In this document: positions 1-64,000 of the stretch, in pieces | Position numbering within the stretch: the stretch's first letter is position 1 | Layout of the letters: every line of letters starts with the position of its first letter | Assembly: GCF_000212355.1 (NCBI RefSeq) | Contig: NC_015496.1 | Coordinates: forward strand, 2,182,501 to 2,246,500 | Origin: Dokdonia sp. 4H-3-7-5 | GTDB lineage: Bacteria > Bacteroidota > Bacteroidia > Flavobacteriales > Flavobacteriaceae | DNA: 64,000 nt | Reading direction: 5' to 3' | Program-made: the position numbers and the translations under genes | The notes under the pieces: generated by a model | Seen by the model: the letters and a program-made list of their open reading frames with translations, nothing else | The model's database searches: none | Told to the model about the DNA's origin: nothing

Positions 1-138
1 TAAAATCCCTAAAACAATACCTAATAAGAATTTTCTTTTTGAGAATTCTTGTAGCGTTATTTTATGAAGAAATTTCTTTGAACCCAAATGTGTGTTGCTA
101 GATTGTGTTCTAAGTTGGTAGTGATAAGCTTGTAATTG
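1..138 (-). CDS. possible 5' part of a gene running off the left edge
   Basis: Directly after the mpl stop, and in the same frame, the minus strand stays open to the window edge. It reads ...KITLQEFSKRKFLLGIVLGIL, basic residues followed by a hydrophobic stretch that looks like the start of a signal anchor. No ATG is seen in this frame inside the window; a TTG lies near position 85, and the real start may be beyond the edge. It could equally be untranslated downstream sequence. The family cannot be recognised from so little. Confidence 0.25.
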
Positions 139-1491
139 TTACACCAACCCCTTAACCTCATCAAAATCTAACCCACCATAATTGCCGCTACTCATAAGTA
201 ATACCGCTTTGTTTTTTAGCCCTTGGTCAAAGAGAAACTTTTTAAAGTCGGCTGGATCTGTGTAGATGATGAGATCATCGCGTTCAAAGGCAGTTGCTAT
301 TTGTTGCGCTGTGACAGATTCTAGTTTTTTGATTTCGACAGCGTGTGGAGAGTAGAATACCACAGCAATATCTGCGCTGTCCAAAGCACCTTTGTATTCG
401 CTCAAAAATTCTGGATTAAGACTGCTGTAAGTGTGTAATTCTAGACACGCTATAAGCGTGCGGTCTGGATACTGCTCTTTTACAGCCGTAGTTGTAGCAC
501 TTACTTTTGATGGGCTATGTGCAAAATCTTTGTAGATGACAGTGTCATTAGTTTCTGCTATTTTTTCTAGGCGTTTGCTAGCTCCTGAGAATGTAGCGAT
601 GGCTTCATAAAAGTCTTCTTCTACCACACCCATGTGCTGGCAAATCCACTTGGCTCCTGCAAGGTTATTGAGGTTGTGTTTACCAAAAACTTCAATAGGC
701 ATCGGTCCATCTGGAGTTTCTAGTAAAGTCTCTCCATCTTCAATGCTGTATGTTGGAGTTTCGTATGGATATTTTTTAATGTGTGCAGTGGCATTTTCTA
801 CCACTTTCACGACATTTTCATCTTCTGTGTTGTAAATCATTGCACCACCATTGGTCATAGAATTTACAAAAATCTGAAACTGCTCCACATAGTTATCAAA
901 CGTAGGGAATACGTTAATATGATCCCATGCAATACCGCTTAGTAGCGCAATGTTGGGCTTATATAGATGAAATTTAGGTCTGCGGTCTATTGGGCTACTT
1001 AAGTATTCATCACCTTCTAGTACCATAAAATCTGCATCATCTGTCATGCGCACCATGGTATCAAAGCCTTCTAGTTGCGCGCCTACCATATAGTCTACTT
1101 CTTTATCCCAATAATGCATGACATGCAAGATCATAGAAGTAATAGTAGTTTTACCATGAGAACCCCCTATAACGACACGAGTTTTGTTTTTGGCACGTTC
1201 ATATAAGTACTCGGGATATGAATATATGTTTAGTCCTAGCTCTTGTGCTTTTAAAAGCTCAGGGTTATCTTCCTTTGCATGCATTCCTAATATGACAGCG
1301 TCAAGATCTGCTGTTATTTTTTCTGGAAACCATCCAAATGCTTCAGGTAGCAATCCATACTTTTCAAGTCGGGATTTCGACGGGTCAAAGATAGTGTCAT
1401 CACTACCTGTAACCGTTTCTCCTTTATGATGTAATGCGAGTGCTAGATTGTGCATTGCTGCACCACCTATAGCGATAAAATGGATATTCAT
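139..1491 (-). CDS. mpl: UDP-N-acetylmuramate--peptide ligase (Mpl type)
   Basis: This is a Mur ligase of 450 residues. It begins with the Mur-ligase nucleotide-binding start (HFIAIGGAAMHNLALAL) and has the P-loop GGSHGKTTITSM near residue 110, the central-domain LEGDEYLSS stretch and a C-terminal domain with KDFAHSPSKV. The length and the AAMHNLA variant fit Mpl, which joins the recycled tripeptide L-Ala-D-Glu-mDap to UDP-MurNAc in the cytoplasm, better than MurC, which is usually fuller length with a GIGG[IV]GMS start. Upstream on the minus strand there is a weak -7-like TTATTTTTAC. The gene stands alone on its strand, diverging from ftsY. Assignment as Mpl rather than another MurC-like ligase is from family knowledge. 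Confidence 0.85.
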   Translation of the reverse strand: MNIHFIAIGGAAMHNLALALHHKGETVTGSDDTIFDPSKSRLEKYGLLPEAFGWFPEKITADLDAVILGMHAKEDNPELLKAQELGLNIYSYPEYLYERAKNKTRVVIGGSHGKTTITSMILHVMHYWDKEVDYMVGAQLEGFDTMVRMTDDADFMVLEGDEYLSSPIDRRPKFHLYKPNIALLSGIAWDHINVFPTFDNYVEQFQIFVNSMTNGGAMIYNTEDENVVKVVENATAHIKKYPYETPTYSIEDGETLLETPDGPMPIEVFGKHNLNNLAGAKWICQHMGVVEEDFYEAIATFSGASKRLEKIAETNDTVIYKDFAHSPSKVSATTTAVKEQYPDRTLIACLELHTYSSLNPEFLSEYKGALDSADIAVVFYSPHAVEIKKLESVTAQQIATAFERDDLIIYTDPADFKKFLFDQGLKNKAVLLMSSGNYGGLDFDEVKGLV

Positions 1492-1583
1492 ATTAACGTT
1501 GTCTTTAAAGTAAAAATAAGATTATACTATCAAACTACCATAAGAGAAGTCAGGTAATTAGTCATGGGTGTTTTGAGTTTTTC

Positions 1584-1601
1584 ACGCTTTCGCGAAAGCG
1601 T
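1584..1601. repeat. palindrome ACGCTTTCGCGAAAGCGT (18 bp, perfect)
   Basis: Intergenic copy between the divergent mpl and ftsY genes, about 200 bases before the ftsY start. Confidence 0.9.
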
Positions 1602-1740
1602 AACTGTAACCTTTGTAATCATTATTAATACTGTAGTTTTCGAGTGATTTTAAATGTTGATCTACATAATTTATTTAAAAAATTGACAATCAGCAGTGTA
1701 GTCTGTAAGGTGACATAACGGCATTCTCCCTAAAAGGCAC

Positions 1741-1748
1741 TATTTTTG
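1741..1748 (+). promoter_or_regulatory. -7 promoter element of ftsY (TATTTTTG)
   Basis: Matches the Bacteroidota -7 consensus TAnnTTTG and lies 39 bases before the ftsY start. No clear -33 TTTG is visible at the usual distance. The rest of the 295-base gap between mpl and ftsY holds only the palindrome at 1584. Confidence 0.55.
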
Positions 1749-1786
1749 TCTAACCGACACTAGACTAGAAAACCGCCAATAGAATT

Positions 1787-2740
1787 ATGAGCTTCTTCAA
1801 AAAAATATTTAGTAAAGAAAAAAAAGAAACCCTTGATAAAGGTTTAGAGAAAACAAAGACGAGCTTCTTTGATAAGATGAGTAAGGCAGTTGCTGGAAAA
1901 TCTAAGGTAGATGATGATGTTCTAGATAATCTTGAAGAAGTACTTGTAACGAGTGATGTGGGTGTAAAAACTACGCTTAAAGTAATTACTCGTATCGAGG
2001 AGCGTGTGTCACGTGATAAGTATGTAGGTACAGATGAGCTTAACCAGATCTTACGTGAGGAAATCGCTGGCTTACTAAGCGAGACTAACGTAGGAAACGC
2101 TACAGAATTTGAAATCCCTAAAGGTACCAAGCCACACGTAATTATGGTGGTAGGTGTAAATGGGGTAGGAAAAACTACAACGATAGGTAAACTTGCATAT
2201 CAATTTAAAAAGCAAGGACTTAAAGTAGTCTTAGGAGCTGCAGATACGTTTAGAGCAGCAGCTATAGATCAATTGCAAGTGTGGGCAGATCGAGTAGATG
2301 TTCCTATTGTAAAACAACAAATGGGTAGTGATCCAGCCTCAGTAGCGTTTGACGCACTAGAGAGTGGTGTAAATCAAAACGCAGATGTGATCATTATTGA
2401 TACTGCAGGGAGATTACATAATAAGGTAAATTTAATGAACGAGCTTACTAAGGTAAAGCGCGTGATGCAAAAAGTAGTGGGAGATGCTCCTCACGATGTG
2501 CTTCTTGTACTTGATGGTTCTACGGGTCAAAACGCTTTTGAACAAGCAAAACAATTTACGGCAGCTACAGAGGTGACTTCGCTTGCTGTGACAAAACTAG
2601 ATGGTACTGCCAAAGGTGGTGTGGTTATAGGAATTTCTGATCAGTTTCAAATCCCTGTAAAATACATTGGAGTAGGAGAAGGTATCGAAGATTTGCAAGT
2701 TTTCAACAAAGTGGAGTTTGTAGATAGTTTCTTTAAATAA
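1787..2740 (+). CDS. ftsY: signal recognition particle receptor FtsY
   Basis: FtsY is the membrane-associated GTPase that docks SRP-ribosome complexes at the translocon. The protein has 317 residues with a short charged N-terminal region (1-40), a helical N domain and a G domain. The G1 motif GVNGVGKTT is at 123-131, DTFRAAA at 153-159, DTAGR at 205-209 and TKLDGTAKGG near 270, in the order expected for SRP GTPases. The short acidic A domain is normal for Bacteroidota. It heads a run of plus-strand genes that includes rimO, an arrangement common in flavobacteria. Confidence 0.97.
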   Translation: MSFFKKIFSKEKKETLDKGLEKTKTSFFDKMSKAVAGKSKVDDDVLDNLEEVLVTSDVGVKTTLKVITRIEERVSRDKYVGTDELNQILREEIAGLLSETNVGNATEFEIPKGTKPHVIMVVGVNGVGKTTTIGKLAYQFKKQGLKVVLGAADTFRAAAIDQLQVWADRVDVPIVKQQMGSDPASVAFDALESGVNQNADVIIIDTAGRLHNKVNLMNELTKVKRVMQKVVGDAPHDVLLVLDGSTGQNAFEQAKQFTAATEVTSLAVTKLDGTAKGGVVIGISDQFQIPVKYIGVGEGIEDLQVFNKVEFVDSFFK

Positions 2741-2753
2741 GTCGTTATTTTTT

Positions 2754-3086
2754 ATGAAACTCGTTCCTAGGTGGCTTCCAGAACTTACGTTGCGCACTTT
2801 ACGAGTTGTCGTCATTGGTTTGATGTTACTTAACGTGTGGAGCGTTTATACTGCACATGCTGCAGTAAGAAGCGAACTTGTGCCTAAGTATCTAGCTCAG
2901 TACTCGGCTTTTCCTCATTATATTTTTATTGCCTTTTATAGTCTCATCATATTCTATATATGGAGAATCCTTAAGGGAGCACTAGCTTCAGAAAATTGGT
3001 GGGTGCCAGTAATTGCAGTGATTACATTTGAATCTACTAAGTTTTTTATCTACGGTTTCTTGATGTGGGTTAATCCTTTTGGATAA
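2754..3086 (+). CDS. small membrane protein of unknown function
   Basis: This 110-residue protein starts 13 bases after ftsY and is probably cotranscribed. Three hydrophobic segments are visible at about 18-38, 53-73 and 84-107, joined by short loops with positive charges at the N-terminal side, so the N-terminus is likely inside. No catalytic motif is recognised. It is not a known partner of FtsY as far as I can tell; the position may only reflect operon layout. Confidence 0.7.
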   Translation: MKLVPRWLPELTLRTLRVVVIGLMLLNVWSVYTAHAAVRSELVPKYLAQYSAFPHYIFIAFYSLIIFYIWRILKGALASENWWVPVIAVITFESTKFFIYGFLMWVNPFG

Positions 3087-3123
3087 ACCTTTTTGTATTT
3101 TTAGAGGACTATAAAAATGCACT

Positions 3124-4806
3124 ATGAAATACCTTTATACTCTCGCGCTCGCAACGGCGCTTTTTTCTTGTAAAAACGAAGCTCCTACAACCACAATAGA
3201 TACAACTCCTAGATATGTGTGGGAAGCTTATAAAGACTCTCTAGTTATTGCAAAAACGCAAGCCCTTGAAAATAGCAGAATGCACCTCAAGCTTGTAAAT
3301 GCAAAGGGGCTCGATAAAAATGATATTTGGAAAGATCTTAATGGGGAGATAAATACGCTTTCGCGAAAGCGTATCTCAGAAATCTCTCCGCTTATTTTAG
3401 AACAAGATATCCCGACCATCCAGAAGCACGCTAAAAATGGAGATTTCTCGTATGAGGAACTTACGCTATTTTATTTAAATCGCATAGCTCGTTTTGAAAG
3501 TGATAACGACTTAGCACTTAACGGAGTCATCTCACTCAATAAAGAAGCGGTACAAGAAGCAAGAGCACTGGATAATAAAGATAAATCTACCATAGATGAA
3601 TATTCTGTGTACGGAATGCCTATACTTTTAAAAGATAATATAGGAGCAGCTGGTATGATTACGACTGCAGGATCTGTAGCGCTTGCAAATAATAACGCAG
3701 GAGATGCATTTATTACAAAAAGGCTTAAGGAAGAAAATGCCATTATACTTGGTAAGGCCAACTTGAGTGAGTGGGCATACTTTTTATGTACAGGTTGTCC
3801 TGTAGGTTATAGTGCTGTGGGTGGGCAAACTATTAACCCATACGGTCGTTTGCAATTTGAGTCGGGAGGTTCAAGTTCTGGATCAGGGGTGAGTGTAGCA
3901 GCAAATTATGCAGTAGCCGCCATAGGATCAGAAACGAGTGGATCTATATTATCACCTTCTAGCCAAAATAATCTGGTTGGGCTTAAACCTACCATCGGTC
4001 TTTTAAGCCGTAGCGGGATTGTGCCTATTTCTAGTCACTTAGACACTCCAGGGCCTATGACGAAGAACGTAGTCGATAATGCAATCCTATTACAAGCACT
4101 CACTGGTAAAGATGCTGCAGATTCTTATAGCTACACTTCTTCTGATGATTATGTATCTGCTGTAAAAAATGGAAGTCTTGAAGGAAAATATCTTGGTGTT
4201 ATAAAAGGTTATTTACAAGACAGTACGTATGCTGCGGCAATTAATAAACTTAAGGAAACGAAAGCAACACTCGTTGAGGTGGATATGGAGCGAGTTAATA
4301 TGCCAGGTTTTCTGTCTATCTTAAATATAGATATGAAAAATGATCTGCCTGCTTACTATGATGCTGAGGTAGCCCCATCTGTGAAAAATAGAAATATAGA
4401 GGAGCTTATCACATTTAATAATCAAGATAGCCTTACGCGTATTCCATACGGGCAACAGCTTTTTAAAGGTATCGTTGCAGATAGCACAACCGCTGTAGAG
4501 CTTAAAGCAATTAAGGAAAACCTTATGGAGGTTACTCAAGCATATTTTCAAGACGCACTGAGTAAGCACCCCGAAGCTGATGGTCAACTAGACGCCATAC
4601 TTTCCATAAATAATTATGATGCAGGTTATGCCGCAGCAGCACACTATCCAGCACTCACAATACCTATGGGCTTCACCGCACAAGGCGAGCCTAAGGGAAT
4701 TACCATCATCACTCCATTTAAGCAGGAAGAAGTGATTTACAATATTGCAGTAGGTGTAGAGAGTACACTTAAAGCTAGAACGTTACCAGAAGGATATCAG
4801 GAATAA
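3124..4806 (+). CDS. amidase-signature family lipoprotein
   Basis: A serine amidase of 560 residues that hydrolyses C-N amide bonds; the substrate is not predictable. It opens with a lipoprotein signal (MKYLYTLALATALFSC, Cys16). The amidase-signature Ser-cisSer-Lys triad is visible: Lys170 in PILLKDNIG, the cis-Ser in the Gly/Ser-rich GGSSSGSG at 248-255, and the nucleophile Ser274 in GSETSGS. This is longer than GatA, and the lipoprotein signal argues against a role in tRNA amidation; degradation of peptides or amides outside the inner membrane is more likely. A terminator follows at once. One copy of the palindrome is embedded at codons for NTLSRKR. Confidence 0.88.
   Translation: MKYLYTLALATALFSCKNEAPTTTIDTTPRYVWEAYKDSLVIAKTQALENSRMHLKLVNAKGLDKNDIWKDLNGEINTLSRKRISEISPLILEQDIPTIQKHAKNGDFSYEELTLFYLNRIARFESDNDLALNGVISLNKEAVQEARALDNKDKSTIDEYSVYGMPILLKDNIGAAGMITTAGSVALANNNAGDAFITKRLKEENAIILGKANLSEWAYFLCTGCPVGYSAVGGQTINPYGRLQFESGGSSSGSGVSVAANYAVAAIGSETSGSILSPSSQNNLVGLKPTIGLLSRSGIVPISSHLDTPGPMTKNVVDNAILLQALTGKDAADSYSYTSSDDYVSAVKNGSLEGKYLGVIKGYLQDSTYAAAINKLKETKATLVEVDMERVNMPGFLSILNIDMKNDLPAYYDAEVAPSVKNRNIEELITFNNQDSLTRIPYGQQLFKGIVADSTTAVELKAIKENLMEVTQAYFQDALSKHPEADGQLDAILSINNYDAGYAAAAHYPALTIPMGFTAQGEPKGITIITPFKQEEVIYNIAVGVESTLKARTLPEGYQE
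3355..3372. repeat. palindrome ACGCTTTCGCGAAAGCGT (18 bp) inside the amidase gene
   Basis: Coding copy, read in the phase that gives Thr-Leu-Ser-Arg-Lys-Arg. Confidence 0.9.
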
Positions 4807-4865
4807 AAATAATCTAGATGACTAGAAGCTAGCCGCTTTTAGAAAGAAAAACACATATTAGAATG

Positions 4866-4900
4866 AGAAAAAAGTCAGCAGTAAGATGCTGACTTTTCTC
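4866..4900 (+). terminator. Rho-independent terminator after the amidase gene
   Basis: The arms AAAAAAGTCAGCA and TGCTGACTTTTCTC flank a 6-base loop and end in T-rich sequence. It overlaps the first codons of the longest possible rimO frame, which is one reason to reject that upstream start. Confidence 0.75.
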
Positions 4901-4937
4901 GTTTTAGATAGCTTTCTTATTACTATGTTATTTGGCT

Positions 4938-4945
4938 TATCTTTG
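4938..4945 (+). promoter_or_regulatory. -7 promoter element of rimO (TATCTTTG)
   Basis: The sequence TATCTTTGCACTCC fits the extended Bacteroidota -7 pattern. Its position puts the transcript start near 4952, so translation must begin at the ATG at 4967 and not at 4886. Confidence 0.7.
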
Positions 4946-4966
4946 CACTCCCTTAAAAGGAATGCT

Positions 4967-6319
4967 ATGCGTACAAAATCATTAAAAAAGAATAAGATAA
5001 ACGTAGTAACTCTAGGTTGCTCAAAAAACGTTTATGACAGTGAGGTCTTAATGGGCCAGCTCAAAGCAAATGAGATGGATGTTGCTCACGAGGAAGAAGG
5101 TAACATCGTTGTGATCAACACTTGTGGTTTTATAGACAATGCAAAAGAGGAGTCTGTAAACACTATTCTTGAGTATGTAAAGCAAAAGGAAGAAGGAGAA
5201 GTTGATAAGGTGTTTGTAACGGGATGTTTATCTGAGCGTTATAAGCCGGATCTTCAAAAGGAAATTCCAGATGTAGATCAGTATTTTGGAACAACAGAAT
5301 TACCTGGACTACTTAAAGCACTTGGGGCAGATTATAAACATGAACTTATAGGGGAGCGTATCACAACTACTCCAAAAAACTATGCATACTTAAAAATAGC
5401 CGAGGGCTGTGACCGTCCTTGTTCTTTCTGTGCGATCCCTTTAATGAGAGGAAAGCATAAATCAAAATCAATAGAGCACTTAGTTATTGAAGCAAAAAAA
5501 CTTGCTGCAAATGGAGTAACGGAGTTGATTCTTATTGCGCAAGATCTTACGTATTACGGTCTTGATTTATACAAAAAACGAAACCTTGCAGAGCTTCTTG
5601 AAAACCTTGTTCAAGTAGAAGGAATCGAGTGGATTCGTTTGCATTATGCATTTCCTTCTGGATTCCCAGTTGATGTGCTTGACGTGATGAACCGCGAGCC
5701 TAAGGTGTGTAATTATATCGATATACCACTGCAGCATATTGCAGATCATATTTTGAAGTCTATGCGTCGTGGTACTACGATGGAGAAGACGAATGCGTTG
5801 TTAGACCGCTTTCGCGAAAGCGTACCAGGAATGACCATAAGAACTACGCTTATTGTTGGGTACCCTGGAGAAACAGAAGAAGATTTCCAACTCATGAAGC
5901 AATGGGTAAAAGATCAACGTTTTGAGCGTTTAGGATGTTTTACATATTCTCATGAGGAAAATACACACGCGTTTAACTTAGAAGACGATGTACCTGAAGA
6001 AGTGAAAATGGATCGTGCCAATCAGATTATGGAGATCCAATCTCAAATCTCTTGGGAGCTTAACCAGCAAAAGATAGGGAAGGAGTTTAAAATTGTTGTA
6101 GATCGTAAAGAAGGAAACTACTTTATAGGTCGTACAGAATTTGATTCTCCAGATGTGGATAACGAAGTACTTGTAGACGCAACAAAGTTCTACTTAAAAA
6201 CAGGAGACTACGCAATGGTAACTATCACAGAGGCCGAAGATTTTGACCTTTATGCAGAACCACTTGTAGCTTTAGAGCGACCACAAGCACTACACGCAAA
6301 ACGTGCTACTAAAAAATAA
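4967..6319 (+). CDS. rimO: ribosomal protein S12 methylthiotransferase RimO
   Basis: A radical SAM enzyme that places a methylthio group on Asp88 of ribosomal protein S12. With the start at 4967 it has 450 residues: an N-terminal UPF0004 domain (VVTLGCSKNVYDSE, cluster cysteines including NTCGF and TGCLS), the radical-SAM CDRPCSFC motif (CxxxCxxC) with IPLMRGKHKS, and a C-terminal TRAM domain. The GCSKNVYDSE signature and S12-type motif favour RimO over MiaB. The start was chosen because promoter and terminator signals lie upstream of 4967. A palindrome copy encodes RFRESV. Confidence 0.95.
   Translation: MRTKSLKKNKINVVTLGCSKNVYDSEVLMGQLKANEMDVAHEEEGNIVVINTCGFIDNAKEESVNTILEYVKQKEEGEVDKVFVTGCLSERYKPDLQKEIPDVDQYFGTTELPGLLKALGADYKHELIGERITTTPKNYAYLKIAEGCDRPCSFCAIPLMRGKHKSKSIEHLVIEAKKLAANGVTELILIAQDLTYYGLDLYKKRNLAELLENLVQVEGIEWIRLHYAFPSGFPVDVLDVMNREPKVCNYIDIPLQHIADHILKSMRRGTTMEKTNALLDRFRESVPGMTIRTTLIVGYPGETEEDFQLMKQWVKDQRFERLGCFTYSHEENTHAFNLEDDVPEEVKMDRANQIMEIQSQISWELNQQKIGKEFKIVVDRKEGNYFIGRTEFDSPDVDNEVLVDATKFYLKTGDYAMVTITEAEDFDLYAEPLVALERPQALHAKRATKK
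5807..5822. repeat. palindrome CGCTTTCGCGAAAGCG (16 bp) inside rimO
   Basis: Coding copy, read in the Phe-Arg-Glu-Ser phase. Confidence 0.9.
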
Positions 6320-6341
6320 GAAGCAGTAAGATGAATTATAT

Positions 6342-6378
6342 AAAGCCTTTCGGAACAAATGTTTTGAAAGGTTTTTTT
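6342..6378 (+). terminator. Rho-independent terminator after rimO
   Basis: CCTTTC at 6346-6351 pairs with GAAAGG at 6366-6371; the stem continues inward through G-U and A-U pairs to an AAAT loop and is followed by seven T. It lies in the 5' part of the long open frame that continues into the next gene, so that gene must start later. Confidence 0.75.
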
Positions 6379-6404
6379 GTGTGTAAGAGTTTCTACGCAA
6401 CGCT

Positions 6405-6412
6405 TACATTTG
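6405..6412 (+). promoter_or_regulatory. -7 promoter element of the sialidase-like gene (TACATTTG)
   Basis: A match to TAnnTTTG, 24 bases before the chosen ATG at 6436. Confidence 0.6.
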
Positions 6413-6435
6413 TAGCATTTATAAACACATTCCCT

Positions 6436-7680
6436 ATGCGTATTACTGGTTTAGTTCTTTTTGCTTTAATTCTCTTTAGCTCATGTAAAGAGTCTAATCA
6501 ATCTGAGGTTACACCAGTGGCCGAGCAGCCAGCAGTACAAACGGCTACTACCAATGCATCAATCAATGCGATAAAACTACCCTCTATAGGGAAATCTCAT
6601 TTACCTAGACTTAAGTCGAGTGGCGGTAAATTACACATGACTTGGGTAGAGCAAGAAGACGAGATGGCTATTTTAAAGTATGCTAGTTACGATAGCGCTA
6701 CTTGGAGCCAACCTAGAACCATTACATCTGGAGATAATTGGTTTGTAAATTGGGCAGACTTTCCGGCCCTAGGAATAAATGGGGATTATGTGCTCACTAA
6801 TATTTTAGAAAAGTCCGCAGAGGGAACTTATGATTATAATGTCAAATTACAATTGGCAAAAGTTGATGAGGTTATTAAAGATGATTTCTTGCTCAATACA
6901 GATGGCGTAGATGCAGAGCACGGTTTTGTGTCTATACAAGCGTATGATGGAGGTTTTTATGCTACTTGGCTAGATGGTAGAAATACTAAAAACGAAGACA
7001 AGAGTAAAAACCAAATGAGCCTACGCAATGCTTACATAGATCTCGCGGGAAAAATAACTCAAGATGTAGAGATAGATAATCGAGTTTGTGACTGCTGTAA
7101 TACTGCAACAGCTATTACAAATAATGGACCTGTAGCTGTTTATAGGGATCGCTCAGACACCACGCCAGAGATACGTGATATGGCTATTGTGCGCTGGGTA
7201 AATGGAGCGTGGACAAAACCTATGGTTATAGGTAATGATAATTGGGAACTTAACGGTTGCCCCGTAAACGGACCTGCAATAGCAACTAAAGAAGAGAACG
7301 TGGTGGTGAGTTGGTTTACCGCGGAGGGTGATGCTCCTAGAGTGCTCACAGCTTTTTCAAATGATAATGGAGCTTCTTTTGGAAGTGCAATCCGTATGGA
7401 TAATGGAAACGCCATAGGTAGAGTAGATGCCGATTTTATGAGTGATGGCAGCGCCCTTATCTCGTGGTTAGAGCCAATGGGTGAAAACGTTGTACTACAA
7501 GTAGCACGAGTATATGTAGATGGCACACACGATGCCCCGGTGACAATAACCAATACCTCTGCCGAACGACAAAGCGGCTTTCCACAACTAGAGGTTGTAG
7601 GCGATTCGACTTTTGTGGCCTGGACAGATCTTAAAGGTGGCAACAGCGAGGTGAAGATGGTACGCTTTGAGATGGAATAG
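6436..7680 (+). CDS. sialidase/BNR-like beta-propeller lipoprotein
   Basis: The start at 6436 gives a clean lipoprotein signal (MRITGLVLFALILFSSC); the 35 codons upstream in the same frame overlap the rimO terminator. The mature part of about 395 residues has repeated WV/SW and Asp-box-like turns (SATWSQPRTI, GAWTKPMVI, DNGASFGSAI), which suggests a sialidase-type propeller. A conserved-looking RVCDCCNTA segment with three clustered cysteines is unusual for a plain sialidase and might bind a metal or form disulfides. The catalytic Arg triad and Tyr/Glu of true sialidases are not clearly identifiable, so enzymatic activity is uncertain. Confidence 0.65.
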   Translation: MRITGLVLFALILFSSCKESNQSEVTPVAEQPAVQTATTNASINAIKLPSIGKSHLPRLKSSGGKLHMTWVEQEDEMAILKYASYDSATWSQPRTITSGDNWFVNWADFPALGINGDYVLTNILEKSAEGTYDYNVKLQLAKVDEVIKDDFLLNTDGVDAEHGFVSIQAYDGGFYATWLDGRNTKNEDKSKNQMSLRNAYIDLAGKITQDVEIDNRVCDCCNTATAITNNGPVAVYRDRSDTTPEIRDMAIVRWVNGAWTKPMVIGNDNWELNGCPVNGPAIATKEENVVVSWFTAEGDAPRVLTAFSNDNGASFGSAIRMDNGNAIGRVDADFMSDGSALISWLEPMGENVVLQVARVYVDGTHDAPVTITNTSAERQSGFPQLEVVGDSTFVAWTDLKGGNSEVKMVRFEME

Positions 7681-7690
7681 CCTAGTATTC

Positions 7691-8222
7691 CCAATAACGT
7701 AACTTACCCACAACAGTGTACCTCTTTCAAGAGGGAATCAAGGAGATGTCCGCAGGAGTGAGTAAACTAAAAATTTCTTACTCCAATTTCCATCTTTCAG
7801 GGTCGGGGGAAAGGAATTGGCTAGGTGATTTTTTCAAGGAATTGCCAGTCGAAAAGTTTTCCCCCGTCCCTAAAGATTAACTTTTCTTAGAATATTCCAT
7901 TCCAATTCCCACCCTTCAGGGTCGGGGAACGGAATTGGCTGACTGACTCAGGGCTATGAACAAATTGCCAGTCAAAAAGTTTTCCCCGTCCCTAAAGGGT
8001 GACTTTTCTTAGAAAATTAGGCATCATAATAACGTAACCTAACCACAACAGTGTCCATCTTCCAAGAGGGAGTCAGGGAGATGTTCGCAAGAGTGAGTAA
8101 ACTAGAATTTTCTAATTCCAATTCCCACCCTTCAGGGTCGGGGAAAGGAATTGGCCGACTGATTCGAGCTAGGGCAAAATAAATTGGCAGAATGACTGAG
8201 GGCCGGGGAAAGAAATTAGAAC
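7691..8222. repeat. intergenic array of direct and inverted repeats, no gene
   Basis: The gap between two genes is built from repeated modules. Module A (about 90 bases, starting ATAACGTAAC) occurs at 7691-7780 and again, at a spacing of 335 bases, at 8024-8113. Module B starts TCCAATTCCCACCCTTCAGG and occurs at 7781-7828, 7900-7952 and 8115-8165. The first two B copies are each followed by an inverted partner (7836-7892 and 7961-8014, ending in TTTCCCC-GTCCCTAAAG...TTTTCTTAGAA), so each pair could fold into a long imperfect hairpin. The third B copy has only a degenerate partner at 8179-8222. The open frame at 8017-8250 is a by-product of the repeats. Confidence 0.85.
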
Positions 8223-8257
8223 AAAAAAAATGCCCTGTAGAACAGGGCATTTTTTTT
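8223..8257. terminator. bidirectional Rho-independent terminator
   Basis: TGCCCTGT at 8231-8238 and ACAGGGCA at 8242-8249 form an 8-bp stem with a 3-base loop, flanked by A and T tracts on both sides. It serves the M14 peptidase gene ending at 8277 and could stop readthrough from the left. Confidence 0.9.
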
Positions 8258-8276
8258 GTTTTAGTAAGCGTTGTAA

Positions 8277-10766
8277 TTACAACCTATACTTTCCATTATT
8301 AGTCAAGAAAATAGCATTGGCAAAAAATAACTTTCCGTTGTGCCAGAAAGCTCTAAAAAGAGGGTCGTCTACCATGTAGATAACGCTACCGCGTCCCATG
8401 CGTTCTTCTCCAAAAATAAGAGATTTGCTAAGTTTTGCTTTGGCATTATCACCCGCAAATCCTGCAACATTAGTTACTTCTTCTGGAATGTAAGACACGT
8501 TGAAACCTTTGTCCAGATATGAATAAGAGTTGCTTCCTAGTTTTAAAGAGTAGTAGGTGTCATCGTACCCAAAAGCCATAGGATGTGTAGGGTCTACTTT
8601 GGTTTTAAAGATAGAACCTGTTATAAAGTTGGTGGTACTTGCGTTCTCGCGCTCAGCATATGGAATGAGATTATCATCGCTCGAAGTATCGTCGTCGTCA
8701 CTTGAATTGCTGTTGCGTTTTAAGTTAAAACCAGATTTTCCAGCAAAACTTCCTACGGCATTCGCTATCGCGATTACTTTTCCGCCACCGCGCACAAAAT
8801 CTTTTACTTTATCTAGTGTACTATCATTAAGCACACTTCCATACCAGCCGCTAGGCATTACAAGTACATCAAATTCTTCTAGGTCAATGCGACCTAAATT
8901 ACCAGTATCAATCGAGGTAGCAGGATATCCTAGTGTTTGCTCAAAGAAATACCAAGTGGCTCCATAACTTAATGATGAGGTTCCTTCTCCTTTCAATAAT
9001 GCAATTTTCGGCGGATTGATAAGTTTCATAGATGATGATCCAAAGTCAGGACCAGAGGTCGAAAATGAAGTATTCGTTGCGTTAAGGATTCTGTTATGCT
9101 TTCGCGAAAGCGTATTTACAACCTCATTAAAATCTGTACGTCCTTTGTTATCACTTTTTGTAATTACTAGCGATCCTCGTTCATAAGAGATTCCATTATT
9201 TGCAAAAGGCTTTTCTGTAAAACGTACTTTAATTCCTTCTTTTAATAGCGCAGCAAGTAGCTTTGCATCTTCAAGGCTATTCCACTTTGCGATATAACCT
9301 GCAGCGTTTGCATTCAGGTTTGAGTTGTTTGTGGTAAAAGGATTTGCCGTATTTGCAGTAACGAGTGACGTGCTTGCTACAGCTTTGAGGCCATAAGCAT
9401 GCGGTAAACTCCAGGCAGTAATGTCATAAGTAAGTGGTGTGCTCAGTTTTGCATCTGGCTCAAGAAGCGCTTTTACCATTTTACCTTTTGGCTGATTAGT
9501 ACTCACCACCATTGCCATGTCATAACTCATGCTTCCTTGACCGTTTGAGGTATAAGAAAATCCTGAGGCTTTCCCGTTTGATGAGAAGCCATATTTGATC
9601 TCGTGCCTGTCTAGCAGTGTCGCAAGTTCTTTAAGATTGTCTAGATTTCCAGAAAGTACGTAGCTTTTATATTTAAGGCCGCTTGTATTAAAGTAGTCTT
9701 TAAATTGGGTGTTAAGCTTACCAGCATTTGCAGAGGATATTTCTATAGTAGAAAGTCCTGTGGTTTTGTGATGTGCTACACGATCTACAAGGGTAAGTTC
9801 AAAACCTTGATCTGTATCTATTCCTAATCCTGCACGACCGTGACCGGCTTGCTCGTAGGTCATCCCAATTGCACCCATAAACATAGGGTACGTATCTCCG
9901 TACGATGGATAGAGTAAGTCAAAACTCTCTCCGGTAAAAAATAGCCAACCTTCTTTATCAAAATAGCGAGCATGGTTTTTTCCTATTTCTACTTGGAATT
10001 CTTGTTGCCAGTCTGTGATGATCTCATTAAAAGGCTCTGCTGCTGGAGCAAAGTAATAAGGGCTATTAATACCTTGCTCGTGGAAATCTACATGCACGTG
10101 TGGCATCCACTTATTATATACTTTTAATCGTTGCTGTGATTCTACTTGAGAAGCCCAAGCCCAATCGCGGTTTAGGTCAAAAAGGTAGTGATTAGGTCTT
10201 CCTCCCGGCCATGGCTCATCGTGTTCTGCAGCTACTTGAGCTGGATCGTAAGGTGTAGATGCCACTTGGTTAAACCAGTTTGCATAGCGGTCACGTCCAT
10301 CTGGATTTACACAAGGATCTATAATAACCACAGTGTTTTCCAGCCAATCTTTTTTTGTAGTCACAAGCTCATACAATGTAGCCATAGATGCCTCTGTTGA
10401 GGAAGCTTCATTACCATGGACATTATAAGAAAGCCATACAATCGCCTTATCTGCCGCACCAGAATTACCAGAGGCAATACCTGTTTGCTCAAGATTTGCT
10501 TTACGTATGTTTTCTAGATTGTTGTGATTTGCTGCTGTTGTGATAACTGCATACGTAAGCGGTCTGCGCTCATTTGTTTTACCATATGTTTGGTAGGTTA
10601 CTAGGTCACTATTTTCTGCAACATGCTCAAAGTAGCGCACTACGTCTGCGTGGCGTGAGAACTGTGTTCCTATCTCGTACCCCAGAAATTCTGATGGAGA
10701 TTGTACTTGTGCAGTCAGTAATGTTGTGAGAAATAAGGCGACAAAAAGGCTGTAGATTCTGAGCAT
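8277..10766 (-). CDS. M14-family zinc carboxypeptidase, secreted
   Basis: An 829-residue secreted metallopeptidase. The start at 10766 gives a normal signal peptide (MLRIYSLFVALFLTTLLTA-Q); an ATG 16 codons upstream gives an implausible N-terminus. Zinc-site features of M14 are visible: NVHGNEASSTEAS (His and Glu ligands), NPDGRDRY, DLNRDWAW and VDFHEQG (third ligand His), with a TYEQAG segment for the catalytic Glu. The C-terminal third looks like a ThuA/GATase-like domain (IALLKGEG, FDVLVMPSGWYG) with an Asp-rich insert (SSDDDDTSSDD). It probably trims peptides in the periplasm or outside. A palindrome copy encodes TLSRKH. Confidence 0.88.
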   Translation of the reverse strand: MLRIYSLFVALFLTTLLTAQVQSPSEFLGYEIGTQFSRHADVVRYFEHVAENSDLVTYQTYGKTNERRPLTYAVITTAANHNNLENIRKANLEQTGIASGNSGAADKAIVWLSYNVHGNEASSTEASMATLYELVTTKKDWLENTVVIIDPCVNPDGRDRYANWFNQVASTPYDPAQVAAEHDEPWPGGRPNHYLFDLNRDWAWASQVESQQRLKVYNKWMPHVHVDFHEQGINSPYYFAPAAEPFNEIITDWQQEFQVEIGKNHARYFDKEGWLFFTGESFDLLYPSYGDTYPMFMGAIGMTYEQAGHGRAGLGIDTDQGFELTLVDRVAHHKTTGLSTIEISSANAGKLNTQFKDYFNTSGLKYKSYVLSGNLDNLKELATLLDRHEIKYGFSSNGKASGFSYTSNGQGSMSYDMAMVVSTNQPKGKMVKALLEPDAKLSTPLTYDITAWSLPHAYGLKAVASTSLVTANTANPFTTNNSNLNANAAGYIAKWNSLEDAKLLAALLKEGIKVRFTEKPFANNGISYERGSLVITKSDNKGRTDFNEVVNTLSRKHNRILNATNTSFSTSGPDFGSSSMKLINPPKIALLKGEGTSSLSYGATWYFFEQTLGYPATSIDTGNLGRIDLEEFDVLVMPSGWYGSVLNDSTLDKVKDFVRGGGKVIAIANAVGSFAGKSGFNLKRNSNSSDDDDTSSDDNLIPYAERENASTTNFITGSIFKTKVDPTHPMAFGYDDTYYSLKLGSNSYSYLDKGFNVSYIPEEVTNVAGFAGDNAKAKLSKSLIFGEERMGRGSVIYMVDDPLFRAFWHNGKLFFANAIFLTNNGKYRL
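9098..9111. repeat. palindrome GCTTTCGCGAAAGC (14 bp) inside the M14 peptidase gene
   Basis: Coding copy, read as Leu-Ser-Arg-Lys on the minus strand. Confidence 0.9.
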
Positions 10767-10861
10767 TTGGTTGGTTTTAGCAAAAGCTAAAGCTATAAAA
10801 AGAGCTCGCCGCAAATCAGCGTTTTAACGTTTTTTTGGGAAAACTCGCTATTTAACGGATT

Positions 10862-10869
10862 TATCTTTA
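10862..10869 (+). promoter_or_regulatory. -7-like promoter element of bshC (TATCTTTA)
   Basis: One mismatch to TAnnTTTG, 18 bases before the bshC ATG; the same TATCTTTAC form is seen before the Omp85-like gene at 14123. Confidence 0.45.
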
Positions 10870-10887
10870 CTATCTAAACCATAATTT

Positions 10888-12483
10888 ATGCCAACCGACT
10901 GTCTGCCGTACCGTGAAACTGGGTATTTTTCTAATCTAATCACTAACTATCTAGATCAAGAAGAAGCACTTAAGCCCTTTTATCACAGATTTCCTACCGC
11001 AGATAATCTTATTAAACAGGCAGAAGAGAAGGGTCAATTTTTTAGTCCGCTTTCGCGAAAGCGTTTATATGATTCCCTCATCGCGCAATATAAAAGTACA
11101 AACACCTCTGCCGAGACGCAGCTCAATCTAGAGCATCTTGCCAGTGAAAATACGTTTACCATTACCACAGGGCACCAGCTCAATTTATTTACGGGGCCGC
11201 TCTATTTTTTATATAAAATTATCTCTGTGATTAACCTCTGCAAGGAGCTTAAAGAGAAAGATCCAGACCGCAATTATGTGCCTATTTACTGGATGGCGAC
11301 AGAGGATCACGATTTTGACGAGATTAACTACTTCAATTTTCAAGGTAAAAAAGTACAGTGGAATCGTGAGGACGGTGGCGCCGTAGGCGAACTATCAACC
11401 GATGGGCTGCCTGAGGTACTAGCATTATTTAAAACACAGCTCGGGACTTCTAGAAATGCGGAGTACCTCTCAAAACTTTTTAGTGATGCCTACCTCAATC
11501 ACGATAATCTGGCAGATGCAACGCGCTATCTAGGTAACGAGCTTTTTGGTGAGTACGGCCTTGTCATTGTAGATGGTAACGACGCGGGACTTAAAGAATT
11601 ATTTGCTCCTTATGTACAACGAGAATTGCTAGAGGGCGTGTCGCACGCAAAGGTGACACAGCAAACCGAGCAGCTCACTGCGCTAGGCTACCCAGAGCAA
11701 GTGCACCCTCGTGAGATTAACTTGTTTTACATTACAAAAGGCATCCGTGAGCGCATTATCAAGGTGGATGATATGTATGTGGTAAATGATACAGATATCC
11801 GCTTTCGCGAAAATGAGATACTCAACGAGCTTGCTAATCATCCAGAACGGTTCTCGCCTAACGCCTTGCTGAGACCACTTTTTCAAGAAGTGATTTTGCC
11901 GAATCTTTGTTACATAGGTGGAGGCGGAGAGCTGGCGTACTGGTTCCAGCTTAAAACATATTTTGAAGAAGTAGGAGTTCCATTTCCAGCATTACTACTT
12001 CGTAACTCAGTATTAATACGTACAGAAAAACAACGTACAAAGGCAGAAAATCTAGGCGTGTCGTTGCCAAATTTATTTTTGAAACAAAATGAACTCATTA
12101 ACCGAAAAGTGCGTGCCATCTCAAATATAGAGATAGACTTCTCTGCACAACGCAGCTTCTTAAAAGAGCAGTTTAAAGCAATGCACTTACTAGCCGAAGA
12201 GACAGACGCTAGTTTTATAGGAGCCGTAAAAGCTCAAGAAGTAAAACAACTCAAAGGCTTAGAAAACTTAGAGAGTAGATTGCTACGTGCACAAAAGCGA
12301 AAGTTAAGTGATCACGTACAACGTCTAGTAGATTTACAAAACGAAGTTTTCCCAATGCAAAGCCTACAAGAAAGAAATACCAACTTCTCACAGTTTTATC
12401 TAGAATTTGGCGAGCAACTCATCCCTGAGTTAGTAAATGCTCTTGAGCCGCTAGGTGGCGAGTTTACGGTGGTTACTTTGTAG
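10888..12483 (+). CDS. bshC: bacillithiol synthesis cysteine-adding enzyme BshC
   Basis: BshC catalyses, or is thought to catalyse, the last step of bacillithiol synthesis, addition of cysteine to GlcN-malate. The protein has 531 residues, the usual size. Typical BshC stretches are present: FTITTGHQLNLFTGPLYFLYKII near residues 90-112, the YWMATEDHDFDEIN segment that forms the Rossmann active site, GGGGELAYW near 350, and a C-terminal coiled coil (about 430-500). Presence of BshC suggests that the cell uses bacillithiol as low-molecular-weight thiol. No other bsh gene is in the window. It carries one perfect palindrome (SPLSRKR) and one partial copy (RFREN). Confidence 0.93.
   Translation: MPTDCLPYRETGYFSNLITNYLDQEEALKPFYHRFPTADNLIKQAEEKGQFFSPLSRKRLYDSLIAQYKSTNTSAETQLNLEHLASENTFTITTGHQLNLFTGPLYFLYKIISVINLCKELKEKDPDRNYVPIYWMATEDHDFDEINYFNFQGKKVQWNREDGGAVGELSTDGLPEVLALFKTQLGTSRNAEYLSKLFSDAYLNHDNLADATRYLGNELFGEYGLVIVDGNDAGLKELFAPYVQRELLEGVSHAKVTQQTEQLTALGYPEQVHPREINLFYITKGIRERIIKVDDMYVVNDTDIRFRENEILNELANHPERFSPNALLRPLFQEVILPNLCYIGGGGELAYWFQLKTYFEEVGVPFPALLLRNSVLIRTEKQRTKAENLGVSLPNLFLKQNELINRKVRAISNIEIDFSAQRSFLKEQFKAMHLLAEETDASFIGAVKAQEVKQLKGLENLESRLLRAQKRKLSDHVQRLVDLQNEVFPMQSLQERNTNFSQFYLEFGEQLIPELVNALEPLGGEFTVVTL
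11049..11064. repeat. palindrome CGCTTTCGCGAAAGCG (16 bp) inside bshC
   Basis: Coding copy, read as Leu-Ser-Arg-Lys. Confidence 0.9.
11801..11812. repeat. partial palindrome GCTTTCGCGAAA inside bshC
   Basis: The right arm is broken after AAA. Read as Phe-Arg-Glu, a different phase from the other copy in the same gene. Confidence 0.6.
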
Positions 12484-12505
12484 GAGAATTGTTAGCTTTT
12501 ATAGT

Positions 12506-13066
12506 CTATCTTATCTCATTTTCAATAGTTTCTATTAATGACTCTACGAAGTCATCAATTAGTTTAAAATTAAACTCTATTGAATATGTATAGTTCTTGA
12601 CTTCATATGAATATCTCCAATTAACAAAGGAGTCATTATGAAGTCTGAGTAATTCTTTGATATTCAAATTTGTGATGTCATTTTTATCTTCTCTGTCACT
12701 ATTGTTGTTAAGACTAGTATTGTAAGTGAATTTTACAGCTTTTAGTTTTTCTTTTGAATTAGTTTTCAGTTTTTTAGAATTAAAATTCCTTTCAATTTTC
12801 TTCTGAGTTTCCAATGGTAGATAATCAAAAAGTTCCTCAAGTTTATGACCGCTTTTAGAGGGTTTTGAAGGTGATATATTATGAAGAAGTTTCAAAAGTA
12901 GTTCTGCGGCAAAAGTATAGCAAGTTGCAGAAACAGGTGAGAGTTCAAAGCCCTCGAGTCCGCTGTTAAAGTTGATTCTTTCAGCAGATATTCTAGCTTG
13001 TTTAAAAAAACCTAGAGCAGAATAATATTGGAGTTGCTCATTATTTTTAGTTGTTCTTTTTACCAT
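12506..13066 (-). CDS. HEPN-like protein of unknown function
   Basis: A 186-residue, strongly helical and AT-rich gene. An N-terminal helix pair (LQYYSALGFFKQARISAERI, then ATCYTFAAELLLKLLHNI) is followed by a GHKLEELFDYLP segment and a FVNWRYSYE segment. This layout is what I associate with HEPN-type helical bundles, which often act as RNases in toxin or defence systems. The canonical Rx4-6H RNase motif is not clearly present, so the assignment is tentative and activity should not be assumed. It overlaps the start-side neighbour by 20 bases, so the two genes are translationally coupled. Confidence 0.5.
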   Translation of the reverse strand: MVKRTTKNNEQLQYYSALGFFKQARISAERINFNSGLEGFELSPVSATCYTFAAELLLKLLHNISPSKPSKSGHKLEELFDYLPLETQKKIERNFNSKKLKTNSKEKLKAVKFTYNTSLNNNSDREDKNDITNLNIKELLRLHNDSFVNWRYSYEVKNYTYSIEFNFKLIDDFVESLIETIENEIR

Positions 13067-13565
13067 TTATGAACTTTGTGATTGTTGGATTTCCATTATC
13101 ATTTATGCAAAATTCTTCACCATCTTTCTTTCCGTCTTTATAAGGACATTTATATATTAAAGTAGTATCCTTATGTCTTGTGACTAAAGTCTTTTTAAAA
13201 TTAGTGTCGTAATATGTCCTTTCAGTGAATTTACCATCCTCATTAGTTGTATAGCGAATTCTTTCCTTTGGTGCTAGTGGATATTTCTTATAGTAGAAAA
13301 CATTTTCAGCAAGTCTTCTATGACTTTTATTATAAAATAATTTCCATTCTAGAAGAACACCATTCTTATATATCTCTTCTGCAACAATATGGCCATTTCC
13401 GTTTTTTCTAAGCTTTTGTGCAACACCAGTAAATAGCTCATCATTATAGTCTTGATATGCAAGATTGTTATCAAAATATATCTCTTTGACAGATAATGTG
13501 TCTTGAGAGAATACATTTTGATAACCAACAATAAGTAGAAAAAGAATTATTGAACGTAACTTCAT
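13047..13565 (-). CDS. secreted MORN-like protein
   Basis: A 172-residue protein with a signal peptide (MKLRSIILFLLIVGYQNVFSQ). The mature part has short repeated motifs of the type Tyr-x-Asp/Asn-Gly-x (EEIYKNGVLLEWKLFY, YKDGKKDGEEFCINDNGNPTITKFINGK), as in MORN/YwqK-like proteins. It begins 2 bases after trmL ends and overlaps the HEPN-like gene, so trmL, this gene and the HEPN-like gene may share a transcript. Its base composition is more AT-rich than the neighbours. Function unknown. Confidence 0.6.
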   Translation of the reverse strand: MKLRSIILFLLIVGYQNVFSQDTLSVKEIYFDNNLAYQDYNDELFTGVAQKLRKNGNGHIVAEEIYKNGVLLEWKLFYNKSHRRLAENVFYYKKYPLAPKERIRYTTNEDGKFTERTYYDTNFKKTLVTRHKDTTLIYKCPYKDGKKDGEEFCINDNGNPTITKFINGKKNN

Positions 13566-13567
13566 AT

Positions 13568-14020
13568 CTATAAATTCAACTGCCTTATCCCCTCATAAGC
13601 TACAATTCCAACGGCATTTGCGAGATTTAAACTTCTGATGTGCTCGCTAAATAATGGGATTTTATAAAGTTGGTCGGGGTGTTTTTCGGTGATTTCTTTT
13701 GGGAGTCCTTTAGATTCTTTTCCAAAGACGAGAAATAGGTCCTCTTCAAAAGGAATGTCATAATGTGACTTTGTGCCGTGACTTGAGAGAAAAGCCATTT
13801 TCGCGAAAGCGTTCTTATTAAAAAAGTCTTCTGTATTATCATAATACTGAACGTCTAGATGCTGCCAGTAGTCAAGACCTGCGCGTTTAAGGCGGGTGTC
13901 GTCTATCTCAAAACCAAAGGGTTTTACAAGGTGCAACTTGCAGCCAGAACCGAGGGCAAGCCTACCTATGTTACCTGTGTTGTTTGGGATTTCTGGATTG
14001 ATGAGTACAATATTGAGCAT
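13568..14020 (-). CDS. trmL: tRNA (cytidine/uridine-2'-O-)-methyltransferase TrmL
   Basis: A SPOUT-class enzyme that 2'-O-methylates the wobble base (position 34) of tRNA-Leu isoacceptors. The 150 residues start with MLNIVLINPEIPNNTGNIGRLALG and contain HLVKPFGFEIDD, the knot motif FGKESKGLP and the closing segment IRSLNLANAVGIVAYEGIRQ. All are characteristic of TrmL, and the length is normal. A partial palindrome copy gives NAFAKMAF within the protein. Confidence 0.93.
   Translation of the reverse strand: MLNIVLINPEIPNNTGNIGRLALGSGCKLHLVKPFGFEIDDTRLKRAGLDYWQHLDVQYYDNTEDFFNKNAFAKMAFLSSHGTKSHYDIPFEEDLFLVFGKESKGLPKEITEKHPDQLYKIPLFSEHIRSLNLANAVGIVAYEGIRQLNL
13799..13811. repeat. partial palindrome TTTCGCGAAAGCG inside trmL
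   Basis: The left arm is incomplete (ATTT instead of CGCTTT). Read as Ala-Phe-Ala-Lys on the minus strand. Confidence 0.6.
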
Positions 14021-14122
14021 AATGGCTTGCTTGATGGTATGTATGATGTATAAATGGTGCGTGAGATACTAATGTTATCACAAAAACTAAAGCTTGTCAC
14101 GAGCTATAACTCCCGTCTACAG

Positions 14123-14130
14123 TATCTTTA
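14123..14130 (+). promoter_or_regulatory. -7-like promoter element of the Omp85-like gene (TATCTTTA)
   Basis: It lies 16 bases before a TTG codon at 14146 that begins a signal peptide, and so supports use of that TTG. Confidence 0.45.
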
Positions 14131-14145
14131 CCCAAAAATAGCATT

Positions 14146-15321
14146 TTGAGAGTAAATTACTTCCCCCAAACATTGATATACCTTATTGCCATCGTACTTT
14201 TTACGGTAGGTAATACACAGACGGCACAGGCACAGGATTTTGAAAAAATTAAAGAGTTTTTTACGTTTCACCCTAACCACAAGGCTGTTGCAAAAGATTC
14301 TACTTTATATGCATCTAAGTTTATAGCGGCACCAGTAATGAGCTACAGCCCGGAGACAAATTTTGCCTTTGGGACGGGTGCAAAATACTTATTTAAATTT
14401 AACGGTAGTGGGGAGGAGACCCGTGTGTCTAATATGCCTATCACGCTGCAGTACACCCTTAATAGTCAGTTTTTTGTTTATTCTGGATTTGAGATTTTTA
14501 CGAATCAAGAGAAGTGGGTGATAGAAGGTAATATCCTTTTTCAAAATTATCCAAGACTGTTTTATGGTTTTGGCACAAACGCACCAGAAAGTGCAGAGGA
14601 GGAGTATAATTATTACCAGTTGCTAGTGGAGCCTATATTTTTAAAACAGGCTTTTACACGTTATCTTTTTGTAGGTGCAGGTGTGCGTTTTAATCATATT
14701 TACTCTGTAGACATAGAGGAAGGCGGACTAATAGATCAAACCAGACCTACAGGTTATGATGGGTCTACATCATTAGGTGTTGAGGTTGCTGCGCTGTATG
14801 ATAACAGAAATAATGTGCTTAATGCTCAAAATGGATGGTACCTCGAGACAACGAGAGGTCAATATTTTGAGGCGCTGGGAGGTACACATAATTTTGATTT
14901 GACACGTTTTGATTTAAGACATTACACAAAGCCATTTGCAGATAAAGATGATATTATTGCTTTCCAGATGGTGGGAAGATTTACGCGTGGTGACTTACCG
15001 TTTTCTGAGTTTTCTTTTCTTGGAGGTAGTGAGATTATGCGTGGTTATAGAGAAGGCCGTTATGTAGGTAGAGATTTACTGGCAAGCCAGGTAGAATATA
15101 GAAAGACGTTTAAGAACTCTCGTTTTGGCGCTGTATTATTTGCCGGTGGAGGTGATATCTATAATGATGTGAGCGATTTTCAGTTTAAGAACTTAAAACC
15201 TACCTATGGAGGTGGTCTTCGCTTTATGATAGATAAGGAAGAGCGTCTCAATCTTCGTTTTGATGTAGGTTTTGGTAGAGGTTCTAGTGAGTTTTACTTA
15301 GGGATTGCAGAGGCATTTTAA
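14146..15321 (+). CDS. BamA/TamA (Omp85)-family outer-membrane barrel protein
   Basis: A 391-residue protein with a probable TTG start: the frame opens with a good signal peptide (RVNYFPQTLIYLIAIVLF...AQA), has no ATG before it, and the promoter sits just upstream. The mature part lacks recognisable POTRA domains and resembles the C-terminal surface-antigen (D15) barrel: alternating strands, FGFGTNAP, the GG.EIMRGYREGRYVGRD segment that corresponds to the Omp85 L6 RGY/F motif, and a terminal strand ending in EAF. It likely sits in the outer membrane; whether it handles proteins or lipids cannot be told. Confidence 0.8.
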   Translation: MRVNYFPQTLIYLIAIVLFTVGNTQTAQAQDFEKIKEFFTFHPNHKAVAKDSTLYASKFIAAPVMSYSPETNFAFGTGAKYLFKFNGSGEETRVSNMPITLQYTLNSQFFVYSGFEIFTNQEKWVIEGNILFQNYPRLFYGFGTNAPESAEEEYNYYQLLVEPIFLKQAFTRYLFVGAGVRFNHIYSVDIEEGGLIDQTRPTGYDGSTSLGVEVAALYDNRNNVLNAQNGWYLETTRGQYFEALGGTHNFDLTRFDLRHYTKPFADKDDIIAFQMVGRFTRGDLPFSEFSFLGGSEIMRGYREGRYVGRDLLASQVEYRKTFKNSRFGAVLFAGGGDIYNDVSDFQFKNLKPTYGGGLRFMIDKEERLNLRFDVGFGRGSSEFYLGIAEAF

Positions 15322-15408
15322 TAGCGAGCAGCTAGTTTAATTTGCATCATTTTATTTTTAGAGATAGGAACAAAATTTCTATATTACTCTGAAAATAATC
15401 CTGATACG

Positions 15409-16734
15409 ATGCTTAAACCTGTACTCTTTTTTCTTTCCATTTTTTTAGTTTGTAGTTGTGCTGAACAACAAGAACCAGAAGTTGCCGTAAACCTAGAAAC
15501 GTACTGGGGAGAAAATCCTTGGCCAGACATTAGAAAGAAGCGTATTAGTCAGCTATTGCCGCAAGCGCTCAAAACTGCAGAGGTAGATTGCTGGATGACT
15601 ATTTGTAGAGAAAATAATAATGACCCCATTGCAGATCACATAGGAGGAGAAAATGCTGGAGGTACCGCCGTATTTTTATTTTACAACGACGCTACTGGGT
15701 TTCACTCCAAGGTATTCTCACCTTCTGGAGAAGCAACTGCGCTAGATGATCTAGATATACACGAGGAGGTCGTGAGTGTAGCGCGAGGAACCTCTGCTAT
15801 TGAGCAAGCCTCAGATTTTATCAAAACAAAAGATTTTAAACGTATTGCCGTAAACACATCTTCAAAAAATGTGATGGCAGACGGACTTACGCATACACAG
15901 TATGAAGAAATCGCTACTGCCTTAGGTGACGAAAAGTCAAAATTAGTATCCTCAGAAGAGGTTGTCTATGAGTGGTTATCTATAAAGCTACCAGAAGAAG
16001 TTGCCATCTTAAAGAAAGCAGCAAAGCTCACTGCCCAGTGGCAGATTGAAGCCTACGAGCAAGTAGTACCTGGCACATCTACAGATGCAGATATTGCAAA
16101 ATATTTAAAACAAAGAATGACCGAGTATGGCGTGACAGATGGATGGGCACCTGCTCAAAATCCTAATGTAAATTCTGGTCCAGACCGTGGGCACTCGCAC
16201 GCTACAGATAAAGTAATTATGCCTGGTGATGTGATACAAATAGATTTTGGTATCAAGGTATATGACAGGTGGGTGACAGATATACAGCGATTTGCATATG
16301 TCTTAAAAGAAGGTGAGAGCGAGGCTCCAGATGAGATTATGCACTACTGGGAAAGTTCTAAAGCTGGAAATAGGGCAGCACTCGCTGCGATGCAACCTGG
16401 CGTAAAAGGAGTAGATGTAGATAGAGCCCAGCGCATACTTATGGAAAAAGCAGGGTCTGATTATGTGATGTGGAGCACAGGCCACCCAGTAGGCTATGTC
16501 GCTCACGATGTAGGACCTAATCTAGGAGGTTCTCAAGCATCGCACGTGAGACCAGCCTCAGAAAAAGTGATCAAGGAAGGGATGACGTTTGCCTTTGACG
16601 GTTTTCACTCTTGGAAACTAGCAGACGGTGGTGTAAAAACAATGTCTGTAGAGGAGATGGCCGTAGTAACAGAAAATGGAGCAGAGTATCTTATCGCTCC
16701 ACAAGAAGAACTTGTTATTATCTCAAATAAGTAA
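15409..16734 (+). CDS. M24-family aminopeptidase-like lipoprotein
   Basis: A 441-residue lipoprotein (MLKPVLFFLSIFLVCSC) with a creatinase-like N-terminal domain and a pita-bread M24 domain. Possible dimetal ligands are visible: IDFG and VTDIQR (two Asp), the His in GHPVGYVAHDVG, and Glu residues in GMTFAFDG/VEEMAVV; the first of the two usual Glu appears shifted, so check it by alignment. Xaa-Pro dipeptidase or aminopeptidase activity in the periplasm or at the surface is the likely role. It ends 1 base before the convergent glycosyltransferase gene. Confidence 0.85.
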   Translation: MLKPVLFFLSIFLVCSCAEQQEPEVAVNLETYWGENPWPDIRKKRISQLLPQALKTAEVDCWMTICRENNNDPIADHIGGENAGGTAVFLFYNDATGFHSKVFSPSGEATALDDLDIHEEVVSVARGTSAIEQASDFIKTKDFKRIAVNTSSKNVMADGLTHTQYEEIATALGDEKSKLVSSEEVVYEWLSIKLPEEVAILKKAAKLTAQWQIEAYEQVVPGTSTDADIAKYLKQRMTEYGVTDGWAPAQNPNVNSGPDRGHSHATDKVIMPGDVIQIDFGIKVYDRWVTDIQRFAYVLKEGESEAPDEIMHYWESSKAGNRAALAAMQPGVKGVDVDRAQRILMEKAGSDYVMWSTGHPVGYVAHDVGPNLGGSQASHVRPASEKVIKEGMTFAFDGFHSWKLADGGVKTMSVEEMAVVTENGAEYLIAPQEELVIISNK

Positions 16735-16735
16735 A

Positions 16736-17752
16736 CTAAGCAAAAAACCAGTAATCCTTAACCACTTCTTTGCCCCAAGAATCAAGTAGGGCTTGTATTT
16801 CCTTCTTCCCATCGGGAGAAGAAACTACAATCATAATCTGCGCATTTTCTATAGATGGGACATCTGTATAAGATTGCATACGTACATCATAAATGTCTTT
16901 ACCTATCTGTTTCTCATTATTTGAAACCCAGTGAAAGCTGTCATTATACGATTGTAAAATCTTAGCCATATCCTTACCGTTGCGACCGGCACCCCAGAGT
17001 ACGAGTGGTCGTGTGTTATCACGATCTATCTCATAGAAGAAACGCATTTTCATATCAAAATAGCGATTGTCTTTATACTCATCCCAAGTACGTGAGATAC
17101 GGTTAGAGCGATCACGCCAGTGGTGAAGTATGGCATCTATCCCTATAACTTTGATCCCGTGTTTGTACATACGGAAACATAAATCATAATCTTCTGGATA
17201 GATAACAGGATCAAAAGCACCTACGGCATCAAAATCATCTTTATGAATCATCCAGCAATGTGACGGGATAACACACTCTTTATAAATCTGCTGGTAATGT
17301 GTGCTTGTTCTTGCCACTTCATTAAGCCAGCGCTCATAACGTAAAAAACCATCACCTACCTCGCCCTCATCTACAAAGTGCTCTGTACCTCCAGCAATCA
17401 CGTGCCCTTTTCCATACTTATGCCACTCATCTACTAGAAGCTGAATTTTATAATCTGGCATTTTATCATCAGAGTCCATCCTGTTGAGCAGGGTTCCGCG
17501 TACTTCTCTGTATCCACATTGTAATGTCGGGATGAGCTTATAGCCGTCACTGTCAAAAACACGAACGCGTGCATCTTGCTTTGCAAATGCTGCAAGAATC
17601 TCTGGAGTCTCATCTGTGCTGTGATCATTTACAGCAATAAGTTCCCAGTTTTGATACGTCTGGTTTATAATCGAGTTTATGCAATCGTGTAGATATGGAG
17701 CCGTGTCTTTTACGGCCATTATGATAGATACGAGGGGTTGATTTACTGCCAC
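16736..17752 (-). CDS. family 2 glycosyltransferase
   Basis: A GT-A-fold transferase of 338 residues. The N-terminal domain has VSIIMAVKDTAPYLHDCINSIINQTYQNWELIAVNDHSTDET, a DSDG-like donor site and NRMDSDDKMP as the DxD-type motif. The C-terminal 90 residues add a small Rossmann-like segment (VLWGAGRNGKDMAKILQ). The start is GTG at 17752, overlapping the upstream epimerase gene by 10 bases, so the two are coupled. Together they suggest synthesis or decoration of a surface glycan; donor and acceptor are unknown. Confidence 0.88.
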   Translation of the reverse strand: MAVNQPLVSIIMAVKDTAPYLHDCINSIINQTYQNWELIAVNDHSTDETPEILAAFAKQDARVRVFDSDGYKLIPTLQCGYREVRGTLLNRMDSDDKMPDYKIQLLVDEWHKYGKGHVIAGGTEHFVDEGEVGDGFLRYERWLNEVARTSTHYQQIYKECVIPSHCWMIHKDDFDAVGAFDPVIYPEDYDLCFRMYKHGIKVIGIDAILHHWRDRSNRISRTWDEYKDNRYFDMKMRFFYEIDRDNTRPLVLWGAGRNGKDMAKILQSYNDSFHWVSNNEKQIGKDIYDVRMQSYTDVPSIENAQIMIVVSSPDGKKEIQALLDSWGKEVVKDYWFFA

Positions 17753-18735
17753 GATTTTGGTAGGTTTTTTGTGATTTCTATAGGGTCAAAAGTACTACTT
17801 TCTCTCGCGCCGTGTTCGGTTGCCCATTTTGCCGTTTCTTGTAATCCTTGTGCAAGTGTTGTGGCTGGTTTTAGAGTAAAGATTTCTGTAAATTTTGAGT
17901 GGTCTGCATAGGCGTGTACCACTTCCTCGCGCTGTTCGAGGTGGTTGATGATCACTTCTTTTTTCATAGCAACTCCTACTTCTTTAGCTAGATCATTTAC
18001 CGTGTTTTCGGTGTCTGCGCCTATGTTAAAATTTTGGTTGTCCGCTTTCGCGAAAGCGTAACTAGCCGCAATATAAGGTGCTATATCATCTATGTAGGTA
18101 AAAGCACGGGTCTGATTTCCGTCGCCAAAGATGGTAAGCGGTTCATCCTTTAAAATCTGATTCATAAATATACCCACCACATTGCGATACTTATCTCCTA
18201 TGTTTTGTCCAGGCCCATACACATTATGCGGGCGAAAGATAATATAGTCTAGCCCAAACATGTTATGTGCATTATCCAGATCCATCTCTACCGCATATTT
18301 TGCAATACCATAAGGGTCTTCGGGTTGTGGTTTTTGCGATTCTTTAAGTGGTAATTCTTGAGTTCCATATACAGCAATAGAGCTTGTGAAGATGAACTTC
18401 TTTATGTTGTGATTAACCGCTGCATTAATGAGATTGATGCTCCCAATGAGGTTATTCTCGTAGTTGAACTTACGGATAAAATGGCTCAACCCTTCGGCGG
18501 CATATGCAGCTAGATGGTATACGTAGTCAAAATTATATTGATTAAATATAGCGTCAATAAGTGAGACATCTGTAATAGAGCCATTGATAAATGTTGCGCC
18601 TTCTGGAATGTTGTCTTCAAAACCACCAGAGAGATCATCAAGTATAACGACTTGATGATTTAAATCAAGTAAATGACGAGCAACATGACTTCCTATAAAG
18701 CCAGCTCCACCAGTAACTAATGAGGTTATTTGCAT
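17743..18735 (-). CDS. NAD-dependent nucleotide-sugar epimerase/dehydratase
   Basis: An extended-SDR protein of 330 residues. It has the NAD site TGGAGFIGSHVARHLL at 8-23, the Ser of FTSSIAVYG, the YGIAK catalytic Tyr-x3-Lys, and FRPHNVYGPGQN, typical of UDP-glucose 4-epimerase relatives. The exact substrate is open (GalE-like, or UDP-GlcNAc/GlcA epimerase). It is the first gene of a pair with the glycosyltransferase. A palindrome copy in the gene gives AYAFAKADN. Confidence 0.88.
   Translation of the reverse strand: MQITSLVTGGAGFIGSHVARHLLDLNHQVVILDDLSGGFEDNIPEGATFINGSITDVSLIDAIFNQYNFDYVYHLAAYAAEGLSHFIRKFNYENNLIGSINLINAAVNHNIKKFIFTSSIAVYGTQELPLKESQKPQPEDPYGIAKYAVEMDLDNAHNMFGLDYIIFRPHNVYGPGQNIGDKYRNVVGIFMNQILKDEPLTIFGDGNQTRAFTYIDDIAPYIAASYAFAKADNQNFNIGADTENTVNDLAKEVGVAMKKEVIINHLEQREEVVHAYADHSKFTEIFTLKPATTLAQGLQETAKWATEHGARESSTFDPIEITKNLPKSWQ
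18043..18058. repeat. palindrome CGCTTTCGCGAAAGCG (16 bp) inside the epimerase gene
   Basis: Coding copy, read as Ala-Phe-Ala-Lys on the minus strand. Confidence 0.9.
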
Positions 18736-18776
18736 GCTGCAAACTTAGAAAAAGGAATTGAGAGGAGTGTTGTTTT

Positions 18777-18790
18777 GCTTTCGCGAAAGC
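18777..18790. repeat. palindrome GCTTTCGCGAAAGC (14 bp), intergenic
   Basis: Lies in the gap between crtZ and the epimerase gene, right beside the crtZ terminator but not part of it. Confidence 0.9.
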
Positions 18791-18792
18791 AT

Positions 18793-18822
18793 AAAAAAAC
18801 CACCTTTTACAGTGGTCTTTTA
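18793..18822 (-). terminator. Rho-independent terminator of the carotenoid operon
   Basis: On the minus strand ACCAC and GTGGT pair around an 8-base loop and are followed by a T tract. It separates crtZ from the epimerase gene. Confidence 0.65.
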
Positions 18823-18826
18823 GATT

Positions 18827-19294
18827 TTATCTCTTGCTTGCTCTGGCTTGCTTGAAGTATTTTACTGGAGGAAAGAGCATCCCAAAAGATTCTCCATCTC
18901 CTTTACCTAAATGTTTATGGTGCATTTTATGTGCTCTTCTTAATGCTTTACCATACCATCCATTTGCATTACGAAATAATTTAAATCGCTGGTGAATAAA
19001 GATGTCATGTACGCCAAAGTAAGCAAGACCGTAGGCAAAAATACCTAAGCCTATAGGTAAACCGATCCATACGCCTTCATACTGCCACAATAGGAAACAG
19101 CCTATCGAAACTAGGGCATAAAAAATAAAGAAGAGATCATTTTTTTCCCACCATGAGTTGTGTTTTTTGTGGTGGTGATCTTGATGAAGTGACCATAAAA
19201 AGCCGTGCATCACATATTTATGTGTTGCCCAAGCTAGAAATTCCATTACGACGAATGTCATTACAAAAACGAGTATCCAAAGAAATGTTTGCAT
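18827..19294 (-). CDS. crtZ: beta-carotene hydroxylase CrtZ
   Basis: A di-iron membrane hydroxylase that turns beta-carotene into zeaxanthin. The 155-residue protein has the histidine clusters of the family: HKYVMH, HQDHHHKKH, HDIFIHQR and RAHKMHHKHLGKGDGESFG. Hydrophobic segments lie at about 4-22, 53-70 and 73-92. It is the last gene of the merR-crtI-crtB-crtZ group, 16 bases after crtB. No lycopene cyclase (crtY) is in this window, although the pathway needs one. Confidence 0.95.
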   Translation of the reverse strand: MQTFLWILVFVMTFVVMEFLAWATHKYVMHGFLWSLHQDHHHKKHNSWWEKNDLFFIFYALVSIGCFLLWQYEGVWIGLPIGLGIFAYGLAYFGVHDIFIHQRFKLFRNANGWYGKALRRAHKMHHKHLGKGDGESFGMLFPPVKYFKQARASKR

Positions 19295-19310
19295 TAGTAT
19301 AAGGTAAATT

Positions 19311-20150
19311 TTAAATGAGGTTTAAACGATATTTAACATAGCTACGAGCCAATAGACTAGCTTTCACATAGTCTGGTACTCGTACACGTGTATTTTTAAT
19401 TTCGGCAGAAGGTACTTTCTTGAGTTTAGTAAGCAGCTTTTTGTAATATCTAAAAGCAGTGTACACTCCAAATTTTGCTTCTATAGGTAGTCTATTGATT
19501 CCTGCAAGACCTTTTGCAAAATCTTCTTCTATATCTGCAATGATGCTTTGCTTTGAAGCTTCGTCAAGTTCGTGAAGGTTGGTATCTGGAAAATACGTTC
19601 TACTTAATCCTTCAAAATCTGCTTTGAGATCTCGTAAGAAGTTTACCTTTTGAAAAGCAGAGCCTAGACTCATGGCGCTTTCCTTAAGAGATTCATACTG
19701 TTCTTTATCTCCTTGTACAAAAACGGTAAGGCACATAAGGCCTACTACATCTGCACTTCCATAAATGTACTCTCTGTACTCTGCATCGGTCAAGTAGTCT
19801 GACTTTGTGAGGTCAAGACGCATACTTTTCATAAAAGCATCTATGTGCTCTTGTTCTATAGCAAACTTGTGCACCGTCTCTTGAAAAGCATTGAGAATAG
19901 GGTTTAAGCTAATCTTGTCTTCTAGCGCATTTTTAAGATCTTGATTAAAACGCTCAAAAAGAAGCGCTTTATCATAATCATGAAAAGAGTCTACAATCTC
20001 ATCTGCAAAGCGTACGAAACCATAAATATTGTAAATGTCCTGTCTTATTGACGGTGCAAGCATCTTTGTAGCGCTGGCAAAGGAAGTACTATAAGATTGG
20101 GTAACAACCTTGGCACAACTTCTGGAAACGGTGTCAAATAATGATTTCAT
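19311..20150 (-). CDS. crtB: phytoene synthase CrtB
   Basis: It condenses two geranylgeranyl diphosphate molecules to phytoene. The protein has 279 residues with the two Asp-rich Mg-binding motifs of squalene/phytoene synthases, DEIVD at about 50 and the DLKAD/DLEG-like segment NFLRDLKADFEGLSRTYFP near 165. Its N-terminus (SRSCAKVVTQSYSTSFASATKML) is typical. One base separates it from crtI, so the genes are translated together. Confidence 0.96.
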   Translation of the reverse strand: MKSLFDTVSRSCAKVVTQSYSTSFASATKMLAPSIRQDIYNIYGFVRFADEIVDSFHDYDKALLFERFNQDLKNALEDKISLNPILNAFQETVHKFAIEQEHIDAFMKSMRLDLTKSDYLTDAEYREYIYGSADVVGLMCLTVFVQGDKEQYESLKESAMSLGSAFQKVNFLRDLKADFEGLSRTYFPDTNLHELDEASKQSIIADIEEDFAKGLAGINRLPIEAKFGVYTAFRYYKKLLTKLKKVPSAEIKNTRVRVPDYVKASLLARSYVKYRLNLI

Positions 20151-20151
20151 A

Positions 20152-21612
20152 TTAACTTTTAATTTTTGCTATAAGTTGAGATGTTAACTTTCCAGATATA
20201 AGAGCTGGTGGTACGCCAGGACCAGGAACAGTTAACTGACCAGTAAAATACAAATTTTTCACTTTCTTACTTCGTAAATTAGGTCTAAGAAATGCAGTTT
20301 GTTTTAAGGTGTTTGCCATTCCGTATGCATTGCCTTTAAAGCTATTGTATTCGCTTATAAAATCTTTAACGCAAAAAGATTCATTAAATAATATGTGACT
20401 TCTAAAGTCTTGACCAGAAAGACGCTCAAGCCTCTCCATAATTATGTCAAAATATTTATCTCTAAGTGCCTGTGTATCTTCTACTCCAGGTGCTATTGGT
20501 ATCAAGAAAAATCCATTTTCTTTACCAGTAGGAGCCATAGTTTCATCACTAATAGATGGGAAGTTTGCGTAAAATAACGGTTCCTTGGGCCAAGCAAGAT
20601 CATCATAAATCGTTCTTGCGTGCTCATTAAAATCCGTGTCAAAAAATAAATTATGATGAGCAACTTTTTCAAATTTCTTGTCAAACCCGACATAAAAGAG
20701 GAGTGATGAAGGAGCAAAAACTCGACTCTCCCAATATTTTTCTGAATACTGGCGATGAGCAGGCTCTAGTAAAGTCTCTGTATGGTGATAGTCTGCGCCA
20801 CTTACTACGATGTCTGCATTAATCGTTTTTCCATTGACAACAATACCTTTTGTGACTCCGTTTTCTACAATAATTTTTGATGCGCCAGCATTAGTATGCA
20901 TAGTGACACCAAGACTTTCGGCTAGAGAAATCATTCCTTTTATTACAGAGTGCATTCCACCTCTAGGATGCCATGTTCCTAAGCCAAAATCTGCATAGTT
21001 CATAAAACGATAAAAAGCAGGTGTTTTATCTGGTTTTGCACCCAGAAAGAGCACTGGGAATTCTAAAATAGAAACAAGTTTCTCATTTTTAAATGCTTTG
21101 CGTACATCATCACTTATCGTTTTGAAAAATTGTGCAACTCGTACTGCAGTCTCAGGTGTTACCAGTTCAAACGGAGAAAGACCAGGTTTATTAACTACAT
21201 CATTTATAGCAATGTCATAATTAACCCCTGCTTCTTTGATAAATTTCTTTAGTGCTGGTGAGCTGCCTGGTTCTATGCGTTCAAATTCTATAGCAATTTT
21301 ATCAAGGGTATCACCTATAGTCACAATTTCATCTGCAAACCAAACATGATACGCAGGATCAAGTTTTTCTAAGCTGTAATAATCTGATACTTTCTTTCCA
21401 AAATCGCCGAAGAATTTTTCAAAAATATCAGGCATCCAGTACCAGCTAGGGCCCATGTCAAAGGTGAACCCATCACGTTTGAGTTGTCTTGCTCGCCCTC
21501 CTAGGGTGCTATTTTTCTCAAAAAGATGAACCTCATTTCCTGCTTTTGCAAGATAACTTGCTGCAGAAAGTGATGAAAACCCAGAACCTATGATTATAAT
21601 TTTTTTATGCAT
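20152..21612 (-). CDS. crtI: phytoene desaturase CrtI
   Basis: A FAD-dependent enzyme that desaturates phytoene to lycopene. The 486 residues begin with the dinucleotide-binding motif KKIIIIGSGFSSLSAASYLAKAGNEVHLFEKN and GGRARQ, and end with the CrtI signature (NLYFTGQLTVPGPGVPPALISGK). The usual length is about 490. Its start overlaps the end of the merR gene by 8 bases, showing a common transcript with the regulator. Confidence 0.96.
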   Translation of the reverse strand: MHKKIIIIGSGFSSLSAASYLAKAGNEVHLFEKNSTLGGRARQLKRDGFTFDMGPSWYWMPDIFEKFFGDFGKKVSDYYSLEKLDPAYHVWFADEIVTIGDTLDKIAIEFERIEPGSSPALKKFIKEAGVNYDIAINDVVNKPGLSPFELVTPETAVRVAQFFKTISDDVRKAFKNEKLVSILEFPVLFLGAKPDKTPAFYRFMNYADFGLGTWHPRGGMHSVIKGMISLAESLGVTMHTNAGASKIIVENGVTKGIVVNGKTINADIVVSGADYHHTETLLEPAHRQYSEKYWESRVFAPSSLLFYVGFDKKFEKVAHHNLFFDTDFNEHARTIYDDLAWPKEPLFYANFPSISDETMAPTGKENGFFLIPIAPGVEDTQALRDKYFDIIMERLERLSGQDFRSHILFNESFCVKDFISEYNSFKGNAYGMANTLKQTAFLRPNLRSKKVKNLYFTGQLTVPGPGVPPALISGKLTSQLIAKIKS

Positions 21613-22534
21613 ATGATGGCGTAGACTGTTTTATAACGTTTACAAACTCTCTTATGCTAAGCATAATGTGAATGTTTGAAGGTATTTTACTTTCATCTAT
21701 CTTACTAGTCATCGCTCCAAGCACGTATAAATCTAATTTCTGATTTTCAAAAACAGCATTGAAATCCTCAAAATATTGAGGAATCTCACTTTCTAAGGGA
21801 TTAACAGTGAAGTAAGATGCAAATGATAAATTAGGATGATTAACAGAAAGGTATTTTAAGTTTGAAAGCATAATGCTTTGACCTAAGTAAATAACTTTAT
21901 ATCCGTGAGAAACCAATTCGTAATTAAGGAATAATAATCCTAATTCGTGTATTTCATTTTCAGGGAGGAAAAGTGCAAATGTTTTCTCCTTTAATGGAGG
22001 GACATTGATTTGTGTCTTTTCAATATTAATGAGAATTTTATGCTTTATGAGATTAAATATAAAATGTTCATGGGATGGGTTTATCGTATCTGTCTGCCAT
22101 AATAGTCCAATCTCATGAAGTAGTGGTATAAAAACCTCGTAAAATATATCTACAAAGGGTTTCGTCTCATTGAGCGCATTATATGTTTTGTGAAATAAGT
22201 TTTGATCAAAATTCATCATTGCTATCTTAAATGAATTGATAGCATGATTTTCACTAGACTCATTAGATTCAGAAATTAAGCTTGCAACAAGTATTGCTAT
22301 TTCTTTCGTAGAGTGACGGGCAATTTTTGAGATTTTGTATTTATGTTCCGTAAGAAAAACTACGTTAAGTAATTTCTGTAAATCGCTTAGTGCATAAGTT
22401 CTAATATTTGTATCTGTACGTTGTGGTTCAAGGAGTCCATATCGTTTTTCCCATATACGTATGGTATGCGCCTTAATACCACTTAAGCCTTCAAGGTCCT
22501 TTATACTAAATTTTGTCTTTACAGCATTTTTCAT
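21605..22534 (-). CDS. MerR-family regulator with B12-binding domain (CarH/LitR-like)
   Basis: A 309-residue regulator with a MerR winged helix (FSIKDLEGLSGIKAHTIRIWEKRYGLL, residues 9-35), a helical-bundle domain and a cobalamin-binding domain. Both B12 signatures of CarH photoreceptors are present: W-x9-EH (Trp146, Glu156, His157) and E-x-H-x2-G (Glu194, His196, Gly199). In CarH, adenosylcobalamin binds in the dark and light breaks the repressing tetramer, which turns on carotenoid genes. The gene leads the crtI-crtB-crtZ operon, which fits that role. Light sensing here is inferred from motifs and position only. Confidence 0.85.
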   Translation of the reverse strand: MKNAVKTKFSIKDLEGLSGIKAHTIRIWEKRYGLLEPQRTDTNIRTYALSDLQKLLNVVFLTEHKYKISKIARHSTKEIAILVASLISESNESSENHAINSFKIAMMNFDQNLFHKTYNALNETKPFVDIFYEVFIPLLHEIGLLWQTDTINPSHEHFIFNLIKHKILINIEKTQINVPPLKEKTFALFLPENEIHELGLLFLNYELVSHGYKVIYLGQSIMLSNLKYLSVNHPNLSFASYFTVNPLESEIPQYFEDFNAVFENQKLDLYVLGAMTSKIDESKIPSNIHIMLSIREFVNVIKQSTPSYA

Positions 22535-22552
22535 AAAACTCCTTATTTATAT

Positions 22553-22561
22553 GTAAAAATA
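22553..22561 (-). promoter_or_regulatory. -7-like promoter element of the merR-crt operon (TATTTTTAC)
   Basis: Located 19 bases before the merR start. The same TTATTTTTAC form precedes mpl and the transketolase N-subunit gene, so it may be an accepted variant of the -7 box. Confidence 0.4.
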
Positions 22562-22575
22562 GGGAATTAAATGAT

Positions 22576-22610
22576 TTTGTTTAACCAATGAGTATTAAAA
22601 TTTAAACAAA
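22576..22610. promoter_or_regulatory. candidate regulator operator: inverted repeat TTTGTTTAA-N17-TTAAACAAA
   Basis: The arms at 22576-22584 and 22602-22610 are exact reverse complements and sit over the expected -33 region of the merR-crt promoter. Autoregulation by the MerR protein is a plausible reading; the site itself is not a known consensus to me. Confidence 0.4.
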
Positions 22611-22630
22611 GTTTGTAAAAATGCAGTTAT

Positions 22631-22644
22631 GCTTTCGCGAAAGC
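22631..22644. repeat. palindrome GCTTTCGCGAAAGC (14 bp), intergenic
   Basis: Lies about 100 bases upstream of merR, between it and the terminator of the tRNA-Leu gene. Confidence 0.9.
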
Positions 22645-22730
22645 GTGATAATTTCAGGAAATAATTAGTTTGATGAACCTACTGAAGCCTTATAGCTTAG
22701 TGGATTGTATGGTGTATGGAAGATATGTAA

Positions 22731-22766
22731 TAAAAAAGAGAGTTAATCACATAATTAACTCTCTTT
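22731..22766 (-). terminator. terminator of the tRNA-Leu gene
   Basis: A 13-bp stem (AAAGAGAGTTAAT / ATTAACTCTCTTT) with a 6-base loop, followed by T on the minus strand, starting 2 bases after the tRNA 3' end. Confidence 0.85.
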
Positions 22767-22767
22767 G

Positions 22768-22850
22768 TACCCGGAATGGGACTTGAACCCACACGCAACT
22801 AGTGCACACGGCCCTCAACCGTGCCTGTCTACCAATTTCAGCACCCGGGT
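22768..22850 (-). tRNA. tRNA-Leu (anticodon GAG)
   Basis: The 83-nucleotide cloverleaf has acceptor arms ACCCGGG/TCCGGGT, D-arm TGGTAGAC, anticodon stem CACGG/CCGTG around loop TTGAGGG (GAG), a long class II variable arm and T-arm GGTTCAAGTCC. The 3' CCA is not encoded. Confidence 0.95.
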
Positions 22851-22879
22851 AGATAAGCGGCATTTTATCAATGCGGGTG

Positions 22880-22887
22880 CAAATATA
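22880..22887 (-). promoter_or_regulatory. -7 promoter element of tRNA-Leu (TATATTTG)
   Basis: Reads TATATTTGCACCCGC on the minus strand, 30 bases before the tRNA 5' end; the same extended box precedes both tRNA-Lys genes. Confidence 0.75.
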
Positions 22888-22952
22888 AAATGTTCTTGTG
22901 AGACTCTAGAGTGAATCTAAAACTATTTTTAAGGGTTGTTGAATTTAAAGCA

Positions 22953-22983
22953 TAAAAAAACCTTCATCTAGTGATGAAGGTTT
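22953..22983 (-). terminator. terminator of the first tRNA-Lys gene
   Basis: AAACCTTCATC and GATGAAGGTTT form an 11-bp stem with a 4-base loop, then seven T on the minus strand. Confidence 0.9.
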
Positions 22984-22995
22984 ATACTCATAAAG

Positions 22996-23068
22996 TGACC
23001 TGGCCGGGGCTCGAACCCGGGACCCTCTCCTTAAAAGGGAGATGCTCTACCAACTGAGCTACCAGGTC
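22996..23068 (-). tRNA. tRNA-Lys (anticodon TTT), copy 1
   Basis: A 73-nucleotide cloverleaf: acceptor GACCTGG/CCAGGTC, D-arm GCTCAGTTGGTAGAGC, anticodon stem TCTCC/GGAGA with loop CTTTTAA (TTT), and T-arm GGGTTCGAGCCCC. It is identical to copy 2, 200 bases away. Confidence 0.97.
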
Positions 23069-23086
23069 GTCATTTTAACGAGGGTG

Positions 23087-23094
23087 CAAATATA
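23087..23094 (-). promoter_or_regulatory. -7 promoter element of tRNA-Lys copy 1 (TATATTTG)
   Basis: TATATTTGCACCCTC on the minus strand, 19 bases before the tRNA 5' end. Confidence 0.75.
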
Positions 23095-23152
23095 AAGTCT
23101 TCCTTTGAAACTCAAAGCATAATCTGAAATTATTTTTTGAATTTTTTTTGCA

Positions 23153-23183
23153 TAAAAAAACCTCCATCAAAAGATGGAGGTTT
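23153..23183 (-). terminator. terminator of the second tRNA-Lys gene
   Basis: AAACCTCCATC and GATGGAGGTTT form an 11-bp stem with a 4-base loop, then seven T on the minus strand. Its similarity to the copy-1 terminator shows that the duplicated unit includes the terminator. Confidence 0.9.
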
Positions 23184-23195
23184 GCACTTATCAAG

Positions 23196-23268
23196 TGACC
23201 TGGCCGGGGCTCGAACCCGGGACCCTCTCCTTAAAAGGGAGATGCTCTACCAACTGAGCTACCAGGTC
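23196..23268 (-). tRNA. tRNA-Lys (anticodon TTT), copy 2
   Basis: Same 73 nucleotides as copy 1. The flanks are related but not identical, which points to a tandem duplication of a roughly 200-base promoter-tRNA-terminator unit rather than an assembly error. Confidence 0.97.
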
Positions 23269-23286
23269 ATTGCCTCATTGCGGGTG

Positions 23287-23294
23287 CAAATATA
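23287..23294 (-). promoter_or_regulatory. -7 promoter element of tRNA-Lys copy 2 (TATATTTG)
   Basis: TATATTTGCACCCGC on the minus strand, 19 bases before the tRNA. A TTTGG about 20 bases further upstream is a reasonable -33 box. Confidence 0.75.
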
Positions 23295-23361
23295 CATCTA
23301 ATTAATTCTTATTTCCAAACCTTTTAAATAAAATTTTTATTCTTTTTTTTAGTTTAATATA

Positions 23362-23369
23362 TACCTTTG
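23362..23369 (+). promoter_or_regulatory. -7 promoter element of aroK (TACCTTTG)
   Basis: A match to TAnnTTTG, 20 bases before the aroK ATG and divergent from the tRNA-Lys promoter. Confidence 0.6.
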
Positions 23370-23388
23370 TTTTTCAATAAGTTCGTAT

Positions 23389-23910
23389 ATGAAATATTTT
23401 TTAATGGGGTACATGGGGTCAGGAAAATCAACCATTGGACCACTACTCGCTGAAGCACTTTCTTACAAATTTTTAGATTTTGACACCTATATAAAAGAGG
23501 CAGAGGGCAATAGTATCTCAGAAATATTTAAAAATAAAGGTGAAATTTATTTTAGAAAAGCCGAAACAAGACATCTAAAAGCGTTAATTGACGAAAATGA
23601 TGACGATATAGTAGTCGCTTTAGGAGGTGGAACACCTTGTTATGGAAACAACTTGCAGCTCATTAAAGAAGCAAATACAAAGACAATGTATCTTAATTGG
23701 AACTTTAAAGTACTTGCAAATAGATTATGGGAGGCAAAAGCGGAGCGCCCATTAATCGCTAGTATGCAATCACTAGAAGATCTAGAAGACTATATAAGGA
23801 AGCATTTATTTGAGAGAGGGTTTTATTACAACCAAGCGGATGTTGTGGTTAAAGTAGAAACCCAATCACCAGAAACATTAACTGCCGAAATTTTAAAGAA
23901 ACTACTCTAA
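23389..23910 (+). CDS. aroK: shikimate kinase
   Basis: It phosphorylates shikimate at the 3-OH in the chorismate pathway, which feeds the trp operon further along this window. The 173-residue protein has Walker A GYMGSGKST at 8-16, the shikimate-binding LDFDTYI and FRKAETRHL, the GGGTP loop near 81 and the lid Arg in AERPL. Its 3' end overlaps the convergent phosphoribosyltransferase gene by 9 bases. Confidence 0.95.
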   Translation: MKYFLMGYMGSGKSTIGPLLAEALSYKFLDFDTYIKEAEGNSISEIFKNKGEIYFRKAETRHLKALIDENDDDIVVALGGGTPCYGNNLQLIKEANTKTMYLNWNFKVLANRLWEAKAERPLIASMQSLEDLEDYIRKHLFERGFYYNQADVVVKVETQSPETLTAEILKKLL

Positions 23911-24405
23911 TACAGCAGTGTCATTACCTTTTCTAAAGGTAACTTTTACAGATTCATTAAGTGATGTGCTTAACGAGATTCCTTTAAAGTCTGCTTTTAC
24001 GGGGTACTTTTTGTGATTTCTATTTACTAGTACAGCTGTCTTAAATCTCTTTAAAGGCACATCGAGAAAATGTTTTACACCATATATGAGCGTAGTTCCA
24101 GAATTGAGTACATCGTCTATAAGAATTACAGACTTGTTTTGATATTCACTTGCTGGAAGACTTGTTTGTACAGTACCTAACGGATTTTTCTTATCCATAG
24201 TCACTTTACAAAGAATTGTCTTGAGAGGAGATATCTCTGCAAGAACCATGGCGAGACGTTCGGCAAATTTATAACCGTTATCTGCAATGCCTGCTAGAAT
24301 CACTTCTTCTTCATTTGCATTGCTTTCGTAGATTTGAAAGGCAATCCGCTTTGTTTTATGAGCTATTGCTTGATGGTCTAATATTTTTTCCAGTTTTACT
24401 TTCAT
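23902..24405 (-). CDS. phosphoribosyltransferase-domain protein (PyrR-like)
   Basis: A type I PRTase fold of 167 residues with the PRPP-binding loop VILIDDVLNSGTT near residue 95. The N-terminal segment resembles PyrR (KRIAFQIYE, GIADNGYKFAERLA), which regulates pyrimidine genes or acts as a uracil PRTase. The RNA-binding surface cannot be judged here, so a function in regulation versus salvage is open. It may be cotranscribed with the S4-domain gene upstream, 41 bases away. Confidence 0.75.
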   Translation of the reverse strand: MKVKLEKILDHQAIAHKTKRIAFQIYESNANEEEVILAGIADNGYKFAERLAMVLAEISPLKTILCKVTMDKKNPLGTVQTSLPASEYQNKSVILIDDVLNSGTTLIYGVKHFLDVPLKRFKTAVLVNRNHKKYPVKADFKGISLSTSLNESVKVTFRKGNDTAVLE

Positions 24406-24446
24406 ATCTGTGCTAGCTTATGGGTTAAAGATATTCAATTAACCTA

Positions 24447-24842
24447 CTATTCTTCTTCATCGCTTTTAAAAAAATCGTCATTGTTATAAATCTCATCAAT
24501 GCTTCGTCTGTCTTTTTTAGTAGGGCGACCCACTCCTTTCTTGCGATAATAATCTTTTGAGTATTTGAGCAATTCTAGTTTCTCTAGGTTTTCCTTTGGA
24601 GTTTTATCTCGCACATACATACCTACTAATTTTGCACCCAGTCTACTTTCAGGAAGATCAAGGACTTCTAGAATATAAGTGACTTGGTTTTTGCGCACAG
24701 AGATAGTGTCGGTGGGATATATTTCTCGAGATGGTTTAATTGACGTATTATTAATTTTGACTTGACCTTTCTTGCAAGCTGCTGTAGCTATAGATCTCGT
24801 CTTAAAGTAGCGTACGCACCATAAATATTTGTCTACTCTCAT
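24447..24842 (-). CDS. S4-domain RNA-binding protein (Hsp15/RqcP-like)
   Basis: 131 residues that begin with a full S4 domain (MRVDKYLWCVRYFKTRSIATAACKKGQVKINN, residues 1-32, continuing to about 60), followed by a basic and then acidic C-terminal tail. This layout is that of HslR/Hsp15, which binds stalled 50S subunits carrying peptidyl-tRNA. The C-terminal KGVGRPTKKDRR segment is typical of the family. Confidence 0.85.
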   Translation of the reverse strand: MRVDKYLWCVRYFKTRSIATAACKKGQVKINNTSIKPSREIYPTDTISVRKNQVTYILEVLDLPESRLGAKLVGMYVRDKTPKENLEKLELLKYSKDYYRKKGVGRPTKKDRRSIDEIYNNDDFFKSDEEE

Positions 24843-24904
24843 ATAAAAGGTATAAAAACCGCGTTAATAAAGGTAAAGTAATGTGCAAAAATACATCAAA
24901 ATTG

Positions 24905-24911
24905 TATCTTG
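24905..24911 (+). promoter_or_regulatory. -7-like promoter element of the FKBP lipoprotein gene (TATCTTG)
   Basis: TATCTTGCACTCC resembles the rimO promoter with one T missing, and lies 21 bases before the chosen start. It overlaps the longer open frame, so the start at 24932 is preferred. Confidence 0.45.
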
Positions 24912-24931
24912 CACTCCTTAAATTAAAATTG

Positions 24932-25954
24932 ATGAAATTAAGAAACTACCTAGGTTTAGCCATAGTTTTATTATTATGTGTTGGTTGCCCTTCTGATGAT
25001 GATGGCATTGAGTCGGTTCCTCCACGTGATAGAGGAGAACAGGCCATAGAAGATGATGCAGAAATACGTGAATATCTAGAGACACACTTTTATAATTACG
25101 AGGAGTTTGAAAATCCTACAGCAGACTTTGATTATAAAATACGTTTTGACACTATTGCTTCGATTAATAGTGATAAAACACCAATCATTGATCGACCTGA
25201 GTTAACAAGCATTACTTATAACCGTGTTGATACAGATCAAACAGTTTACATTCTTACAGCTAGACAGGGGGCTAGCGAGAAGCCGGCAGCTACTTACTCA
25301 GATTCAACGTTAGTAACTTATACTGGAAGAAACTTAAATAGTACAACTTTTGATTCCTCACCTAATCCAGTGTGGTTTGATCTTACTGGAACCATAGATG
25401 GTTTTCAAAATGGAATTGCTGGCTTCAAAGGAGCTGGGGCAGGACCTGTTGCAAATGGTGATGGAACAACATCTTATGAAGATTTTGGTGTAGGAGCTGT
25501 ATTTATTCCTAGTGGACTAGGTTATTTTAATTTACCTCCTGGTAATGTTGAAATTTACAGTCCTCTCGTATTTACATTCTCTGTGTTTGATGTAATCATT
25601 ACAGATCATGACGGTGATGGAATTATATCTATTAACGAAGATCTTGATGGGAACGGCTTTCTATTTGATGAAGCAGATAATCCTGATGACGATTTAGCAT
25701 TTGCCTTCCAAGATCCAGATGATGATAATGACGGTGTTCGCACTAGATTAGAAATAGTGCTTGACGAAGATGGAAATTTCATTTCATTTCTTGATACAGA
25801 TGATGATGGTATTAGCAATCATCTTGACAACGATGATGATGGAGATGGTAGGAATACTCTAGATGAAATCCAAATTAATAGCTCAACGGGAGTTGTAACT
25901 TATACAGACACAGATGGAGACGGTATACCTGATTATCTAGATGCAGATAGTTAG
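24932..25954 (+). CDS. FKBP-type prolyl isomerase lipoprotein with Asp-rich TSP3-like tail
   Basis: The start at 24932 gives a lipoprotein signal (MKLRNYLGLAIVLLLCVGC); 17 in-frame codons upstream overlap the promoter. The 340-residue protein has an N-terminal spacer, an FKBP-like domain near 125-210 (VTYTGRNLNSTTFD, FDLTGTIDGFQNGIAGFKGAG, FIPSGLGYF) and then about 120 residues of calcium-binding-type repeats (DHDGDGIISINEDLDGNG, DTDDDGISNHLDNDDDGDG, DTDGDGIPDYLD). It probably folds or anchors surface proteins, with rigidity dependent on Ca2+. This combination is known in flavobacteria; substrates are unknown. Confidence 0.85.
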   Translation: MKLRNYLGLAIVLLLCVGCPSDDDGIESVPPRDRGEQAIEDDAEIREYLETHFYNYEEFENPTADFDYKIRFDTIASINSDKTPIIDRPELTSITYNRVDTDQTVYILTARQGASEKPAATYSDSTLVTYTGRNLNSTTFDSSPNPVWFDLTGTIDGFQNGIAGFKGAGAGPVANGDGTTSYEDFGVGAVFIPSGLGYFNLPPGNVEIYSPLVFTFSVFDVIITDHDGDGIISINEDLDGNGFLFDEADNPDDDLAFAFQDPDDDNDGVRTRLEIVLDEDGNFISFLDTDDDGISNHLDNDDDGDGRNTLDEIQINSSTGVVTYTDTDGDGIPDYLDADS

Positions 25955-25964
25955 AATTTAATTA

Positions 25965-25980
25965 CGCTTTCGCGAAAGCG
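25965..25980. repeat. palindrome CGCTTTCGCGAAAGCG (16 bp), intergenic
   Basis: Starts 10 bases after the FKBP gene stop and lies just before the gene's real terminator, so it is a separate element. Confidence 0.9.
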
Positions 25981-25993
25981 CTAAATAAATTTG

Positions 25994-26029
25994 AAAAGTC
26001 ACATTGTTTCACACAATGTGACTTTTTTG
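25994..26029 (+). terminator. Rho-independent terminator after the FKBP gene
   Basis: A 14-bp stem (AAAAGTCACATTGT / ACAATGTGACTTTT) with a 5-base loop and T tract; it can work in both directions. Confidence 0.9.
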
Positions 26030-26165
26030 TTTAGACTGATATTTGAAGCTCAATCAAGTGAATTAAAAAGGTTGTTTCGATTATAGATAGATTACATCGC
26101 AGCTAGAGATTGAGCGTAATTGCTTGTTTTGTAAAGATCCTCTTAAAATTAGGCACAAGGTATAC

Positions 26166-26207
26166 CAAAAAAAAATCGGGTATTCCCATAAAGAATACCC
26201 GATTTTG
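26166..26207 (-). terminator. Rho-independent terminator of the PorT-like gene
   Basis: AAATCGGGTATTC and GAATACCCGATTT pair around a 7-base loop and run into nine T on the minus strand. Apart from two terminators and a palindrome, nothing is seen in the 273-base gap 25955-26227. Confidence 0.9.
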
Positions 26208-26227
26208 AAATCTATAATTTTTTAACG

Positions 26228-26857
26228 CTAGTTCCCTCCATCAAGAGAGTACGATAAACTCAAAATCCATTGTGATGGTCTTGCATCTACTTTAAAGCCT
26301 ACACTGTTATCTTCAGCCTGTGATTCTGTTACAATGGTATTGTCTGTAAATGCTCCCTCGTATCTCACATCAATTCCTAGCTTGCCAAATGAAAGCCCTG
26401 CGCCTAGCTGGTAGCCTACAGTAAATGAATTTTCTGGATCTTCAAAATCAATGTCTATGCCGTCAAACTCATCGTCAATAATATATTGAAAAGAAGGTCC
26501 AGCCTTCACATTTAAAGGCCCTATAACATTAAAACCAACAAGTACTGGAATGTCAATTTTTGACAATTCATAATCTATACTATTTGAACCCGAGATATTG
26601 CTCTGATATTCTGTGTTGATTTTTGTGTAAAGTAACTCTGGCTGTATGAAGATACCGGCAAACACTGCCTTATAATAAATTCCAGCGTGAAAGCCAGACT
26701 TATTTTCCTTGTCAAAAGTACTCTCGGCAAATTCTGAGGTAAACTCTAGATCTCCTACAGAGCCATAATTGAGTCCGCCCTTGATTCCGAAGCCAGCGCT
26801 TTGGCTAAATGCAGTCATACCTGATAAGAGTAATACTGCTACAATGATTTTTTTCAT
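26228..26857 (-). CDS. outer-membrane beta-barrel protein (PorT-like)
   Basis: A 209-residue porin-like protein: signal peptide MKKIIVAVLLLSGMTAFSQS, then alternating short strands (FGIKGGLNYGSVG, FHAGIYYKAVFAGIFIQPELLYTKI, VGFNVIGPLNVKAGPSFQYII, DVRYEGAFTD) and a terminal strand ILSLSYSLDGGN. This is the usual form of the outer-membrane barrel family PF13568 in Bacteroidota. No partner gene is adjacent, and the cargo or ligand is unknown. Confidence 0.85.
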   Translation of the reverse strand: MKKIIVAVLLLSGMTAFSQSAGFGIKGGLNYGSVGDLEFTSEFAESTFDKENKSGFHAGIYYKAVFAGIFIQPELLYTKINTEYQSNISGSNSIDYELSKIDIPVLVGFNVIGPLNVKAGPSFQYIIDDEFDGIDIDFEDPENSFTVGYQLGAGLSFGKLGIDVRYEGAFTDNTIVTESQAEDNSVGFKVDARPSQWILSLSYSLDGGN

Positions 26858-26954
26858 AATTGAAGTTTTATTGATTAATAAAGAGACAAATAAAAAGGCA
26901 GTATGTTACAATCATACTGCCTATGTCTTTTATGTAAACGGTGGTGTTGTTTGA

Positions 26955-27908
26955 TTATTTTCTAGCAACTACTTTTTCTACAGCCTTTACGATAGCATCT
27001 GCATTAAGCCCGTATTTTTCCATAAGTTGTTCTGGCGTCCCACTTTCTCCAAATGTATCTGCTGTCGCAACGTACTCTTGTGGTACAGGGTGGGTAAGAG
27101 ATAGCTCTCTTGCTACACTTTCTCCTAGACCTCCTAAAAAGTTATGCTCCTCTGCAGTTACCACGCATCCAGTCTTTTTTACAGATTTGATGATTGCCTC
27201 TGCATCTAGAGGTTTGATAGTGTGTATATTGATTACTTCTGCTGTGATGCCTTTTTCATTAAGTACTTTGCAAGCCTCAAGCGCTTCCCATACTAGGTGG
27301 CCAGTCGCAACAATAGTTACATCATTACCTTCTTGTAATTGTACTGCTTTCCCTATTTCAAATTTTTGATTTTCAGGAGTGAAGTTAGGCACTACCGGAC
27401 GTCCAAAACGTAAATAAACTGGCCCTACGTGATCTGCAAGTGCTATAGTCGCAGCTTTGGTCTGGTTATAATCACACGTATTGATCACTGTCATTCCTGG
27501 TAACATCTTCATGAGTCCGATGTCCTCAAGAATTTGGTGTGTGGCTCCATCTTCACCTAAGGTAAGACCTGCGTGAGATGCACATATTTTTACATTTTTG
27601 TCAGAATATGCGATAGACTGTCTAATCTGGTCATAAACACGACCCGTAGAGAAGTTTGCAAAAGTTCCTGTGAAAGGAATTTTACCACCTATTGTTAGTC
27701 CTGCGGCGATACCCATCATATTTGCTTCGGCAATTCCTATTTGGAAAAAACGTTCTGGATTTTCATCTATAAACGTTTGTATTTTTAGAGAACCTATAAG
27801 ATCTGCACAGAGAGAAACAACATTAGGATTTGTTCTCCCTAATTCTGTCATTCCTGCTCCAAAACCTGATCTTGTATCCTTACTGCCTGTATTTTCGTAT
27901 GTTTTCAT
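26955..27908 (-). CDS. transketolase, C-terminal subunit
   Basis: 317 residues covering the pyrimidine-binding and C-terminal domains of transketolase: SGFGAGMTELGRTNPNVVSLCADLIGSLK at the start, the catalytic Glu in FFQIGIAEANMMGIAAGL, and a C-terminal domain ending in ADAIVKAVEKV. The N-terminal half is the next gene upstream on the same strand, 48 bases away. Together they make one enzyme of the pentose phosphate pathway. A two-gene transketolase is common in flavobacteria and archaea. Confidence 0.93.
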   Translation of the reverse strand: MKTYENTGSKDTRSGFGAGMTELGRTNPNVVSLCADLIGSLKIQTFIDENPERFFQIGIAEANMMGIAAGLTIGGKIPFTGTFANFSTGRVYDQIRQSIAYSDKNVKICASHAGLTLGEDGATHQILEDIGLMKMLPGMTVINTCDYNQTKAATIALADHVGPVYLRFGRPVVPNFTPENQKFEIGKAVQLQEGNDVTIVATGHLVWEALEACKVLNEKGITAEVINIHTIKPLDAEAIIKSVKKTGCVVTAEEHNFLGGLGESVARELSLTHPVPQEYVATADTFGESGTPEQLMEKYGLNADAIVKAVEKVVARK

Positions 27909-27924
27909 TGTAATGATTTTTGGT

Positions 27925-27942
27925 ACGCTTTCGCGAAAGCGT
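27925..27942. repeat. palindrome ACGCTTTCGCGAAAGCGT (18 bp) between the two transketolase genes
   Basis: Occupies much of the 48-base gap between the N- and C-subunit genes. Confidence 0.9.
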
Positions 27943-27956
27943 AATAAGAAAAAGGT

Positions 27957-28802
27957 TTAGTAGTCGCCTAAGGTTTCTGGATTCTGTGCTAGAGCACTCG
28001 CGAGTTGCTCATCATTAGGAGCTTTACCATGCCACGCGTGGGTGCCCATCATAAAGTCTACACCATTACCCATGATTGTGTGTAATAATACACAAACTGG
28101 TTTTCCATTTCCAGAAAGATCTTTGGCTTGATTCATTCCTTTTACAATAGCTTCTACATCATTTCCTTGCTCGATATCAAGAACAATCCACCCGAAAGCT
28201 TCAAATTTTGCGCGCACGCTTCCCATATTTAATACGTGGTCTGTGCTACCATCGATCTGCTGTCCGTTAAGATCTACGGTAGCGATAATATTATCAACCT
28301 TTTTTGCCGAAGCATACATAATTGCTTCCCAGTTTTGACCTTCTTGCAATTCACCGTCTCCCATTAAGGTATAGATAGTGTGGTTGTCTTTGTTAAGTTT
28401 TTTTGCTTGAGCTGCACCTACCGCAACACTTAATCCTTGACCTAGTGATCCAGAGGCGATACGCACTCCAGGAAGCCCTTCATGTGTAGTAGGGTGTCCT
28501 TGTAGTCTAGAGTTAAGTAATCTAAAAGTGTTAAGCTCTTCGACTGGGAAATATCCAGAACGAGCTAATACACTATAGAAAACTGGAGATATATGACCGT
28601 TAGAAAGGAAGAAAAGATCTTCTCCTATACCGTCCATATCAAATCCTTCTTTACGTTCCATAAGCTCTTGATAGAGAACCGAAATAAATTCGGCACATCC
28701 TAATGATCCGCCTGGGTGTCCAGAACTTACTTTGTGTACTTGTCGTACGATATCTCTACGCACTTGGGTTACAAATGCTTCTAGCTTCTCTATGTCTGCC
28801 AT
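27957..28802 (-). CDS. transketolase, N-terminal subunit
   Basis: 281 residues of the thiamine-diphosphate-binding half: HKVSSGHPGGSLGCAEFISVLY, the ThDP motif GDGELQEGQNWEAIMYAS...DLNGQQIDGS near 148-185 and the GNGVDFMMG loop. The upstream sequence has a -7-like TTATTTTTAC. It is translated first and followed by the C-terminal subunit gene. Confidence 0.94.
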   Translation of the reverse strand: MADIEKLEAFVTQVRRDIVRQVHKVSSGHPGGSLGCAEFISVLYQELMERKEGFDMDGIGEDLFFLSNGHISPVFYSVLARSGYFPVEELNTFRLLNSRLQGHPTTHEGLPGVRIASGSLGQGLSVAVGAAQAKKLNKDNHTIYTLMGDGELQEGQNWEAIMYASAKKVDNIIATVDLNGQQIDGSTDHVLNMGSVRAKFEAFGWIVLDIEQGNDVEAIVKGMNQAKDLSGNGKPVCVLLHTIMGNGVDFMMGTHAWHGKAPNDEQLASALAQNPETLGDY

Positions 28803-28833
28803 ATTATTGAATTTATTATGTAAAAATAAGCAT

Positions 28834-28880
28834 ATAAAAAAGTCCTACCATCGAGATTGCTCAAGATTGTAGGACTTCTT
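28834..28880 (-). terminator. terminator of the pyrE-SRPBCC transcript
   Basis: AGTCCTAC at 28841-28848 pairs with GTAGGACT at 28869-28876; on the minus strand it ends in a T tract. The 20-base loop is large, but an inner helix may shorten it. Confidence 0.65.
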
Positions 28881-28912
28881 TGATTTTTGCGAAATATTGA
28901 ATTTAAACTGCG

Positions 28913-29305
28913 TTATGCAATTACATCCATATTATCAGAAAGTGTGCCTATAAACTTTGTGATAGGTCCTTTAACCATCATCGCCATCATGGCGTTAAAT
29001 TCTCCTTCAAAGTGAAGTTGTACCTCAGTTTTATCTGCTGCTAGTTCTTTAATATCTGCAGTAAGTTGGAAAGGTATTTTGTCACTTGCTGCTCCTAGTA
29101 CTACTTTACTATGAGGAATTCCTTCCTTAAGGTCTAATACTATTTCTGGCATACCTTTAAGTCCAAAAAGGAAACGTGTGTCGCTTATCTTTTCAAACTT
29201 AGTGTTCTCTGGCATTAATTTTTCAAAGTTCTCAATGTTCATTAAGAAGTTATAAACTTCTTCTTGTGACTTGTTGAGCGTCTTTACAGGACTTTCTAAA
29301 TTCAT
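28913..29305 (-). CDS. SRPBCC-fold (Bet v 1-like) protein
   Basis: A 130-residue protein that starts SPVKTLNKSQEEVYNFLMNIENFEKLMPENT, the common opening of START/SRPBCC proteins, followed by a beta-rich middle (FLFGLKGMPEIVLDL, TEVQLHFEGEF) and a final amphipathic helix. Ligand unknown. It lies 16 bases after pyrE and ends at a terminator, so the pair is likely an operon, without an obvious functional link to pyrimidines. Confidence 0.8.
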   Translation of the reverse strand: MNLESPVKTLNKSQEEVYNFLMNIENFEKLMPENTKFEKISDTRFLFGLKGMPEIVLDLKEGIPHSKVVLGAASDKIPFQLTADIKELAADKTEVQLHFEGEFNAMMAMMVKGPITKFIGTLSDNMDVIA

Positions 29306-29321
29306 TTAGGTTTTTTTAATA

Positions 29322-29963
29322 TTATTTTTCCCAGGTTGACGGGTTCTTACGCCAGTTTTCTAGCGTTTCTTGTTGTGCTTCGGTAATAAAATTTGTGTCC
29401 CTAGCTTGTAGTAGTAAATGAGAGTAATCACTAAGTGTGTTGAGTGTAACTCCAGCTTCTTCAAAATTCTGAGTAGCAGTATCAAAACCGTAGGTAAAGA
29501 TGGCAAGCATCCCTTTTACCGTCATGTTAGAATTTTTAAGAGCTTCTACTGCCATAAGGCTACTCTTACCTGTGCTTATAAGATCTTCTATCACCACAAC
29601 AGTGCTGTTAGGTTCTAGGTGACCTTCTATCTGGTTTTTACGTCCATGCTTCTTAGGCTCTGGACGTACATAAGCAAATGGTACGTTGAGATAATCTGCA
29701 ACAAGCATACCAATACCTATAGCTCCTGTAGCAACACCCACAATAGCATCTGGCTTGCCGTAGATGTTTTCTACTTGCTTTGCCATTTCTTGATGAATGT
29801 AGTTTCTAATAGGAGGGTACGATAGTGTGATGCGGTTATCACAATAAATTGGGGATTGCCAACCAGAAGCCCATGTAAAAGGTTCTTGCGGTTGTAATTT
29901 TATTGCATTAATTTGCAAAAGCAATTCGGCAGTTTTTTTTGCCGTTTCTTTGTCTAAAATCAT
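29322..29963 (-). CDS. pyrE: orotate phosphoribosyltransferase
   Basis: It makes orotidine monophosphate from orotate and PRPP in pyrimidine synthesis. The 213 residues contain the substrate loop FTWASGWQSPIYCDNR, the flexible catalytic loop RPEPKKHGRKNQIEG and the PRPP motif VVVIEDLISTGKSS, all as in PyrE. The start region overlaps the possible extended start of the divergent NUDIX gene, so their promoters are intertwined. Confidence 0.95.
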   Translation of the reverse strand: MILDKETAKKTAELLLQINAIKLQPQEPFTWASGWQSPIYCDNRITLSYPPIRNYIHQEMAKQVENIYGKPDAIVGVATGAIGIGMLVADYLNVPFAYVRPEPKKHGRKNQIEGHLEPNSTVVVIEDLISTGKSSLMAVEALKNSNMTVKGMLAIFTYGFDTATQNFEEAGVTLNTLSDYSHLLLQARDTNFITEAQQETLENWRKNPSTWEK

Positions 29964-29970
29964 ACTGCAA

Positions 29971-30594
29971 ATGTATAAAGTTTTTGTGAATGATATTCCT
30001 ATTATTCTATCTACAGAAAAGGTAATAGGGAAGAACTATAAAACCATCTCCATAAAGAAGGTCAAGATTAAGAAACTGATCAAGAAATTATATGATGGAG
30101 AACAGTTATATATTAACCTCTACCACCCTAAGGAAGAGAAGTTACTCAAGCACCTGCGCAAGAAACTTAAACTTGTAATAGCGGGCGGCGGACTCGTATA
30201 TAACGATAAAAAGGAAATTCTTTTTATCTATCGCAATGGTCGCTGGGACTTGCCTAAAGGTAAGATTGAGAAAAAAGAAGATATAGAGGACTGTGCTATT
30301 AGAGAAGTAGAGGAGGAGACAGGTGTTACTGGTCTCACTATTACAAAGCCTCTGGAAATTACTTACCATGTTTTTAAACGCAATGGCGAGTTCAGGCTTA
30401 AGGAGACCTTCTGGTTTGAAATGCACACAAGCTGCACAGACGAGCTAGTGCCGCAAGCTAAGGAAGGCATTAAGAAAGCTAAGTGGCTCAACTTTGAAAA
30501 ATCACAGAAAGCGCTTGATAAATCTTATGAAAATATCAAGCTTATCTTTCCTAAAGAATATTTAATTAAGCATCCTAACGATAGGGTAGCGTAG
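29971..30594 (+). CDS. NUDIX hydrolase
   Basis: A protein of about 207 residues; the ATG at 29971 is preferred because the alternative at 29950 lies inside the divergent pyrE gene. The Nudix box G-x5-E-x7-REVxEExG is complete in GKIEKKEDIEDCAIREVEEETGV (residues about 105-127), preceded by GGGLVYNDKKEILFIYRNGRWDLPKG. It cleaves a nucleoside diphosphate linked to another moiety; the substrate is unclear. The N-terminal 65 residues are not part of the Nudix fold. It overlaps the convergent M14 gene by 33 bases. Confidence 0.88.
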   Translation: MYKVFVNDIPIILSTEKVIGKNYKTISIKKVKIKKLIKKLYDGEQLYINLYHPKEEKLLKHLRKKLKLVIAGGGLVYNDKKEILFIYRNGRWDLPKGKIEKKEDIEDCAIREVEEETGVTGLTITKPLEITYHVFKRNGEFRLKETFWFEMHTSCTDELVPQAKEGIKKAKWLNFEKSQKALDKSYENIKLIFPKEYLIKHPNDRVA

Positions 30595-32310
30595 GTGTGC
30601 TTTCTCATAGCTAGAAGATTTTTTATGAATCCAGTCTAGCTGAGCGTACCAGTTATTTGCAAAATCAGGATTTAATGATTTCTTGAGATTAAACTCTATT
30701 CTAATTTTAGGGTGAGTCTCAAGAAATTGTTGAGCCTTATCTTCCCATACATATGGCGAGAAGCCTTCCTTCTGTTGCAATATGGTGTCAAAAAAGTTCC
30801 AGTTAAAGAAACTATCTGTCGCCTCTGGCTCTAGCGTTTCTAGAATGTAGCGTATTCCTTTTTGGTCTGTAGGTACTATGTAGCCACCTCTTGGTATGGT
30901 AACTTCTTCTTCAGAAGTTTTTAAACTGGTGTTGTAATGTAAATAATGACCTTCATAAGGGCTATTTCGAGTTTCATAGGTGTCTATATGATATACTTGA
31001 GCAACAAATGTCGTGTCCTTTTTAAGCTGATCAAACTTAATGTCATTTGCCTTTAAGATAAGCGCAACATCTCTGTAACCCCTTGGGATTACATAAGCTT
31101 TTGGTATCATTACCTCCTTTGTAGGCTTAAAATAATCGTAGTAAGTAACTTTTTTAGTAAAAGGTTTATTAACGTCATATTTAAGACGTTCCTTCCCGGT
31201 TACTTCACTAGGTTGCATCCTTCCTTCATATCCTAAGAAGTCTAGAGTGGTGGTTTTTGTGGTGTCTAACTCAAATTGTACAGGATAGGTTTCCGCTTTC
31301 GCGAAAGCGTTAAAAGCACTTTCACGCATTTCTTTAATCTTCGTGCCGTTTTCGGCAGTGATTTTTAAGATGCTTTTCATTAATTCGTACGTTCCTTCCA
31401 CTCTAGGTTTGTAGGGTTTGAGCATGTGAGTTTCTACCATAAGTCCTATGGTGTTCCATAGCGAGGTGAAACCCGTCGAGTAGCGTGGGTAATCCATAAA
31501 CTGGCTAAAGCCTTTTTCTGGAGTGCTATTAAAGACGTTCACATAAGGAGTAATTTCCCAGTCTTTTGTCTTAAGGTCTTCCTCTAGCATAGGCTGGAAC
31601 TCATCATGTACGTAGTCACCTAATGCTCCTCCCAGTTTGTTGTGTTGTGTAAAGAGATGTGTGAGCGTGTATTGATAATCTGCGCCATTGCTTACGTGAT
31701 TATCTATAAAAACATCTGGCTCAATCATGTGATAAATTTCTGCAAAAGCGGCAGCGTTTTTTGTGTCACGCTTTATAAAGTCACGGTTAAGATCATAGTT
31801 TTGTGCATTTCCTCGGAAACCATATTCTTTTGGTCCATTCTGATTGGTTCTCGTCCCGCTATTACGGTTAAGAGCGCCACCCACATTATAGATTGCAATC
31901 GCACTTACCCATGTGTTTTCTGGGGCCTCTATCTTTCCTTGTGCGAGGTCTCGCATAAGCATCATAGTTGCATCGATTCCGTCTGACTCCCCAGGGTGAA
32001 TACCATTATTAATGAGAATACGACGCACATCTTTATCGTCAGAAAACTCACTGTCAAAACTTCGATTAGGATTAAAAGTAACTAGCGTGAGCGGTTCGCC
32101 AGCATCAGTCGTGCCTACTTCATAGGTTTTTATAGAGCGATATGCAGTATCAAGATCCTTATAAAAAGCGATGACTTCTTGGTAGGTTGGTGTTTCTGTA
32201 CCTCCGCTTTTTTCAAAGCGCGTAGTAAAGTCTTTATTTTCTGGATTATCTTTTGTGTCACCACAACTTATGATAATGGCGAGTAGTGGGAGTAAAAAAA
32301 GTCTTTTCAT
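30562..32310 (-). CDS. M14-family zinc carboxypeptidase lipoprotein
   Basis: The start at 32310 gives a lipoprotein signal (MKRLFLLPLLAIIISC); the ATG 13 codons upstream is less likely. The 582-residue protein has M14 metal-site features: NGIHPGESDGIDA (His and Glu ligands), DLNRDFIK and DNHVSNGADYQYT (His ligand). It is a second M14 enzyme distinct from that at 8277 and lacks the GATase-like tail. Likely peptide breakdown in the periplasm or at the surface. A palindrome copy gives NAFAKAET. Confidence 0.87.
   Translation of the reverse strand: MKRLFLLPLLAIIISCGDTKDNPENKDFTTRFEKSGGTETPTYQEVIAFYKDLDTAYRSIKTYEVGTTDAGEPLTLVTFNPNRSFDSEFSDDKDVRRILINNGIHPGESDGIDATMMLMRDLAQGKIEAPENTWVSAIAIYNVGGALNRNSGTRTNQNGPKEYGFRGNAQNYDLNRDFIKRDTKNAAAFAEIYHMIEPDVFIDNHVSNGADYQYTLTHLFTQHNKLGGALGDYVHDEFQPMLEEDLKTKDWEITPYVNVFNSTPEKGFSQFMDYPRYSTGFTSLWNTIGLMVETHMLKPYKPRVEGTYELMKSILKITAENGTKIKEMRESAFNAFAKAETYPVQFELDTTKTTTLDFLGYEGRMQPSEVTGKERLKYDVNKPFTKKVTYYDYFKPTKEVMIPKAYVIPRGYRDVALILKANDIKFDQLKKDTTFVAQVYHIDTYETRNSPYEGHYLHYNTSLKTSEEEVTIPRGGYIVPTDQKGIRYILETLEPEATDSFFNWNFFDTILQQKEGFSPYVWEDKAQQFLETHPKIRIEFNLKKSLNPDFANNWYAQLDWIHKKSSSYEKAHLRYPIVRMLN
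31294..31309. repeat. palindrome CGCTTTCGCGAAAGCG (16 bp) inside the M14 lipoprotein gene
   Basis: Coding copy, read as Ala-Phe-Ala-Lys on the minus strand. Confidence 0.9.
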
Positions 32311-32392
32311 TTGGTTGTACTTGAAGTGTGAAGATACAAATTGGCTCAAAAAATAAAAAGTAAGTTATTTTTGGATGTATAGTGTTTGAGTT

Positions 32393-32410
32393 ACGCTTTC
32401 GCGAAAGCGT
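32393..32410. repeat. palindrome ACGCTTTCGCGAAAGCGT (18 bp), intergenic
   Basis: Lies just after the stop of the UDG-like gene, in the 107-base gap before the M14 gene. Confidence 0.9.
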
Positions 32411-32417
32411 AAAAAAA

Positions 32418-33077
32418 TTAAAAGAAAGGAGTGTACTGCAAGACTCTGAAGTCTATAGTATTGAATTGCGGATTTTCCTTTTTGAGTTGTTTGTATAGAG
32501 CAAGACTGCCCACGGCTCTATTTGCCGCTCCAGATGGTGCCGTGAGAGACACCGTTTTAATAGTGCGTCCTTGCCATTGAAACTGATGTACTCGCGGTAC
32601 TTCGCTACTTACCACTTTCAACTTTACATCCTGTTCTTTGCAAGCTTTCCTAAAGAAATACTCAGGGCCATTTTTACTATTTCCGCCAGTGAATAATAGT
32701 GTTTCCACCTTTGGAGATTTGCTCAAGTAACCGAAAATATCTCTTAAGGTTACATTAGTCATTCCAATATCTGAGGCGTCTATTTTAATGCGTTCTGAGG
32801 AAGCGACGATATCACAAACACCAATATTACGAGATGTGAGAAAATCTTTGCGCTCTTGAATGGCTTGCTCTGTAGTTTCAAAAGTAAGATTGAGATTGAA
32901 AATCTTATTTAAAATAGGCCATAGTTGCCCATCGATACTCCCGTAGCAAAAGTTTACATCTCCCGTTTTAAGAGTGCCTTCTGTAAATCTAGGAGGAGGA
33001 AGTGTGCCTACAATGAGTTTTGTGGCGTTCTCAATATTAAACGGCGGATAAGGATGTGTATGTTTAAAAACAGACAT
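32418..33077 (-). CDS. uracil-DNA-glycosylase-superfamily protein
   Basis: A 219-residue protein with UDG-like segments: LIVGTLPPPRF near the start (motif I position, the catalytic GQDPY/GExPG counterpart), FCYGSIDGQLWPIL, GVCDIVASS and, near the end, SLTAPSGAANRAVG in place of the HPSP-type motif 2. Family membership is reasonably clear, but the altered motifs leave base-excision activity open. The next gene starts at the same base where this one begins (1-base overlap), suggesting coupling. Confidence 0.7.
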   Translation of the reverse strand: MSVFKHTHPYPPFNIENATKLIVGTLPPPRFTEGTLKTGDVNFCYGSIDGQLWPILNKIFNLNLTFETTEQAIQERKDFLTSRNIGVCDIVASSERIKIDASDIGMTNVTLRDIFGYLSKSPKVETLLFTGGNSKNGPEYFFRKACKEQDVKLKVVSSEVPRVHQFQWQGRTIKTVSLTAPSGAANRAVGSLALYKQLKKENPQFNTIDFRVLQYTPFF

Positions 33078-33805
33078 TATGATTGTGTCGCAGCAACAAG
33101 TCTTTCTACTTCTATAAAAGTATTTTTGTGTAGTTTTCTATTGGGTGTAGTAAGGTTTAAAAACTCTTCTTGCATCTCGTGTAGCACTTCTAGCGCTTTA
33201 GATTGCATCTTACTTTCAATATAAAATTTTGAGAGTTGCACGCGCTCAGGATAATTAGAATAACGCTGATCTATTTTTTTTAGGATAACTTCTGCCTCAT
33301 CATCTTTCCCAGTTTTTGATAAGGCGAGCCCATATTTAAACTGTGCTTGCGACTTTTCAAAATCTGAGACGGTGCTCATTTTCTCACCTATGGCAATTAC
33401 TTCATCATACTTTTCTTGCTCAAAAAGAGCAAGTAGTAATTGTGTGTTTGCATAGTAATCGTTTTTCTGACTTCCTTTTAAAACACTATCGTATTGAATC
33501 GCTGCCTCTTTAAAGTTGCCTATCGCAAGTAATGCATCGCCTAGCTCCACACGATTAGAATACGTGTCAGAAAATTCAACTTTCTTTTCTAGTTGGCTTA
33601 TCTTTTTAGTAGGGTTAATAACCGCTGTAAATTCCTTTTGAACGACAGCAACATCCTTTTTATTGAAAATCTGAGCGATTACATATACTAGGCAGCCTAT
33701 GGCAGGCAATAGGAGGATAGCAAAGTACCAGTAAAAACTATTTTTATTCTTGTAAACGTGGTAAGCACATGCCAGCTGGAGCGCAATAAGAATGTAATAC
33801 GTCAT
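33077..33805 (-). CDS. membrane-anchored TPR protein
   Basis: 242 residues: two N-terminal membrane helices (about 1-17 and 23-46) of the type found in PLD-nuclease N-terminal (PLDc_N) domains, then tetratricopeptide-like helices from about 85 on (YSNRVELGDALLAIGNFKEAAIQYDSVL, ANTQLLLALFEQEKYDEVIAIGEKM, SQAQFKYGLALSKTGKDDEAEVILKKI). The TPR part faces the cytoplasm and probably scaffolds other proteins. It is the first gene of a pair with the UDG-like gene. Confidence 0.75.
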   Translation of the reverse strand: MTYYILIALQLACAYHVYKNKNSFYWYFAILLLPAIGCLVYVIAQIFNKKDVAVVQKEFTAVINPTKKISQLEKKVEFSDTYSNRVELGDALLAIGNFKEAAIQYDSVLKGSQKNDYYANTQLLLALFEQEKYDEVIAIGEKMSTVSDFEKSQAQFKYGLALSKTGKDDEAEVILKKIDQRYSNYPERVQLSKFYIESKMQSKALEVLHEMQEEFLNLTTPNRKLHKNTFIEVERLVAATQS

Positions 33806-33882
33806 AGTGATACTTTTTATTTATAAAGATAGTATAGGCAGATGATTAACAGAATTTTAAAATAGGTTCTTTTTGAAAAATG

Positions 33883-33889
33883 CTACCTT
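33883..33889 (+). promoter_or_regulatory. -7-like promoter element of the THX gene (TACCTTG)
   Basis: A shortened TAnnTTTG, 23 bases before the first possible ATG of the THX gene. Confidence 0.35.
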
Positions 33890-33911
33890 GAGAATAACTA
33901 AAAATATGGAT

Positions 33912-34031
33912 ATGGGAAGAGGAGATAAAAAATCAAGAAGAGGAAAAATAAGCCGCGGAACTTTTGGCGCAAAAAGAAGAAAAAAAGGAAGAAAGAAAGC
34001 TAAGGACGCTGCGAAAATGCAGAAGGATTAG
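33912..34031 (+). CDS. 30S ribosomal protein THX
   Basis: A 39-residue, very basic protein: MGRGDKKSRRGKISRGTFG followed by alternating Lys/Arg/Ala. This is the usual opening of THX (bTHX), a small protein that sits in the head of the 30S subunit in Thermus and Bacteroidota. An in-frame ATG two codons upstream (33906) is possible; the family normally begins at MG[KR]GDKK. Its own promoter and terminator make it a single-gene unit. Confidence 0.88.
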   Translation: MGRGDKKSRRGKISRGTFGAKRRKKGRKKAKDAAKMQKD

Positions 34032-34068
34032 TAGTTGTTCTAGTATTATAAGATGTTTTCCAGAGCGT

Positions 34069-34106
34069 AAAAAACCCATCATAGATTTCTCTGTGATGGG
34101 TTTTTA
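34069..34106. terminator. bidirectional terminator between THX and yaaA
   Basis: AAAACCCATCA and TGATGGGTTTT pair around a 12-base loop, with A and T tracts on both sides. Confidence 0.85.
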
Positions 34107-34120
34107 GTCATTGTAGACAA

Positions 34121-34885
34121 TTACCTTGTAAATACAAATTCGTTTTTATCTTCATTAGACTCCTCTGCGCTGTATGCGTAGCCATCATAATCAAATCCTT
34201 TAAGATCTTCTATGCTGTTTACATCTTTATCGATAATGTAACGCACCATCGAGCCACGTGCTTTTTTTGCGTAAAAAGCAATAATCTTTAGTTTACCATT
34301 TTTAAAGTCTTTAAAGATAGGCGTGATTACGGGAACCTTAAGTTTTTTAGGCTGTACTGCTTTAAAGTATTCTTGGCTCGCAAGATTAACAAAAAGCTCA
34401 TCATCTTCTAGTTCCTCATTAAGACGATTAGTAAGCGTGTCTCCCCAAAACTCATACAAGTTCTTAGTGTTGTAGTATTCTAGCTTAGTTCCCATCTCAA
34501 GACGGTAAGCTTGCATTAAATCTAGTGGGCGTAATATTCCATACATACCACTTAAAATTCTTAGCGTGTCTTGAAGTTTGTCTAATTTTTCTGTTGGGAT
34601 AGTGTATGCATCAAGACCTGTATACACATCGCCATCAAAAGTATAAACCGCTGGTCGCGCATTACTTATTGTAAATGGTGTTGTGAAATCTTGATAACGC
34701 TGATAGTTTAAATCTGCCAGTTTCTCACTAATGTGCATTAAGTCTTGAATCTCTTTCTTTGTAGTATTTGAGAGTTTACTATTAAGCTTTTCTGCCTCTT
34801 CAAGAAACTGCGGTTGCGTAGCTCTAGTGGTTGGAAGTTTTGATTCAAAATTGAGTGACTTTGCTGGTGATACAACAATTTTCAT
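34121..34885 (-). CDS. yaaA: peroxide stress protein YaaA (DUF328 family)
   Basis: 254 residues starting [14 protein letters not shown], with [10 protein letters not shown]-like and [16 protein letters not shown] segments, [26 protein letters not shown] and [11 protein letters not shown], all landmarks of YaaA. In E. coli YaaA limits free iron and oxidative DNA damage during peroxide stress; biochemical activity here is inferred from the family. Confidence 0.93.
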
Positions 34886-35027
34886 AGGTGTTTTTCTTTT
34901 GTATCAAAGTTAGCAATAATGTCTTATAATTAAGTGCTTGGCTATTGTTTTTGGTTATGGTGGGATTGGTAGTTTAATGTGGTGTGTGATTATTAAAGAT
35001 GTAAAGTTTAATAATATCAAATGTTCA

Positions 35028-35103
35028 ACATCCCTCTAAATCTCCCTTCAAAGGGAGATTTCTAGCTCCTTCCCTTTGAAGGGAAGGTTGGGTTGGGGTT
35101 GGA
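35028..35103. repeat. interspersed repeat, CCCTTCAAAGGGAG / CCCTTTGAAGGGA type
   Basis: Contains two short hairpins in a row (CTCCCTTCAAAGGGAG and TTCCCTTTGAAGGGAA) followed by GGTTGGGTTGGGGTTGG. Sequences of this look are frequent in gaps of flavobacterial genomes. The rest of the 356-base gap 34886-35241 holds the terminator and palindrome listed below. Confidence 0.6.
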
Positions 35104-35152
35104 TAGGATTTTACTATTTATTTAAAAACTTACATTTTTAAAATAATCCAAA

Positions 35153-35192
35153 AAAAAAGCGAGTCACTGTTTTTAAACAATGACTCGCTTTT
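35153..35192 (-). terminator. terminator of the PASTA-rluD transcript
   Basis: AAGCGAGTCA and TGACTCGCTT pair closely, with inner A/T pairing and T tracts on the minus strand. Confidence 0.85.
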
Positions 35193-35218
35193 GATGTAAT
35201 TATGAGTTTGTAGTATCA

Positions 35219-35232
35219 GCTTTCGCGAAAGC
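35219..35232. repeat. palindrome GCTTTCGCGAAAGC (14 bp), intergenic
   Basis: Lies 9 bases after the rluD stop, before the terminator. Confidence 0.9.
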
Positions 35233-35241
35233 GTAGTTCAA

Positions 35242-36285
35242 CTATTGCTCCTTACTGTGCGTAGCATAAGATCGCCACTTATCTATACAGCCCGTCATAT
35301 CTTCTGGTACTGGGGTTTCAAAACGTTTGTATTCTCCGGTAGTAGGGTGTACAAAACCTAATGTTTTTGCATGCAGTGCCTGGCGTGGTAAAATCTTAAA
35401 GCAGTTATCTACAAACTGTTTATACTTAGTAAACGTCGTTCCTTTTAAGATAGCATTACCACCATAACGCTCATCGTTAAATAAGGTGTGTCCTATGTGC
35501 TTCATGTGCACACGTATCTGGTGTGTACGTCCCGTCTCAAGCTTACAACTCACAAGTGTTACATAGCCTAGGCGCTCTATTACTTTGTAATGAGTAACAG
35601 CTGGTTTTCCTTGGTCTTCATCCTCGCCGTAAAAAACGGTGTTTTGCAATCTGTTCTTTGGGTGACGGCCTATGTTTCCTTCTATCGTTCCTTCGTCATC
35701 TACTACGTTACCCCATACGATAGCAACATATTCTCTCTCTGTCGTTTTATTAAAAAACTGCTTAGAGAGGTGTGTCATTGCTTGCTCTGTTTTGGCAACT
35801 ACCAGTAAACCACTAGTGTCTTTATCTATACGGTGTACAAGCCCTGGTCTATCACTAGAATTGTTAGGCAGGTTATCTACGTGGTGAATAAGTGCGTTAA
35901 TAAGCGTTCCAGAGTAATTACCGTGACCTGGGTGCACCACCATTCCTGCAGGTTTATTGACTACCATAAGTTGGTCGTCTTCATACACCACATCGATATC
36001 AATATCTTCTGGAGTGAGTAAAAACTCGTGTGGTGGGTGCTCAAACATGGCACGCACAACATCTCCCGCTTTTACTTTATAATTTTGTTTTACAACAATA
36101 TTATTTACTTGAATGCTACCGTTTTTGGCAGCCTTCTGGATTTTATTACGGGTAGCATTTTCTACAAAATTCATTAAGAATTTATCTACGCGTAATGGTT
36201 CTTGACCTTTACTAGCAGTAAAACTGTAGTGCTCGTAAAGTTCGTCGTCTTGAGGTTCTGGACCTATAAATTGTTCTTCGTTCAT
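35242..36285 (-). CDS. rluD: RluA-family 23S rRNA pseudouridine synthase (RluD-like)
   Basis: 347 residues with an N-terminal S4 RNA-binding domain (LRVDKFLMNFVENATRNKIQKAAKNGSIQVNN, residues about 30-62) and the RluA catalytic domain with Asp in HRIDKDTSGLLVVAK near 150, preceded by VVNKPAGMVVHPGHGN. It probably modifies helix 69 of 23S rRNA, as RluD does; distinction from RluC is by overall layout. It is 3 bases from the PASTA gene upstream, so both are in one transcript. Confidence 0.92.
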   Translation of the reverse strand: MNEEQFIGPEPQDDELYEHYSFTASKGQEPLRVDKFLMNFVENATRNKIQKAAKNGSIQVNNIVVKQNYKVKAGDVVRAMFEHPPHEFLLTPEDIDIDVVYEDDQLMVVNKPAGMVVHPGHGNYSGTLINALIHHVDNLPNNSSDRPGLVHRIDKDTSGLLVVAKTEQAMTHLSKQFFNKTTEREYVAIVWGNVVDDEGTIEGNIGRHPKNRLQNTVFYGEDEDQGKPAVTHYKVIERLGYVTLVSCKLETGRTHQIRVHMKHIGHTLFNDERYGGNAILKGTTFTKYKQFVDNCFKILPRQALHAKTLGFVHPTTGEYKRFETPVPEDMTGCIDKWRSYATHSKEQ

Positions 36286-36288
36286 TGT

Positions 36289-36882
36289 TTAGTTTTCGTC
36301 TGATGAGTCATCAGAAATAGCGTCGCGGTAGTCACCTTTACCATTACCTAATACTAGGTCGATAACAGAAGTTTTTTCTAGTCTATCTCCAGCTTTCACT
36401 CTCTTTCCTTTGTGTCTTATATCTCTTACTTCGTCTTTTCCTATCCAGTCTACATAGGTTACTTTTCCTATCTCAAATCCTAGTGCCTTTAATGAAGGTT
36501 CTGCCTGGCGGCGTGTTTTACCTACAATAGGAGGGATGGTCATTTTTTGATAACCAGATGGGTTGAGTACTAAGTATATCTGTCTGTTTTCTTTTACAAA
36601 TTTACCAGCATTAGGCTCTTGGTCAATCACAGAATACTTAGGATAATTAGGATTAAAATTTGCACTGTCAATAATAAAGTAACGCAGGTCTGCATTTTCT
36701 AGTTCTTGAGAGACTAGATCAAGCGTCATCCCTTTTACATTAGGCACTGCAATGCGCTCATCGTGATTTGTGGTGCTCCCTAACCACCATCTAGTAACAA
36801 ATACTAATGCGATGATGATGATGATAGCAAGTACAATTTGTTTTACAAATGCTTTGCTTACTAGAAATTTTAAAAGACTCAT
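36289..36882 (-). CDS. PASTA-domain membrane protein
   Basis: A single membrane helix (about 13-33, AFVKQIVLAIIIIIALVFV) carries two to three PASTA domains outside the membrane: IAVPNVKGMTLDLVSQELENADL, SVIDQEPNAGKFVKENRQIYLVLN, and TIPPIVGKTRRQAEPSLKALGFEIG. The domains bind peptidoglycan fragments in other bacteria. There is no kinase domain. It is located beside ddl, which makes D-Ala-D-Ala, so a cell-wall role is plausible. Confidence 0.85.
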   Translation of the reverse strand: MSLLKFLVSKAFVKQIVLAIIIIIALVFVTRWWLGSTTNHDERIAVPNVKGMTLDLVSQELENADLRYFIIDSANFNPNYPKYSVIDQEPNAGKFVKENRQIYLVLNPSGYQKMTIPPIVGKTRRQAEPSLKALGFEIGKVTYVDWIGKDEVRDIRHKGKRVKAGDRLEKTSVIDLVLGNGKGDYRDAISDDSSDEN

Positions 36883-36904
36883 AGACGGGTTGTGGTTAAG
36901 GGTG

Positions 36905-36912
36905 CAAATATA
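36905..36912 (-). promoter_or_regulatory. -7 promoter element of the PASTA-rluD operon (TATATTTG)
   Basis: TATATTTGCACCC on the minus strand, 23 bases before the start; identical to the tRNA promoter boxes over 13 bases. Confidence 0.7.
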
Positions 36913-36982
36913 TAAAATAGATAGCCTATTTGGTGTAGGTATGATTATACCTATTTTTACATTAACGTTAACGAGACAGATT

Positions 36983-36990
36983 TAGTTTTG
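36983..36990 (+). promoter_or_regulatory. -7 promoter element of ddl (TAGTTTTG)
   Basis: A match to TAnnTTTG that overlaps the most upstream possible start codon (TTG at 36988). It puts the transcript start near 36997 and therefore favours the GTG at 37012. Confidence 0.5.
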
Positions 36991-37011
36991 TCTTTTCAAA
37001 TTTTCACGAAA

Positions 37012-38010
37012 GTGCAGAAAAAAAATATCGCCGTTTTAATGGGTGGCTACAGTAGCGAGTACCAAATATCGCTTAACAGTGGTGCCACCGTAGTTGCTTC
37101 TTTAGATAAAGAAAAATACCAAGTGTATGCCGTGCATATCCTTAAGGAGGGATGGTTTTGTGTGATAGATGGCGAGCGATTTGCAATAGATAAAGGCGAT
37201 TTTAGCTTTATTGACGCTTTCGCGAAAAAGGTAACCTTCCAAGCTTGTTACAATACCATACACGGAACGCCAGGCGAGGACGGAAAACTACAAGCCTACC
37301 TAGAATTACTAGGAATCCCACAGACGAGTTGTGACTTTTATGAAAGCGCAATGACGTTTAATAAGCGCGACACACTAAGCGTGTTAAGTTCATACGGCGT
37401 GCCAATGGCGCAATCTGTGTACGTAAATAAAGGCGATGTGATAGACATGCCCTTTAAAAATTCGCTTGCCTTAAAAGTGGGGTATCCATGTTTTGTGAAG
37501 CCTAACCGTGCAGGATCTAGTTACGGCGTGAGTAAAGTATATAAAGAAGGAGATCTCGAGCAAGCTCTTGAGCATGCGTTCTCTGAGGATAGCCAAGTGC
37601 TGATAGAATCTTTTTTAAGCGGTACAGAGGTGTCTGTAGGCGTGTATAATTTTGGTGGAGAGACACAAGTATTGCCTGCTTGTGAGATTGTACCAGACGG
37701 AGACTTTTTTAGTCTAGAGGCAAAATACTCTGGAAAATCCCAAGAGATTGTGCCCGCACGACTCTCCGAAAAAGAGACAAATGAAGTGCAAGGACTTACA
37801 AAAGGGATTTATGACCTCTTGAGTCTCAAAGGAATTTGTCGTGTAGATTTTATTTTTCACGAGGGTAAGCCGCATTTTGTTGAGGTAAATACCAATCCTG
37901 GATTGTCAAAGGAAAGTATTATCCCAAGAGAATTTAAAGCAGCAGGATTATCACTTGCAGAAGTTTTTGGTGAAGCCATTGAACATTGTATAAAGCGAGC
38001 GCAGGTATAA
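37012..38010 (+). CDS. ddl: D-alanine--D-alanine ligase
   Basis: It makes the D-Ala-D-Ala dipeptide for peptidoglycan. From the GTG at 37012 (VQKKNIAVLMGGYSSEYQISL) it has 332 residues, with an N-terminal domain and the ATP-grasp domain: the ATP-binding lysine in PCFVKPNRAGSSYGVSKV, the E-x-N-x-NP loop in FVEVNTNPGLSKESI. The upstream TTG at 36988 is inside the promoter box and is rejected. A partial palindrome encodes DAFAKKV. Confidence 0.94.
   Translation: MQKKNIAVLMGGYSSEYQISLNSGATVVASLDKEKYQVYAVHILKEGWFCVIDGERFAIDKGDFSFIDAFAKKVTFQACYNTIHGTPGEDGKLQAYLELLGIPQTSCDFYESAMTFNKRDTLSVLSSYGVPMAQSVYVNKGDVIDMPFKNSLALKVGYPCFVKPNRAGSSYGVSKVYKEGDLEQALEHAFSEDSQVLIESFLSGTEVSVGVYNFGGETQVLPACEIVPDGDFFSLEAKYSGKSQEIVPARLSEKETNEVQGLTKGIYDLLSLKGICRVDFIFHEGKPHFVEVNTNPGLSKESIIPREFKAAGLSLAEVFGEAIEHCIKRAQV
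37214..37227. repeat. partial palindrome ACGCTTTCGCGAAA inside ddl
   Basis: The right arm is broken. Read as Ala-Phe-Ala-Lys. Confidence 0.6.
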
Positions 38011-38057
38011 ACAGCGTTACTAGTAATTAAAAAGAATACCATATTAAGCTATAGATT

Positions 38058-38552
38058 ATGATAAGAAAAGCAGTATTTCCTGGAAGTTTTGACCCTATTA
38101 CTCTTGGGCATTATGATATTATAGAAAGAGGTCTTACCCTTTTTGATGAGGTAATACTTGCTATAGGTGTCAACTCAGATAAAAAATATATGTTCTCTTT
38201 AGAGCAGCGCAAGCAATTTCTAGAAGATACTTTTAAAGATGAGCCGCGTATTAAAGTAATGACTTATAAAGGTCTTACTATAGACTTCTGTAAGGAGCAA
38301 GAAAGCGAATTCATACTAAGAGGACTGCGTAACCCTGGAGATTTTGAGTTTGAAAAAGCGATAGCTCATACTAATAGAAAATTATCTGGTATCGAGACCG
38401 TATTCTTACTTACCAGCTCTGGTAAGAGTTATATCTCCTCATCTATTGTGCGCGATGTAATACGTAATGGTGGTGACTGTTCTGGTCTAGTGCCAGATGT
38501 GGTAGAACCTTGTGCAAATGGGATTTGGAAAGAAATTCAAGAGAAAGCGTAG
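38058..38552 (+). CDS. coaD: phosphopantetheine adenylyltransferase
   Basis: It transfers AMP to 4'-phosphopantetheine in coenzyme A synthesis. The 164 residues have the nucleotidyl-transferase start AVFPGSFDPITLGHYDII (with the HxGH-like TLGH), the loop RGLRNPGDFEFE and the ISSSIVRD motif. Length is normal for CoaD. It follows ddl by 47 bases and ends at a terminator. Confidence 0.95.
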   Translation: MIRKAVFPGSFDPITLGHYDIIERGLTLFDEVILAIGVNSDKKYMFSLEQRKQFLEDTFKDEPRIKVMTYKGLTIDFCKEQESEFILRGLRNPGDFEFEKAIAHTNRKLSGIETVFLLTSSGKSYISSSIVRDVIRNGGDCSGLVPDVVEPCANGIWKEIQEKA

Positions 38553-38576
38553 TATAATTTACTCAGATAAAATCAT

Positions 38577-38602
38577 AAAAAAGCCGCCCATTGGGCGGCT
38601 TT
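38577..38602 (+). terminator. terminator of coaD
   Basis: AGCCGCCC and GGGCGGCT form an 8-bp GC stem with a 3-base loop, with A and T tracts at both ends. Confidence 0.9.
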
Positions 38603-38629
38603 ACCATTTATATATAGGGTAATCTCAAC

Positions 38630-38770
38630 TTACTTTTTATTCTGTTGTTCTTTGATAGTCTTTTTATCGATATCAAAGTCATTTGTAGTCTGGTTTACAT
38701 TTCCCGTTGGATTGGTCGGGTTAGTTTGCTCTACTTTTCTTTCAAATTTACGTTCCATAATCTTTTTCAT
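38630..38770 (-). CDS. small hydrophilic protein, 46 residues
   Basis: An open frame from ATG to TAA with charged, low-complexity sequence: MKKIMERKFERKVEQ, then Asn/Thr/Pro-rich TNPTNPTGNVNQTTND and a Lys/Gln-rich end. A -7-like TATCTTTA lies 14 bases upstream on the same strand. It is bounded by the coaD terminator and the 78-base gap before trpA. No homologue is recognised; it could be a real small protein or an open frame by chance, though a promoter, length and composition favour the former. Confidence 0.5.
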   Translation of the reverse strand: MKKIMERKFERKVEQTNPTNPTGNVNQTTNDFDIDKKTIKEQQNKK

Positions 38771-38783
38771 TTTTAATTTGATA

Positions 38784-38791
38784 TAAAGATA
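38784..38791 (-). promoter_or_regulatory. -7-like promoter element of the small protein gene (TATCTTTA)
   Basis: One mismatch to TAnnTTTG, 14 bases before the ATG at 38770. Confidence 0.4.
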
Positions 38792-38848
38792 AAAATCACG
38801 GTTGTTAATTCGTCTTAAAGGCTTGTTAGTCTTAGGTTAAAGTGTTGA

Positions 38849-39610
38849 TTACCTAATAGTTTCTACAAAGCTAGCCACACTGTTTGCTCCATTCTTAGTA
38901 ATATGCTTTATAAAAGCGCTTCCTATAATGGCTCCTTTTTGGTGTGTAGTTGCTGCTTTAAAAGTCTCTTCATTACTAATACCAAATCCTACAATTTGCT
39001 GGCTCTTTAGATTCATTGCAGCGATGCGCTCAAAGTAATCTGAAGTCGTATTACTAAAGCCGCTAGTACCACCCGTAGTACTCGCGCTACTCACCATATA
39101 GATAAAGCCATCACTTGCCGCATCTAGTTGCTGGATGCGCGCATCACTCGTTTGAGGAGTAATGAGAAATACATTGATAAGTCCGTATTTTTCAAAGATT
39201 GCTTTATACTCCGCTTCGTATTCGGCTAGTGGTAAGTCTGGCATAATGATTCCATCGATACCTATTTCTTGACAACGCTTACAGAATTTCTCAACTCCAT
39301 ATTGTAACATCGGGTTAAAGTAACCCATCACAATAAGCGGAATGTGAATGGTCTCACGAATACCGTCCAGCTGGCTAAACAGTTTTTCGGTAGTCATTCC
39401 GTTATGAAGCGCAGCAGTACTTGACTCTTGAATAGTAGGCCCATCTGCTAGCGGATCTGAAAAAGGTAATCCTATCTCCACCATATCTACACCGCTTTCT
39501 TGAAGCTGCGTTAAGATAGAAACAGTATCATCTATCGCTGGATATCCAGCAGTGAAGTATAAGCTTAGTAGCTTTTTATCTTCTTGTAATTTTTGTTTTA
39601 TTCTATTCAT
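38849..39610 (-). CDS. trpA: tryptophan synthase alpha chain
   Basis: It cleaves indole-3-glycerol phosphate to indole and glyceraldehyde-3-phosphate. The 253-residue TIM barrel has the catalytic Glu in VDMVEIGLPFSDPLADGPTIQ (residues about 40-60), the Asp in DGIIMPDLPLAEYEAEY and phosphate loop GFGISN/GAIIGSAFI. It is the last gene of the trp operon, 77 bases after trpB. Confidence 0.96.
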   Translation of the reverse strand: MNRIKQKLQEDKKLLSLYFTAGYPAIDDTVSILTQLQESGVDMVEIGLPFSDPLADGPTIQESSTAALHNGMTTEKLFSQLDGIRETIHIPLIVMGYFNPMLQYGVEKFCKRCQEIGIDGIIMPDLPLAEYEAEYKAIFEKYGLINVFLITPQTSDARIQQLDAASDGFIYMVSSASTTGGTSGFSNTTSDYFERIAAMNLKSQQIVGFGISNEETFKAATTHQKGAIIGSAFIKHITKNGANSVASFVETIR

Positions 39611-39627
39611 CTGAATAAATATTTTGT

Positions 39628-39649
39628 CATTCCCGCATAGGCGGAAATT
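39628..39649. repeat. short inverted repeat ATTCCCGC-N-GCGGAAAT in the trpB-trpA gap
   Basis: An imperfect hairpin of the common interspersed CATTCCCGC...GCGGGAAT type. It has lost one G in the right arm. No T tract follows. Confidence 0.35.
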
Positions 39650-39667
39650 TATTATTGATGTTTTTTT

Positions 39668-39681
39668 GCTTTCGCGAAAGC
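39668..39681. repeat. palindrome GCTTTCGCGAAAGC (14 bp) between trpB and trpA
   Basis: Lies 6 bases after the trpB stop. Confidence 0.9.
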
Positions 39682-39687
39682 GTGCTT

Positions 39688-40890
39688 CTATAATTTGAAA
39701 TAATCGATATAGGTATTCAAATCCTTATCACCACGTCCCGAAAGGTTGATCACTACGATGTCGTCTTTTTTGAATTTTCTGGTTTCAAAAATAGCAAGTG
39801 CGTGACTTGTCTCAATAGCAGGGATAATTCCTTCTAGCTTACTTAATTCTAGTCCAGCCGTCATCGCATCTTCATCTGTAACAGAGATAAACACCCCACG
39901 CCCAGAGCGAAAGAGGTTTGCGTGCATAGGTCCTACACCAGGGTAGTCTAGACCAGCAGAGATAGAGTAAGGCTCTGTAATCTGCCCGTCGTCTGTTTGC
40001 ATTAATAAGGTCTTACTTCCGTGTATAATTCCCTCACGTCCCAGTGCAGATGTTGCAGCACTCTCACCCGTATCTACACCTTTTCCAGCAGCTTCTACAG
40101 CAATAATGCCTACATCTGGTTGATCTAGATAGTGATAATATAATCCAGCAGCATTACTACCGCCACCTACACAGGCAACTACATAGTCAGGATTTTCTTT
40201 TCCTTCTTTTTCTAATAATTGTTTCTTAGTCTCCTCAGAAATCACCGATTGGAAACGAGCTACCATATCTGGATAAGGGTGTGGCCCTACCACAGAGCCT
40301 ATGATGTAGTGAGTATCTACTGGATTGTTAATCCAGTCACGTATCGCTTCGTTAGTTGCATCTTTAAGTGTTCTACTTCCAGACATTGCTGGGCGTACAG
40401 TTGCTCCTAGCATTTTCATGCGTGCTACGTTAGGCGCCTGGCGTTCTATATCTATCGCTCCCATATATACGATACATTCTAGACCCATAAGTGCGCAAAC
40501 CGTAGCTGTTGCAACACCGTGTTGTCCAGCACCAGTCTCTGCAATGATTCTGGTTTTACCTAGACGCTGCGCCATTAAAATCTGACCTATCGTATTGTTT
40601 ACTTTATGTGCTCCTGTATGACAAAGATCTTCTCTTTTTAAGTAAACTTTTGTGCCATACTTCTCACTAAATCTTTTGGCATAATAAAGCGGCGTAGGGC
40701 GACCTACGTAATCCTTTAGAAGTTGTTTGAACTCTTCTTGAAAGGCTGGCTCTTGCATGATTTGTACATACTGTGAGCGCAATTCTTCTACATTAGGATA
40801 GAGCATTTCTGGGATGAAAGCACCTCCAAAATCTCCATAATAGCCTCTCTCGTCTGCTTGGTAACTTTTTTCTTTTTCAAGTGTATTCAT
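39688..40890 (-). CDS. trpB: tryptophan synthase beta chain
   Basis: A PLP enzyme that joins indole to serine. The 400 residues have the PLP lysine in [20 protein letters not shown] (Lys near 93), [12 protein letters not shown], the phosphate-binding [10 protein letters not shown] and the C-terminal LSGRGDKD. It precedes trpA, its partner in the alpha2-beta2 complex. Confidence 0.97.
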
Positions 40891-40900
40891 AGCAATTGTA

Positions 40901-41548
40901 TTATGAGCGAGACGGCGTAAACGCTGCGATCGCTGCTTTAAACTTTTTCAATTTTTCTATATTCTTCATTCCTGGCTTATCTTCAAACTTGCTATTTACA
41001 TCAAGTGCGATAATAGGCAAATCTGTCGCCAGTATTTCTGTTACTTTTTCTACTTCTTCTAGTCCTATGCCACCGCTTAAAATAATAGGTGTTTGAGACG
41101 TGTAATCTTTTAGTACACACCAGTCAAAGGTGTATCCATTTCCTCCTTTTTCTTTTCCCTTGGTGTCAAAAAGGAAGCCATCCACAATTCCTTCATAAGG
41201 CTTAAGTTTTTCAAAATCAAAGTTGTCTTTTATTCCAAAAACTTTCCAAATGTTGAGGTCTCGACTGCGCTCGACCAGATAACCTTGAAGTTCTTTTATG
41301 TACTCAGGCGACTCACTCCCGTGCAACTGGATTACGTTGAGGTTGTGCTGTATTATTTTCGCTTTCGCGAAAGCAATATCTGCATCTGCAAAAACCCCTA
41401 CGCGGTCAATTCCCTCCGGTAATTCTGGAATCGCTAGGTCGCCAAAATCTCGTTTGCTTTTCTCATAAAATATAAACCCAAGATAGTCTGGCTGCAATGC
41501 AGCGACCTCTTGTGTATTATATTTCATGCCGCATATTTTGATTTTCAT
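40901..41548 (-). CDS. trpF: phosphoribosylanthranilate isomerase
   Basis: It catalyses the Amadori rearrangement of PRA to CdRP. The 215-residue TIM barrel starts [10 protein letters not shown] (catalytic Cys in KICGMK) and has [31 protein letters not shown] and the phosphate site [11 protein letters not shown] palindrome copy encodes AFAKAKI. It lies 10 bases before trpB. Confidence 0.95.
41361..41374. repeat. palindrome GCTTTCGCGAAAGC (14 bp) inside trpF
   Basis: Coding copy, read as Ala-Phe-Ala-Lys on the minus strand. Confidence 0.9.
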
Positions 41549-41589
41549 GATAGGATTGCGATTGAGGTTAATTGTAATTATTTAATCTT

Positions 41590-41988
41590 CTAAGAATTAT
41601 ATTGATGTGGATCTAAGGCTTTAATCTTTGGGATTGCTATAAACTCTTTCCAGTCTTCCTCGCGCACTTGATCCTTACTAAGACTTACTTTATTTGTTTC
41701 CGAAACAAGTACAAAATCTCCAGCCACGTGTTTAATCTCTATAAGTTGATCAATGGAGATTCTTTTTTTCTTCAATTCTCCAACGATTAAAATACCATTG
41801 GTAATCTTTGCATATCCTTGATGTTGATATAATATAAATATTATAATATGCACGACACCAAGCACGAGGTACGAGTACTTCATGAAATTGTTTTCATTTT
41901 CAATAAAGGATATAATGCCAAGTAAACTCCATACAATGGCAATCACTGCATAAATAATAAGCTTTTTCTTTTTATATCTTAACTTCAT
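41590..41988 (-). CDS. small membrane protein inside the trp operon
   Basis: A 132-residue protein with two membrane helices (about 10-29 and 36-54) and a soluble C-terminal part with short strands (GYAKITNGILIVGELKKKRISIDQLIEIKHVAGDFVLVS), like a bacterial PH-domain-type protein. Its ATG overlaps the trpC stop by 4 bases, so it is translated with trpC. It is not a known Trp enzyme; a role in the operon is unknown. Confidence 0.7.
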   Translation of the reverse strand: MKLRYKKKKLIIYAVIAIVWSLLGIISFIENENNFMKYSYLVLGVVHIIIFILYQHQGYAKITNGILIVGELKKKRISIDQLIEIKHVAGDFVLVSETNKVSLSKDQVREEDWKEFIAIPKIKALDPHQYNS

Positions 41989-42761
41989 AACTGATTAATA
42001 AAAGTTGCTGCACTCTCTCCTGGGTTATCTGTTTTCATAAAGTTTTCACCAATTAAAAACCCGTGAAAACCGTGTGGTTTTAATTCTTTAATCGCTTCAA
42101 TCGAGCTAATACCGCTTTCTGAGATTTTTGTAAAATCGTCTGGAATCTGCTTGATGAGCTCCTTACTCGTTTCTAGACTTACTTCAAAAGTCTTAAGATT
42201 TCGGTTATTTATGCCTAGCATATCTACAGATGGCATAATCGACTTCTGTAATTCTTCTTCATTGTGAGATTCACAAAGCACATCGAGACCAAGACTTTTT
42301 GCAAAGGTTGAAAACTGCTCTATTTGCTTTCGCGAAAGCGTAGCTGCAATCAGTAATATCGCATCTGCACCGTAGGCTTTGGCTTCAAGAATCTGGTATT
42401 CATCTACTATAAATTCCTTGCGTAATAGCGGAAAACTAGTCGAAGCTCTAGCAATAATTAAATCATCTAGTGCACCACCAAAGTATTTCATATCTGTCAA
42501 CACCGACATCCCGCTTACACCTGCCTGCTCATAACCACGAGCTACATCTTGTACATTTAAGCTGTTATTTATAACAGACTTGCTTGGTGATCTTCTTTTG
42601 TGCTCTGCAATAATACCAGAGCCATTGCGCACCGCCGTAGCGAGCGAAATAATATCTCGTTCAAAAAGCACTGATTGCTCTAATTGACTCACAGGAATAA
42701 GGCTTTTTCTTAAAGCTACTTCCTTGATTTTATCTGCTGTAATTTTATCTAGTATCGTCAT
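41985..42761 (-). CDS. trpC: indole-3-glycerol phosphate synthase
   Basis: It closes the indole ring from CdRP. The 258-residue TIM barrel has IIAEHKRRSPSKS (catalytic Lys), the lysine in LLRKEFIVDEYQ, NNRNLKTFEVSL, ISESGISS and FLIGENFM, all standard TrpC motifs. It follows trpD by 1 base. A palindrome copy encodes ATLSRKQ. Confidence 0.96.
   Translation of the reverse strand: MTILDKITADKIKEVALRKSLIPVSQLEQSVLFERDIISLATAVRNGSGIIAEHKRRSPSKSVINNSLNVQDVARGYEQAGVSGMSVLTDMKYFGGALDDLIIARASTSFPLLRKEFIVDEYQILEAKAYGADAILLIAATLSRKQIEQFSTFAKSLGLDVLCESHNEEELQKSIMPSVDMLGINNRNLKTFEVSLETSKELIKQIPDDFTKISESGISSIEAIKELKPHGFHGFLIGENFMKTDNPGESAATFINQL
42326..42339. repeat. palindrome GCTTTCGCGAAAGC (14 bp) inside trpC
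   Basis: Coding copy, read as Leu-Ser-Arg-Lys on the minus strand. It is only about 1 kb from the trpF copy. Confidence 0.9.
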
Positions 42762-42762
42762 C

Positions 42763-43755
42763 TTAGTTGCTTAAGGCTTGTAATTTGCTTAGTTTTTGAG
42801 CGGCTTTACCAGAAAACAAACTCTCTTTTGCTTTTTCAAATCCTTGAAGAGGTGTTAGCCCCTGTACGGTGGCAATCGCCATTCCTGCATTTGCACACAC
42901 CACATTATTCTGAGCGTCTGTTCCCTTACCTGAAATTACATCCATAAATATCTTTGCCGAAGACTCCACAGTATCACCACCATAAATATCTTTCTGTAGA
43001 TGTGAGCTTACGCCAAAATCTGCTGGTTCGAGCATCATCTCTGTATGATTAGTAATTGCTTTTGTGGCTCCCGTAAGTGAGATCTCATCATAACCATCTA
43101 GGGCATGTAGTATGGTAAAATTCTTATCACCTTTTTGATATAAATATCCGTACATTCTAGCAAGTTCGAGATTAAAAACACCCACTAGCTGATTGCTTGG
43201 GAACGCAGGATTAACCATAGGACCTAGCATATTGAAAAAGGTTTTTACACCTAGTTCTCTACGTATGGGCGCTACATTTTTCATAGCAGGGTGGAAGAGA
43301 GGTGCGTGTAATACACACATGCCCACTTCATCCATAGAACGCTTTAAAAAGTCCTTGTCATTACTAAATTTTATACCGAGGTGCTCCATCACATTACTAC
43401 TACCACTCACAGAGCTTACTCCATAATTACCGTGTTTTGTAACGTTTACTCCAGCACCAGCAGTGATAAAACTAGATAGTGTAGAGATATTAAAAGTATC
43501 TTTTCCATCACCTCCAGTACCACAAAGATCTATAGCATTATACTCAGAAAAATCCACTGCAAGACAGAGGTCTAGCAATGCGTCTCTAAAACCTTCTAAC
43601 TCATCTACAGTAATGCTACGCATCATATAGACTGTGAGAAAAGAAGCAATCTGACTGTGATTATATTTTCCTTCAGAAATGTTTACGAGTACCTCACGAC
43701 TCTCTGTTTTTGTGAGCTGATCGTGATTTATTAATCTATTGAGTATTTGTTTCAT
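42763..43755 (-). CDS. trpD: anthranilate phosphoribosyltransferase
   Basis: It moves phosphoribose from PRPP to anthranilate. The 330 residues have the PRPP motif CGTGGDGKDTFNIST (near 80), KHGNYGVSS-GSSNVMEHLG, and HALDGYDEISLTG. Its ATG overlaps the end of the upstream lipoprotein gene by 4 bases. Confidence 0.96.
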   Translation of the reverse strand: MKQILNRLINHDQLTKTESREVLVNISEGKYNHSQIASFLTVYMMRSITVDELEGFRDALLDLCLAVDFSEYNAIDLCGTGGDGKDTFNISTLSSFITAGAGVNVTKHGNYGVSSVSGSSNVMEHLGIKFSNDKDFLKRSMDEVGMCVLHAPLFHPAMKNVAPIRRELGVKTFFNMLGPMVNPAFPSNQLVGVFNLELARMYGYLYQKGDKNFTILHALDGYDEISLTGATKAITNHTEMMLEPADFGVSSHLQKDIYGGDTVESSAKIFMDVISGKGTDAQNNVVCANAGMAIATVQGLTPLQGFEKAKESLFSGKAAQKLSKLQALSN

Positions 43756-44273
43756 CGTTTTGGTATGTTGATGTGAATGATCACAGGATCTGCCTTATCT
43801 TTCATTACATTTTGTTTTCCTATGCTTGCAAGTTCTTTATTGGTTGCTAGGCGTGAGCTTGCTTGTGCTAGCGCTACATAATTATAAATGCCTTTTGGAG
43901 AGCTTGCTACCCATCCTTTTACGATAGGTGATTTTCTTACTTTAAAAGGTTCATTATTGTAGCGTTGTAAAAGACCTATTGCGCTTTTGCGCATATCATC
44001 TTTACTAGTTCCTTTTGGGAATATAACGTAGGTTCCATTTGAAAAAAGTACCCAATTAGGTCTTTCTGGACTTACACTTAATTTTGTGTTGAAAATCAGT
44101 TTTTTATGAGCATCTGTTTTCTCTTCTGGCAATACCTCTTTCAAAGGTTCTGGAGATGCTTCTATCACTACTTCTGGTTCGTTTTGACTAGCAGGTTGAG
44201 CAGATTTCTGCGTGCTATCGCAACCTCCCATTAACAGGAAGCAACTCAATAAAAGTAGTACTGTGATTTTCAT
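43752..44273 (-). CDS. lipoprotein of unknown function inside the trp operon
   Basis: 173 residues with a lipoprotein signal (MKITVLLLLSCFLLMGGC), a Pro/Glu-rich linker (about 25-60) and a C-terminal domain of about 110 residues (WVLFSNGTYVIFPKGT, KSAIGLLQRYNNEPFKV). It sits between trpG and trpD: 10 bases after trpG, and its stop overlaps the trpD start. No known Trp link; it may be a conserved passenger of the operon. Confidence 0.7.
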   Translation of the reverse strand: MKITVLLLLSCFLLMGGCDSTQKSAQPASQNEPEVVIEASPEPLKEVLPEEKTDAHKKLIFNTKLSVSPERPNWVLFSNGTYVIFPKGTSKDDMRKSAIGLLQRYNNEPFKVRKSPIVKGWVASSPKGIYNYVALAQASSRLATNKELASIGKQNVMKDKADPVIIHINIPKR

Positions 44274-44283
44274 AACTAAAAGT

Positions 44284-44853
44284 TTAACTAAGTACCCAGT
44301 TTTTAATCATCGTTTTTCCATCTGGTGTTAGTACAGATTCTGGGTGAAACTGTACACCACGTATATCAAGTTCCCTATGACGTAAAGCCATGATCTGACC
44401 ATTATCATCAATCGCAGTAATTTCCAGTGCTGGTGGAAAATCTTCTGTAGCTACTACCCATGAATGGTAGCGTCCAACAGCTATATCTTCACCTAGGTCC
44501 TTAAACAGTACAGTATCTGGCTTTGTTATTTGAACCTGTGTTGCTACTCCGTGAAATACCTTATCAAGATTAATTAAAGTTCCTCCAAAAACTTCGCCTA
44601 TAGCTTGCTGCCCGAGGCAAACGCCTAGAATAGGTTTTCTTCCTCCATAGGTTTTGATAACGTCTTTAAGTAAGCCAGCTTCATCAGGAATTCCAGGGCC
44701 AGGTGAGAGTAGTATCTTATCGTAGTGGTCACACTCTTCAAGTGCAAACTGGTCATTACGCTTTACAGTCACGATGCAATCTAATTCTTCTAGGTAGTGC
44801 ACAAGATTGTACACAAAGGAATCGTAGTTATCTATTACTAATATCTTTTTCAT
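44284..44853 (-). CDS. trpG: anthranilate synthase glutamine amidotransferase subunit
   Basis: A class I glutamine amidotransferase of 189 residues that supplies ammonia to TrpE. The catalytic triad is visible: Cys in PILGVCLGQQAIGE, and His-Glu in GVQFHPESVLT. The start KKILVIDNYDSFVYNLVHYL and LLSPGPGIPDEAG are TrpG/PabA signatures. It lies 3 bases after trpE. Confidence 0.96.
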   Translation of the reverse strand: MKKILVIDNYDSFVYNLVHYLEELDCIVTVKRNDQFALEECDHYDKILLSPGPGIPDEAGLLKDVIKTYGGRKPILGVCLGQQAIGEVFGGTLINLDKVFHGVATQVQITKPDTVLFKDLGEDIAVGRYHSWVVATEDFPPALEITAIDDNGQIMALRHRELDIRGVQFHPESVLTPDGKTMIKNWVLS

Positions 44854-44856
44854 GGT

Positions 44857-46254
44857 CTATATGTCTTCTGCGATATCAAGTGCTTTATTAAGCGCTCCTA
44901 ATTTGTTATAAACTTCTTGTAATTCCTTGGCTGGGTCACTTCCTGATACTACTCCAGCGCCTGCTTGCCAGTGTAGCGTGTGATTTTTACTTAAAAATGA
45001 ACGAATGATAATTGCGTGATTAAAATTACCGTAAAAATCCATAAAACCTATCGCTCCACCGTAGAAGGTTCTGTTGCGGTTTTCATATTTTTCGAGAAGC
45101 TGCATAGCCATGTGCTTTGGTGCTCCGCTTAAGGTTCCTGCAGGGAAAGTATCCGCCACTACTTGTAGTGTATTACTGTCCTCATGCATTTGCCCAGTTA
45201 CTTTACTCACAAGGTGAATCACGTGAGAGAAAAACTGCACCTCACGATAGGTCTCTACCGTAACGTCATGTCCATTTCTTGATAGGTCGTTGCGAGCAAG
45301 ATCTACAAGCATAACGTGCTCTGAGTTTTCTTTTTCGTCTTTTGCAAGTTCTTTGGCAAGGATTGCATCTTGCTCATCATTGCCTGTTCTTTTGAAGGTT
45401 CCGGCAATTGGGTGAATCTCTGCCTTTCTATCTTGCACAATGATTTGTGCCTCTGGTGAAGACCCAAAAATCTTATAATCTCCGTAATCAAAATAGAATA
45501 AGTAAGGAGATGGATTTACACTACGTAGTGCTCTGTATACATTAAACTCATCACCAGTAAACTGCTGAGAGAATCGCTTGCTAGGTACAATCTGGAATAC
45601 ATCACCGCGCTGGCAGTGCTTTTTGCAGGTGTCTACGAGTGCTTTGTAATCTTCGTCTGTAATATTGCTGGTAAGCTCATTATTACGAGCAAACTTATAT
45701 TCGGCAAAGTTTTTTGACTTGAGCATTTGCTCTATCTCCTCAATATTACTTTCTCCAGAAGTATTGTGACAAAATATATGCGCTTCGTTATTAAAATGAT
45801 TGATGGCAATGATATTTTGATACACTGCATAGTAGATATCTGGAATATTCAAATCTTCCTCTTTTTTGGAGATTTTTAGATCCTCAAAGTACTGTACAGA
45901 GTCATACGATAAATAGCCAAACAAGCCATTATTAATGAATTTATGAGCGGTCTTTGAAGATGAGAATGCTTTCGCGAAAGCGTCTAAAACACCCACAACG
46001 TTAGTATCATCTGTAACTGTTATTTCCTCGCTTTTACCATCTGGAAATTGCTGTGTTATGATCCCGTTACCCACTTCTATGGAAGCAATAGGATTGCAAC
46101 AGATGTATGAGAAACTATTATCATTTGCATGATAATCACTACTCTCGAGCAGCAAACTATTAGGAAAACGGTCACGCAACCTTAAGTATACCGAAACTGG
46201 AGTAATGGTGTCTGCCAGAAGGCGTTTTGAGGAAGTTTTTAATTTATATGTCAT
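44857..46254 (-). CDS. trpE: anthranilate synthase component I
   Basis: It makes anthranilate from chorismate. 465 residues with the chorismate-binding domain in the C-terminal half: FQIVPSKRFSQ, SPSPYLFYFDYG, FGSSPEAQIIV, IAGTFKRTGNDEQD, DLARNDLSR and the FPAGTLSGAPKHMAMQLLE and GGAIGFMDFYG blocks. The N-terminal LLESSDYHANDNSFSYI retains the feedback-type LLES element. First structural gene behind the attenuator. A palindrome copy encodes DAFAKAFS. Confidence 0.97.
   Translation of the reverse strand: MTYKLKTSSKRLLADTITPVSVYLRLRDRFPNSLLLESSDYHANDNSFSYICCNPIASIEVGNGIITQQFPDGKSEEITVTDDTNVVGVLDAFAKAFSSSKTAHKFINNGLFGYLSYDSVQYFEDLKISKKEEDLNIPDIYYAVYQNIIAINHFNNEAHIFCHNTSGESNIEEIEQMLKSKNFAEYKFARNNELTSNITDEDYKALVDTCKKHCQRGDVFQIVPSKRFSQQFTGDEFNVYRALRSVNPSPYLFYFDYGDYKIFGSSPEAQIIVQDRKAEIHPIAGTFKRTGNDEQDAILAKELAKDEKENSEHVMLVDLARNDLSRNGHDVTVETYREVQFFSHVIHLVSKVTGQMHEDSNTLQVVADTFPAGTLSGAPKHMAMQLLEKYENRNRTFYGGAIGFMDFYGNFNHAIIIRSFLSKNHTLHWQAGAGVVSGSDPAKELQEVYNKLGALNKALDIAEDI
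45968..45981. repeat. palindrome GCTTTCGCGAAAGC (14 bp) inside trpE
   Basis: Coding copy, read as Ala-Phe-Ala-Lys on the minus strand. Confidence 0.9.
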
Positions 46255-46296
46255 TATTCATTTAAATTATTGTCGGCTTTAAGGCGACTTGAGAGC

Positions 46297-46324
46297 ATAA
46301 AAAAAGCCTGTCGTAAGACAGGCT
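46297..46324 (-). terminator. trp operon attenuator terminator
   Basis: AGCCTGTC at 46305-46312 and GACAGGCT at 46317-46324 form an 8-bp stem with a 4-base loop, followed by seven T on the minus strand, between the leader peptide and trpE. The loop and 3' arm carry CTTACGACA, which can pair with the end of the leader gene (46350-46358) to form an antiterminator. Confidence 0.92.
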
Positions 46325-46350
46325 GTATATGTAAAAACATAGGTAGGCGC

Positions 46351-46407
46351 TTACGACAACGATTGTTGTGTAATCCACCACCAAGTATGTACTGTATTGT
46401 TTTTCAT
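46351..46407 (-). CDS. trpL: trp operon leader peptide
   Basis: An 18-residue open frame, MKNNTVHTWWWITQQSLS, with three consecutive Trp codons at 46375-46383. It lies between a promoter and the attenuator terminator. When charged tRNA-Trp is scarce, the ribosome stalls on the Trp codons and leaves TGTCGTAAG (minus strand, at the leader stop) free to pair with CTTACGACA inside the terminator; when Trp is plentiful, the ribosome reaches the stop and covers that segment, so the terminator forms. The pairing is 9 bp and read directly from the sequence; the mechanism is inferred by analogy with classic attenuation. Confidence 0.9.
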   Translation of the reverse strand: MKNNTVHTWWWITQQSLS

Positions 46408-46414
46408 TGAAGTT

Positions 46415-46422
46415 CAAAGATA
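46415..46422 (-). promoter_or_regulatory. -7 promoter element of the trp operon (TATCTTTG)
   Basis: A match to TAnnTTTG only 7 bases before the trpL ATG, so the leader message has a very short 5' end. A -33 box is not obvious. Confidence 0.65.
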
Positions 46423-46502
46423 GTAACCACTTTGTTAATATAAAAGCTCAATCTATAAAAATTATATATTGAGCTTTTCTCGGGCTAATCTAGGGATTGT
46501 AT

Positions 46503-47075
46503 TTAAAAAGTCAAGTTTACAGCAAGTTCAAAATTATCTGAGATTGCGTTGTCTTTTAAGTTGTCAAAAAATGATGCCGATCCGTAACGTACTCCATATT
46601 TTGTGCGGTCTACATTAAAAGTAGTGGTGGCTGTATTTTCACTTACAACCATATTTACTGATACAGATTCTGTATGACCTTTAATAGTTAGGTCTCCCAC
46701 AACATTATATCCAGTAGCACTTTCTGTAACCTCTGTAATAGTAAAAGTTGCTTCATTATGATTTGCAGTGTCAAAGAAATCTGGAGAGTTCAAGTGTCCC
46801 TCTAGTTTTTCTTTTCCTTCTCCTGCTTTAAGATCCGTAACTGCGATAGTAGTCATGTCTACAACAAAATTTCCGCCTATTAGTTTACCATCTTCCATTT
46901 CTAGTGAACCAGAAACAAGATCAATAGTTCCATTGTGCTGGCCTAATACTTTTTTTCCAGTCCAGTTGATACTGCTTTCTTTTACAATAACCTTTTTAAG
47001 AATTGGGTTTGTGTTTGCAAATGCACCTGTAGTGACGATAATTGCTAGTAAAGCTGTTGTGATTTTCTTTTTCAT
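46503..47075 (-). CDS. YceI-family periplasmic protein
   Basis: 190 residues with a signal peptide (MKKKITTALLAIIVTTGAFA) and the YceI lipocalin-like fold: SSINWTGKKVLGQHNGTIDLVSGSLEM, GGNFVVDMTTIAV, LEGHLNSPDFFDTANHNEATFTI, NVVGDLTIKGHTESVSVNM and VDRTKYGVRYGSASF. YceI proteins bind isoprenoid-like lipids. It follows the MarR gene by 5 bases, so the regulator controls it directly. Confidence 0.93.
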   Translation of the reverse strand: MKKKITTALLAIIVTTGAFANTNPILKKVIVKESSINWTGKKVLGQHNGTIDLVSGSLEMEDGKLIGGNFVVDMTTIAVTDLKAGEGKEKLEGHLNSPDFFDTANHNEATFTITEVTESATGYNVVGDLTIKGHTESVSVNMVVSENTATTTFNVDRTKYGVRYGSASFFDNLKDNAISDNFELAVNLTF

Positions 47076-47080
47076 TTTTT

Positions 47081-47542
47081 TTAGTTTTTTGTTTCTGTTC
47101 GTAATTTATTAAGCAAGTTATTGAGCTGCTCTATCTCATTATTGTCTAGCTGAGACGTAATTTTTTCCTCCGCATTACTAATCGCCGTGTCAAGTATTTT
47201 TAGGAGTGAAAGGCCACTATTTGTAATAGTGATTTCTACTTTACGGCGATTAGAAGGGCAAGTAGCTCGTGCTACTAATTCTTTTTTGATAAGCTTGTCC
47301 ACTAGTCTTGTCGTGTTACTTGCCTTGGTAACCATACGCTCGTTAAGTGTAGAAAGGTTTGCCGGCTTTCCCTTTTGTCCTCTTAATATGCGCAACACAT
47401 TAAATTGCTGTAATGACAAGTCGTGAGACTTTAATGCACTAGCAAGAATGTCATTAGACCATTGTGCTGTATATGATAGGTTTATAGTAAGCTTCTGTGC
47501 TATACCTAAGGTTTTTGTTTTAATATGTTCTTCTATTGTCAT
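47081..47542 (-). CDS. MarR-family transcriptional regulator
   Basis: A 153-residue winged-helix protein: LSLQQFNVLRILRGQKGKPANLSTLNERMVTKASNTTRLVDKLIKKELVARATCPSNRRKVEITITNSG covers the DNA-binding domain (about 42-110), with dimerisation helices at both ends. The first gene of a two-gene operon with yceI. A perfect 16-base palindrome overlaps its promoter, so it very likely represses itself. A lone Cys in the wing (ATCPSNRR) could sense oxidation, but this is speculation. Confidence 0.9.
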   Translation of the reverse strand: MTIEEHIKTKTLGIAQKLTINLSYTAQWSNDILASALKSHDLSLQQFNVLRILRGQKGKPANLSTLNERMVTKASNTTRLVDKLIKKELVARATCPSNRRKVEITITNSGLSLLKILDTAISNAEEKITSQLDNNEIEQLNNLLNKLRTETKN

Positions 47543-47548
47543 TACAAT

Positions 47549-47572
47549 ATTTGTATATACAAATGTATATAC
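47549..47572. promoter_or_regulatory. MarR operator over the marR-yceI promoter
   Basis: Perfect 16-bp palindrome ATTTGTATATACAAAT at 47549-47564, extended by a second GTATATAC at 47565-47572. The minus-strand -7 box TACATTTG lies at 47560-47567 inside it, so bound protein would block the promoter. Confidence 0.7.
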
Positions 47573-47707
47573 TTTTGTGAACTAGCAAAAGCCTTTGTAT
47601 TTTTTTTAACATGTGTAGATTTAAGGCATTCTAAGATTATTAACAATCCTCTCATAAAGTGTGTTAATTGAGATGTCTAAAAGACACAATCACAATAATT
47701 TTGACAA

Positions 47708-48211
47708 ATGAAGCTAATGCTATTGGTCTTATTAATCATCTTAACATCCTGCCAAGAAAGGCAAAAGGATTATAAAGAGACATTAATAGAAGGTAGTAAT
47801 ATTAAAGCATTGAATTATGATGGTCTAGATTATTATATACAAAATCATCCTTCTGAAACTCTAGTTATAAACTTTTGGGCAACTTGGTGCGCCCCTTGTA
47901 TCAAAGAACTACCGGCTTTTGAAAAGTTAGGAGAAGAGTATAAAAATAAAGACGTAACCGTTTTATTAGTGAGCCTCGACTTTCCGGACCAACTAGATGC
48001 TTTAAAAATCTTTGTTGAGAAGAAAAATTTACAATCTGAGGTTTTATATCTAGATGATGGAGATGCCAATAGATGGATACCAAAAGTAGATGATTCGTGG
48101 AGTGGTGCGATACCAGCAACACTTATCACAGGATCAAAAAGAAAGAAATTTTATGAGCGCTCTTTTACATATGAAGAAATAGAGCAAGAATTGAATACCT
48201 TAATTAATTAA
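47708..48211 (+). CDS. TlpA-like thioredoxin-fold lipoprotein
   Basis: 167 residues with a lipoprotein signal ([15 protein letters not shown]) and a thioredoxin fold: [22 protein letters not shown] with the redox site Cys61-Ala-Pro-Cys64, and the cis-Pro in GAIPATLIT. It probably reduces disulfides in the periplasm, for example in cytochrome maturation. It is 2 bases from the next thioredoxin-like gene, so the two are cotranscribed. A TAATTTTG box lies only 5 bases before the ATG, so the exact start is unsure (ATG at 47717 is possible). Confidence 0.88.
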
Positions 48212-48213
48212 TA

Positions 48214-48837
48214 ATGAAAACATTTAAAATCTTAACGTTATTAGCCTTAGTAGTAGTAGTATCTGCATTTGCTGCAAATGCTGTTATTAAAAAGGATAGA
48301 AGCGGATACGACATAGGTGATGAAGCAGGAGATTTTTATCTACGTAATATAGATAATGAGATGATGTCATTGAGTGACTTTGAGGATGCAAAGGGTTTTG
48401 TAGTTGTGTTTACATGTAACACTTGTCCTTTCTCAATAGCTAATGAAGATAGATTAATTGCTATTGATACAAAATATAAAAAGTTAGGTTATCCGGTAAT
48501 CGCGATTAATCCTAATGATCCACATATTAAGCCTGGAGACAGTTTTAAAGCGATGCAACAACGTGCAAAGAAGAAGGGATTCACATTTCCTTATTTGCTA
48601 GATGATGGTCAAGAAATTTTTCCTAAATATGGAGCGACCAAAACTCCACATGTATACGTGTTGCAACGCGTTCAAGAAAAAAATATAGTTAAGTACATAG
48701 GCGCTATAGATAATAGTAGCCGAGATGAAAAAGCTGTTACAGAAAAATACTTAGAGAATGCCCTTGATGAGATTTTGTCAGGCAAAGAAGTTACGCTTAA
48801 AGAAACCAAAGCAATAGGTTGTGCTATTAAATCGTAA
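48214..48837 (+). CDS. secreted peroxiredoxin/thioredoxin-like protein
   Basis: 207 residues with a signal peptide (MKTFKILTLLALVVVVSAFA) and an AhpC/TSA-like fold: FVVVFTCNTCPFSIANEDRLI (Cys68 and Cys71), YPVIAINPNDPHIKPGDS, FPYLLDDGQEIFPKYGATKTPHVYVL. The CNTC pair in place of a single peroxidatic Cys suggests thiol-disulfide exchange. Downstream gene of a pair with the TlpA-like lipoprotein; ends at a terminator. Confidence 0.85.
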   Translation: MKTFKILTLLALVVVVSAFAANAVIKKDRSGYDIGDEAGDFYLRNIDNEMMSLSDFEDAKGFVVVFTCNTCPFSIANEDRLIAIDTKYKKLGYPVIAINPNDPHIKPGDSFKAMQQRAKKKGFTFPYLLDDGQEIFPKYGATKTPHVYVLQRVQEKNIVKYIGAIDNSSRDEKAVTEKYLENALDEILSGKEVTLKETKAIGCAIKS

Positions 48838-48859
48838 TTTGAGAAAAATAGAATTATAA

Positions 48860-48888
48860 AATGAGCCTTTTGTGGGCTCATTTTTTTG
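48860..48888 (+). terminator. terminator of the thioredoxin-like pair
   Basis: ATGAGCC and GGGCTCAT pair around a 6-base loop and run into seven T. Confidence 0.85.
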
Positions 48889-48913
48889 TCTAATAACATC
48901 TGCGAGTATTTCG

Positions 48914-48921
48914 TAAATTTG
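48914..48921 (+). promoter_or_regulatory. -7 promoter element of the persulfide dioxygenase gene (TAAATTTG)
   Basis: TAAATTTGCACTC, an extended Bacteroidota -7 box, 17 bases before the start. Confidence 0.65.
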
Positions 48922-48937
48922 CACTCAAAATCCCAGA

Positions 48938-50326
48938 ATGATATTACAGCAATTATATACTAAATGTCTAGCTCAAGGAGCTTATTTTATAAGTTCAAAT
49001 GGAGAAGGAGCTATTATAGATCCTCTGCGCGAGGTACAACCGTACCTTGATCTTGCAGCAGAAAATAAGACGACCATTAAGTATATTTTTCTAACTCATT
49101 TTCATGCAGATTTTGTGAGTGGCCAGGTTGATCTTGCAAAAGCTACTGGCGCTACCGTGATTTTAGGACCTAATGCAAAGGCTGGATATGACTATCACAG
49201 CGCGAGTGATGGAGAGATATTTATCTTGGGAGATTTATCTATTACCACCATCCATACGCCAGGTCATACCATGGAGTCTACGTGTTACCTTCTTAAAGAT
49301 AAACAAGGAAAAGAAGAAGCTCTTTTTACAGGGGATACGCTTTTTATAGGTGACGTAGGAAGACCAGATCTCGCTGCTAAAACTGATCTTACAACTCATG
49401 ATCTTGCAGGTCATTTATATGACTCATTACACCATAAGATTGCACCTTTATCTGACGACATTATCATTTATCCTGCACACGGAGCGGGATCTGCTTGCGG
49501 TAAAAACATGAGTAGTGAGACCAGTGATACGCTAGGTAATCAAAAGCAAAATAATTACGCATTTAAGCTCAATAAAGAGGACTTTATTAAAGAGCTCACA
49601 GATGGCTTGACATTTCCGCCGGCTTATTTTCCACATAATGTGGCAATGAATAAGAAGGCAAATACAGATTTTGATACCATTATCAATAGAGGAACAACGG
49701 CTTTGACTCCTGATCAGTTTGAAAAACTGGCAAATGAAAAGGAGGTACTCGTACTTGATACAAGAAGTGTTTTCGCTTTCGCGAAAGCGTCATTACCTCA
49801 AGCTTGGTTTGTAGGATTACAAGGACAGTTTGCACCGTGGATAGGAGCACTCATCGCAGATATTCACCAAAAAATAATCTTTATCGCCGAAGAAGGTACT
49901 GAAGAGGAAGTAGTAACCAGACTTGCGAGAGTAGGTTATGATAATAGTTTAGGATTCTTAGAAGGAGGAGTAGAGGCTTGGGAGCAATCTGGCAGGACGG
50001 TAGTTGCTACAGCAGAAGTAACAGCTCAAGAATTTGTAGATGGTATTGCTACTGGCGATATTAAGAATCCGCTAGATGTACGTAAAGCTGGAGAATATGC
50101 AACAAGTCATATAGAGGGACTGCCACATATGGGTCTAGATGAAGTGCACGTTAATGCGCACACGCTGGAAGCAGGTAATACGTATCACATACATTGCGCA
50201 GGTGGTTATAGATCTCTTATTTATGCATCTATAGCAAAATCATATGGCATAAATAGTGTAGTGAATGTGCTAGGTGGATATGGTGCTATAAAAAAGGCAG
50301 ATACTTCTAGCATTAAATTGACATAA
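48938..50326 (+). CDS. persulfide dioxygenase-rhodanese fusion (CstB/ETHE1-like)
   Basis: 462 residues in three parts. The N-terminal metallo-beta-lactamase part has THFHADF (His54, His56, Asp58), GHTMES (His110), GDTLFIGDVGRPD (Asp133) and YPAHGAG (His181), as in ETHE1-type persulfide dioxygenases. A first rhodanese-like domain (about 250-350) has no catalytic Cys (AEEGTEEEV). The second (about 360-462) has Cys420 in HCAGGYRS. This order matches CstB, which oxidises persulfides to thiosulfate. Two rhodanese genes follow. A palindrome encodes VFAFAKAS in the inactive domain. Confidence 0.88.
   Translation: MILQQLYTKCLAQGAYFISSNGEGAIIDPLREVQPYLDLAAENKTTIKYIFLTHFHADFVSGQVDLAKATGATVILGPNAKAGYDYHSASDGEIFILGDLSITTIHTPGHTMESTCYLLKDKQGKEEALFTGDTLFIGDVGRPDLAAKTDLTTHDLAGHLYDSLHHKIAPLSDDIIIYPAHGAGSACGKNMSSETSDTLGNQKQNNYAFKLNKEDFIKELTDGLTFPPAYFPHNVAMNKKANTDFDTIINRGTTALTPDQFEKLANEKEVLVLDTRSVFAFAKASLPQAWFVGLQGQFAPWIGALIADIHQKIIFIAEEGTEEEVVTRLARVGYDNSLGFLEGGVEAWEQSGRTVVATAEVTAQEFVDGIATGDIKNPLDVRKAGEYATSHIEGLPHMGLDEVHVNAHTLEAGNTYHIHCAGGYRSLIYASIAKSYGINSVVNVLGGYGAIKKADTSSIKLT
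49774..49789. repeat. palindrome CGCTTTCGCGAAAGCG (16 bp) inside the persulfide dioxygenase gene
   Basis: Coding copy, read as Ala-Phe-Ala-Lys. It is the last perfect copy in the window; the next 14 kb have only partial ones. Confidence 0.9.
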
Positions 50327-50398
50327 TTCATCTAATTTTAAACAAATACTAATTGCGATGGCTCATAGAGATATGTACTATTGCACAAATATTAAACA

Positions 50399-50704
50399 AT
50401 GACAGATTTAACGATTCCACAATGGGAAGAGAAAATAGCTCAAGATAAAGATGCTGTAATTCTAGACGTACGTACGGAGGAAGAAGTAGAAAACGGAATG
50501 ATAGAAGGGGCAAAACATATTGATATTTACCTAGGTCAAGGATTCCTTGATGAGGTAGAAAAGCTAGATAAGAGTAAAAATTATTATGTGTATTGTCGCT
50601 CAGGAGTACGTAGTGTACAAGCGTGTGCTCTTATGGGGCAAAAAGGGTTAAACAACACTTACAACTTGCTAGGTGGTTATAATGCTTGGGATGCAGCGCA
50701 TTAA
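50399..50704 (+). CDS. single-domain rhodanese
   Basis: 101 residues with a complete rhodanese domain: AVILDVRTEEEVENGMIEGAKHIDIYLG and the active-site loop YVYCRSGVRSVQA (Cys near 72). It transfers sulfane sulfur in the cytoplasm. It follows the persulfide dioxygenase and overlaps the next rhodanese gene by 14 bases. Confidence 0.92.
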   Translation: MTDLTIPQWEEKIAQDKDAVILDVRTEEEVENGMIEGAKHIDIYLGQGFLDEVEKLDKSKNYYVYCRSGVRSVQACALMGQKGLNNTYNLLGGYNAWDAAH

Positions 50705-51131
50705 GAGTAGCCAGCGTTTGAGATATACGCTCATTGCGATAACGCTTTGTTTCTCTCTGTGGAGTTGTAATGAAGCTACTTCTCAAAAAGAAGTAAGCGG
50801 TATCACTACACAAGAAGTAATCACTGTGATTGACGTTGACACCTTTGAAAAGGAAGCGTTAGTTGCAGGAGCACAACTTGTAGACGTACGTAGAGATAAT
50901 GAGTGGGAGCGTGGTCACCTTGAAAATGCTAAGCACTTTGAGATGAATAACCCTAACTGGCAATCTCAAATAGAAACGCTAGATAAGAGTAAGCCTGTTT
51001 ATGTGTATTGCGCTAAAGGAGGTAGAAGCGCCAAGTGTGCACAACAGCTAAAAGAAGCAGGATTTATAACGATCTATGATCTTGAAGGCGGAATTAATAA
51101 TTGGAATTCTGCAGGAAAACCAATACAGTAG
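50691..51131 (+). CDS. rhodanese lipoprotein
   Basis: The start at 50691 gives MQRIKSSQRLRYTLIAITLCFSLWSC, a lipoprotein signal; ATGs up to six codons earlier give a poorer N-terminus. The 146-residue protein has LVDVRRDNEWERGHLENAKHFEMNN and the loop YVYCAKGGRSAKCAQQL with the catalytic Cys. The gene overlaps the cytoplasmic rhodanese by 14 bases, which argues for coordinated sulfur handling on both sides of the membrane. Confidence 0.88.
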   Translation: MQRIKSSQRLRYTLIAITLCFSLWSCNEATSQKEVSGITTQEVITVIDVDTFEKEALVAGAQLVDVRRDNEWERGHLENAKHFEMNNPNWQSQIETLDKSKPVYVYCAKGGRSAKCAQQLKEAGFITIYDLEGGINNWNSAGKPIQ

Positions 51132-51152
51132 TTACTCGTTTTACATTAAATA

Positions 51153-51187
51153 AAAAAAGCCCATCCTAATCGATGGGCTTTTTTGTG
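51153..51187. terminator. bidirectional terminator between rhodanese and peroxidase genes
   Basis: AGCCCATC and GATGGGCT pair around a 6-base loop, with A and T tracts on each side. Confidence 0.9.
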
Positions 51188-51212
51188 GGTTGATATTTTC
51201 TCTTAGCAACTG

Positions 51213-53042
51213 CTAGTAATTATCCTCTACCTTATCATCTGTGAGTGTTTTTACAAAGGCAGTTAAGGAAGCAAGCTCCTCATTTGTGAGCTTAAGATTA
51301 TCAAATGGCAAGGTTTGATGTGGAAGGTCAAATCCTAGTCCGCCACCACCGCCTTGATTGTAAAAATCCATTACTTGCTCTAGTGTGGTGTATACGCCAT
51401 TGTGCATATATGGAGCTGTAAGTGCTGCATTACGCACTGTGGGGGTCTTAAACATACCTTTATGTTGTTCTGCTTCAAAGCGCCAGTAATAACCTGTGTC
51501 ATCATCAAGTTCTTTGTTTTCTACTGTTTCTGGAACGCCTATAACCTCACGCTCAGTTTCTGCAAAAAATGGAGGTACTGTTCCATTGGTTAGAGGCATA
51601 AAGTGACATGTTGCACATAAAGCTTTACCCATAAACAAATTCATACCTCGTTGTTCTTCTTTTGTAAAGGTATCTTCATCACCTCGCATGTTTCGGTCAA
51701 ATTTTGAATCAAAACTATTGAGCGTGCTTACGTATGAAGAAATTGCCTTTACTACATCTGTATTGCGAGTAGATACTCCACCGTAGGCTTTTTCAAACAT
51801 CTCTAAGTAGCTAGGGTCTTCTAGAATCCTTGTAGAAAATTCATGAACATTTGTATTAAACTCCTTCTCATTTGTAAATACTGCAGAAACTTGATCAATA
51901 ATTGAATTGGAACGTCCATCTGCAAAAAAGTTTTGCTGGAACACAGTATTGAGTAGCGTGGGTGTATTTCTCTGTAGTGCTTCACCAGTATTGCTTTTAT
52001 TTACAACAAGACCATCTGCATATGCTTTTTCTGGATCGTGGCAAGTTGCACATGCCATCGTACCGCTGGTGGATAGCTTTTCATCAAAAAATAATTTCTT
52101 TCCTAAAGTGATTTGTTCATCTGTAGGATTCTTGTTGATACTAGGAGTGAAGAAATTTACATTAAAACTATCGTCCTCAAAAAACGTAGGAGCATCAAAG
52201 TTAAACGGAGTACTCTGGTTTCCTTCCCATAGTTCGCTAGTTTTCCTGATAGCTACCCAGCTGCGTGTGATAGGCGTCAGGTGGTTACGTGTAAAGGAAT
52301 AGCGATTAAATGTATCGTAGTCACTATTCTCATTAATAAAGGTGATAGCATTTTCTACTTGGGAAGTGAATTGCTTGTCAAGTGATTCGTTCTTAGCTTG
52401 AATAATAGATTGAATGCTTGCGCGATAGGTATCATGTAAGTTCTGTAGAGACACAGCACCTTCTGCAATACCTAGTTGGCTCACGGGAGTATCAAAACCT
52501 GCAATTGAGAAGCTCAGTACTCTCAGTAATTGCTGATGAGTTGCGGTAAAATACCTAGGAGCATTGAGTTCTCTTTTCTCAATATTTTTTTTGAGATTTT
52601 GTAAAAGTCCGTAAGTGACCGTAAGCTCTTTGTCATATTGGCCTTGAGAGGTTTCACCCTCATAAATGCTTTCTTCTATTTTTTGTAAGCCTACAGGATT
52701 CATTGTTTTCTCATTATCCTCTTTGTAAATAGGTAATGCTGGTCCATTTACTCGGTGTCCTACTGGAGGGTTGAGGTACGACGCATAAGGTTCTGCTTTT
52801 TTGAAAGCTATGCGCAATGTTTTGAAAACTTCTTTAGCTTTTGCATCTGTTACAGGAAGTTGTTTTAGTGTATCTATTCCAGCAATAGCATTAGTAATCT
52901 CTTGTAGGTAAATGATTCTTGAGGCTTCCCAATTTGCTACAGCTTGTGTAGCGTATTTCGGCACTTCATTCTTACAGCTTTGTGATAGGGAGAAGATAGC
53001 TAAGAGCAGTATATAAAAAGGTTGATTTGTAGTGATTTTCAT
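51213..53042 (-). CDS. di-heme cytochrome-c peroxidase-type lipoprotein
   Basis: The start at 53042 gives a lipoprotein signal (MKITTNQPFY...LSQSC). Of 609 residues, 300-609 form a MauG/CcpA-type domain with two CATCH heme sites (331-335 and 476-480) and candidate axial residues in HKGMFKTPTVRN and APYMHNG. The first 290 residues are a helical extension of unknown role, longer than a normal peroxidase. It is the second gene of an operon with a collagen-like lipoprotein. Peroxide removal or oxidation of a protein or metal ligand are both possible. Confidence 0.85.
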   Translation of the reverse strand: MKITTNQPFYILLLAIFSLSQSCKNEVPKYATQAVANWEASRIIYLQEITNAIAGIDTLKQLPVTDAKAKEVFKTLRIAFKKAEPYASYLNPPVGHRVNGPALPIYKEDNEKTMNPVGLQKIEESIYEGETSQGQYDKELTVTYGLLQNLKKNIEKRELNAPRYFTATHQQLLRVLSFSIAGFDTPVSQLGIAEGAVSLQNLHDTYRASIQSIIQAKNESLDKQFTSQVENAITFINENSDYDTFNRYSFTRNHLTPITRSWVAIRKTSELWEGNQSTPFNFDAPTFFEDDSFNVNFFTPSINKNPTDEQITLGKKLFFDEKLSTSGTMACATCHDPEKAYADGLVVNKSNTGEALQRNTPTLLNTVFQQNFFADGRSNSIIDQVSAVFTNEKEFNTNVHEFSTRILEDPSYLEMFEKAYGGVSTRNTDVVKAISSYVSTLNSFDSKFDRNMRGDEDTFTKEEQRGMNLFMGKALCATCHFMPLTNGTVPPFFAETEREVIGVPETVENKELDDDTGYYWRFEAEQHKGMFKTPTVRNAALTAPYMHNGVYTTLEQVMDFYNQGGGGGLGFDLPHQTLPFDNLKLTNEELASLTAFVKTLTDDKVEDNY

Positions 53043-53115
53043 GCGAGTATGTTCATTGTAAAAGCGCAATCCCAAAAATGAGATTGCGCTTTATTAAAAT
53101 AATGTTAGCTTATAT

Positions 53116-54687
53116 CTACCTAGGTAAACCTTTTAGCAATACAACTTGTGATGCTTGATTATCCTCATAAGCACTGTTAGTGTGACCATCAAGTGCCTTA
53201 AAATCTTCACTTCTCCAGTAGTGTGGTTGTATGTTTAATAGAAATGTATTTGGCTCTCCTATTTTATCAGAGATATCTATAAGTGCACCAAATTCTCCAC
53301 TTAAACCAGTACTGTTATCATCTGCTAGATCTTGACGTACTACAAGCTCAAGCACCTGCTGTACGTTTGTACCGCTTAAGTCTGACTGATAAATGTATGC
53401 AGCATGACCTCTTGAGAACGAGTTAGGATCCTCTTGTATGTATACAAAGTTCTCTGTAACACAGATGTTATCTGGGCTTTGTAATGCAGCAAGGTTACCG
53501 TCTTGGTTATTTGTATCTGTGTTTCCACTTATGATTTGAGTGAGCTTTCCTTCTAGTGGGTTGTTGTCATCAAGAGCGAGTTTATATACAGTTCCCCAGT
53601 CGTTGTAAGTTCCCTGTCCTGGTCCGCGTCCTGTTACTGCAAAGAATACATTTCTTCCATTTGCGTCAGATCCTTTTTGATAATCTACATCTTCTACACG
53701 CATAAACTGTGCAGCAAATACGTCATTACATGCAGTTTCCATTTCGTTTTTAGTAAGTGCAGCTCCATTAGGGATTTCTACAAATTCTACATCATATTCT
53801 GCTTGAAAATCTAGAGAAGACTCATTGTAAGAAGTGTTAGGCATAACATCTTGCACACCTCCCATTCCATCAGATACTTGCTTAAAACGTAGTACGTAGA
53901 TAGAACCTCCAGTAAAATCTGCATCACCAGCAGTAGAGTAGTACATAGCTACTTGTCCCTCAGAGTTACTTGAGTCATCATCCCCACCTACAATTACAGT
54001 AGCGCCAGAATAAGCATCTTTAGGTAGCGGAGTTGCATTTTCCCAAGAAAATTCTCCTAGTGCATCTAGTCCAAAATCTGCTTGTGGTGTTGGAGTAGTT
54101 ACCCTAGGGTCGATAGCTTTCACATCATAGTTAATACTTTCTGAAGCAGATAAAAAGATATCTTCATCTCCTCCATGTATATCTGCTTCCCACATAGTAG
54201 CACTACATTGTCTTGCAAAATCAGATACTCCAGAATCTAGTAAGTAATCTCCAGAGATAGGAACTAGATTTTGATCAAAACGGATACGAGCCACTGCATA
54301 ACTATCTTCACAGTTAGTTACATAAATGTAATCTTCACCATCTACTAAAAATCCAGAACCATCTGCAGATCCCGCAAGTTGAAAATCTCCTCCTATAACA
54401 TCAGGAGTAGATACTAATGAATATGCTTCTACGTAATTGAATTGCGGTGACATTGCAACAAGTGGTGGCGTTGCAGATTTATCTGAAAATAGTGTTGTTC
54501 CCATTTCAAAATCATCTCCATCTTCACCGTCTGCTCCATCCTGTCCATCGGCACCATCCTGTCCATTGATGCCATCTACACCGTTTATACCGTCCATGCC
54601 ATCTTCGGCATCGTCACAGCTTGTAAAAAGAACACCTGTTCCTGCTATAAATAGCATTGTTAAAAAAATTGACTTTACTTGTTTCAT
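53116..54687 (-). CDS. lipoprotein with collagen-like repeat and PhoX-like (DUF839) propeller
   Basis: 523 residues: lipoprotein signal (MKQVKSIFLTMLFIAGTGVLFTSC), then a Gly-x-y stretch (residues about 27-58; repeated GINGVDG, GQDGADG) of collagen type, then a beta-rich domain with NVTNCEDSYAVARIRFD-like strands, FFAVTGRGPGQGTYNDWGTVYKL and PDNICVTENFVYIQED, which resembles PhoX/DUF839 propellers. In PhoX the domain is a Ca/Fe phosphatase; the metal ligands were not confirmed here. Gap to the peroxidase gene is 73 bases on the same strand. Confidence 0.7.
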   Translation of the reverse strand: MKQVKSIFLTMLFIAGTGVLFTSCDDAEDGMDGINGVDGINGQDGADGQDGADGEDGDDFEMGTTLFSDKSATPPLVAMSPQFNYVEAYSLVSTPDVIGGDFQLAGSADGSGFLVDGEDYIYVTNCEDSYAVARIRFDQNLVPISGDYLLDSGVSDFARQCSATMWEADIHGGDEDIFLSASESINYDVKAIDPRVTTPTPQADFGLDALGEFSWENATPLPKDAYSGATVIVGGDDDSSNSEGQVAMYYSTAGDADFTGGSIYVLRFKQVSDGMGGVQDVMPNTSYNESSLDFQAEYDVEFVEIPNGAALTKNEMETACNDVFAAQFMRVEDVDYQKGSDANGRNVFFAVTGRGPGQGTYNDWGTVYKLALDDNNPLEGKLTQIISGNTDTNNQDGNLAALQSPDNICVTENFVYIQEDPNSFSRGHAAYIYQSDLSGTNVQQVLELVVRQDLADDNSTGLSGEFGALIDISDKIGEPNTFLLNIQPHYWRSEDFKALDGHTNSAYEDNQASQVVLLKGLPR

Positions 54688-54887
54688 TTTTTGAGTAATT
54701 AGTTGATTATTAGAATGGTTTAAAAGTAGTCTCAGAGTAAAAGAGTAAACGTTACCTAATCGTAGCCTTTTTATTAAAAAAGCGTTTATTTTATGTAAAG
54801 CCTTAACTGTTTAATAAAATGAGATTTTACATTTAGTTAAAACCCCTTATTATTAAATCTTATATTTTTTAAAGGAAAATGAGAAGC

Positions 54888-54902
54888 ACGCTTTCGCGAA
54901 AG
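54888..54902. repeat. partial palindrome ACGCTTTCGCGAAAG, intergenic
   Basis: The right arm ends after AAAG (then AAAA). Aside from this and the promoter below, nothing is seen in the 353-base gap 54688-55040. Confidence 0.65.
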
Positions 54903-54951
54903 AAAAACTAAAAGTGTTGGAAATCAAACAAAAAGGATTTAGGAGCTTTTA

Positions 54952-54980
54952 TTTTGAAAAGGATAAGTACCATATTTTTG
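54952..54980 (+). promoter_or_regulatory. promoter (TTTTG ... TATTTTTG)
   Basis: -33-like TTTTG at 54952-54956 and -7 TATTTTTG at 54973-54980, about 60 bases before the next gene; the best match to the two-box Bacteroidota promoter in the window. Confidence 0.6.
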
Positions 54981-55040
54981 TACACACTATTAACATATTA
55001 TCTCAAAGACAAATGTTAACTTTAAATAAAAAAACTTGCG

Positions 55041-55499
55041 ATGACTACTATATTTCCAATTAGACTAGAACGAGCTTTATCAAAACTATATGCAGCGTTT
55101 TCTGATGGTAGCCTACACCCTGGTTGCTGCACAGCTTGTGCAGTAGGAACTATTTGTGACAATAAAGATATGTGGAAACACATGACAGACGCTCACGGTT
55201 CACTAATACTCAATTATGTAGGAAAGGTAAATGAGGCTTTTGGCAAACGTTTTTATGGGTATTTGCCTAGTGAGTTACTCCAGATTGAAGCTGTTTTTTT
55301 ACGAGCTTGCGGTTATGAGTTACCTATAAGTCGCTGCAGTATAAAACCAACAAACCCACAGGGTGATGCTGTGATGTTTAATGGGATGCGTGCCGTTATA
55401 CATTACTTATGCGAGCTAGATGAAGTGCAAGATGTAATGGATATTCAAGAGCAGTTTCTATCTGCTACTGCAGAAAAAAGGACTTTAAATAATATTTAA
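55041..55499 (+). CDS. conserved Bacteroidota protein with CC-x2-C motif, unknown function
   Basis: 152 residues starting at an ATG. Motifs: LERALSKLYAAFSDGSLHPGCCTACAVGTICDN (Cys-Cys-x2-Cys plus a further Cys), WKHMTDAHGSLILNYVGKVNEAFGKRFYGYLPSELLQIEAVFLRACGY. I recall this family from many flavobacteria, often labelled Na+-translocating NADH-quinone reductase subunit F, but it has no ferredoxin or FAD/NAD motif of NqrF and is far too short. The Cys cluster may bind a metal or Fe-S centre. Convergent with the PepSY gene. Confidence 0.7.
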   Translation: MTTIFPIRLERALSKLYAAFSDGSLHPGCCTACAVGTICDNKDMWKHMTDAHGSLILNYVGKVNEAFGKRFYGYLPSELLQIEAVFLRACGYELPISRCSIKPTNPQGDAVMFNGMRAVIHYLCELDEVQDVMDIQEQFLSATAEKRTLNNI

Positions 55500-55509
55500 T
55501 GGTATAAGC

Positions 55510-56025
55510 CTAGACAAATAATAATATAAGTGCAAGTACTATTCCTCCTGCTACAAAGAGCATTCCCTTTCTGTAAATAGGGCTTGATGGGATAAACATC
55601 CAGAATGAGGATACTACAAAAAAGAGTAAGCTTAGTCCAAAAAAGATATTTAAAAAATATAGTGGATCTCCAGATTTGGCTTTATGGAAATGAGTAAGCT
55701 TATCAAGAATGAAGGGCAATTCTTTTTTAGAATACACAACCGCTCCAGTGTTGCTGTTATAAGTTCCTTCTGAAAAATAAAGAACACCACCTTCCTCTTT
55801 AGTTACCTTAAGTCTTTTGTTATTTACAGCTTTGGCTAGTGATGGCGCAGAGAGGTTTGGGTCAAGTGTTTTTTCTATGACAACCGTATTCTTAAAAGTA
55901 TCTGAGTCTCTAAAGATTAAAACAATTCCACTTATCGCATAAACTGCCATGATTCCTGCTAGAAAGAAGCCTAGGTATCTGTGAAGAATACGCATTTTAA
56001 GTGAAGTAGATTTTTTACGAGCCAT
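55510..56025 (-). CDS. PepSY-associated membrane protein
   Basis: 171 residues with a first membrane helix (about 13-33), a PepSY-like extracytoplasmic part (LSAPSLAKAVNNKRLKVTKEEGGVLYFSEGTYNSNTGAVVY) and two C-terminal helices (about 120-140 and 151-170). LHRYLGFFLAGIMAVYAISGIVLIFRD is the typical start of PepSY-TM proteins, often linked to iron uptake. No reductase domain is fused. Function unknown. Confidence 0.82.
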   Translation of the reverse strand: MARKKSTSLKMRILHRYLGFFLAGIMAVYAISGIVLIFRDSDTFKNTVVIEKTLDPNLSAPSLAKAVNNKRLKVTKEEGGVLYFSEGTYNSNTGAVVYSKKELPFILDKLTHFHKAKSGDPLYFLNIFFGLSLLFFVVSSFWMFIPSSPIYRKGMLFVAGGIVLALILLFV

Positions 56026-56144
56026 GAATTTTATTTTAGAGGCGCAAGGTATAAAAAACTAAGTTTGAGGAAAAGTAGAAGACCTGTAAAAGATCAAAAA
56101 TATAGATATCTTCTTATTGTAATGAAAATGAGATAAGACTGGAT

Positions 56145-56918
56145 TTAGTCTGTAGTAGTTTTCATTTTTTCTACATCATTTGCTTTACGTTCTTCTTCTT
56201 TTTCTACAAATTTCTTATGTTCGAGATGCGCATAATAATCCTTCTTGCGATTGTAGATACTTTTAATACCATCAGACTTACCATAGAGTGTTACTTCATC
56301 ATGTGGTAACATTTTAAAATTACCTGATGGAGATCCAAAATATCCTGCTCCCTCACGCTCTACACCTAGCACAGTGATTCCTTCTTCTCGTAAGTCTAAT
56401 TCTTGTAATGTGCGATTGCACATCCAGCCATCTGTATCTACGGTAGCTTTTATAATTTTAAAATTGTCTTTTAGGTGTAATACAGCAGCATAGTCTTGAA
56501 CCTCTAAGTCTGTATATTTTTTGAGCATTCTATTAATCACTTTGGATAAGCCGTGATTAACCCATTTACTGCGTATTCCAAACCATAACACTAGAATACC
56601 GCCCACAATGATTAAAAACCCATAAAATCGAGAAGCATTAGATTCTGGTAATACGAAGGTGAGGATCAATGATGACATCGCCGTAACAATACCTGCATTA
56701 CCTATGAGCATTAAGTTGTAAATAATCTTACGGCGTACAGGATGATTCATGATATTTTCAGTTTCTGCTGTACTCAAGCCTGCACCAGTGTAAGCAGATC
56801 GTGATTGAAACTTGGCACTTTCTTCAGAAAGACCAGTATGGACTAGTGCGATAGTAGAAATCTTAGTAATCAACACAGAGATGGTGATGATAAGGAATAG
56901 GGAAACAGCTGCAATCAT
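56145..56918 (-). CDS. membrane protein with RCK/TrkA-C domain
   Basis: 257 residues: membrane helices at about 1-22, 67-88 and 94-112, then a TrkA-C-type ligand-binding domain (GWMCNRTLQELDLREEGITVLGVEREGAGYFGSPSGNFKMLPHDEVTLYGKSDGI) and a charged coiled-coil tail. TrkA-C domains gate or regulate ion transport. It lies near a ZIP transporter and a Na+/H+ antiporter on the same strand, but is not in tight contact with them. Channel activity is not evident. Confidence 0.8.
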   Translation of the reverse strand: MIAAVSLFLIITISVLITKISTIALVHTGLSEESAKFQSRSAYTGAGLSTAETENIMNHPVRRKIIYNLMLIGNAGIVTAMSSLILTFVLPESNASRFYGFLIIVGGILVLWFGIRSKWVNHGLSKVINRMLKKYTDLEVQDYAAVLHLKDNFKIIKATVDTDGWMCNRTLQELDLREEGITVLGVEREGAGYFGSPSGNFKMLPHDEVTLYGKSDGIKSIYNRKKDYYAHLEHKKFVEKEEERKANDVEKMKTTTD

Positions 56919-56997
56919 ATGTGGTAATTCTAGGAGCTACAAAGCTAGTTATTTATTGCAATCATCTTATAAAAACATGTGGTCAAGCAAGCACTAT

Positions 56998-57699
56998 TTA
57001 TGACAGACTATTAAGGTAAAAGGCAATGATAAGACCTAGAGCAGTTGCGAGTCCAATCCAGTATTTGTCTTCTTTAAAAGCTTTTGGAAAAACTTCAATA
57101 GCAAGTGAAGCTACGACAGCACCACCGGCAAAACACCGTATATTGTTTAGGATATCTTTAGAAACGTTTTCTAGAAAGAAGTAACCTACTAGCGCTGCGG
57201 CAGAAAGCAATATCGCAGTCCCTGTCCATAGTATGAGGATTGATCTTTTAGACCTTCCGTCGTCTTTCATTTCTTTTGCTCCTCCTGCAGCTTCGGGAAG
57301 ATTAGACAGTAGTATCGATCCAGAAAGAGCGGCTACAGCCAGTGGATCTGCCGTGATGAGTGCTACGCCAAGTGCTAAGTTTTCTGGAAGCCCGTCTAAG
57401 GTTATGGCTGCTAGAAGACCTGCACCACCGCTTTTTGAACTCCATTTTTCTTTTACATAAAAATCTAAGCCTGTAAATACCAAAGCTCCTATAAAAACAA
57501 ACAAGAGCGGTAGCAATACATCACCATCCTCCATAGCTGGTTCTATAAGCTCTAACACTGCAGATACTATGAGTGCTCCTCCAGCAAGTGCAATGAGAAA
57601 TCCTTCTGTATTTTTCGATAGTTTGCCATACAAACCCCACAGTGCGCCAGCAATGAGTGACATAGAAACAACAAAAACAACAAGGATAGTAATAAGCAT
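56998..57699 (-). CDS. ZIP-family metal transporter
   Basis: 233 residues with about 7-8 membrane helices. The metal-path segments of the ZIP family are in DGLPENLALGVALITADPLAVAALSGSILLSNLPEAAGGAKEM (helices 4 and 5, with the Glu/Asn positions) and a loop with SSKSGG. It probably moves Zn2+ or another divalent metal into the cytoplasm; the metal is not predictable. 66 bases separate it from the antiporter gene. Confidence 0.82.
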   Translation of the reverse strand: MLITILVVFVVSMSLIAGALWGLYGKLSKNTEGFLIALAGGALIVSAVLELIEPAMEDGDVLLPLLFVFIGALVFTGLDFYVKEKWSSKSGGAGLLAAITLDGLPENLALGVALITADPLAVAALSGSILLSNLPEAAGGAKEMKDDGRSKRSILILWTGTAILLSAAALVGYFFLENVSKDILNNIRCFAGGAVVASLAIEVFPKAFKEDKYWIGLATALGLIIAFYLNSLS

Positions 57700-57765
57700 G
57701 ATGAAAAAGATATTTTGGCTCTAAGCCAATAAAAAATATTATATATATAGGCAACAGTGATATTG

Positions 57766-59028
57766 TTAAGCGGCCTTGTTTGTTCGCTTAAAATAATCAA
57801 TCACGTGAAGGCTCGTAAGTCCGTGAATAAGAATACTAAAGAGAATCACGTAACTCACAATACCAAATAGCTCGTCATACTCTGTAAAATTACCGTGTAT
57901 CAAAGCATAACTTAGGTAAAAGAAACTCCCTATACCGCGTATCCCGAAGAAACTAATTGCCCATTTTTTTGCCTTTGAAAAGTTTGTGGTAAGCATGGCG
58001 AGATACCCAAAAATAGGTCGCAATACTAGTACAATAACTAGACTCGCTATGATACCGTCTACATCTGTATATGATAATATACCTGAAACCAAAGCACCAC
58101 CAAAAAAGATGGTCCACAGTGCGACGAGTAATTTTTCTGTCTCCTCTGCAAAGTGCAGCATAGAAGTATTTATATTATCCTCTGTAGATTTTCGGCAGTG
58201 ATATTGCATAAATACACCAGTAGCAAACACACTTAAAAAACCGTAAGTACTCAGTATTTCCCCTAGACCGTAAGAGAAGAAAGTGAGCGCGACCGCAATA
58301 AAGCCATTGAGTATATATTTTTGATGTTCTTTGCTATGATACTGTACCACCCAGCTATATATAAAGCCTATTATGGCGCCAACTAAAAGACCACCTATAA
58401 TTTTAAATAAAACATAGTAGCTTATAAAATTCATCCAGTCTATTTCTTGAAAACTGCTAGCTTCACTCCATAAAATAGCTAGAAAAACAAATGGAAAAGC
58501 AAGTCCATCATTTATGCCAGCCTCTGCGGTAAGTGTGTAACGTAAACCTGTATTTCTCTCTTTTAAATCTTGATGTTCTTCTAGTTGTAACTCACTAGCA
58601 AGCACGGGATCTGTAGGCGCAAGCACTGCTGCGAGTAATAAAGAAACGGGACCATTAAGTCCTAGTAAGAAATGAGCAATAGCAAAAATGGCAATCATGC
58701 ATAGCGGCATTGTAATCGCGACCAGTGATAACGGTTTTTTCCAGTCACTCCATTTATAACTCGTGCCTATTTTGAGCCCAGCTGTCATAAGACTTATGAT
58801 CACAATAACTTCGCTTACTATCTTACCTATTTCTAACTCCCATAGCGGATCTGGCCAAGGAAGAGGTGCGCCCGCAAAAAATAATATCATACCTAATAGT
58901 AGTAGTGGTATGATATAAGTGATTTTTATTTTTTTTGAATACACGGGAATGAACGCCATAAGTGAGATGGCAAAACCTGTGCATGCTAGCGCAACAAAAT
59001 AAGGAGGGGTTTCTACGATTAACGCCAT
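57766..59028 (-). CDS. CPA1-type cation:proton antiporter
   Basis: 420 residues with about 12 membrane helices. Helix 5 has the LAPTDPVLASELQ segment, and GINDGLAFPFVFLAI gives the Asn-Asp exchange motif of Na+/H+ antiporters. There is no large C-terminal regulatory part. It helps with Na+ and pH balance, as expected in a marine cell. It follows a small secreted protein gene by 4 bases. Confidence 0.9.
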   Translation of the reverse strand: MALIVETPPYFVALACTGFAISLMAFIPVYSKKIKITYIIPLLLLGMILFFAGAPLPWPDPLWELEIGKIVSEVIVIISLMTAGLKIGTSYKWSDWKKPLSLVAITMPLCMIAIFAIAHFLLGLNGPVSLLLAAVLAPTDPVLASELQLEEHQDLKERNTGLRYTLTAEAGINDGLAFPFVFLAILWSEASSFQEIDWMNFISYYVLFKIIGGLLVGAIIGFIYSWVVQYHSKEHQKYILNGFIAVALTFFSYGLGEILSTYGFLSVFATGVFMQYHCRKSTEDNINTSMLHFAEETEKLLVALWTIFFGGALVSGILSYTDVDGIIASLVIVLVLRPIFGYLAMLTTNFSKAKKWAISFFGIRGIGSFFYLSYALIHGNFTEYDELFGIVSYVILFSILIHGLTSLHVIDYFKRTNKAA

Positions 59029-59032
59029 AAGG

Positions 59033-59545
59033 CTAGTTGTTTTTATTATTTACTCTAGTTCTTTCCTCAAGAACCGCAGGAGAAGGTATAGGTGCCAGTC
59101 TATGTTTTTCAATCTCCTTTTCGTTTACATTTATTTTTATCTGGAGTTCTTTGATTTCAATAGCTAGGTGCTCTTGATATGCGTTTATCACTTCTTCTTT
59201 TGTTTTATAAACCTTTCCTTGATGTCCTTCTATTCTCAAAAAATCATGTTCATCTATAGAGATTTTAGAAGCAAAATGTTGCTTTATCTCCTTTAAACTA
59301 TTCAGAATAAATTGCCTTTCTAGTTGGTCTACGGTAGTATCGCAATCATTACATGGAGCATTCAATACCCGTGTTGAACAATATTGATTTTCAAAATAAT
59401 CAAGCACATTATTGAGCTTCTCAGATGGTTGAGCGACGGCTTCTGTAGATATCTTAAATGAAACCCCAGGATTTTTTGTTTTCTCACGCTGAGAAAAAGC
59501 TGTGGTTGCGATACATAGTACTAAGAACGTAGTTGTTATTTTCAT
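59033..59545 (-). CDS. secreted protein with C-terminal coiled coil, unknown function
   Basis: The start at 59545 gives a signal peptide (MKITTTFLVLCIATTAFSQ); the ATG 13 codons before is less likely. The 170-residue protein has four cysteines (YCST, APCNDCD) in the first half, and a charged helix of about 45 residues (EVINAYQEHLAIEIKELQIKI...EKEIEKHR) in the second. It lies 4 bases upstream of the antiporter gene and is probably cotranscribed with it. Confidence 0.65.
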   Translation of the reverse strand: MKITTTFLVLCIATTAFSQREKTKNPGVSFKISTEAVAQPSEKLNNVLDYFENQYCSTRVLNAPCNDCDTTVDQLERQFILNSLKEIKQHFASKISIDEHDFLRIEGHQGKVYKTKEEVINAYQEHLAIEIKELQIKINVNEKEIEKHRLAPIPSPAVLEERTRVNNKNN

Positions 59546-59707
59546 AATAATGCAATAGTTAAATGAGTGCTTATAGAATATCAAGTACGTTCAAGAAGCA
59601 TATAATATGGAAAGAAGATACTACTTTTCTGTTTTATCGTTCGTTTTTTTTAATAAGCAGATTGCGTGATAGCTAATATTTAAGAAGTGGTCAGTGCGTC
59701 ACGGCAG

Positions 59708-60589
59708 TTAGTTTTGCTCTATTTCGGTTTCAATAGTGATATCAAATGTTGCACCTGGCGCAAGCGTTTTATAAGAACCTTTTTTAGTGATATCGATACT
59801 TTCATCTTCACTGTCTGGAAGTCCTATCCACGGTTCAATACACACATAATCTGCAGCGGGTTTTGACCATAAAGCAAGGTTAGGATAATCCTTAAAGCGC
59901 ACGATGACTCCTTTCTTTTCATCTTTTTTACGCAGTCGTACCCAGTCATAATTAATGTCTGTAAAGATGAGGGCATCTTCATTGAAAAGCCTTTCTGAGA
60001 GTGGTAAGAGTCCGCCATTAGTTTTGATAGCTCGTTTTTCAGGAGATAATAACCCACTATCTCCTAGCGTGCGCGAGGTAAGATCTAGCGTCTCTGGAAA
60101 TTCAATCACATAATTAGATAGTGCAGTATGCTCATCAAGTGGGCAAGCATAAGCAGTGTGACCACCACAGGCAAAATGCATAGGCACGGTATCATTATTT
60201 GTAACCGTATAGGTCATTAATAATCGATACTCAACAAGGGTAAAGCTTACGCGAAAATGGAACGTATATGGATACTGTCGTAATGTTTCATTATAACTTG
60301 TGAGCGTAAAAGAACAACTAGACGCGTCGTGCTGCTGAAAATCAAGCTGCTCATTATTTCTTATAATTCCATGCTTAGTCATAGCATAGTCTTCGCCATT
60401 AAAAACAATCTTATTCTCCTTAATATTACCAATAGCAGGAAACAACACTGGCGAACTACTTCCCCACACAGAAGGATCTATCTGCCAAATATATTCTTCA
60501 CCAGTCTCCTTATTAATTAAGGAACGTATTTCTGCCCCTTTTGAAGTAATGGTACAGATGAGGTTTTCGTTGTGGATGGTGTGGAGCAT
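59708..60589 (-). CDS. aldose 1-epimerase-like protein
   Basis: 293 residues of the galactose mutarotase-like beta-sandwich: LICTITSKGAEIRSLINKETGEEYIWQ at the start, RKH-like MTKHGIIRN, the His in FACGGHTAYACPL and Glu in CIEPWIGLPDSEDE near the end. It probably interconverts sugar anomers, perhaps a hexose or hexose-6-phosphate. It follows a membrane protein gene by 2 bases. Confidence 0.85.
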   Translation of the reverse strand: MLHTIHNENLICTITSKGAEIRSLINKETGEEYIWQIDPSVWGSSSPVLFPAIGNIKENKIVFNGEDYAMTKHGIIRNNEQLDFQQHDASSCSFTLTSYNETLRQYPYTFHFRVSFTLVEYRLLMTYTVTNNDTVPMHFACGGHTAYACPLDEHTALSNYVIEFPETLDLTSRTLGDSGLLSPEKRAIKTNGGLLPLSERLFNEDALIFTDINYDWVRLRKKDEKKGVIVRFKDYPNLALWSKPAADYVCIEPWIGLPDSEDESIDITKKGSYKTLAPGATFDITIETEIEQN

Positions 60590-60591
60590 GG

Positions 60592-61092
60592 TTACATTTT
60601 TTGTGTTGGATTGTCTATATGTGCATCATCATGATTTTTTACTTCCCAAATTAAGACAATAGCCACGATTAGATATCTAAATATAGGAGCTAATGCCAGG
60701 TTTGCTAGAAGTTGTAAGTTTTCTTTTTTTAGCTCATAGTAGTAGTCAAACTCAGTTGGAAAAGTACTAATCAAAAAACCAGTTCCATAGAAGGATGATA
60801 GAAATTGTAATAGCATAATTATAAAAAATATTGAAATCAAACTAAACAAACATTTCTTACTATTTATGATAATGGATGATTTGATATACTTCGCACATAC
60901 TACTATAGCGATTGTAAAAATAACAGTACCCGTTATTTCAGGCATCCATAAAGAGCTTATCGAATTAGAATTGTAAATTATTAGAAATTGTTCTAGCACA
61001 TACTTGATTAAGTGAGTGAATTCTAAAATTGAGAGTAAACTAAATGCTCCTATTCCTAAGAGGCTTATGAGTGTATGTTTATTTATTTTCAA
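60592..61092 (-). CDS. four-helix membrane protein, unknown function
   Basis: 166 residues with hydrophobic segments at about 8-28, 48-68, 77-100 and 130-155. The start is a TTG at 61092 (reads MKINKHT...); no ATG precedes the first helix. A TACCTTG directly at this spot could also be a promoter -7 box, in which case the true start would be further in. No family recognised. Confidence 0.55.
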   Translation of the reverse strand: MKINKHTLISLLGIGAFSLLSILEFTHLIKYVLEQFLIIYNSNSISSLWMPEITGTVIFTIAIVVCAKYIKSSIIINSKKCLFSLISIFFIIMLLQFLSSFYGTGFLISTFPTEFDYYYELKKENLQLLANLALAPIFRYLIVAIVLIWEVKNHDDAHIDNPTQKM

Positions 61093-61206
61093 GGTAGTGT
61101 TTTTATAAATCTACGTGCTTTCTTTAGGATTTCAACTTTTATTTACAATTTAAATCGGTTGTATCCTCTGTTTATGTGAATGGAGTAGGTGTTGGAGGAA
61201 TCAAGT

Positions 61207-61220
61207 TTTCGCGAAAGCGT
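61207..61220. repeat. partial palindrome TTTCGCGAAAGCGT, intergenic
   Basis: The left arm is incomplete. It lies 130 bases before tldD; nothing else is seen in the 257-base gap. Confidence 0.6.
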
Positions 61221-61349
61221 AAAATTTTAAGATATAATTAGCATTTATACTACAAGACACCTTAACATAAATTCTGATATTATACTGCTTTTAATAATTA
61301 AATGTTAAAAACGCAATAAAACAAACAATTCAATAAAACCTAAGACCTT

Positions 61350-62984
61350 ATGAAAAGACGAAATTTTGTCCAACTCGCTGGTATGGGAGCAGGTGCCTTA
61401 ATGGTGCCATCGATGATGCTGGGAAATAATATCCCAACAGAAGCACTGCTCGAACCAGGAATGGACGTACTGCTTAAAAAACAAATGGCAGATGTCGCCC
61501 TTAATACGGCAAAAGGTTTAGGTGCTTCATATGCAGATGCTAGAATAGGGAGATACCTAAACCAGTTTGTGCGCACACGTGAAGATAAAGTGCAAGGCGT
61601 TGTAAATACCGAATCTTTTGGGATAGGGATACGCGTGATTGCAAATGGTACTTGGGGTTTTGCATCTACTAATGATGTAACGCCAGATGGTATCCAGAAG
61701 GCAACAGAACAAGCTGTAGCAATTGCTAAGGCTAACTCAAAATTCCAAACCAACCCAGTAGTGCTAGCTCCAGAAGCTTCTTACGGTGAGGTGAGCTGGA
61801 AAACGCCTATTAAAAAAGACTTTAAAGAAGTACCTGTATCTGAGAAGGTAGAGCTGTTGCTTACGGCAAATGCTGCTGCGCAGTCTAATGGTGCAAACTT
61901 TGTAAACTCTGCGCTCTTTATGGTAAATGAGCAAAAGTATTTTGCCTCTACCGAAGGTTCATATATTGATCAAGATGTGCACCGTATCTGGCCTACATTT
62001 GGCGTGACGGCTGTAGGTGGTGGTAAGTTTAAAACCCGCCAGGCTATGAGTGCTCCTATGGGACTTGGGTATGAATACCTAGATGGTCTTGAGTCAGAAA
62101 AACTTGAAGGTCCGCAAGGATTGAAGTTATATAGAAATAGCTACGATATTATAGAAGATGCTGCCATGGCTGCAAAGCAGGCTAAAGAAATGCTTACTGC
62201 AAAGTCTGTAGATGCTGGAAAATATGATCTTGTACTAGAGCCTAATCACTTAGGTCTTACCATTCACGAGTCTGTAGGTCACCCTACGGAGCTTGATCGT
62301 GTACTTGGGTATGAGGCAAACTATGCAGGAACAAGTTTTGCAACCATAGATAAGTGGAAGTCTAAAAACTTTAAATATGGTAGTGACCTGGTAAACATTG
62401 TAGCAGATAAGCAACAAGTGGGATCACTAGGAGCTGTAGGCTGGGATGATGAAGGTGTAAAAACCAAGCAATGGGATATCATACGTAATGGTGTGCTGGT
62501 AAATTACCAAGCAATACGTGACCAAGTACAAATGATAGATCAGAACGAATCTCATGGATGTTGTTATGCGCAAAGTTGGAATGATGTACAGTTCCAGCGT
62601 ATGCCTAACATCTCACTAGAGCCAGGTAAAGAGCCGTATTCTATTAATGATATGATTAAAGATGTAGAAAAAGGAATCTACATTGCAGGTCGTGGATCTT
62701 ATTCTATAGACCAGCAGCGATATAACTTCCAGTTTGGAGGTACGATGTATTACGAGATTAAGGATGGAAAAATAGTTGGGATGCTTAATGATGTAGCATA
62801 CCAATCTAATACACAAGAGTTCTGGAATTCTTGTGCAAAAATATGTGATCAGAGTGACTACCGTCTCTTTGGATCATTCTTCGACGGGAAAGGGCAACCT
62901 TCACAAGTGAGCGCAGTATCACATGGAAGTGCCACGACACGATTTAATGATATTAATGTGATCAACACGGGTCGTAACGTTTAA
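61350..62984 (+). CDS. tldD: TldD-family metalloprotease
   Basis: 544 residues with a Tat-like N-terminus (MKRRNFVQLAGMGAGALMVPSM; the twin Arg is followed by a non-charged stretch). The catalytic HExxxH site is HESVGH in LTIHESVGHPTELDR near residue 310, and the C-terminal half has DEGVKTKQWDIIRNGVLVNYQAIRDQ and the typical SCAKICDQSDYRLF end. With TldE/PmbA it forms a peptidase that degrades unfolded peptides. A tldE-like gene follows 26 bases on. Confidence 0.92.
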   Translation: MKRRNFVQLAGMGAGALMVPSMMLGNNIPTEALLEPGMDVLLKKQMADVALNTAKGLGASYADARIGRYLNQFVRTREDKVQGVVNTESFGIGIRVIANGTWGFASTNDVTPDGIQKATEQAVAIAKANSKFQTNPVVLAPEASYGEVSWKTPIKKDFKEVPVSEKVELLLTANAAAQSNGANFVNSALFMVNEQKYFASTEGSYIDQDVHRIWPTFGVTAVGGGKFKTRQAMSAPMGLGYEYLDGLESEKLEGPQGLKLYRNSYDIIEDAAMAAKQAKEMLTAKSVDAGKYDLVLEPNHLGLTIHESVGHPTELDRVLGYEANYAGTSFATIDKWKSKNFKYGSDLVNIVADKQQVGSLGAVGWDDEGVKTKQWDIIRNGVLVNYQAIRDQVQMIDQNESHGCCYAQSWNDVQFQRMPNISLEPGKEPYSINDMIKDVEKGIYIAGRGSYSIDQQRYNFQFGGTMYYEIKDGKIVGMLNDVAYQSNTQEFWNSCAKICDQSDYRLFGSFFDGKGQPSQVSAVSHGSATTRFNDINVINTGRNV

Positions 62985-63010
62985 TCGTCAATTTTTAAAG
63001 AAGAAACACA

Positions 63011-64000
63011 ATGGGAATATTTTCAAAAGAAGAGGCAAAAAAAGTAATGGAGAAAGCAATGAGCTTCTCTACTGCAGATGCCTGCGTTATAAATTTAGGC
63101 GGTAGCGAGAGTGGTAACATACGTTATGCACGTAACTCTGTTTCTACATCAGGACACCAGTCTAACCAAAGTCTTGCGGTCACTGCAAGTTTTGGTAAAA
63201 AATCAGGTACAGCAACCATAGACGAGTTTGATGATGCGTCACTTGAAAAAGTGGTAAAACGTGCAGAAGAACTTGCAAAGCTTGCTCCAGAAAACCCTGA
63301 GTTTATGCAGCCACTAGGGCCGCAAACGTATGACGAGTCTAAAACGTACGTAGAAGCTACGGCAAATATGACTCCGGAGTATAGAGCACAAGTAGCAGAG
63401 AGCAGCATACAACCTGCCAAAGAAAATGATGTAACCGCAGCTGGTTTTCTAGATGGTGGTGCGGGCTTTAGCGCGATGATGAATTCTAACGGATTGTTTG
63501 CTTATAACAAGTCGACTAACGTTGAGTTTACAGTAACCATGCGATCTAACGATGGTACGGGTTCTGGATGGGTTACAAGAGATTTTAATGATGTGTCAAA
63601 ATTTGACGCAGCAGAAGCTTCAAAAGTTGCTATTGATAAGGCAGTAATGTCTCGCGAGGCAAAAGCAATCGAGCCAGGTAAGTACACCGTGATTCTTGAG
63701 CCATCTGCTGGATTGGGACTACTAGAAGGCTTAGGTCGTTCTATAAGTGCACGATCTGCAGATGAGGGAAGAAGCTTTATGTCTAAAGAAGGTGGAGGCA
63801 CTAAGATGGGTGTCAAAATTGTAGATGAGCGTGTAAACCTATGGTCAGACCCTCTTAATGAAGAAGTGCCAGCAGGTACTTGGAATGGAGAAGGGCAGCC
63901 GCTTAAAAAGACAAGCTGGATAGAAAACGGAGTGGTAAAAAACCTTGCGTATGATCGTTTCTGGGCACAAGAAAAAGGTGTAGAGCCAGTCCCTTTTCCT
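63011..64000 (+). CDS. TldE/PmbA-like metalloprotease subunit (3' end outside the window)
   Basis: The frame opens at ATG 63011 (MGIFSKEEAKKVMEKAMSFSTADACVINL) and is open for 330 codons to the window edge, without a stop. It has the TldD/PmbA-type fold (RYARNSVSTSGHQSNQSLAVTAS, FDDASLEKVVKRAEELAKLAPE, SREAKAIEPGKYTVILEPSAGLGLLEGLGR); the HExxxH is replaced by EPSAGLGLLEGLG, as is usual for the non-catalytic TldE subunit. It pairs with tldD directly upstream. Confidence 0.9.
   Translation, partial: MGIFSKEEAKKVMEKAMSFSTADACVINLGGSESGNIRYARNSVSTSGHQSNQSLAVTASFGKKSGTATIDEFDDASLEKVVKRAEELAKLAPENPEFMQPLGPQTYDESKTYVEATANMTPEYRAQVAESSIQPAKENDVTAAGFLDGGAGFSAMMNSNGLFAYNKSTNVEFTVTMRSNDGTGSGWVTRDFNDVSKFDAAEASKVAIDKAVMSREAKAIEPGKYTVILEPSAGLGLLEGLGRSISARSADEGRSFMSKEGGGTKMGVKIVDERVNLWSDPLNEEVPAGTWNGEGQPLKKTSWIENGVVKNLAYDRFWAQEKGVEPVPFP

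Follow-up and report, generated by a model that had tools for sequence, protein, structure and literature searches.

A highly iterated palindrome of the genus Dokdonia as a possible signal for self-DNA exchange

Introduction

The closest described counterparts of the sequence reported here are the uptake sequences of Neisseriaceae (DUS) and Pasteurellaceae (USS), the HIP1 palindrome of cyanobacteria, and Chi sites. USS are unidirectional, their AT-rich tracts all lying to one side. The USS core of Haemophilus is flanked by AT-rich sequences (PMC7811141), and overlapping DUS in dyad symmetry are found in Simonsiella and Kingella (PMC3630211). Natural transformation with a preference for its own DNA has been reported for Riemerella columbina, which is placed in Flavobacteriaceae in that source (PMC7965970).

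Here, we describe GCTTTCGCGAAAGC, a 14-bp palindrome of Dokdonia sp. 4H-3-7-5, starting from a stretch of 64,000 nucleotides (NC_015496.1, positions 2,182,501 to 2,246,500), which is referred to as the window.

Occurrence in the window

The window contains 18 exact copies of GCTTTCGCGAAAGC. When up to two mismatches are allowed, 23 sites are found against 0.15 expected, which leaves exactly five near copies, the same numbers as in the preliminary description (Table 1). Its statement that such copies are not expected by chance is borne out by 100 dinucleotide shuffles of the window, each of which contained no exact copy. Codon composition does not account for the copies either, as 50 synonymous-codon shuffles of the 65 window ORFs gave a mean of 0.06 copies (maximum 1) against 10 observed. 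As had been noted for many copies, the palindrome is often longer than 14 bp: 11 of the 18 extend to 16–22 bp (seven at 16, one at 18, one at 20, and two at 22 bp), and the other seven end at 14 bp. Divided by ORFs, eight copies are intergenic and ten lie in genes, as had been counted before, and the excess between genes is significant given 8.2% non-coding DNA in the window (p = 4e-5). Neither GCTTTCGCGAAAGC nor its inner 12-mer CTTTCGCGAAAG occurs in the papers of the literature library that we searched, in agreement with the earlier remark that no function had been described.

Table 1. Sites of the palindrome in the window (names such as G008 denote genomes compared)
Site	Position	Strand	Remarks
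Exact, intergenic, 18-bp palindrome ACGCTTTCGCGAAAGCGT	1586..1599	.	exact also in G008, G016, G007, G003
Exact, in amidase-like ORF 3124-4806, 22-bp palindrome	3357..3370	.	
Exact, in rimO (ORF 4886-6319), 16 bp	5808..5821	.	exact in 8/8 Dokdonia regions compared
Exact, in ORF 8277-10814, 14 bp	9098..9111	.	
Exact, in bshC (ORF 10888-12483), 16 bp	11049..11062	.	
One-armed GCTTTCGCGAAAAT	11801..11814	+	unchanged in G008, G016, G007, G003; changed in G011, G004
One-armed ATTTTCGCGAAAGC	13797..13810	-	core and arm unchanged in G008, G016, G007, G003, G011; changed in G004
Exact, in ORF 17743-18735, 16 bp	18044..18057	.	
Exact, intergenic, 16 bp	18777..18790	.	
Exact, intergenic, 14 bp	22631..22644	.	
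Exact, intergenic between convergent genes, 16 bp	25966..25979	.	
Exact, intergenic, 20 bp	27927..27940	.	
Exact, in ORF 30562-32349, 16 bp	31295..31308	.	
Exact, intergenic, 22-bp palindrome TTACGCTTTCGCGAAAGCGTAA	32395..32408	.	commonest base at each position
Exact, intergenic, 14 bp	35219..35232	.	
One-armed GCTTTCGCGAAAAA	37216..37229	+	kept in G008; changed in G016, G007, G003
Exact, intergenic, 14 bp, just 3' of trpB (ORF 39688-40890, minus strand)	39668..39681	.	
Exact, in ORF 40901-41548, 14 bp	41361..41374	.	
Exact, in ORF 41985-42761, 14 bp	42326..42339	.	
Exact, in trpE-like ORF 44857-46254, 14 bp	45968..45981	.	
Exact, in ORF 48938-50326, 16 bp	49775..49788	.	
Near copy GCTTTCGCGAAAGA, 1 mismatch	54890..54903	+	full site in G008 and G007, so copy probably lost in this genome
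Near copy GTTTTCGCGAAAGC, 1 mismatch, one-armed	61205..61218	-	unalignable in six genomes compared

Distribution in the genome and the clade

Copies are not restricted to the window. The genome (3,389,993 bp) holds 757 exact copies, that is, 223 per Mb or one per 4.5 kb, and the count in relatives that had been proposed as a check gave 369–905 copies in each of the 18/18 genomes of the genus Dokdonia. Among 397 genomes of the family, six contain 408–857 copies (this genome, G011, three of genus g26, and one of g206) and the remaining ones 0–19, and among 395 Bacteroidota genomes only this one has more than six. The motif-rich lineages adjoin one another in a RimO tree (93 rows, midpoint root), a placement from which a single origin of the motif appears likely; the rimO locus of g26 (L272) has a copy at the offset matching that of the rimO site in the window.

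Around the chromosome, 21 sampled stretches carry 1.0–4.0 copies per 10 kb, and none is empty. Over the first 99 gaps listed for this genome, the spacing is more even than chance (CV 0.72, P = 5e-5), with four gaps below 1 kb against 19.8 expected; the first 99 listed for G016 likewise include four, against 22.9 expected. One of the three gaps above 12 kb among those first 99 of this genome consists of low-GC DNA that encodes a NACHT protein.

A scan of 464 kb gave 117 exact copies, of which 34% are intergenic, a fourfold excess over the share of intergenic DNA. This excess would suit the leftover of a mobile or REP/MITE-like element, a terminator, or a box bound by a regulator, a reading that we consider extremely improbable, because about two thirds of the 117 copies lie in genes and in all three reading frames, sequence conservation does not reach past the core with its soft flank (the flanks being about 0.82 identical), and convergent and divergent gaps are not distinguished (p = 0.73). 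The longer common sequence and mostly extragenic location of REP/MITE elements were not found.

The preliminary description had also likened the motif to HIP1, and in form, as a highly iterated palindrome, the likeness holds in both the window and the genome. Elhai links HIP sequences to methyltransferases (PMC4390886), and a word of this kind might be kept by a DNA methyltransferase that recognizes its centre. This is very unlikely here: the C5-methylase domain PF00145 is absent in 8/14 motif-rich genomes, including this one, PF01555 passes the cut-off in only 2/14, and the inner TCGCGA is found beyond the motif 38 times against 39.1 expected. The methylation role suggested earlier is thus not upheld for these two families.

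Conservation

Besides the exact copies, the scan of 464 kb found 13 sites with one mismatch and 33 with two. The ratio of exact to exact-plus-one-mismatch copies is 1:1.11, and the values given for DUS are 1:1.15 and 1:1.45 (PMC3630211). Between species, the core is 98.5% identical versus about 82% in the flanks (four genomes pooled); for Neisseria DUS, the figures are 97% versus about 85% (PMC2397512). All fully aligned window sites are exact in five other genomes (17 in G008, 18 in G007, 13 each in G016 and G003, and 10 in G004). For G004, the alignment covers part of three further sites, of which two are changed. These counts and identities point to purifying selection or drive. The ratio of one-mismatch to exact copies is 24:229 in Dokdonia, 13:68 in g26, 20:51 in g206, and 18:55 in stretches from motif-poor hosts. 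From these counts, copies decay where the motif system seems idle, namely in g206 and motif-poor hosts, with g26 intermediate, and g206 looks like a lineage whose motif system is decaying.

Directional units and their flank

Judged from its sequence context, the palindrome is a pair of directional units placed back to back on opposite strands and sharing the core TTTCGCGAAA, an arrangement that is new here. Each unit consists of a flank of about 16 nt, poor in C and rich in G and T, followed by TT(A/C)CGCTTTCGCGAAA; the 5' flank of each arm spans positions -19 to -5, and T is favoured at every third base. The common form is the two-unit palindrome of 14–22 bp, and a minority of sites have a single unit. 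At 98 such one-armed sites, the flank accompanies whichever arm is intact (p = 2e-5 from base counts; p = 0.006 in a Wilcoxon test by site), with a flank period of 3 at p < 0.001 versus 0.15; an earlier count of 59 one-armed sites had given p = 0.04 (Wilcoxon).

The flank signal is seen around sites of this genome, of distant Dokdonia and of g26, and around matches in motif-poor hosts, and it is weak in g206. It is absent around 85 copies in viral contigs, which are mostly chance matches. Of five control words, four lack it, and CGCG, whose occurrences include the motif itself, shows a trace. Dokdonia and g26, the only two well-sampled lineages, are unlike at positions -2 and -6, position -2 being A in Dokdonia (0.63 in this genome, 0.59 in distant ones) and C in g26 (0.43). 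We know of no counterpart to the triplet phase in uptake sequences.

These features also bear on the idea that the motif is the binding site of a dimeric DNA-organizing protein, with one anchor per few kilobases for nucleoid packaging or membrane tethering. Such a role, which we regard as rather improbable, would fit the dyad symmetry, the strong conservation, the regular placement of copies over the first 99 gaps in each of two genomes, and the similar density in the 21 stretches. However, a 16-nt flank that is strand-specific, avoids C, and runs in triplet phase would be odd for a dimer that binds duplex DNA, and two one-armed window sites are kept in four to five other species. Moreover, each of 14 motif-rich genomes has exactly one ParB_N protein, that is, neither a Noc paralogue nor any additional ParB-family reader, and the 21 stretches do not display the regional restriction to or from origin or terminus typical of Noc, parS, or matS. 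As no stretch excludes the motif and no second ParB_N protein occurs in these 14 genomes, the nucleoid or segregation motif proposed earlier is unlikely to work in the manner of Noc or MatP sites, although another DNA-binding protein may read it.

A possible signal for self-DNA exchange

Because hundreds of evenly spaced, seldom misspelt copies are found in one clade and are rare in its relatives, the motif is very probably a signal read by some cell machine. By analogy with the DUS of Neisseriaceae and the uptake sequences of Pasteurellaceae, we tentatively propose that it is a clade-specific, genome-wide recognition signal, for which self-DNA exchange would be the best-fitting role; among the several roles first offered, uptake would fit best. 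Two traits of DUS/USS are found here: massive over-representation limited to a clade, and conservation well above the surrounding DNA (0.985 versus about 0.82). A putative protein of a DNA-acquisition or recombination pathway would bind the unit, and DNA bearing it would be taken up or recombined more often. Such a bias, acting once per fragment, would keep every copy intact and favour one copy per few kilobases, and new copies would arise where the sequence tolerates them, either in intergenic DNA or, within genes, as codons for the peptides AFAKA, LSRK, and RFRES.

Several observations count against uptake. Known uptake sequences are mostly not palindromic, the triplet phase of the flank has no parallel known to us among them, and the sites of g206 have a weak flank. 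DUS pairs associate with terminators, so the lack of an excess of copies in convergent gaps (9 seen versus 7.2 expected) also argues against it; an association of inverted pairs with terminators is typical of DUS, although not defining. In addition, an element region of G108 (16 copies in 78 kb) and phage-like contig pieces (L140, 3 copies in 11 kb; L123, 2 in 14 kb) carry the motif, whereas DUS are described as absent from recently acquired genes (PMC2397512).

The same units could instead mark a two-way, Chi-like recombination hotspot, which is unlikely in our view. AddAB arriving from either side would read the site, stop degrading, and load RecA on the 3'-ended strand; RecA would be seated on the triplet-phased G/T tract, which on that strand is 5' of the site, and both directions would be served by the palindrome. 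The RecBCD/AddAB-type enzyme that Chi needs is present: the AddAB-type nuclease domain PF12705 was found in 30/30 genomes (as two matches in 25 and a single one in 5), and this genome has an AddA-like protein (UvrD helicase plus PF12705) at 1,268,255-1,271,395 and an AddB-like protein at 1,274,210-1,276,906. One copy per 4.5 kb would be a suitable density, mobile elements bearing the site would be protected, and the flank, with its polarity, its abundance of G and T, and its 3-nt phase, suits RecA, which handles bases in triplets and is slowest to dissociate from TGG repeats (PMC3763553). Yet that source also reports no better RecA nucleation on TG-rich or Chi DNA, and the least stability of RecA on TTT repeats. 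The replication orientation bias that Chi also needs was not seen in forward one-armed sites GCTTTCGCGAAAH, with 55 versus 63 per chromosome half (p = 0.52), a split that covers forward sites only and assumes a terminus opposite dnaA, the GC skew of the 21 stretches being without a clean terminus; reverse one-armed sites numbered 105. Although the site is invariant, AddA and AddB from five of six other Dokdonia species share only 43–60% identity with those of this genome (93–94% for the sixth species), and 16 motif-poor genomes have PF12705 yet no copies. Known Chi sites are short (5–8 nt), which further argues against this reading.

A more far-reaching reading, and a decidedly doubtful one, is a two-way recombination signal read on single strands, in which the core of two superposed directional units would be read by a helicase-nuclease or an import machine and the 16-nt triplet-phased G/T tract would seat a recombinase filament. 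If true, the tract would have room for five to six RecA footprints, each 3 nt long, the flank thereby matching the step of the recombinase, and the motif would be a genome-wide exchange signal in Bacteroidota, where none is described in the literature searched.

Significance

A 14-bp word this exact and frequent implies that one marine clade, to which model proteorhodopsin bacteria belong, has a reader dedicated to it, and the one-armed sites are natural half-mutants for testing that reader. If the motif governs uptake or recombination, it would explain how own and foreign DNA are told apart in these bacteria, give a handle for transforming them, and provide an evolutionary case separate from those of the Neisseriaceae and Pasteurellaceae uptake sequences.

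Comparison with known systems

The DUS of Neisseriaceae resemble the motif in being clade-specific and numerous (hundreds to thousands of copies), much better conserved than the background, accepted within genes, enriched where permitted, and arranged as two-unit dyads in some genera; DUS also have dialects, for which the differences between Dokdonia and g26 may be a parallel. In contrast to DUS, the motif is longer (14–22 bp), mostly a full dyad, and sparser (about one per 4.5 kb); it has a soft, triplet-phased 16-nt flank, occurs in mobile elements, and belongs to a different phylum, and its reader is putative, whereas DUS raise uptake or transformation through a receptor such as ComP. Chi sites (RecBCD/AddAB) are alike in having G/T-rich DNA nearby and a similar density, as in E. 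coli, whereas the motif is palindromic, 14 bp or more in length, and its one-armed copies lack replication polarity. USS of Pasteurellaceae share a core with soft flanking sequence and a relatively even distribution (PMC7811141), but the tract here is strand-specific (enriched in G and T, depleted in C), and core and tract come in back-to-back pairs. HIP1 is likewise a highly iterated palindrome, although of 8 bp, at 1000–2000 per Mb and tied to methylases (PMC4390886), against 223 per Mb and no conserved PF00145 or PF01555 here. Finally, the 18-nt palindrome of Caldithrix abyssi is also a dispersed palindromic word, for which PMC5317091 gives 38 exact copies, judged intergenic and strand-biased, compared with 757 copies here, about two thirds of them in genes.

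A clade-wide iterated word

The 14-letter palindrome is a real and strong word that runs through a whole clade, and it belongs to the genome-wide iterated recognition words. The preliminary description had counted 18 exact and five near copies in the window where none was expected by chance; that count holds, and shuffling of synonymous codons yields 0.06 copies in genes, compared with 10 observed. The iteration also extends beyond the window, which spans bases 2,182,501-2,246,500, with 757 copies in the single-contig genome of 3,389,993 bp, in which a reversed control word has 0 copies. By RimO, the closest locus with a name belongs to an uncultured Dokdonia, at 96% identity. We found no description of the word in the literature searched, that is, open-licence PMC papers.

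All 18 genomes of the genus carry 369-905 copies each. In a survey of the family, 80 of 397 genomes have a match, six of them with 408-857 copies (two of this genus, three of the neighbour genus g26 and one of the neighbour genus g206) and 74 with 1-19; in a survey of the phylum, matches occur in 22 of 395 Bacteroidota genomes, all at no more than six copies except the own genome. A RimO tree with 93 rows places the motif-rich lineages next to each other. Because this tree is rooted at its midpoint, a single origin is favoured as the most economical reading and is not proved.

Long palindromes belonging to other genera were sought in 76 loci (L013-L088, mostly 21 kb) and none was found; one locus has a different 12-mer twice, and L074 has the word of Dokdonia itself. 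L074, from the metagenome-assembled genome 'Cytophagaceae bacterium' SAT51 (GC 44%), groups with Leeuwenhoekiella aestuarii by RimO, outside the motif-rich clade; its 21 kb hold two exact copies and four TTTCGCGAAA words, and it may represent another lineage that carries the word, or a region acquired by transfer. A 7.9-kb piece had no match in a plasmid collection. Locus L033 (Arcticiflavibacter luteus) contains the 12-mer ACGTTAAACGAA eight times in 21 kb, an unrelated repeat.

Upkeep and placement of the sites

The window and 20 further stretches of the own genome, 464 kb together, contain 117 exact, 13 one-mismatch and 33 two-mismatch copies; the 155 TTTCGCGAAA words in this sample comprise the 117 full sites and 38 with a single intact GC arm. 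Between species (genomes G016, G007, G003 and G004, pooled), the core is 98.5% identical, compared with 77-84% in the 60 bp on either side. Among the 18 window sites, every fully aligned one is exact in G008 (17/17), G007 (18/18), G003 (13/13), G016 (13/13, with one more partly aligned) and G004 (10/10, with three more partly aligned, two of which are changed). In more distant genomes few sites align and fewer are shared (2 of 4 in G011, 1 of 2 in G010, 1 of 3 in G017). Two of the five near copies in the window are kept as one-armed sites, with one arm intact, in four to five other genomes, and a third is kept in G008 only (see table). Where the own genome has the near copy at 54890, both G008 and G007 carry the full site, so it has probably been lost in the own genome; the fifth could not be aligned.

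Intergenic DNA holds 40 of the 117 sites in a sample called 92% coding (p = 2e-15). These lie in tandem (20), divergent (11) and convergent (9) gaps, as expected (p = 0.73), and copies inside genes use all frames (AFAKA 40, LSRK 25, FRES 12). Density ranges from 1.0 to 4.0 sites per 10 kb over 21 stretches, none of them empty. Judged from the first 100 listed places in each genome, the spacing is more regular than a random one (CV 0.72 in the own genome, G000, and 0.74 in G016), with four gaps below 1 kb in each, compared with 19.8 and 22.9 expected, respectively. A replication polarity of the sites was looked for and none was seen.

Five gaps longer than 12 kb in those lists were inspected. 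In G016, giant ORFs of 4,431 and 5,060 aa take up most of both gaps; these ORFs lie near each other, and downstream of each, on its own strand, comes an ORF of the same length, 318 aa. The three gaps in G000 include one of low-GC DNA that encodes a NACHT protein; the other two are unremarkable or annotated only in part. The palindrome-free stretch L364 is a possible defence island.

Coordinates of features discussed in the text
Feature	Locus	Coordinates	Remarks
Near copy in the window		37216	Kept in G008 only
Near copy in the window		54890	
Palindrome-free stretch	L364	G000:C1:96901-111100	14 kb, GC 33%, no full palindrome between its ends; encodes a NACHT-domain protein and a DUF5655 protein
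Giant ORF of G016	L367	1126-14421	In a palindrome-free gap
Giant ORF of G016	L368	1025-16207	In a palindrome-free gap
Element region	L209-L213	G108:C3:20001-120000	Relatives L216, L217, L219-L223, L228
g206 sample (G222)	L280-L299		GC 46%; 51 exact and 20 one-mismatch copies; weak flanks

Two directional units around a common core

Outward from the core, the preferred letters are C at -1 (0.81), A at -2 (0.63), T at -3 (0.68) and T at -4 (0.64). On the strand entering the core, a flank from about -19 to -5 is poor in C (0.07) and rich in G+T (0.65), compared with 0.16 and 0.52 further out. T peaks at -4, -7, -10 and -13 and, more weakly, at -16 and -19; own, distant Dokdonia and g26 sites all show a period-3 component, at 17-26 times the permutation mean (1000 permutations; p < 0.001 in every set). 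Several results blur this signal. With 15 positions, period 3.5 rises as well (9-20x), and in g26 period 10 (27.8x) matches period 3 (26.5x) in strength. Matches in motif-poor hosts, genomes outside the clade with few matches, give 4.7x for period 3 (p = 0.007) and 9.5x for period 10, and g206 sites have no period-3 T signal (p = 0.51). Beyond the flank (-65 to -45), period 3 reaches 5.0x in own sites (p = 0.009), 2.7x in distant Dokdonia (p 0.06) and 2.6x in g26 (p 0.07). Codons do not explain the triplet phase, because it is present in intergenic Dokdonia sites (n = 76, p < 0.001). The flank composition is absent round 85 copies in viral contigs, mostly chance copies, and for four of five control words.

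In 98 one-armed sites (38 own, 28 distant Dokdonia, 5 g26, 15 g206 and 12 from motif-poor hosts) the flank accompanies the intact arm; the palindrome is therefore a pair of directional units with a common core. Pairing between the arms outside the core, as in a hairpin, was rejected, with matches scattering round chance over 20 positions and no favourable run. The directional anatomy and its triplet-phased flank are the part that should surprise specialists.

A strand-specific, triplet-phased G/T tract would suit the seating of RecA as RecA is described in PMC3763553, and a Chi-like AddAB/RecA hotspot would fit in that respect; the lack of any observed polarity, the length of the word and the divergence of AddAB do not fit. 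Co-evolution with AddAB was set aside, as AddA and AddB diverge within the genus too fast for a change at the clade stem to be judged. Two 12-kb stretches of g26, L352 (G425) and L353 (G273), have an AddB-like gene, and neither the AddA-like gene nor the two genes intervening in the Dokdonia AddA-AddB pair was found in them. A two-way recombination signal, read on single strands and with a triplet-phased recombinase tract, appears improbable to us, the more so given the period-10 signal in g26.

Sites in mobile DNA and motif-poor hosts

Outside the clade, the matches listed for at least seven genomes (G108, G110, G119, G133, G192, G246 and G318) are clustered, and the clusters include one pair 933 bp apart; elsewhere, as in G360, the matches listed are scattered. 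All 16 copies of G108 fall inside 78 kb, and the host has no other copy. This region is present in several flavobacterial genera, and because of that recurrence we call it a putative mobile element. It encodes P-type ATPases (metal pumps), an AcrB-family pump, an outer-membrane efflux protein, a 1,086-aa Eco57I/MmeI-like restriction-methylase and a 914-aa protein with an N6_Mtase match. A reader gene on the element was sought and rejected: the ten ORFs selected from 89 called are metal pumps, the efflux protein, the restriction-methylase and others. In relatives of the element, sites compared are kept exactly in 8 of 10 (G083), 4 of 6 (G368), 4 of 6 (G110), 2 of 7 (G246) and 2 of 3 (G176) cases. 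The density of 1.6 per 10 kb in motif-poor-host stretches is not a fair rate, because these were picked for holding matches. Their flank is like that of g26 (C at -2, G at -6), unlike Dokdonia. Four viral-contig loci have 2-3 copies, and the two annotated ones, L140 and L123, encode phage proteins; Nonlabens phages, whose host is possibly without the motif, have 0 copies in 70.7 kb.

The ratio of one-mismatch to exact copies is 18:55 in motif-poor hosts, 20:51 in g206, 13:68 in g26 and 24:229 in Dokdonia. The one-mismatch share in motif-poor hosts exceeds that of Dokdonia, as might be seen if sites wear away where the host has no use for them. In g206 only 7 of 51 sites are intergenic, compared with 40 of 117 in the own genome (p = 0.008); g26 has an intermediate one-mismatch share and 30 of 68 sites intergenic. 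From these sequences, the g206 lineage seems to be without the reader by now and in the course of losing its sites.

Comparison with known recognition words

The methylation motif suggested in the preliminary description is unlikely on the two families covered: surveys of PF00145 and PF01555 in 30 genomes gave no conserved enzyme, and 8 of the 14 motif-rich genomes lack PF00145. Binding by a nucleoid protein is possible. A ParB-like reader was rejected, a single ParB_N being found in each of the 14 motif-rich genomes.

A signal for uptake or exchange of self-DNA is our best bet, tentatively held. Against it, sites also occur in mobile DNA and the receptor is only hypothetical. According to PMC7965970, Riemerella columbina, placed in Flavobacteriaceae as that paper draws the group, undergoes natural transformation with a preference for its own DNA, and the test that showed this found no competence in F. 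johnsoniae. The strong upkeep, even spacing and clade limits of the word, a possible difference of dialect, and the overlap of its directional units in dyads make uptake sequences, as described in PMC2397512, PMC3630211 and PMC7811141, a close match.
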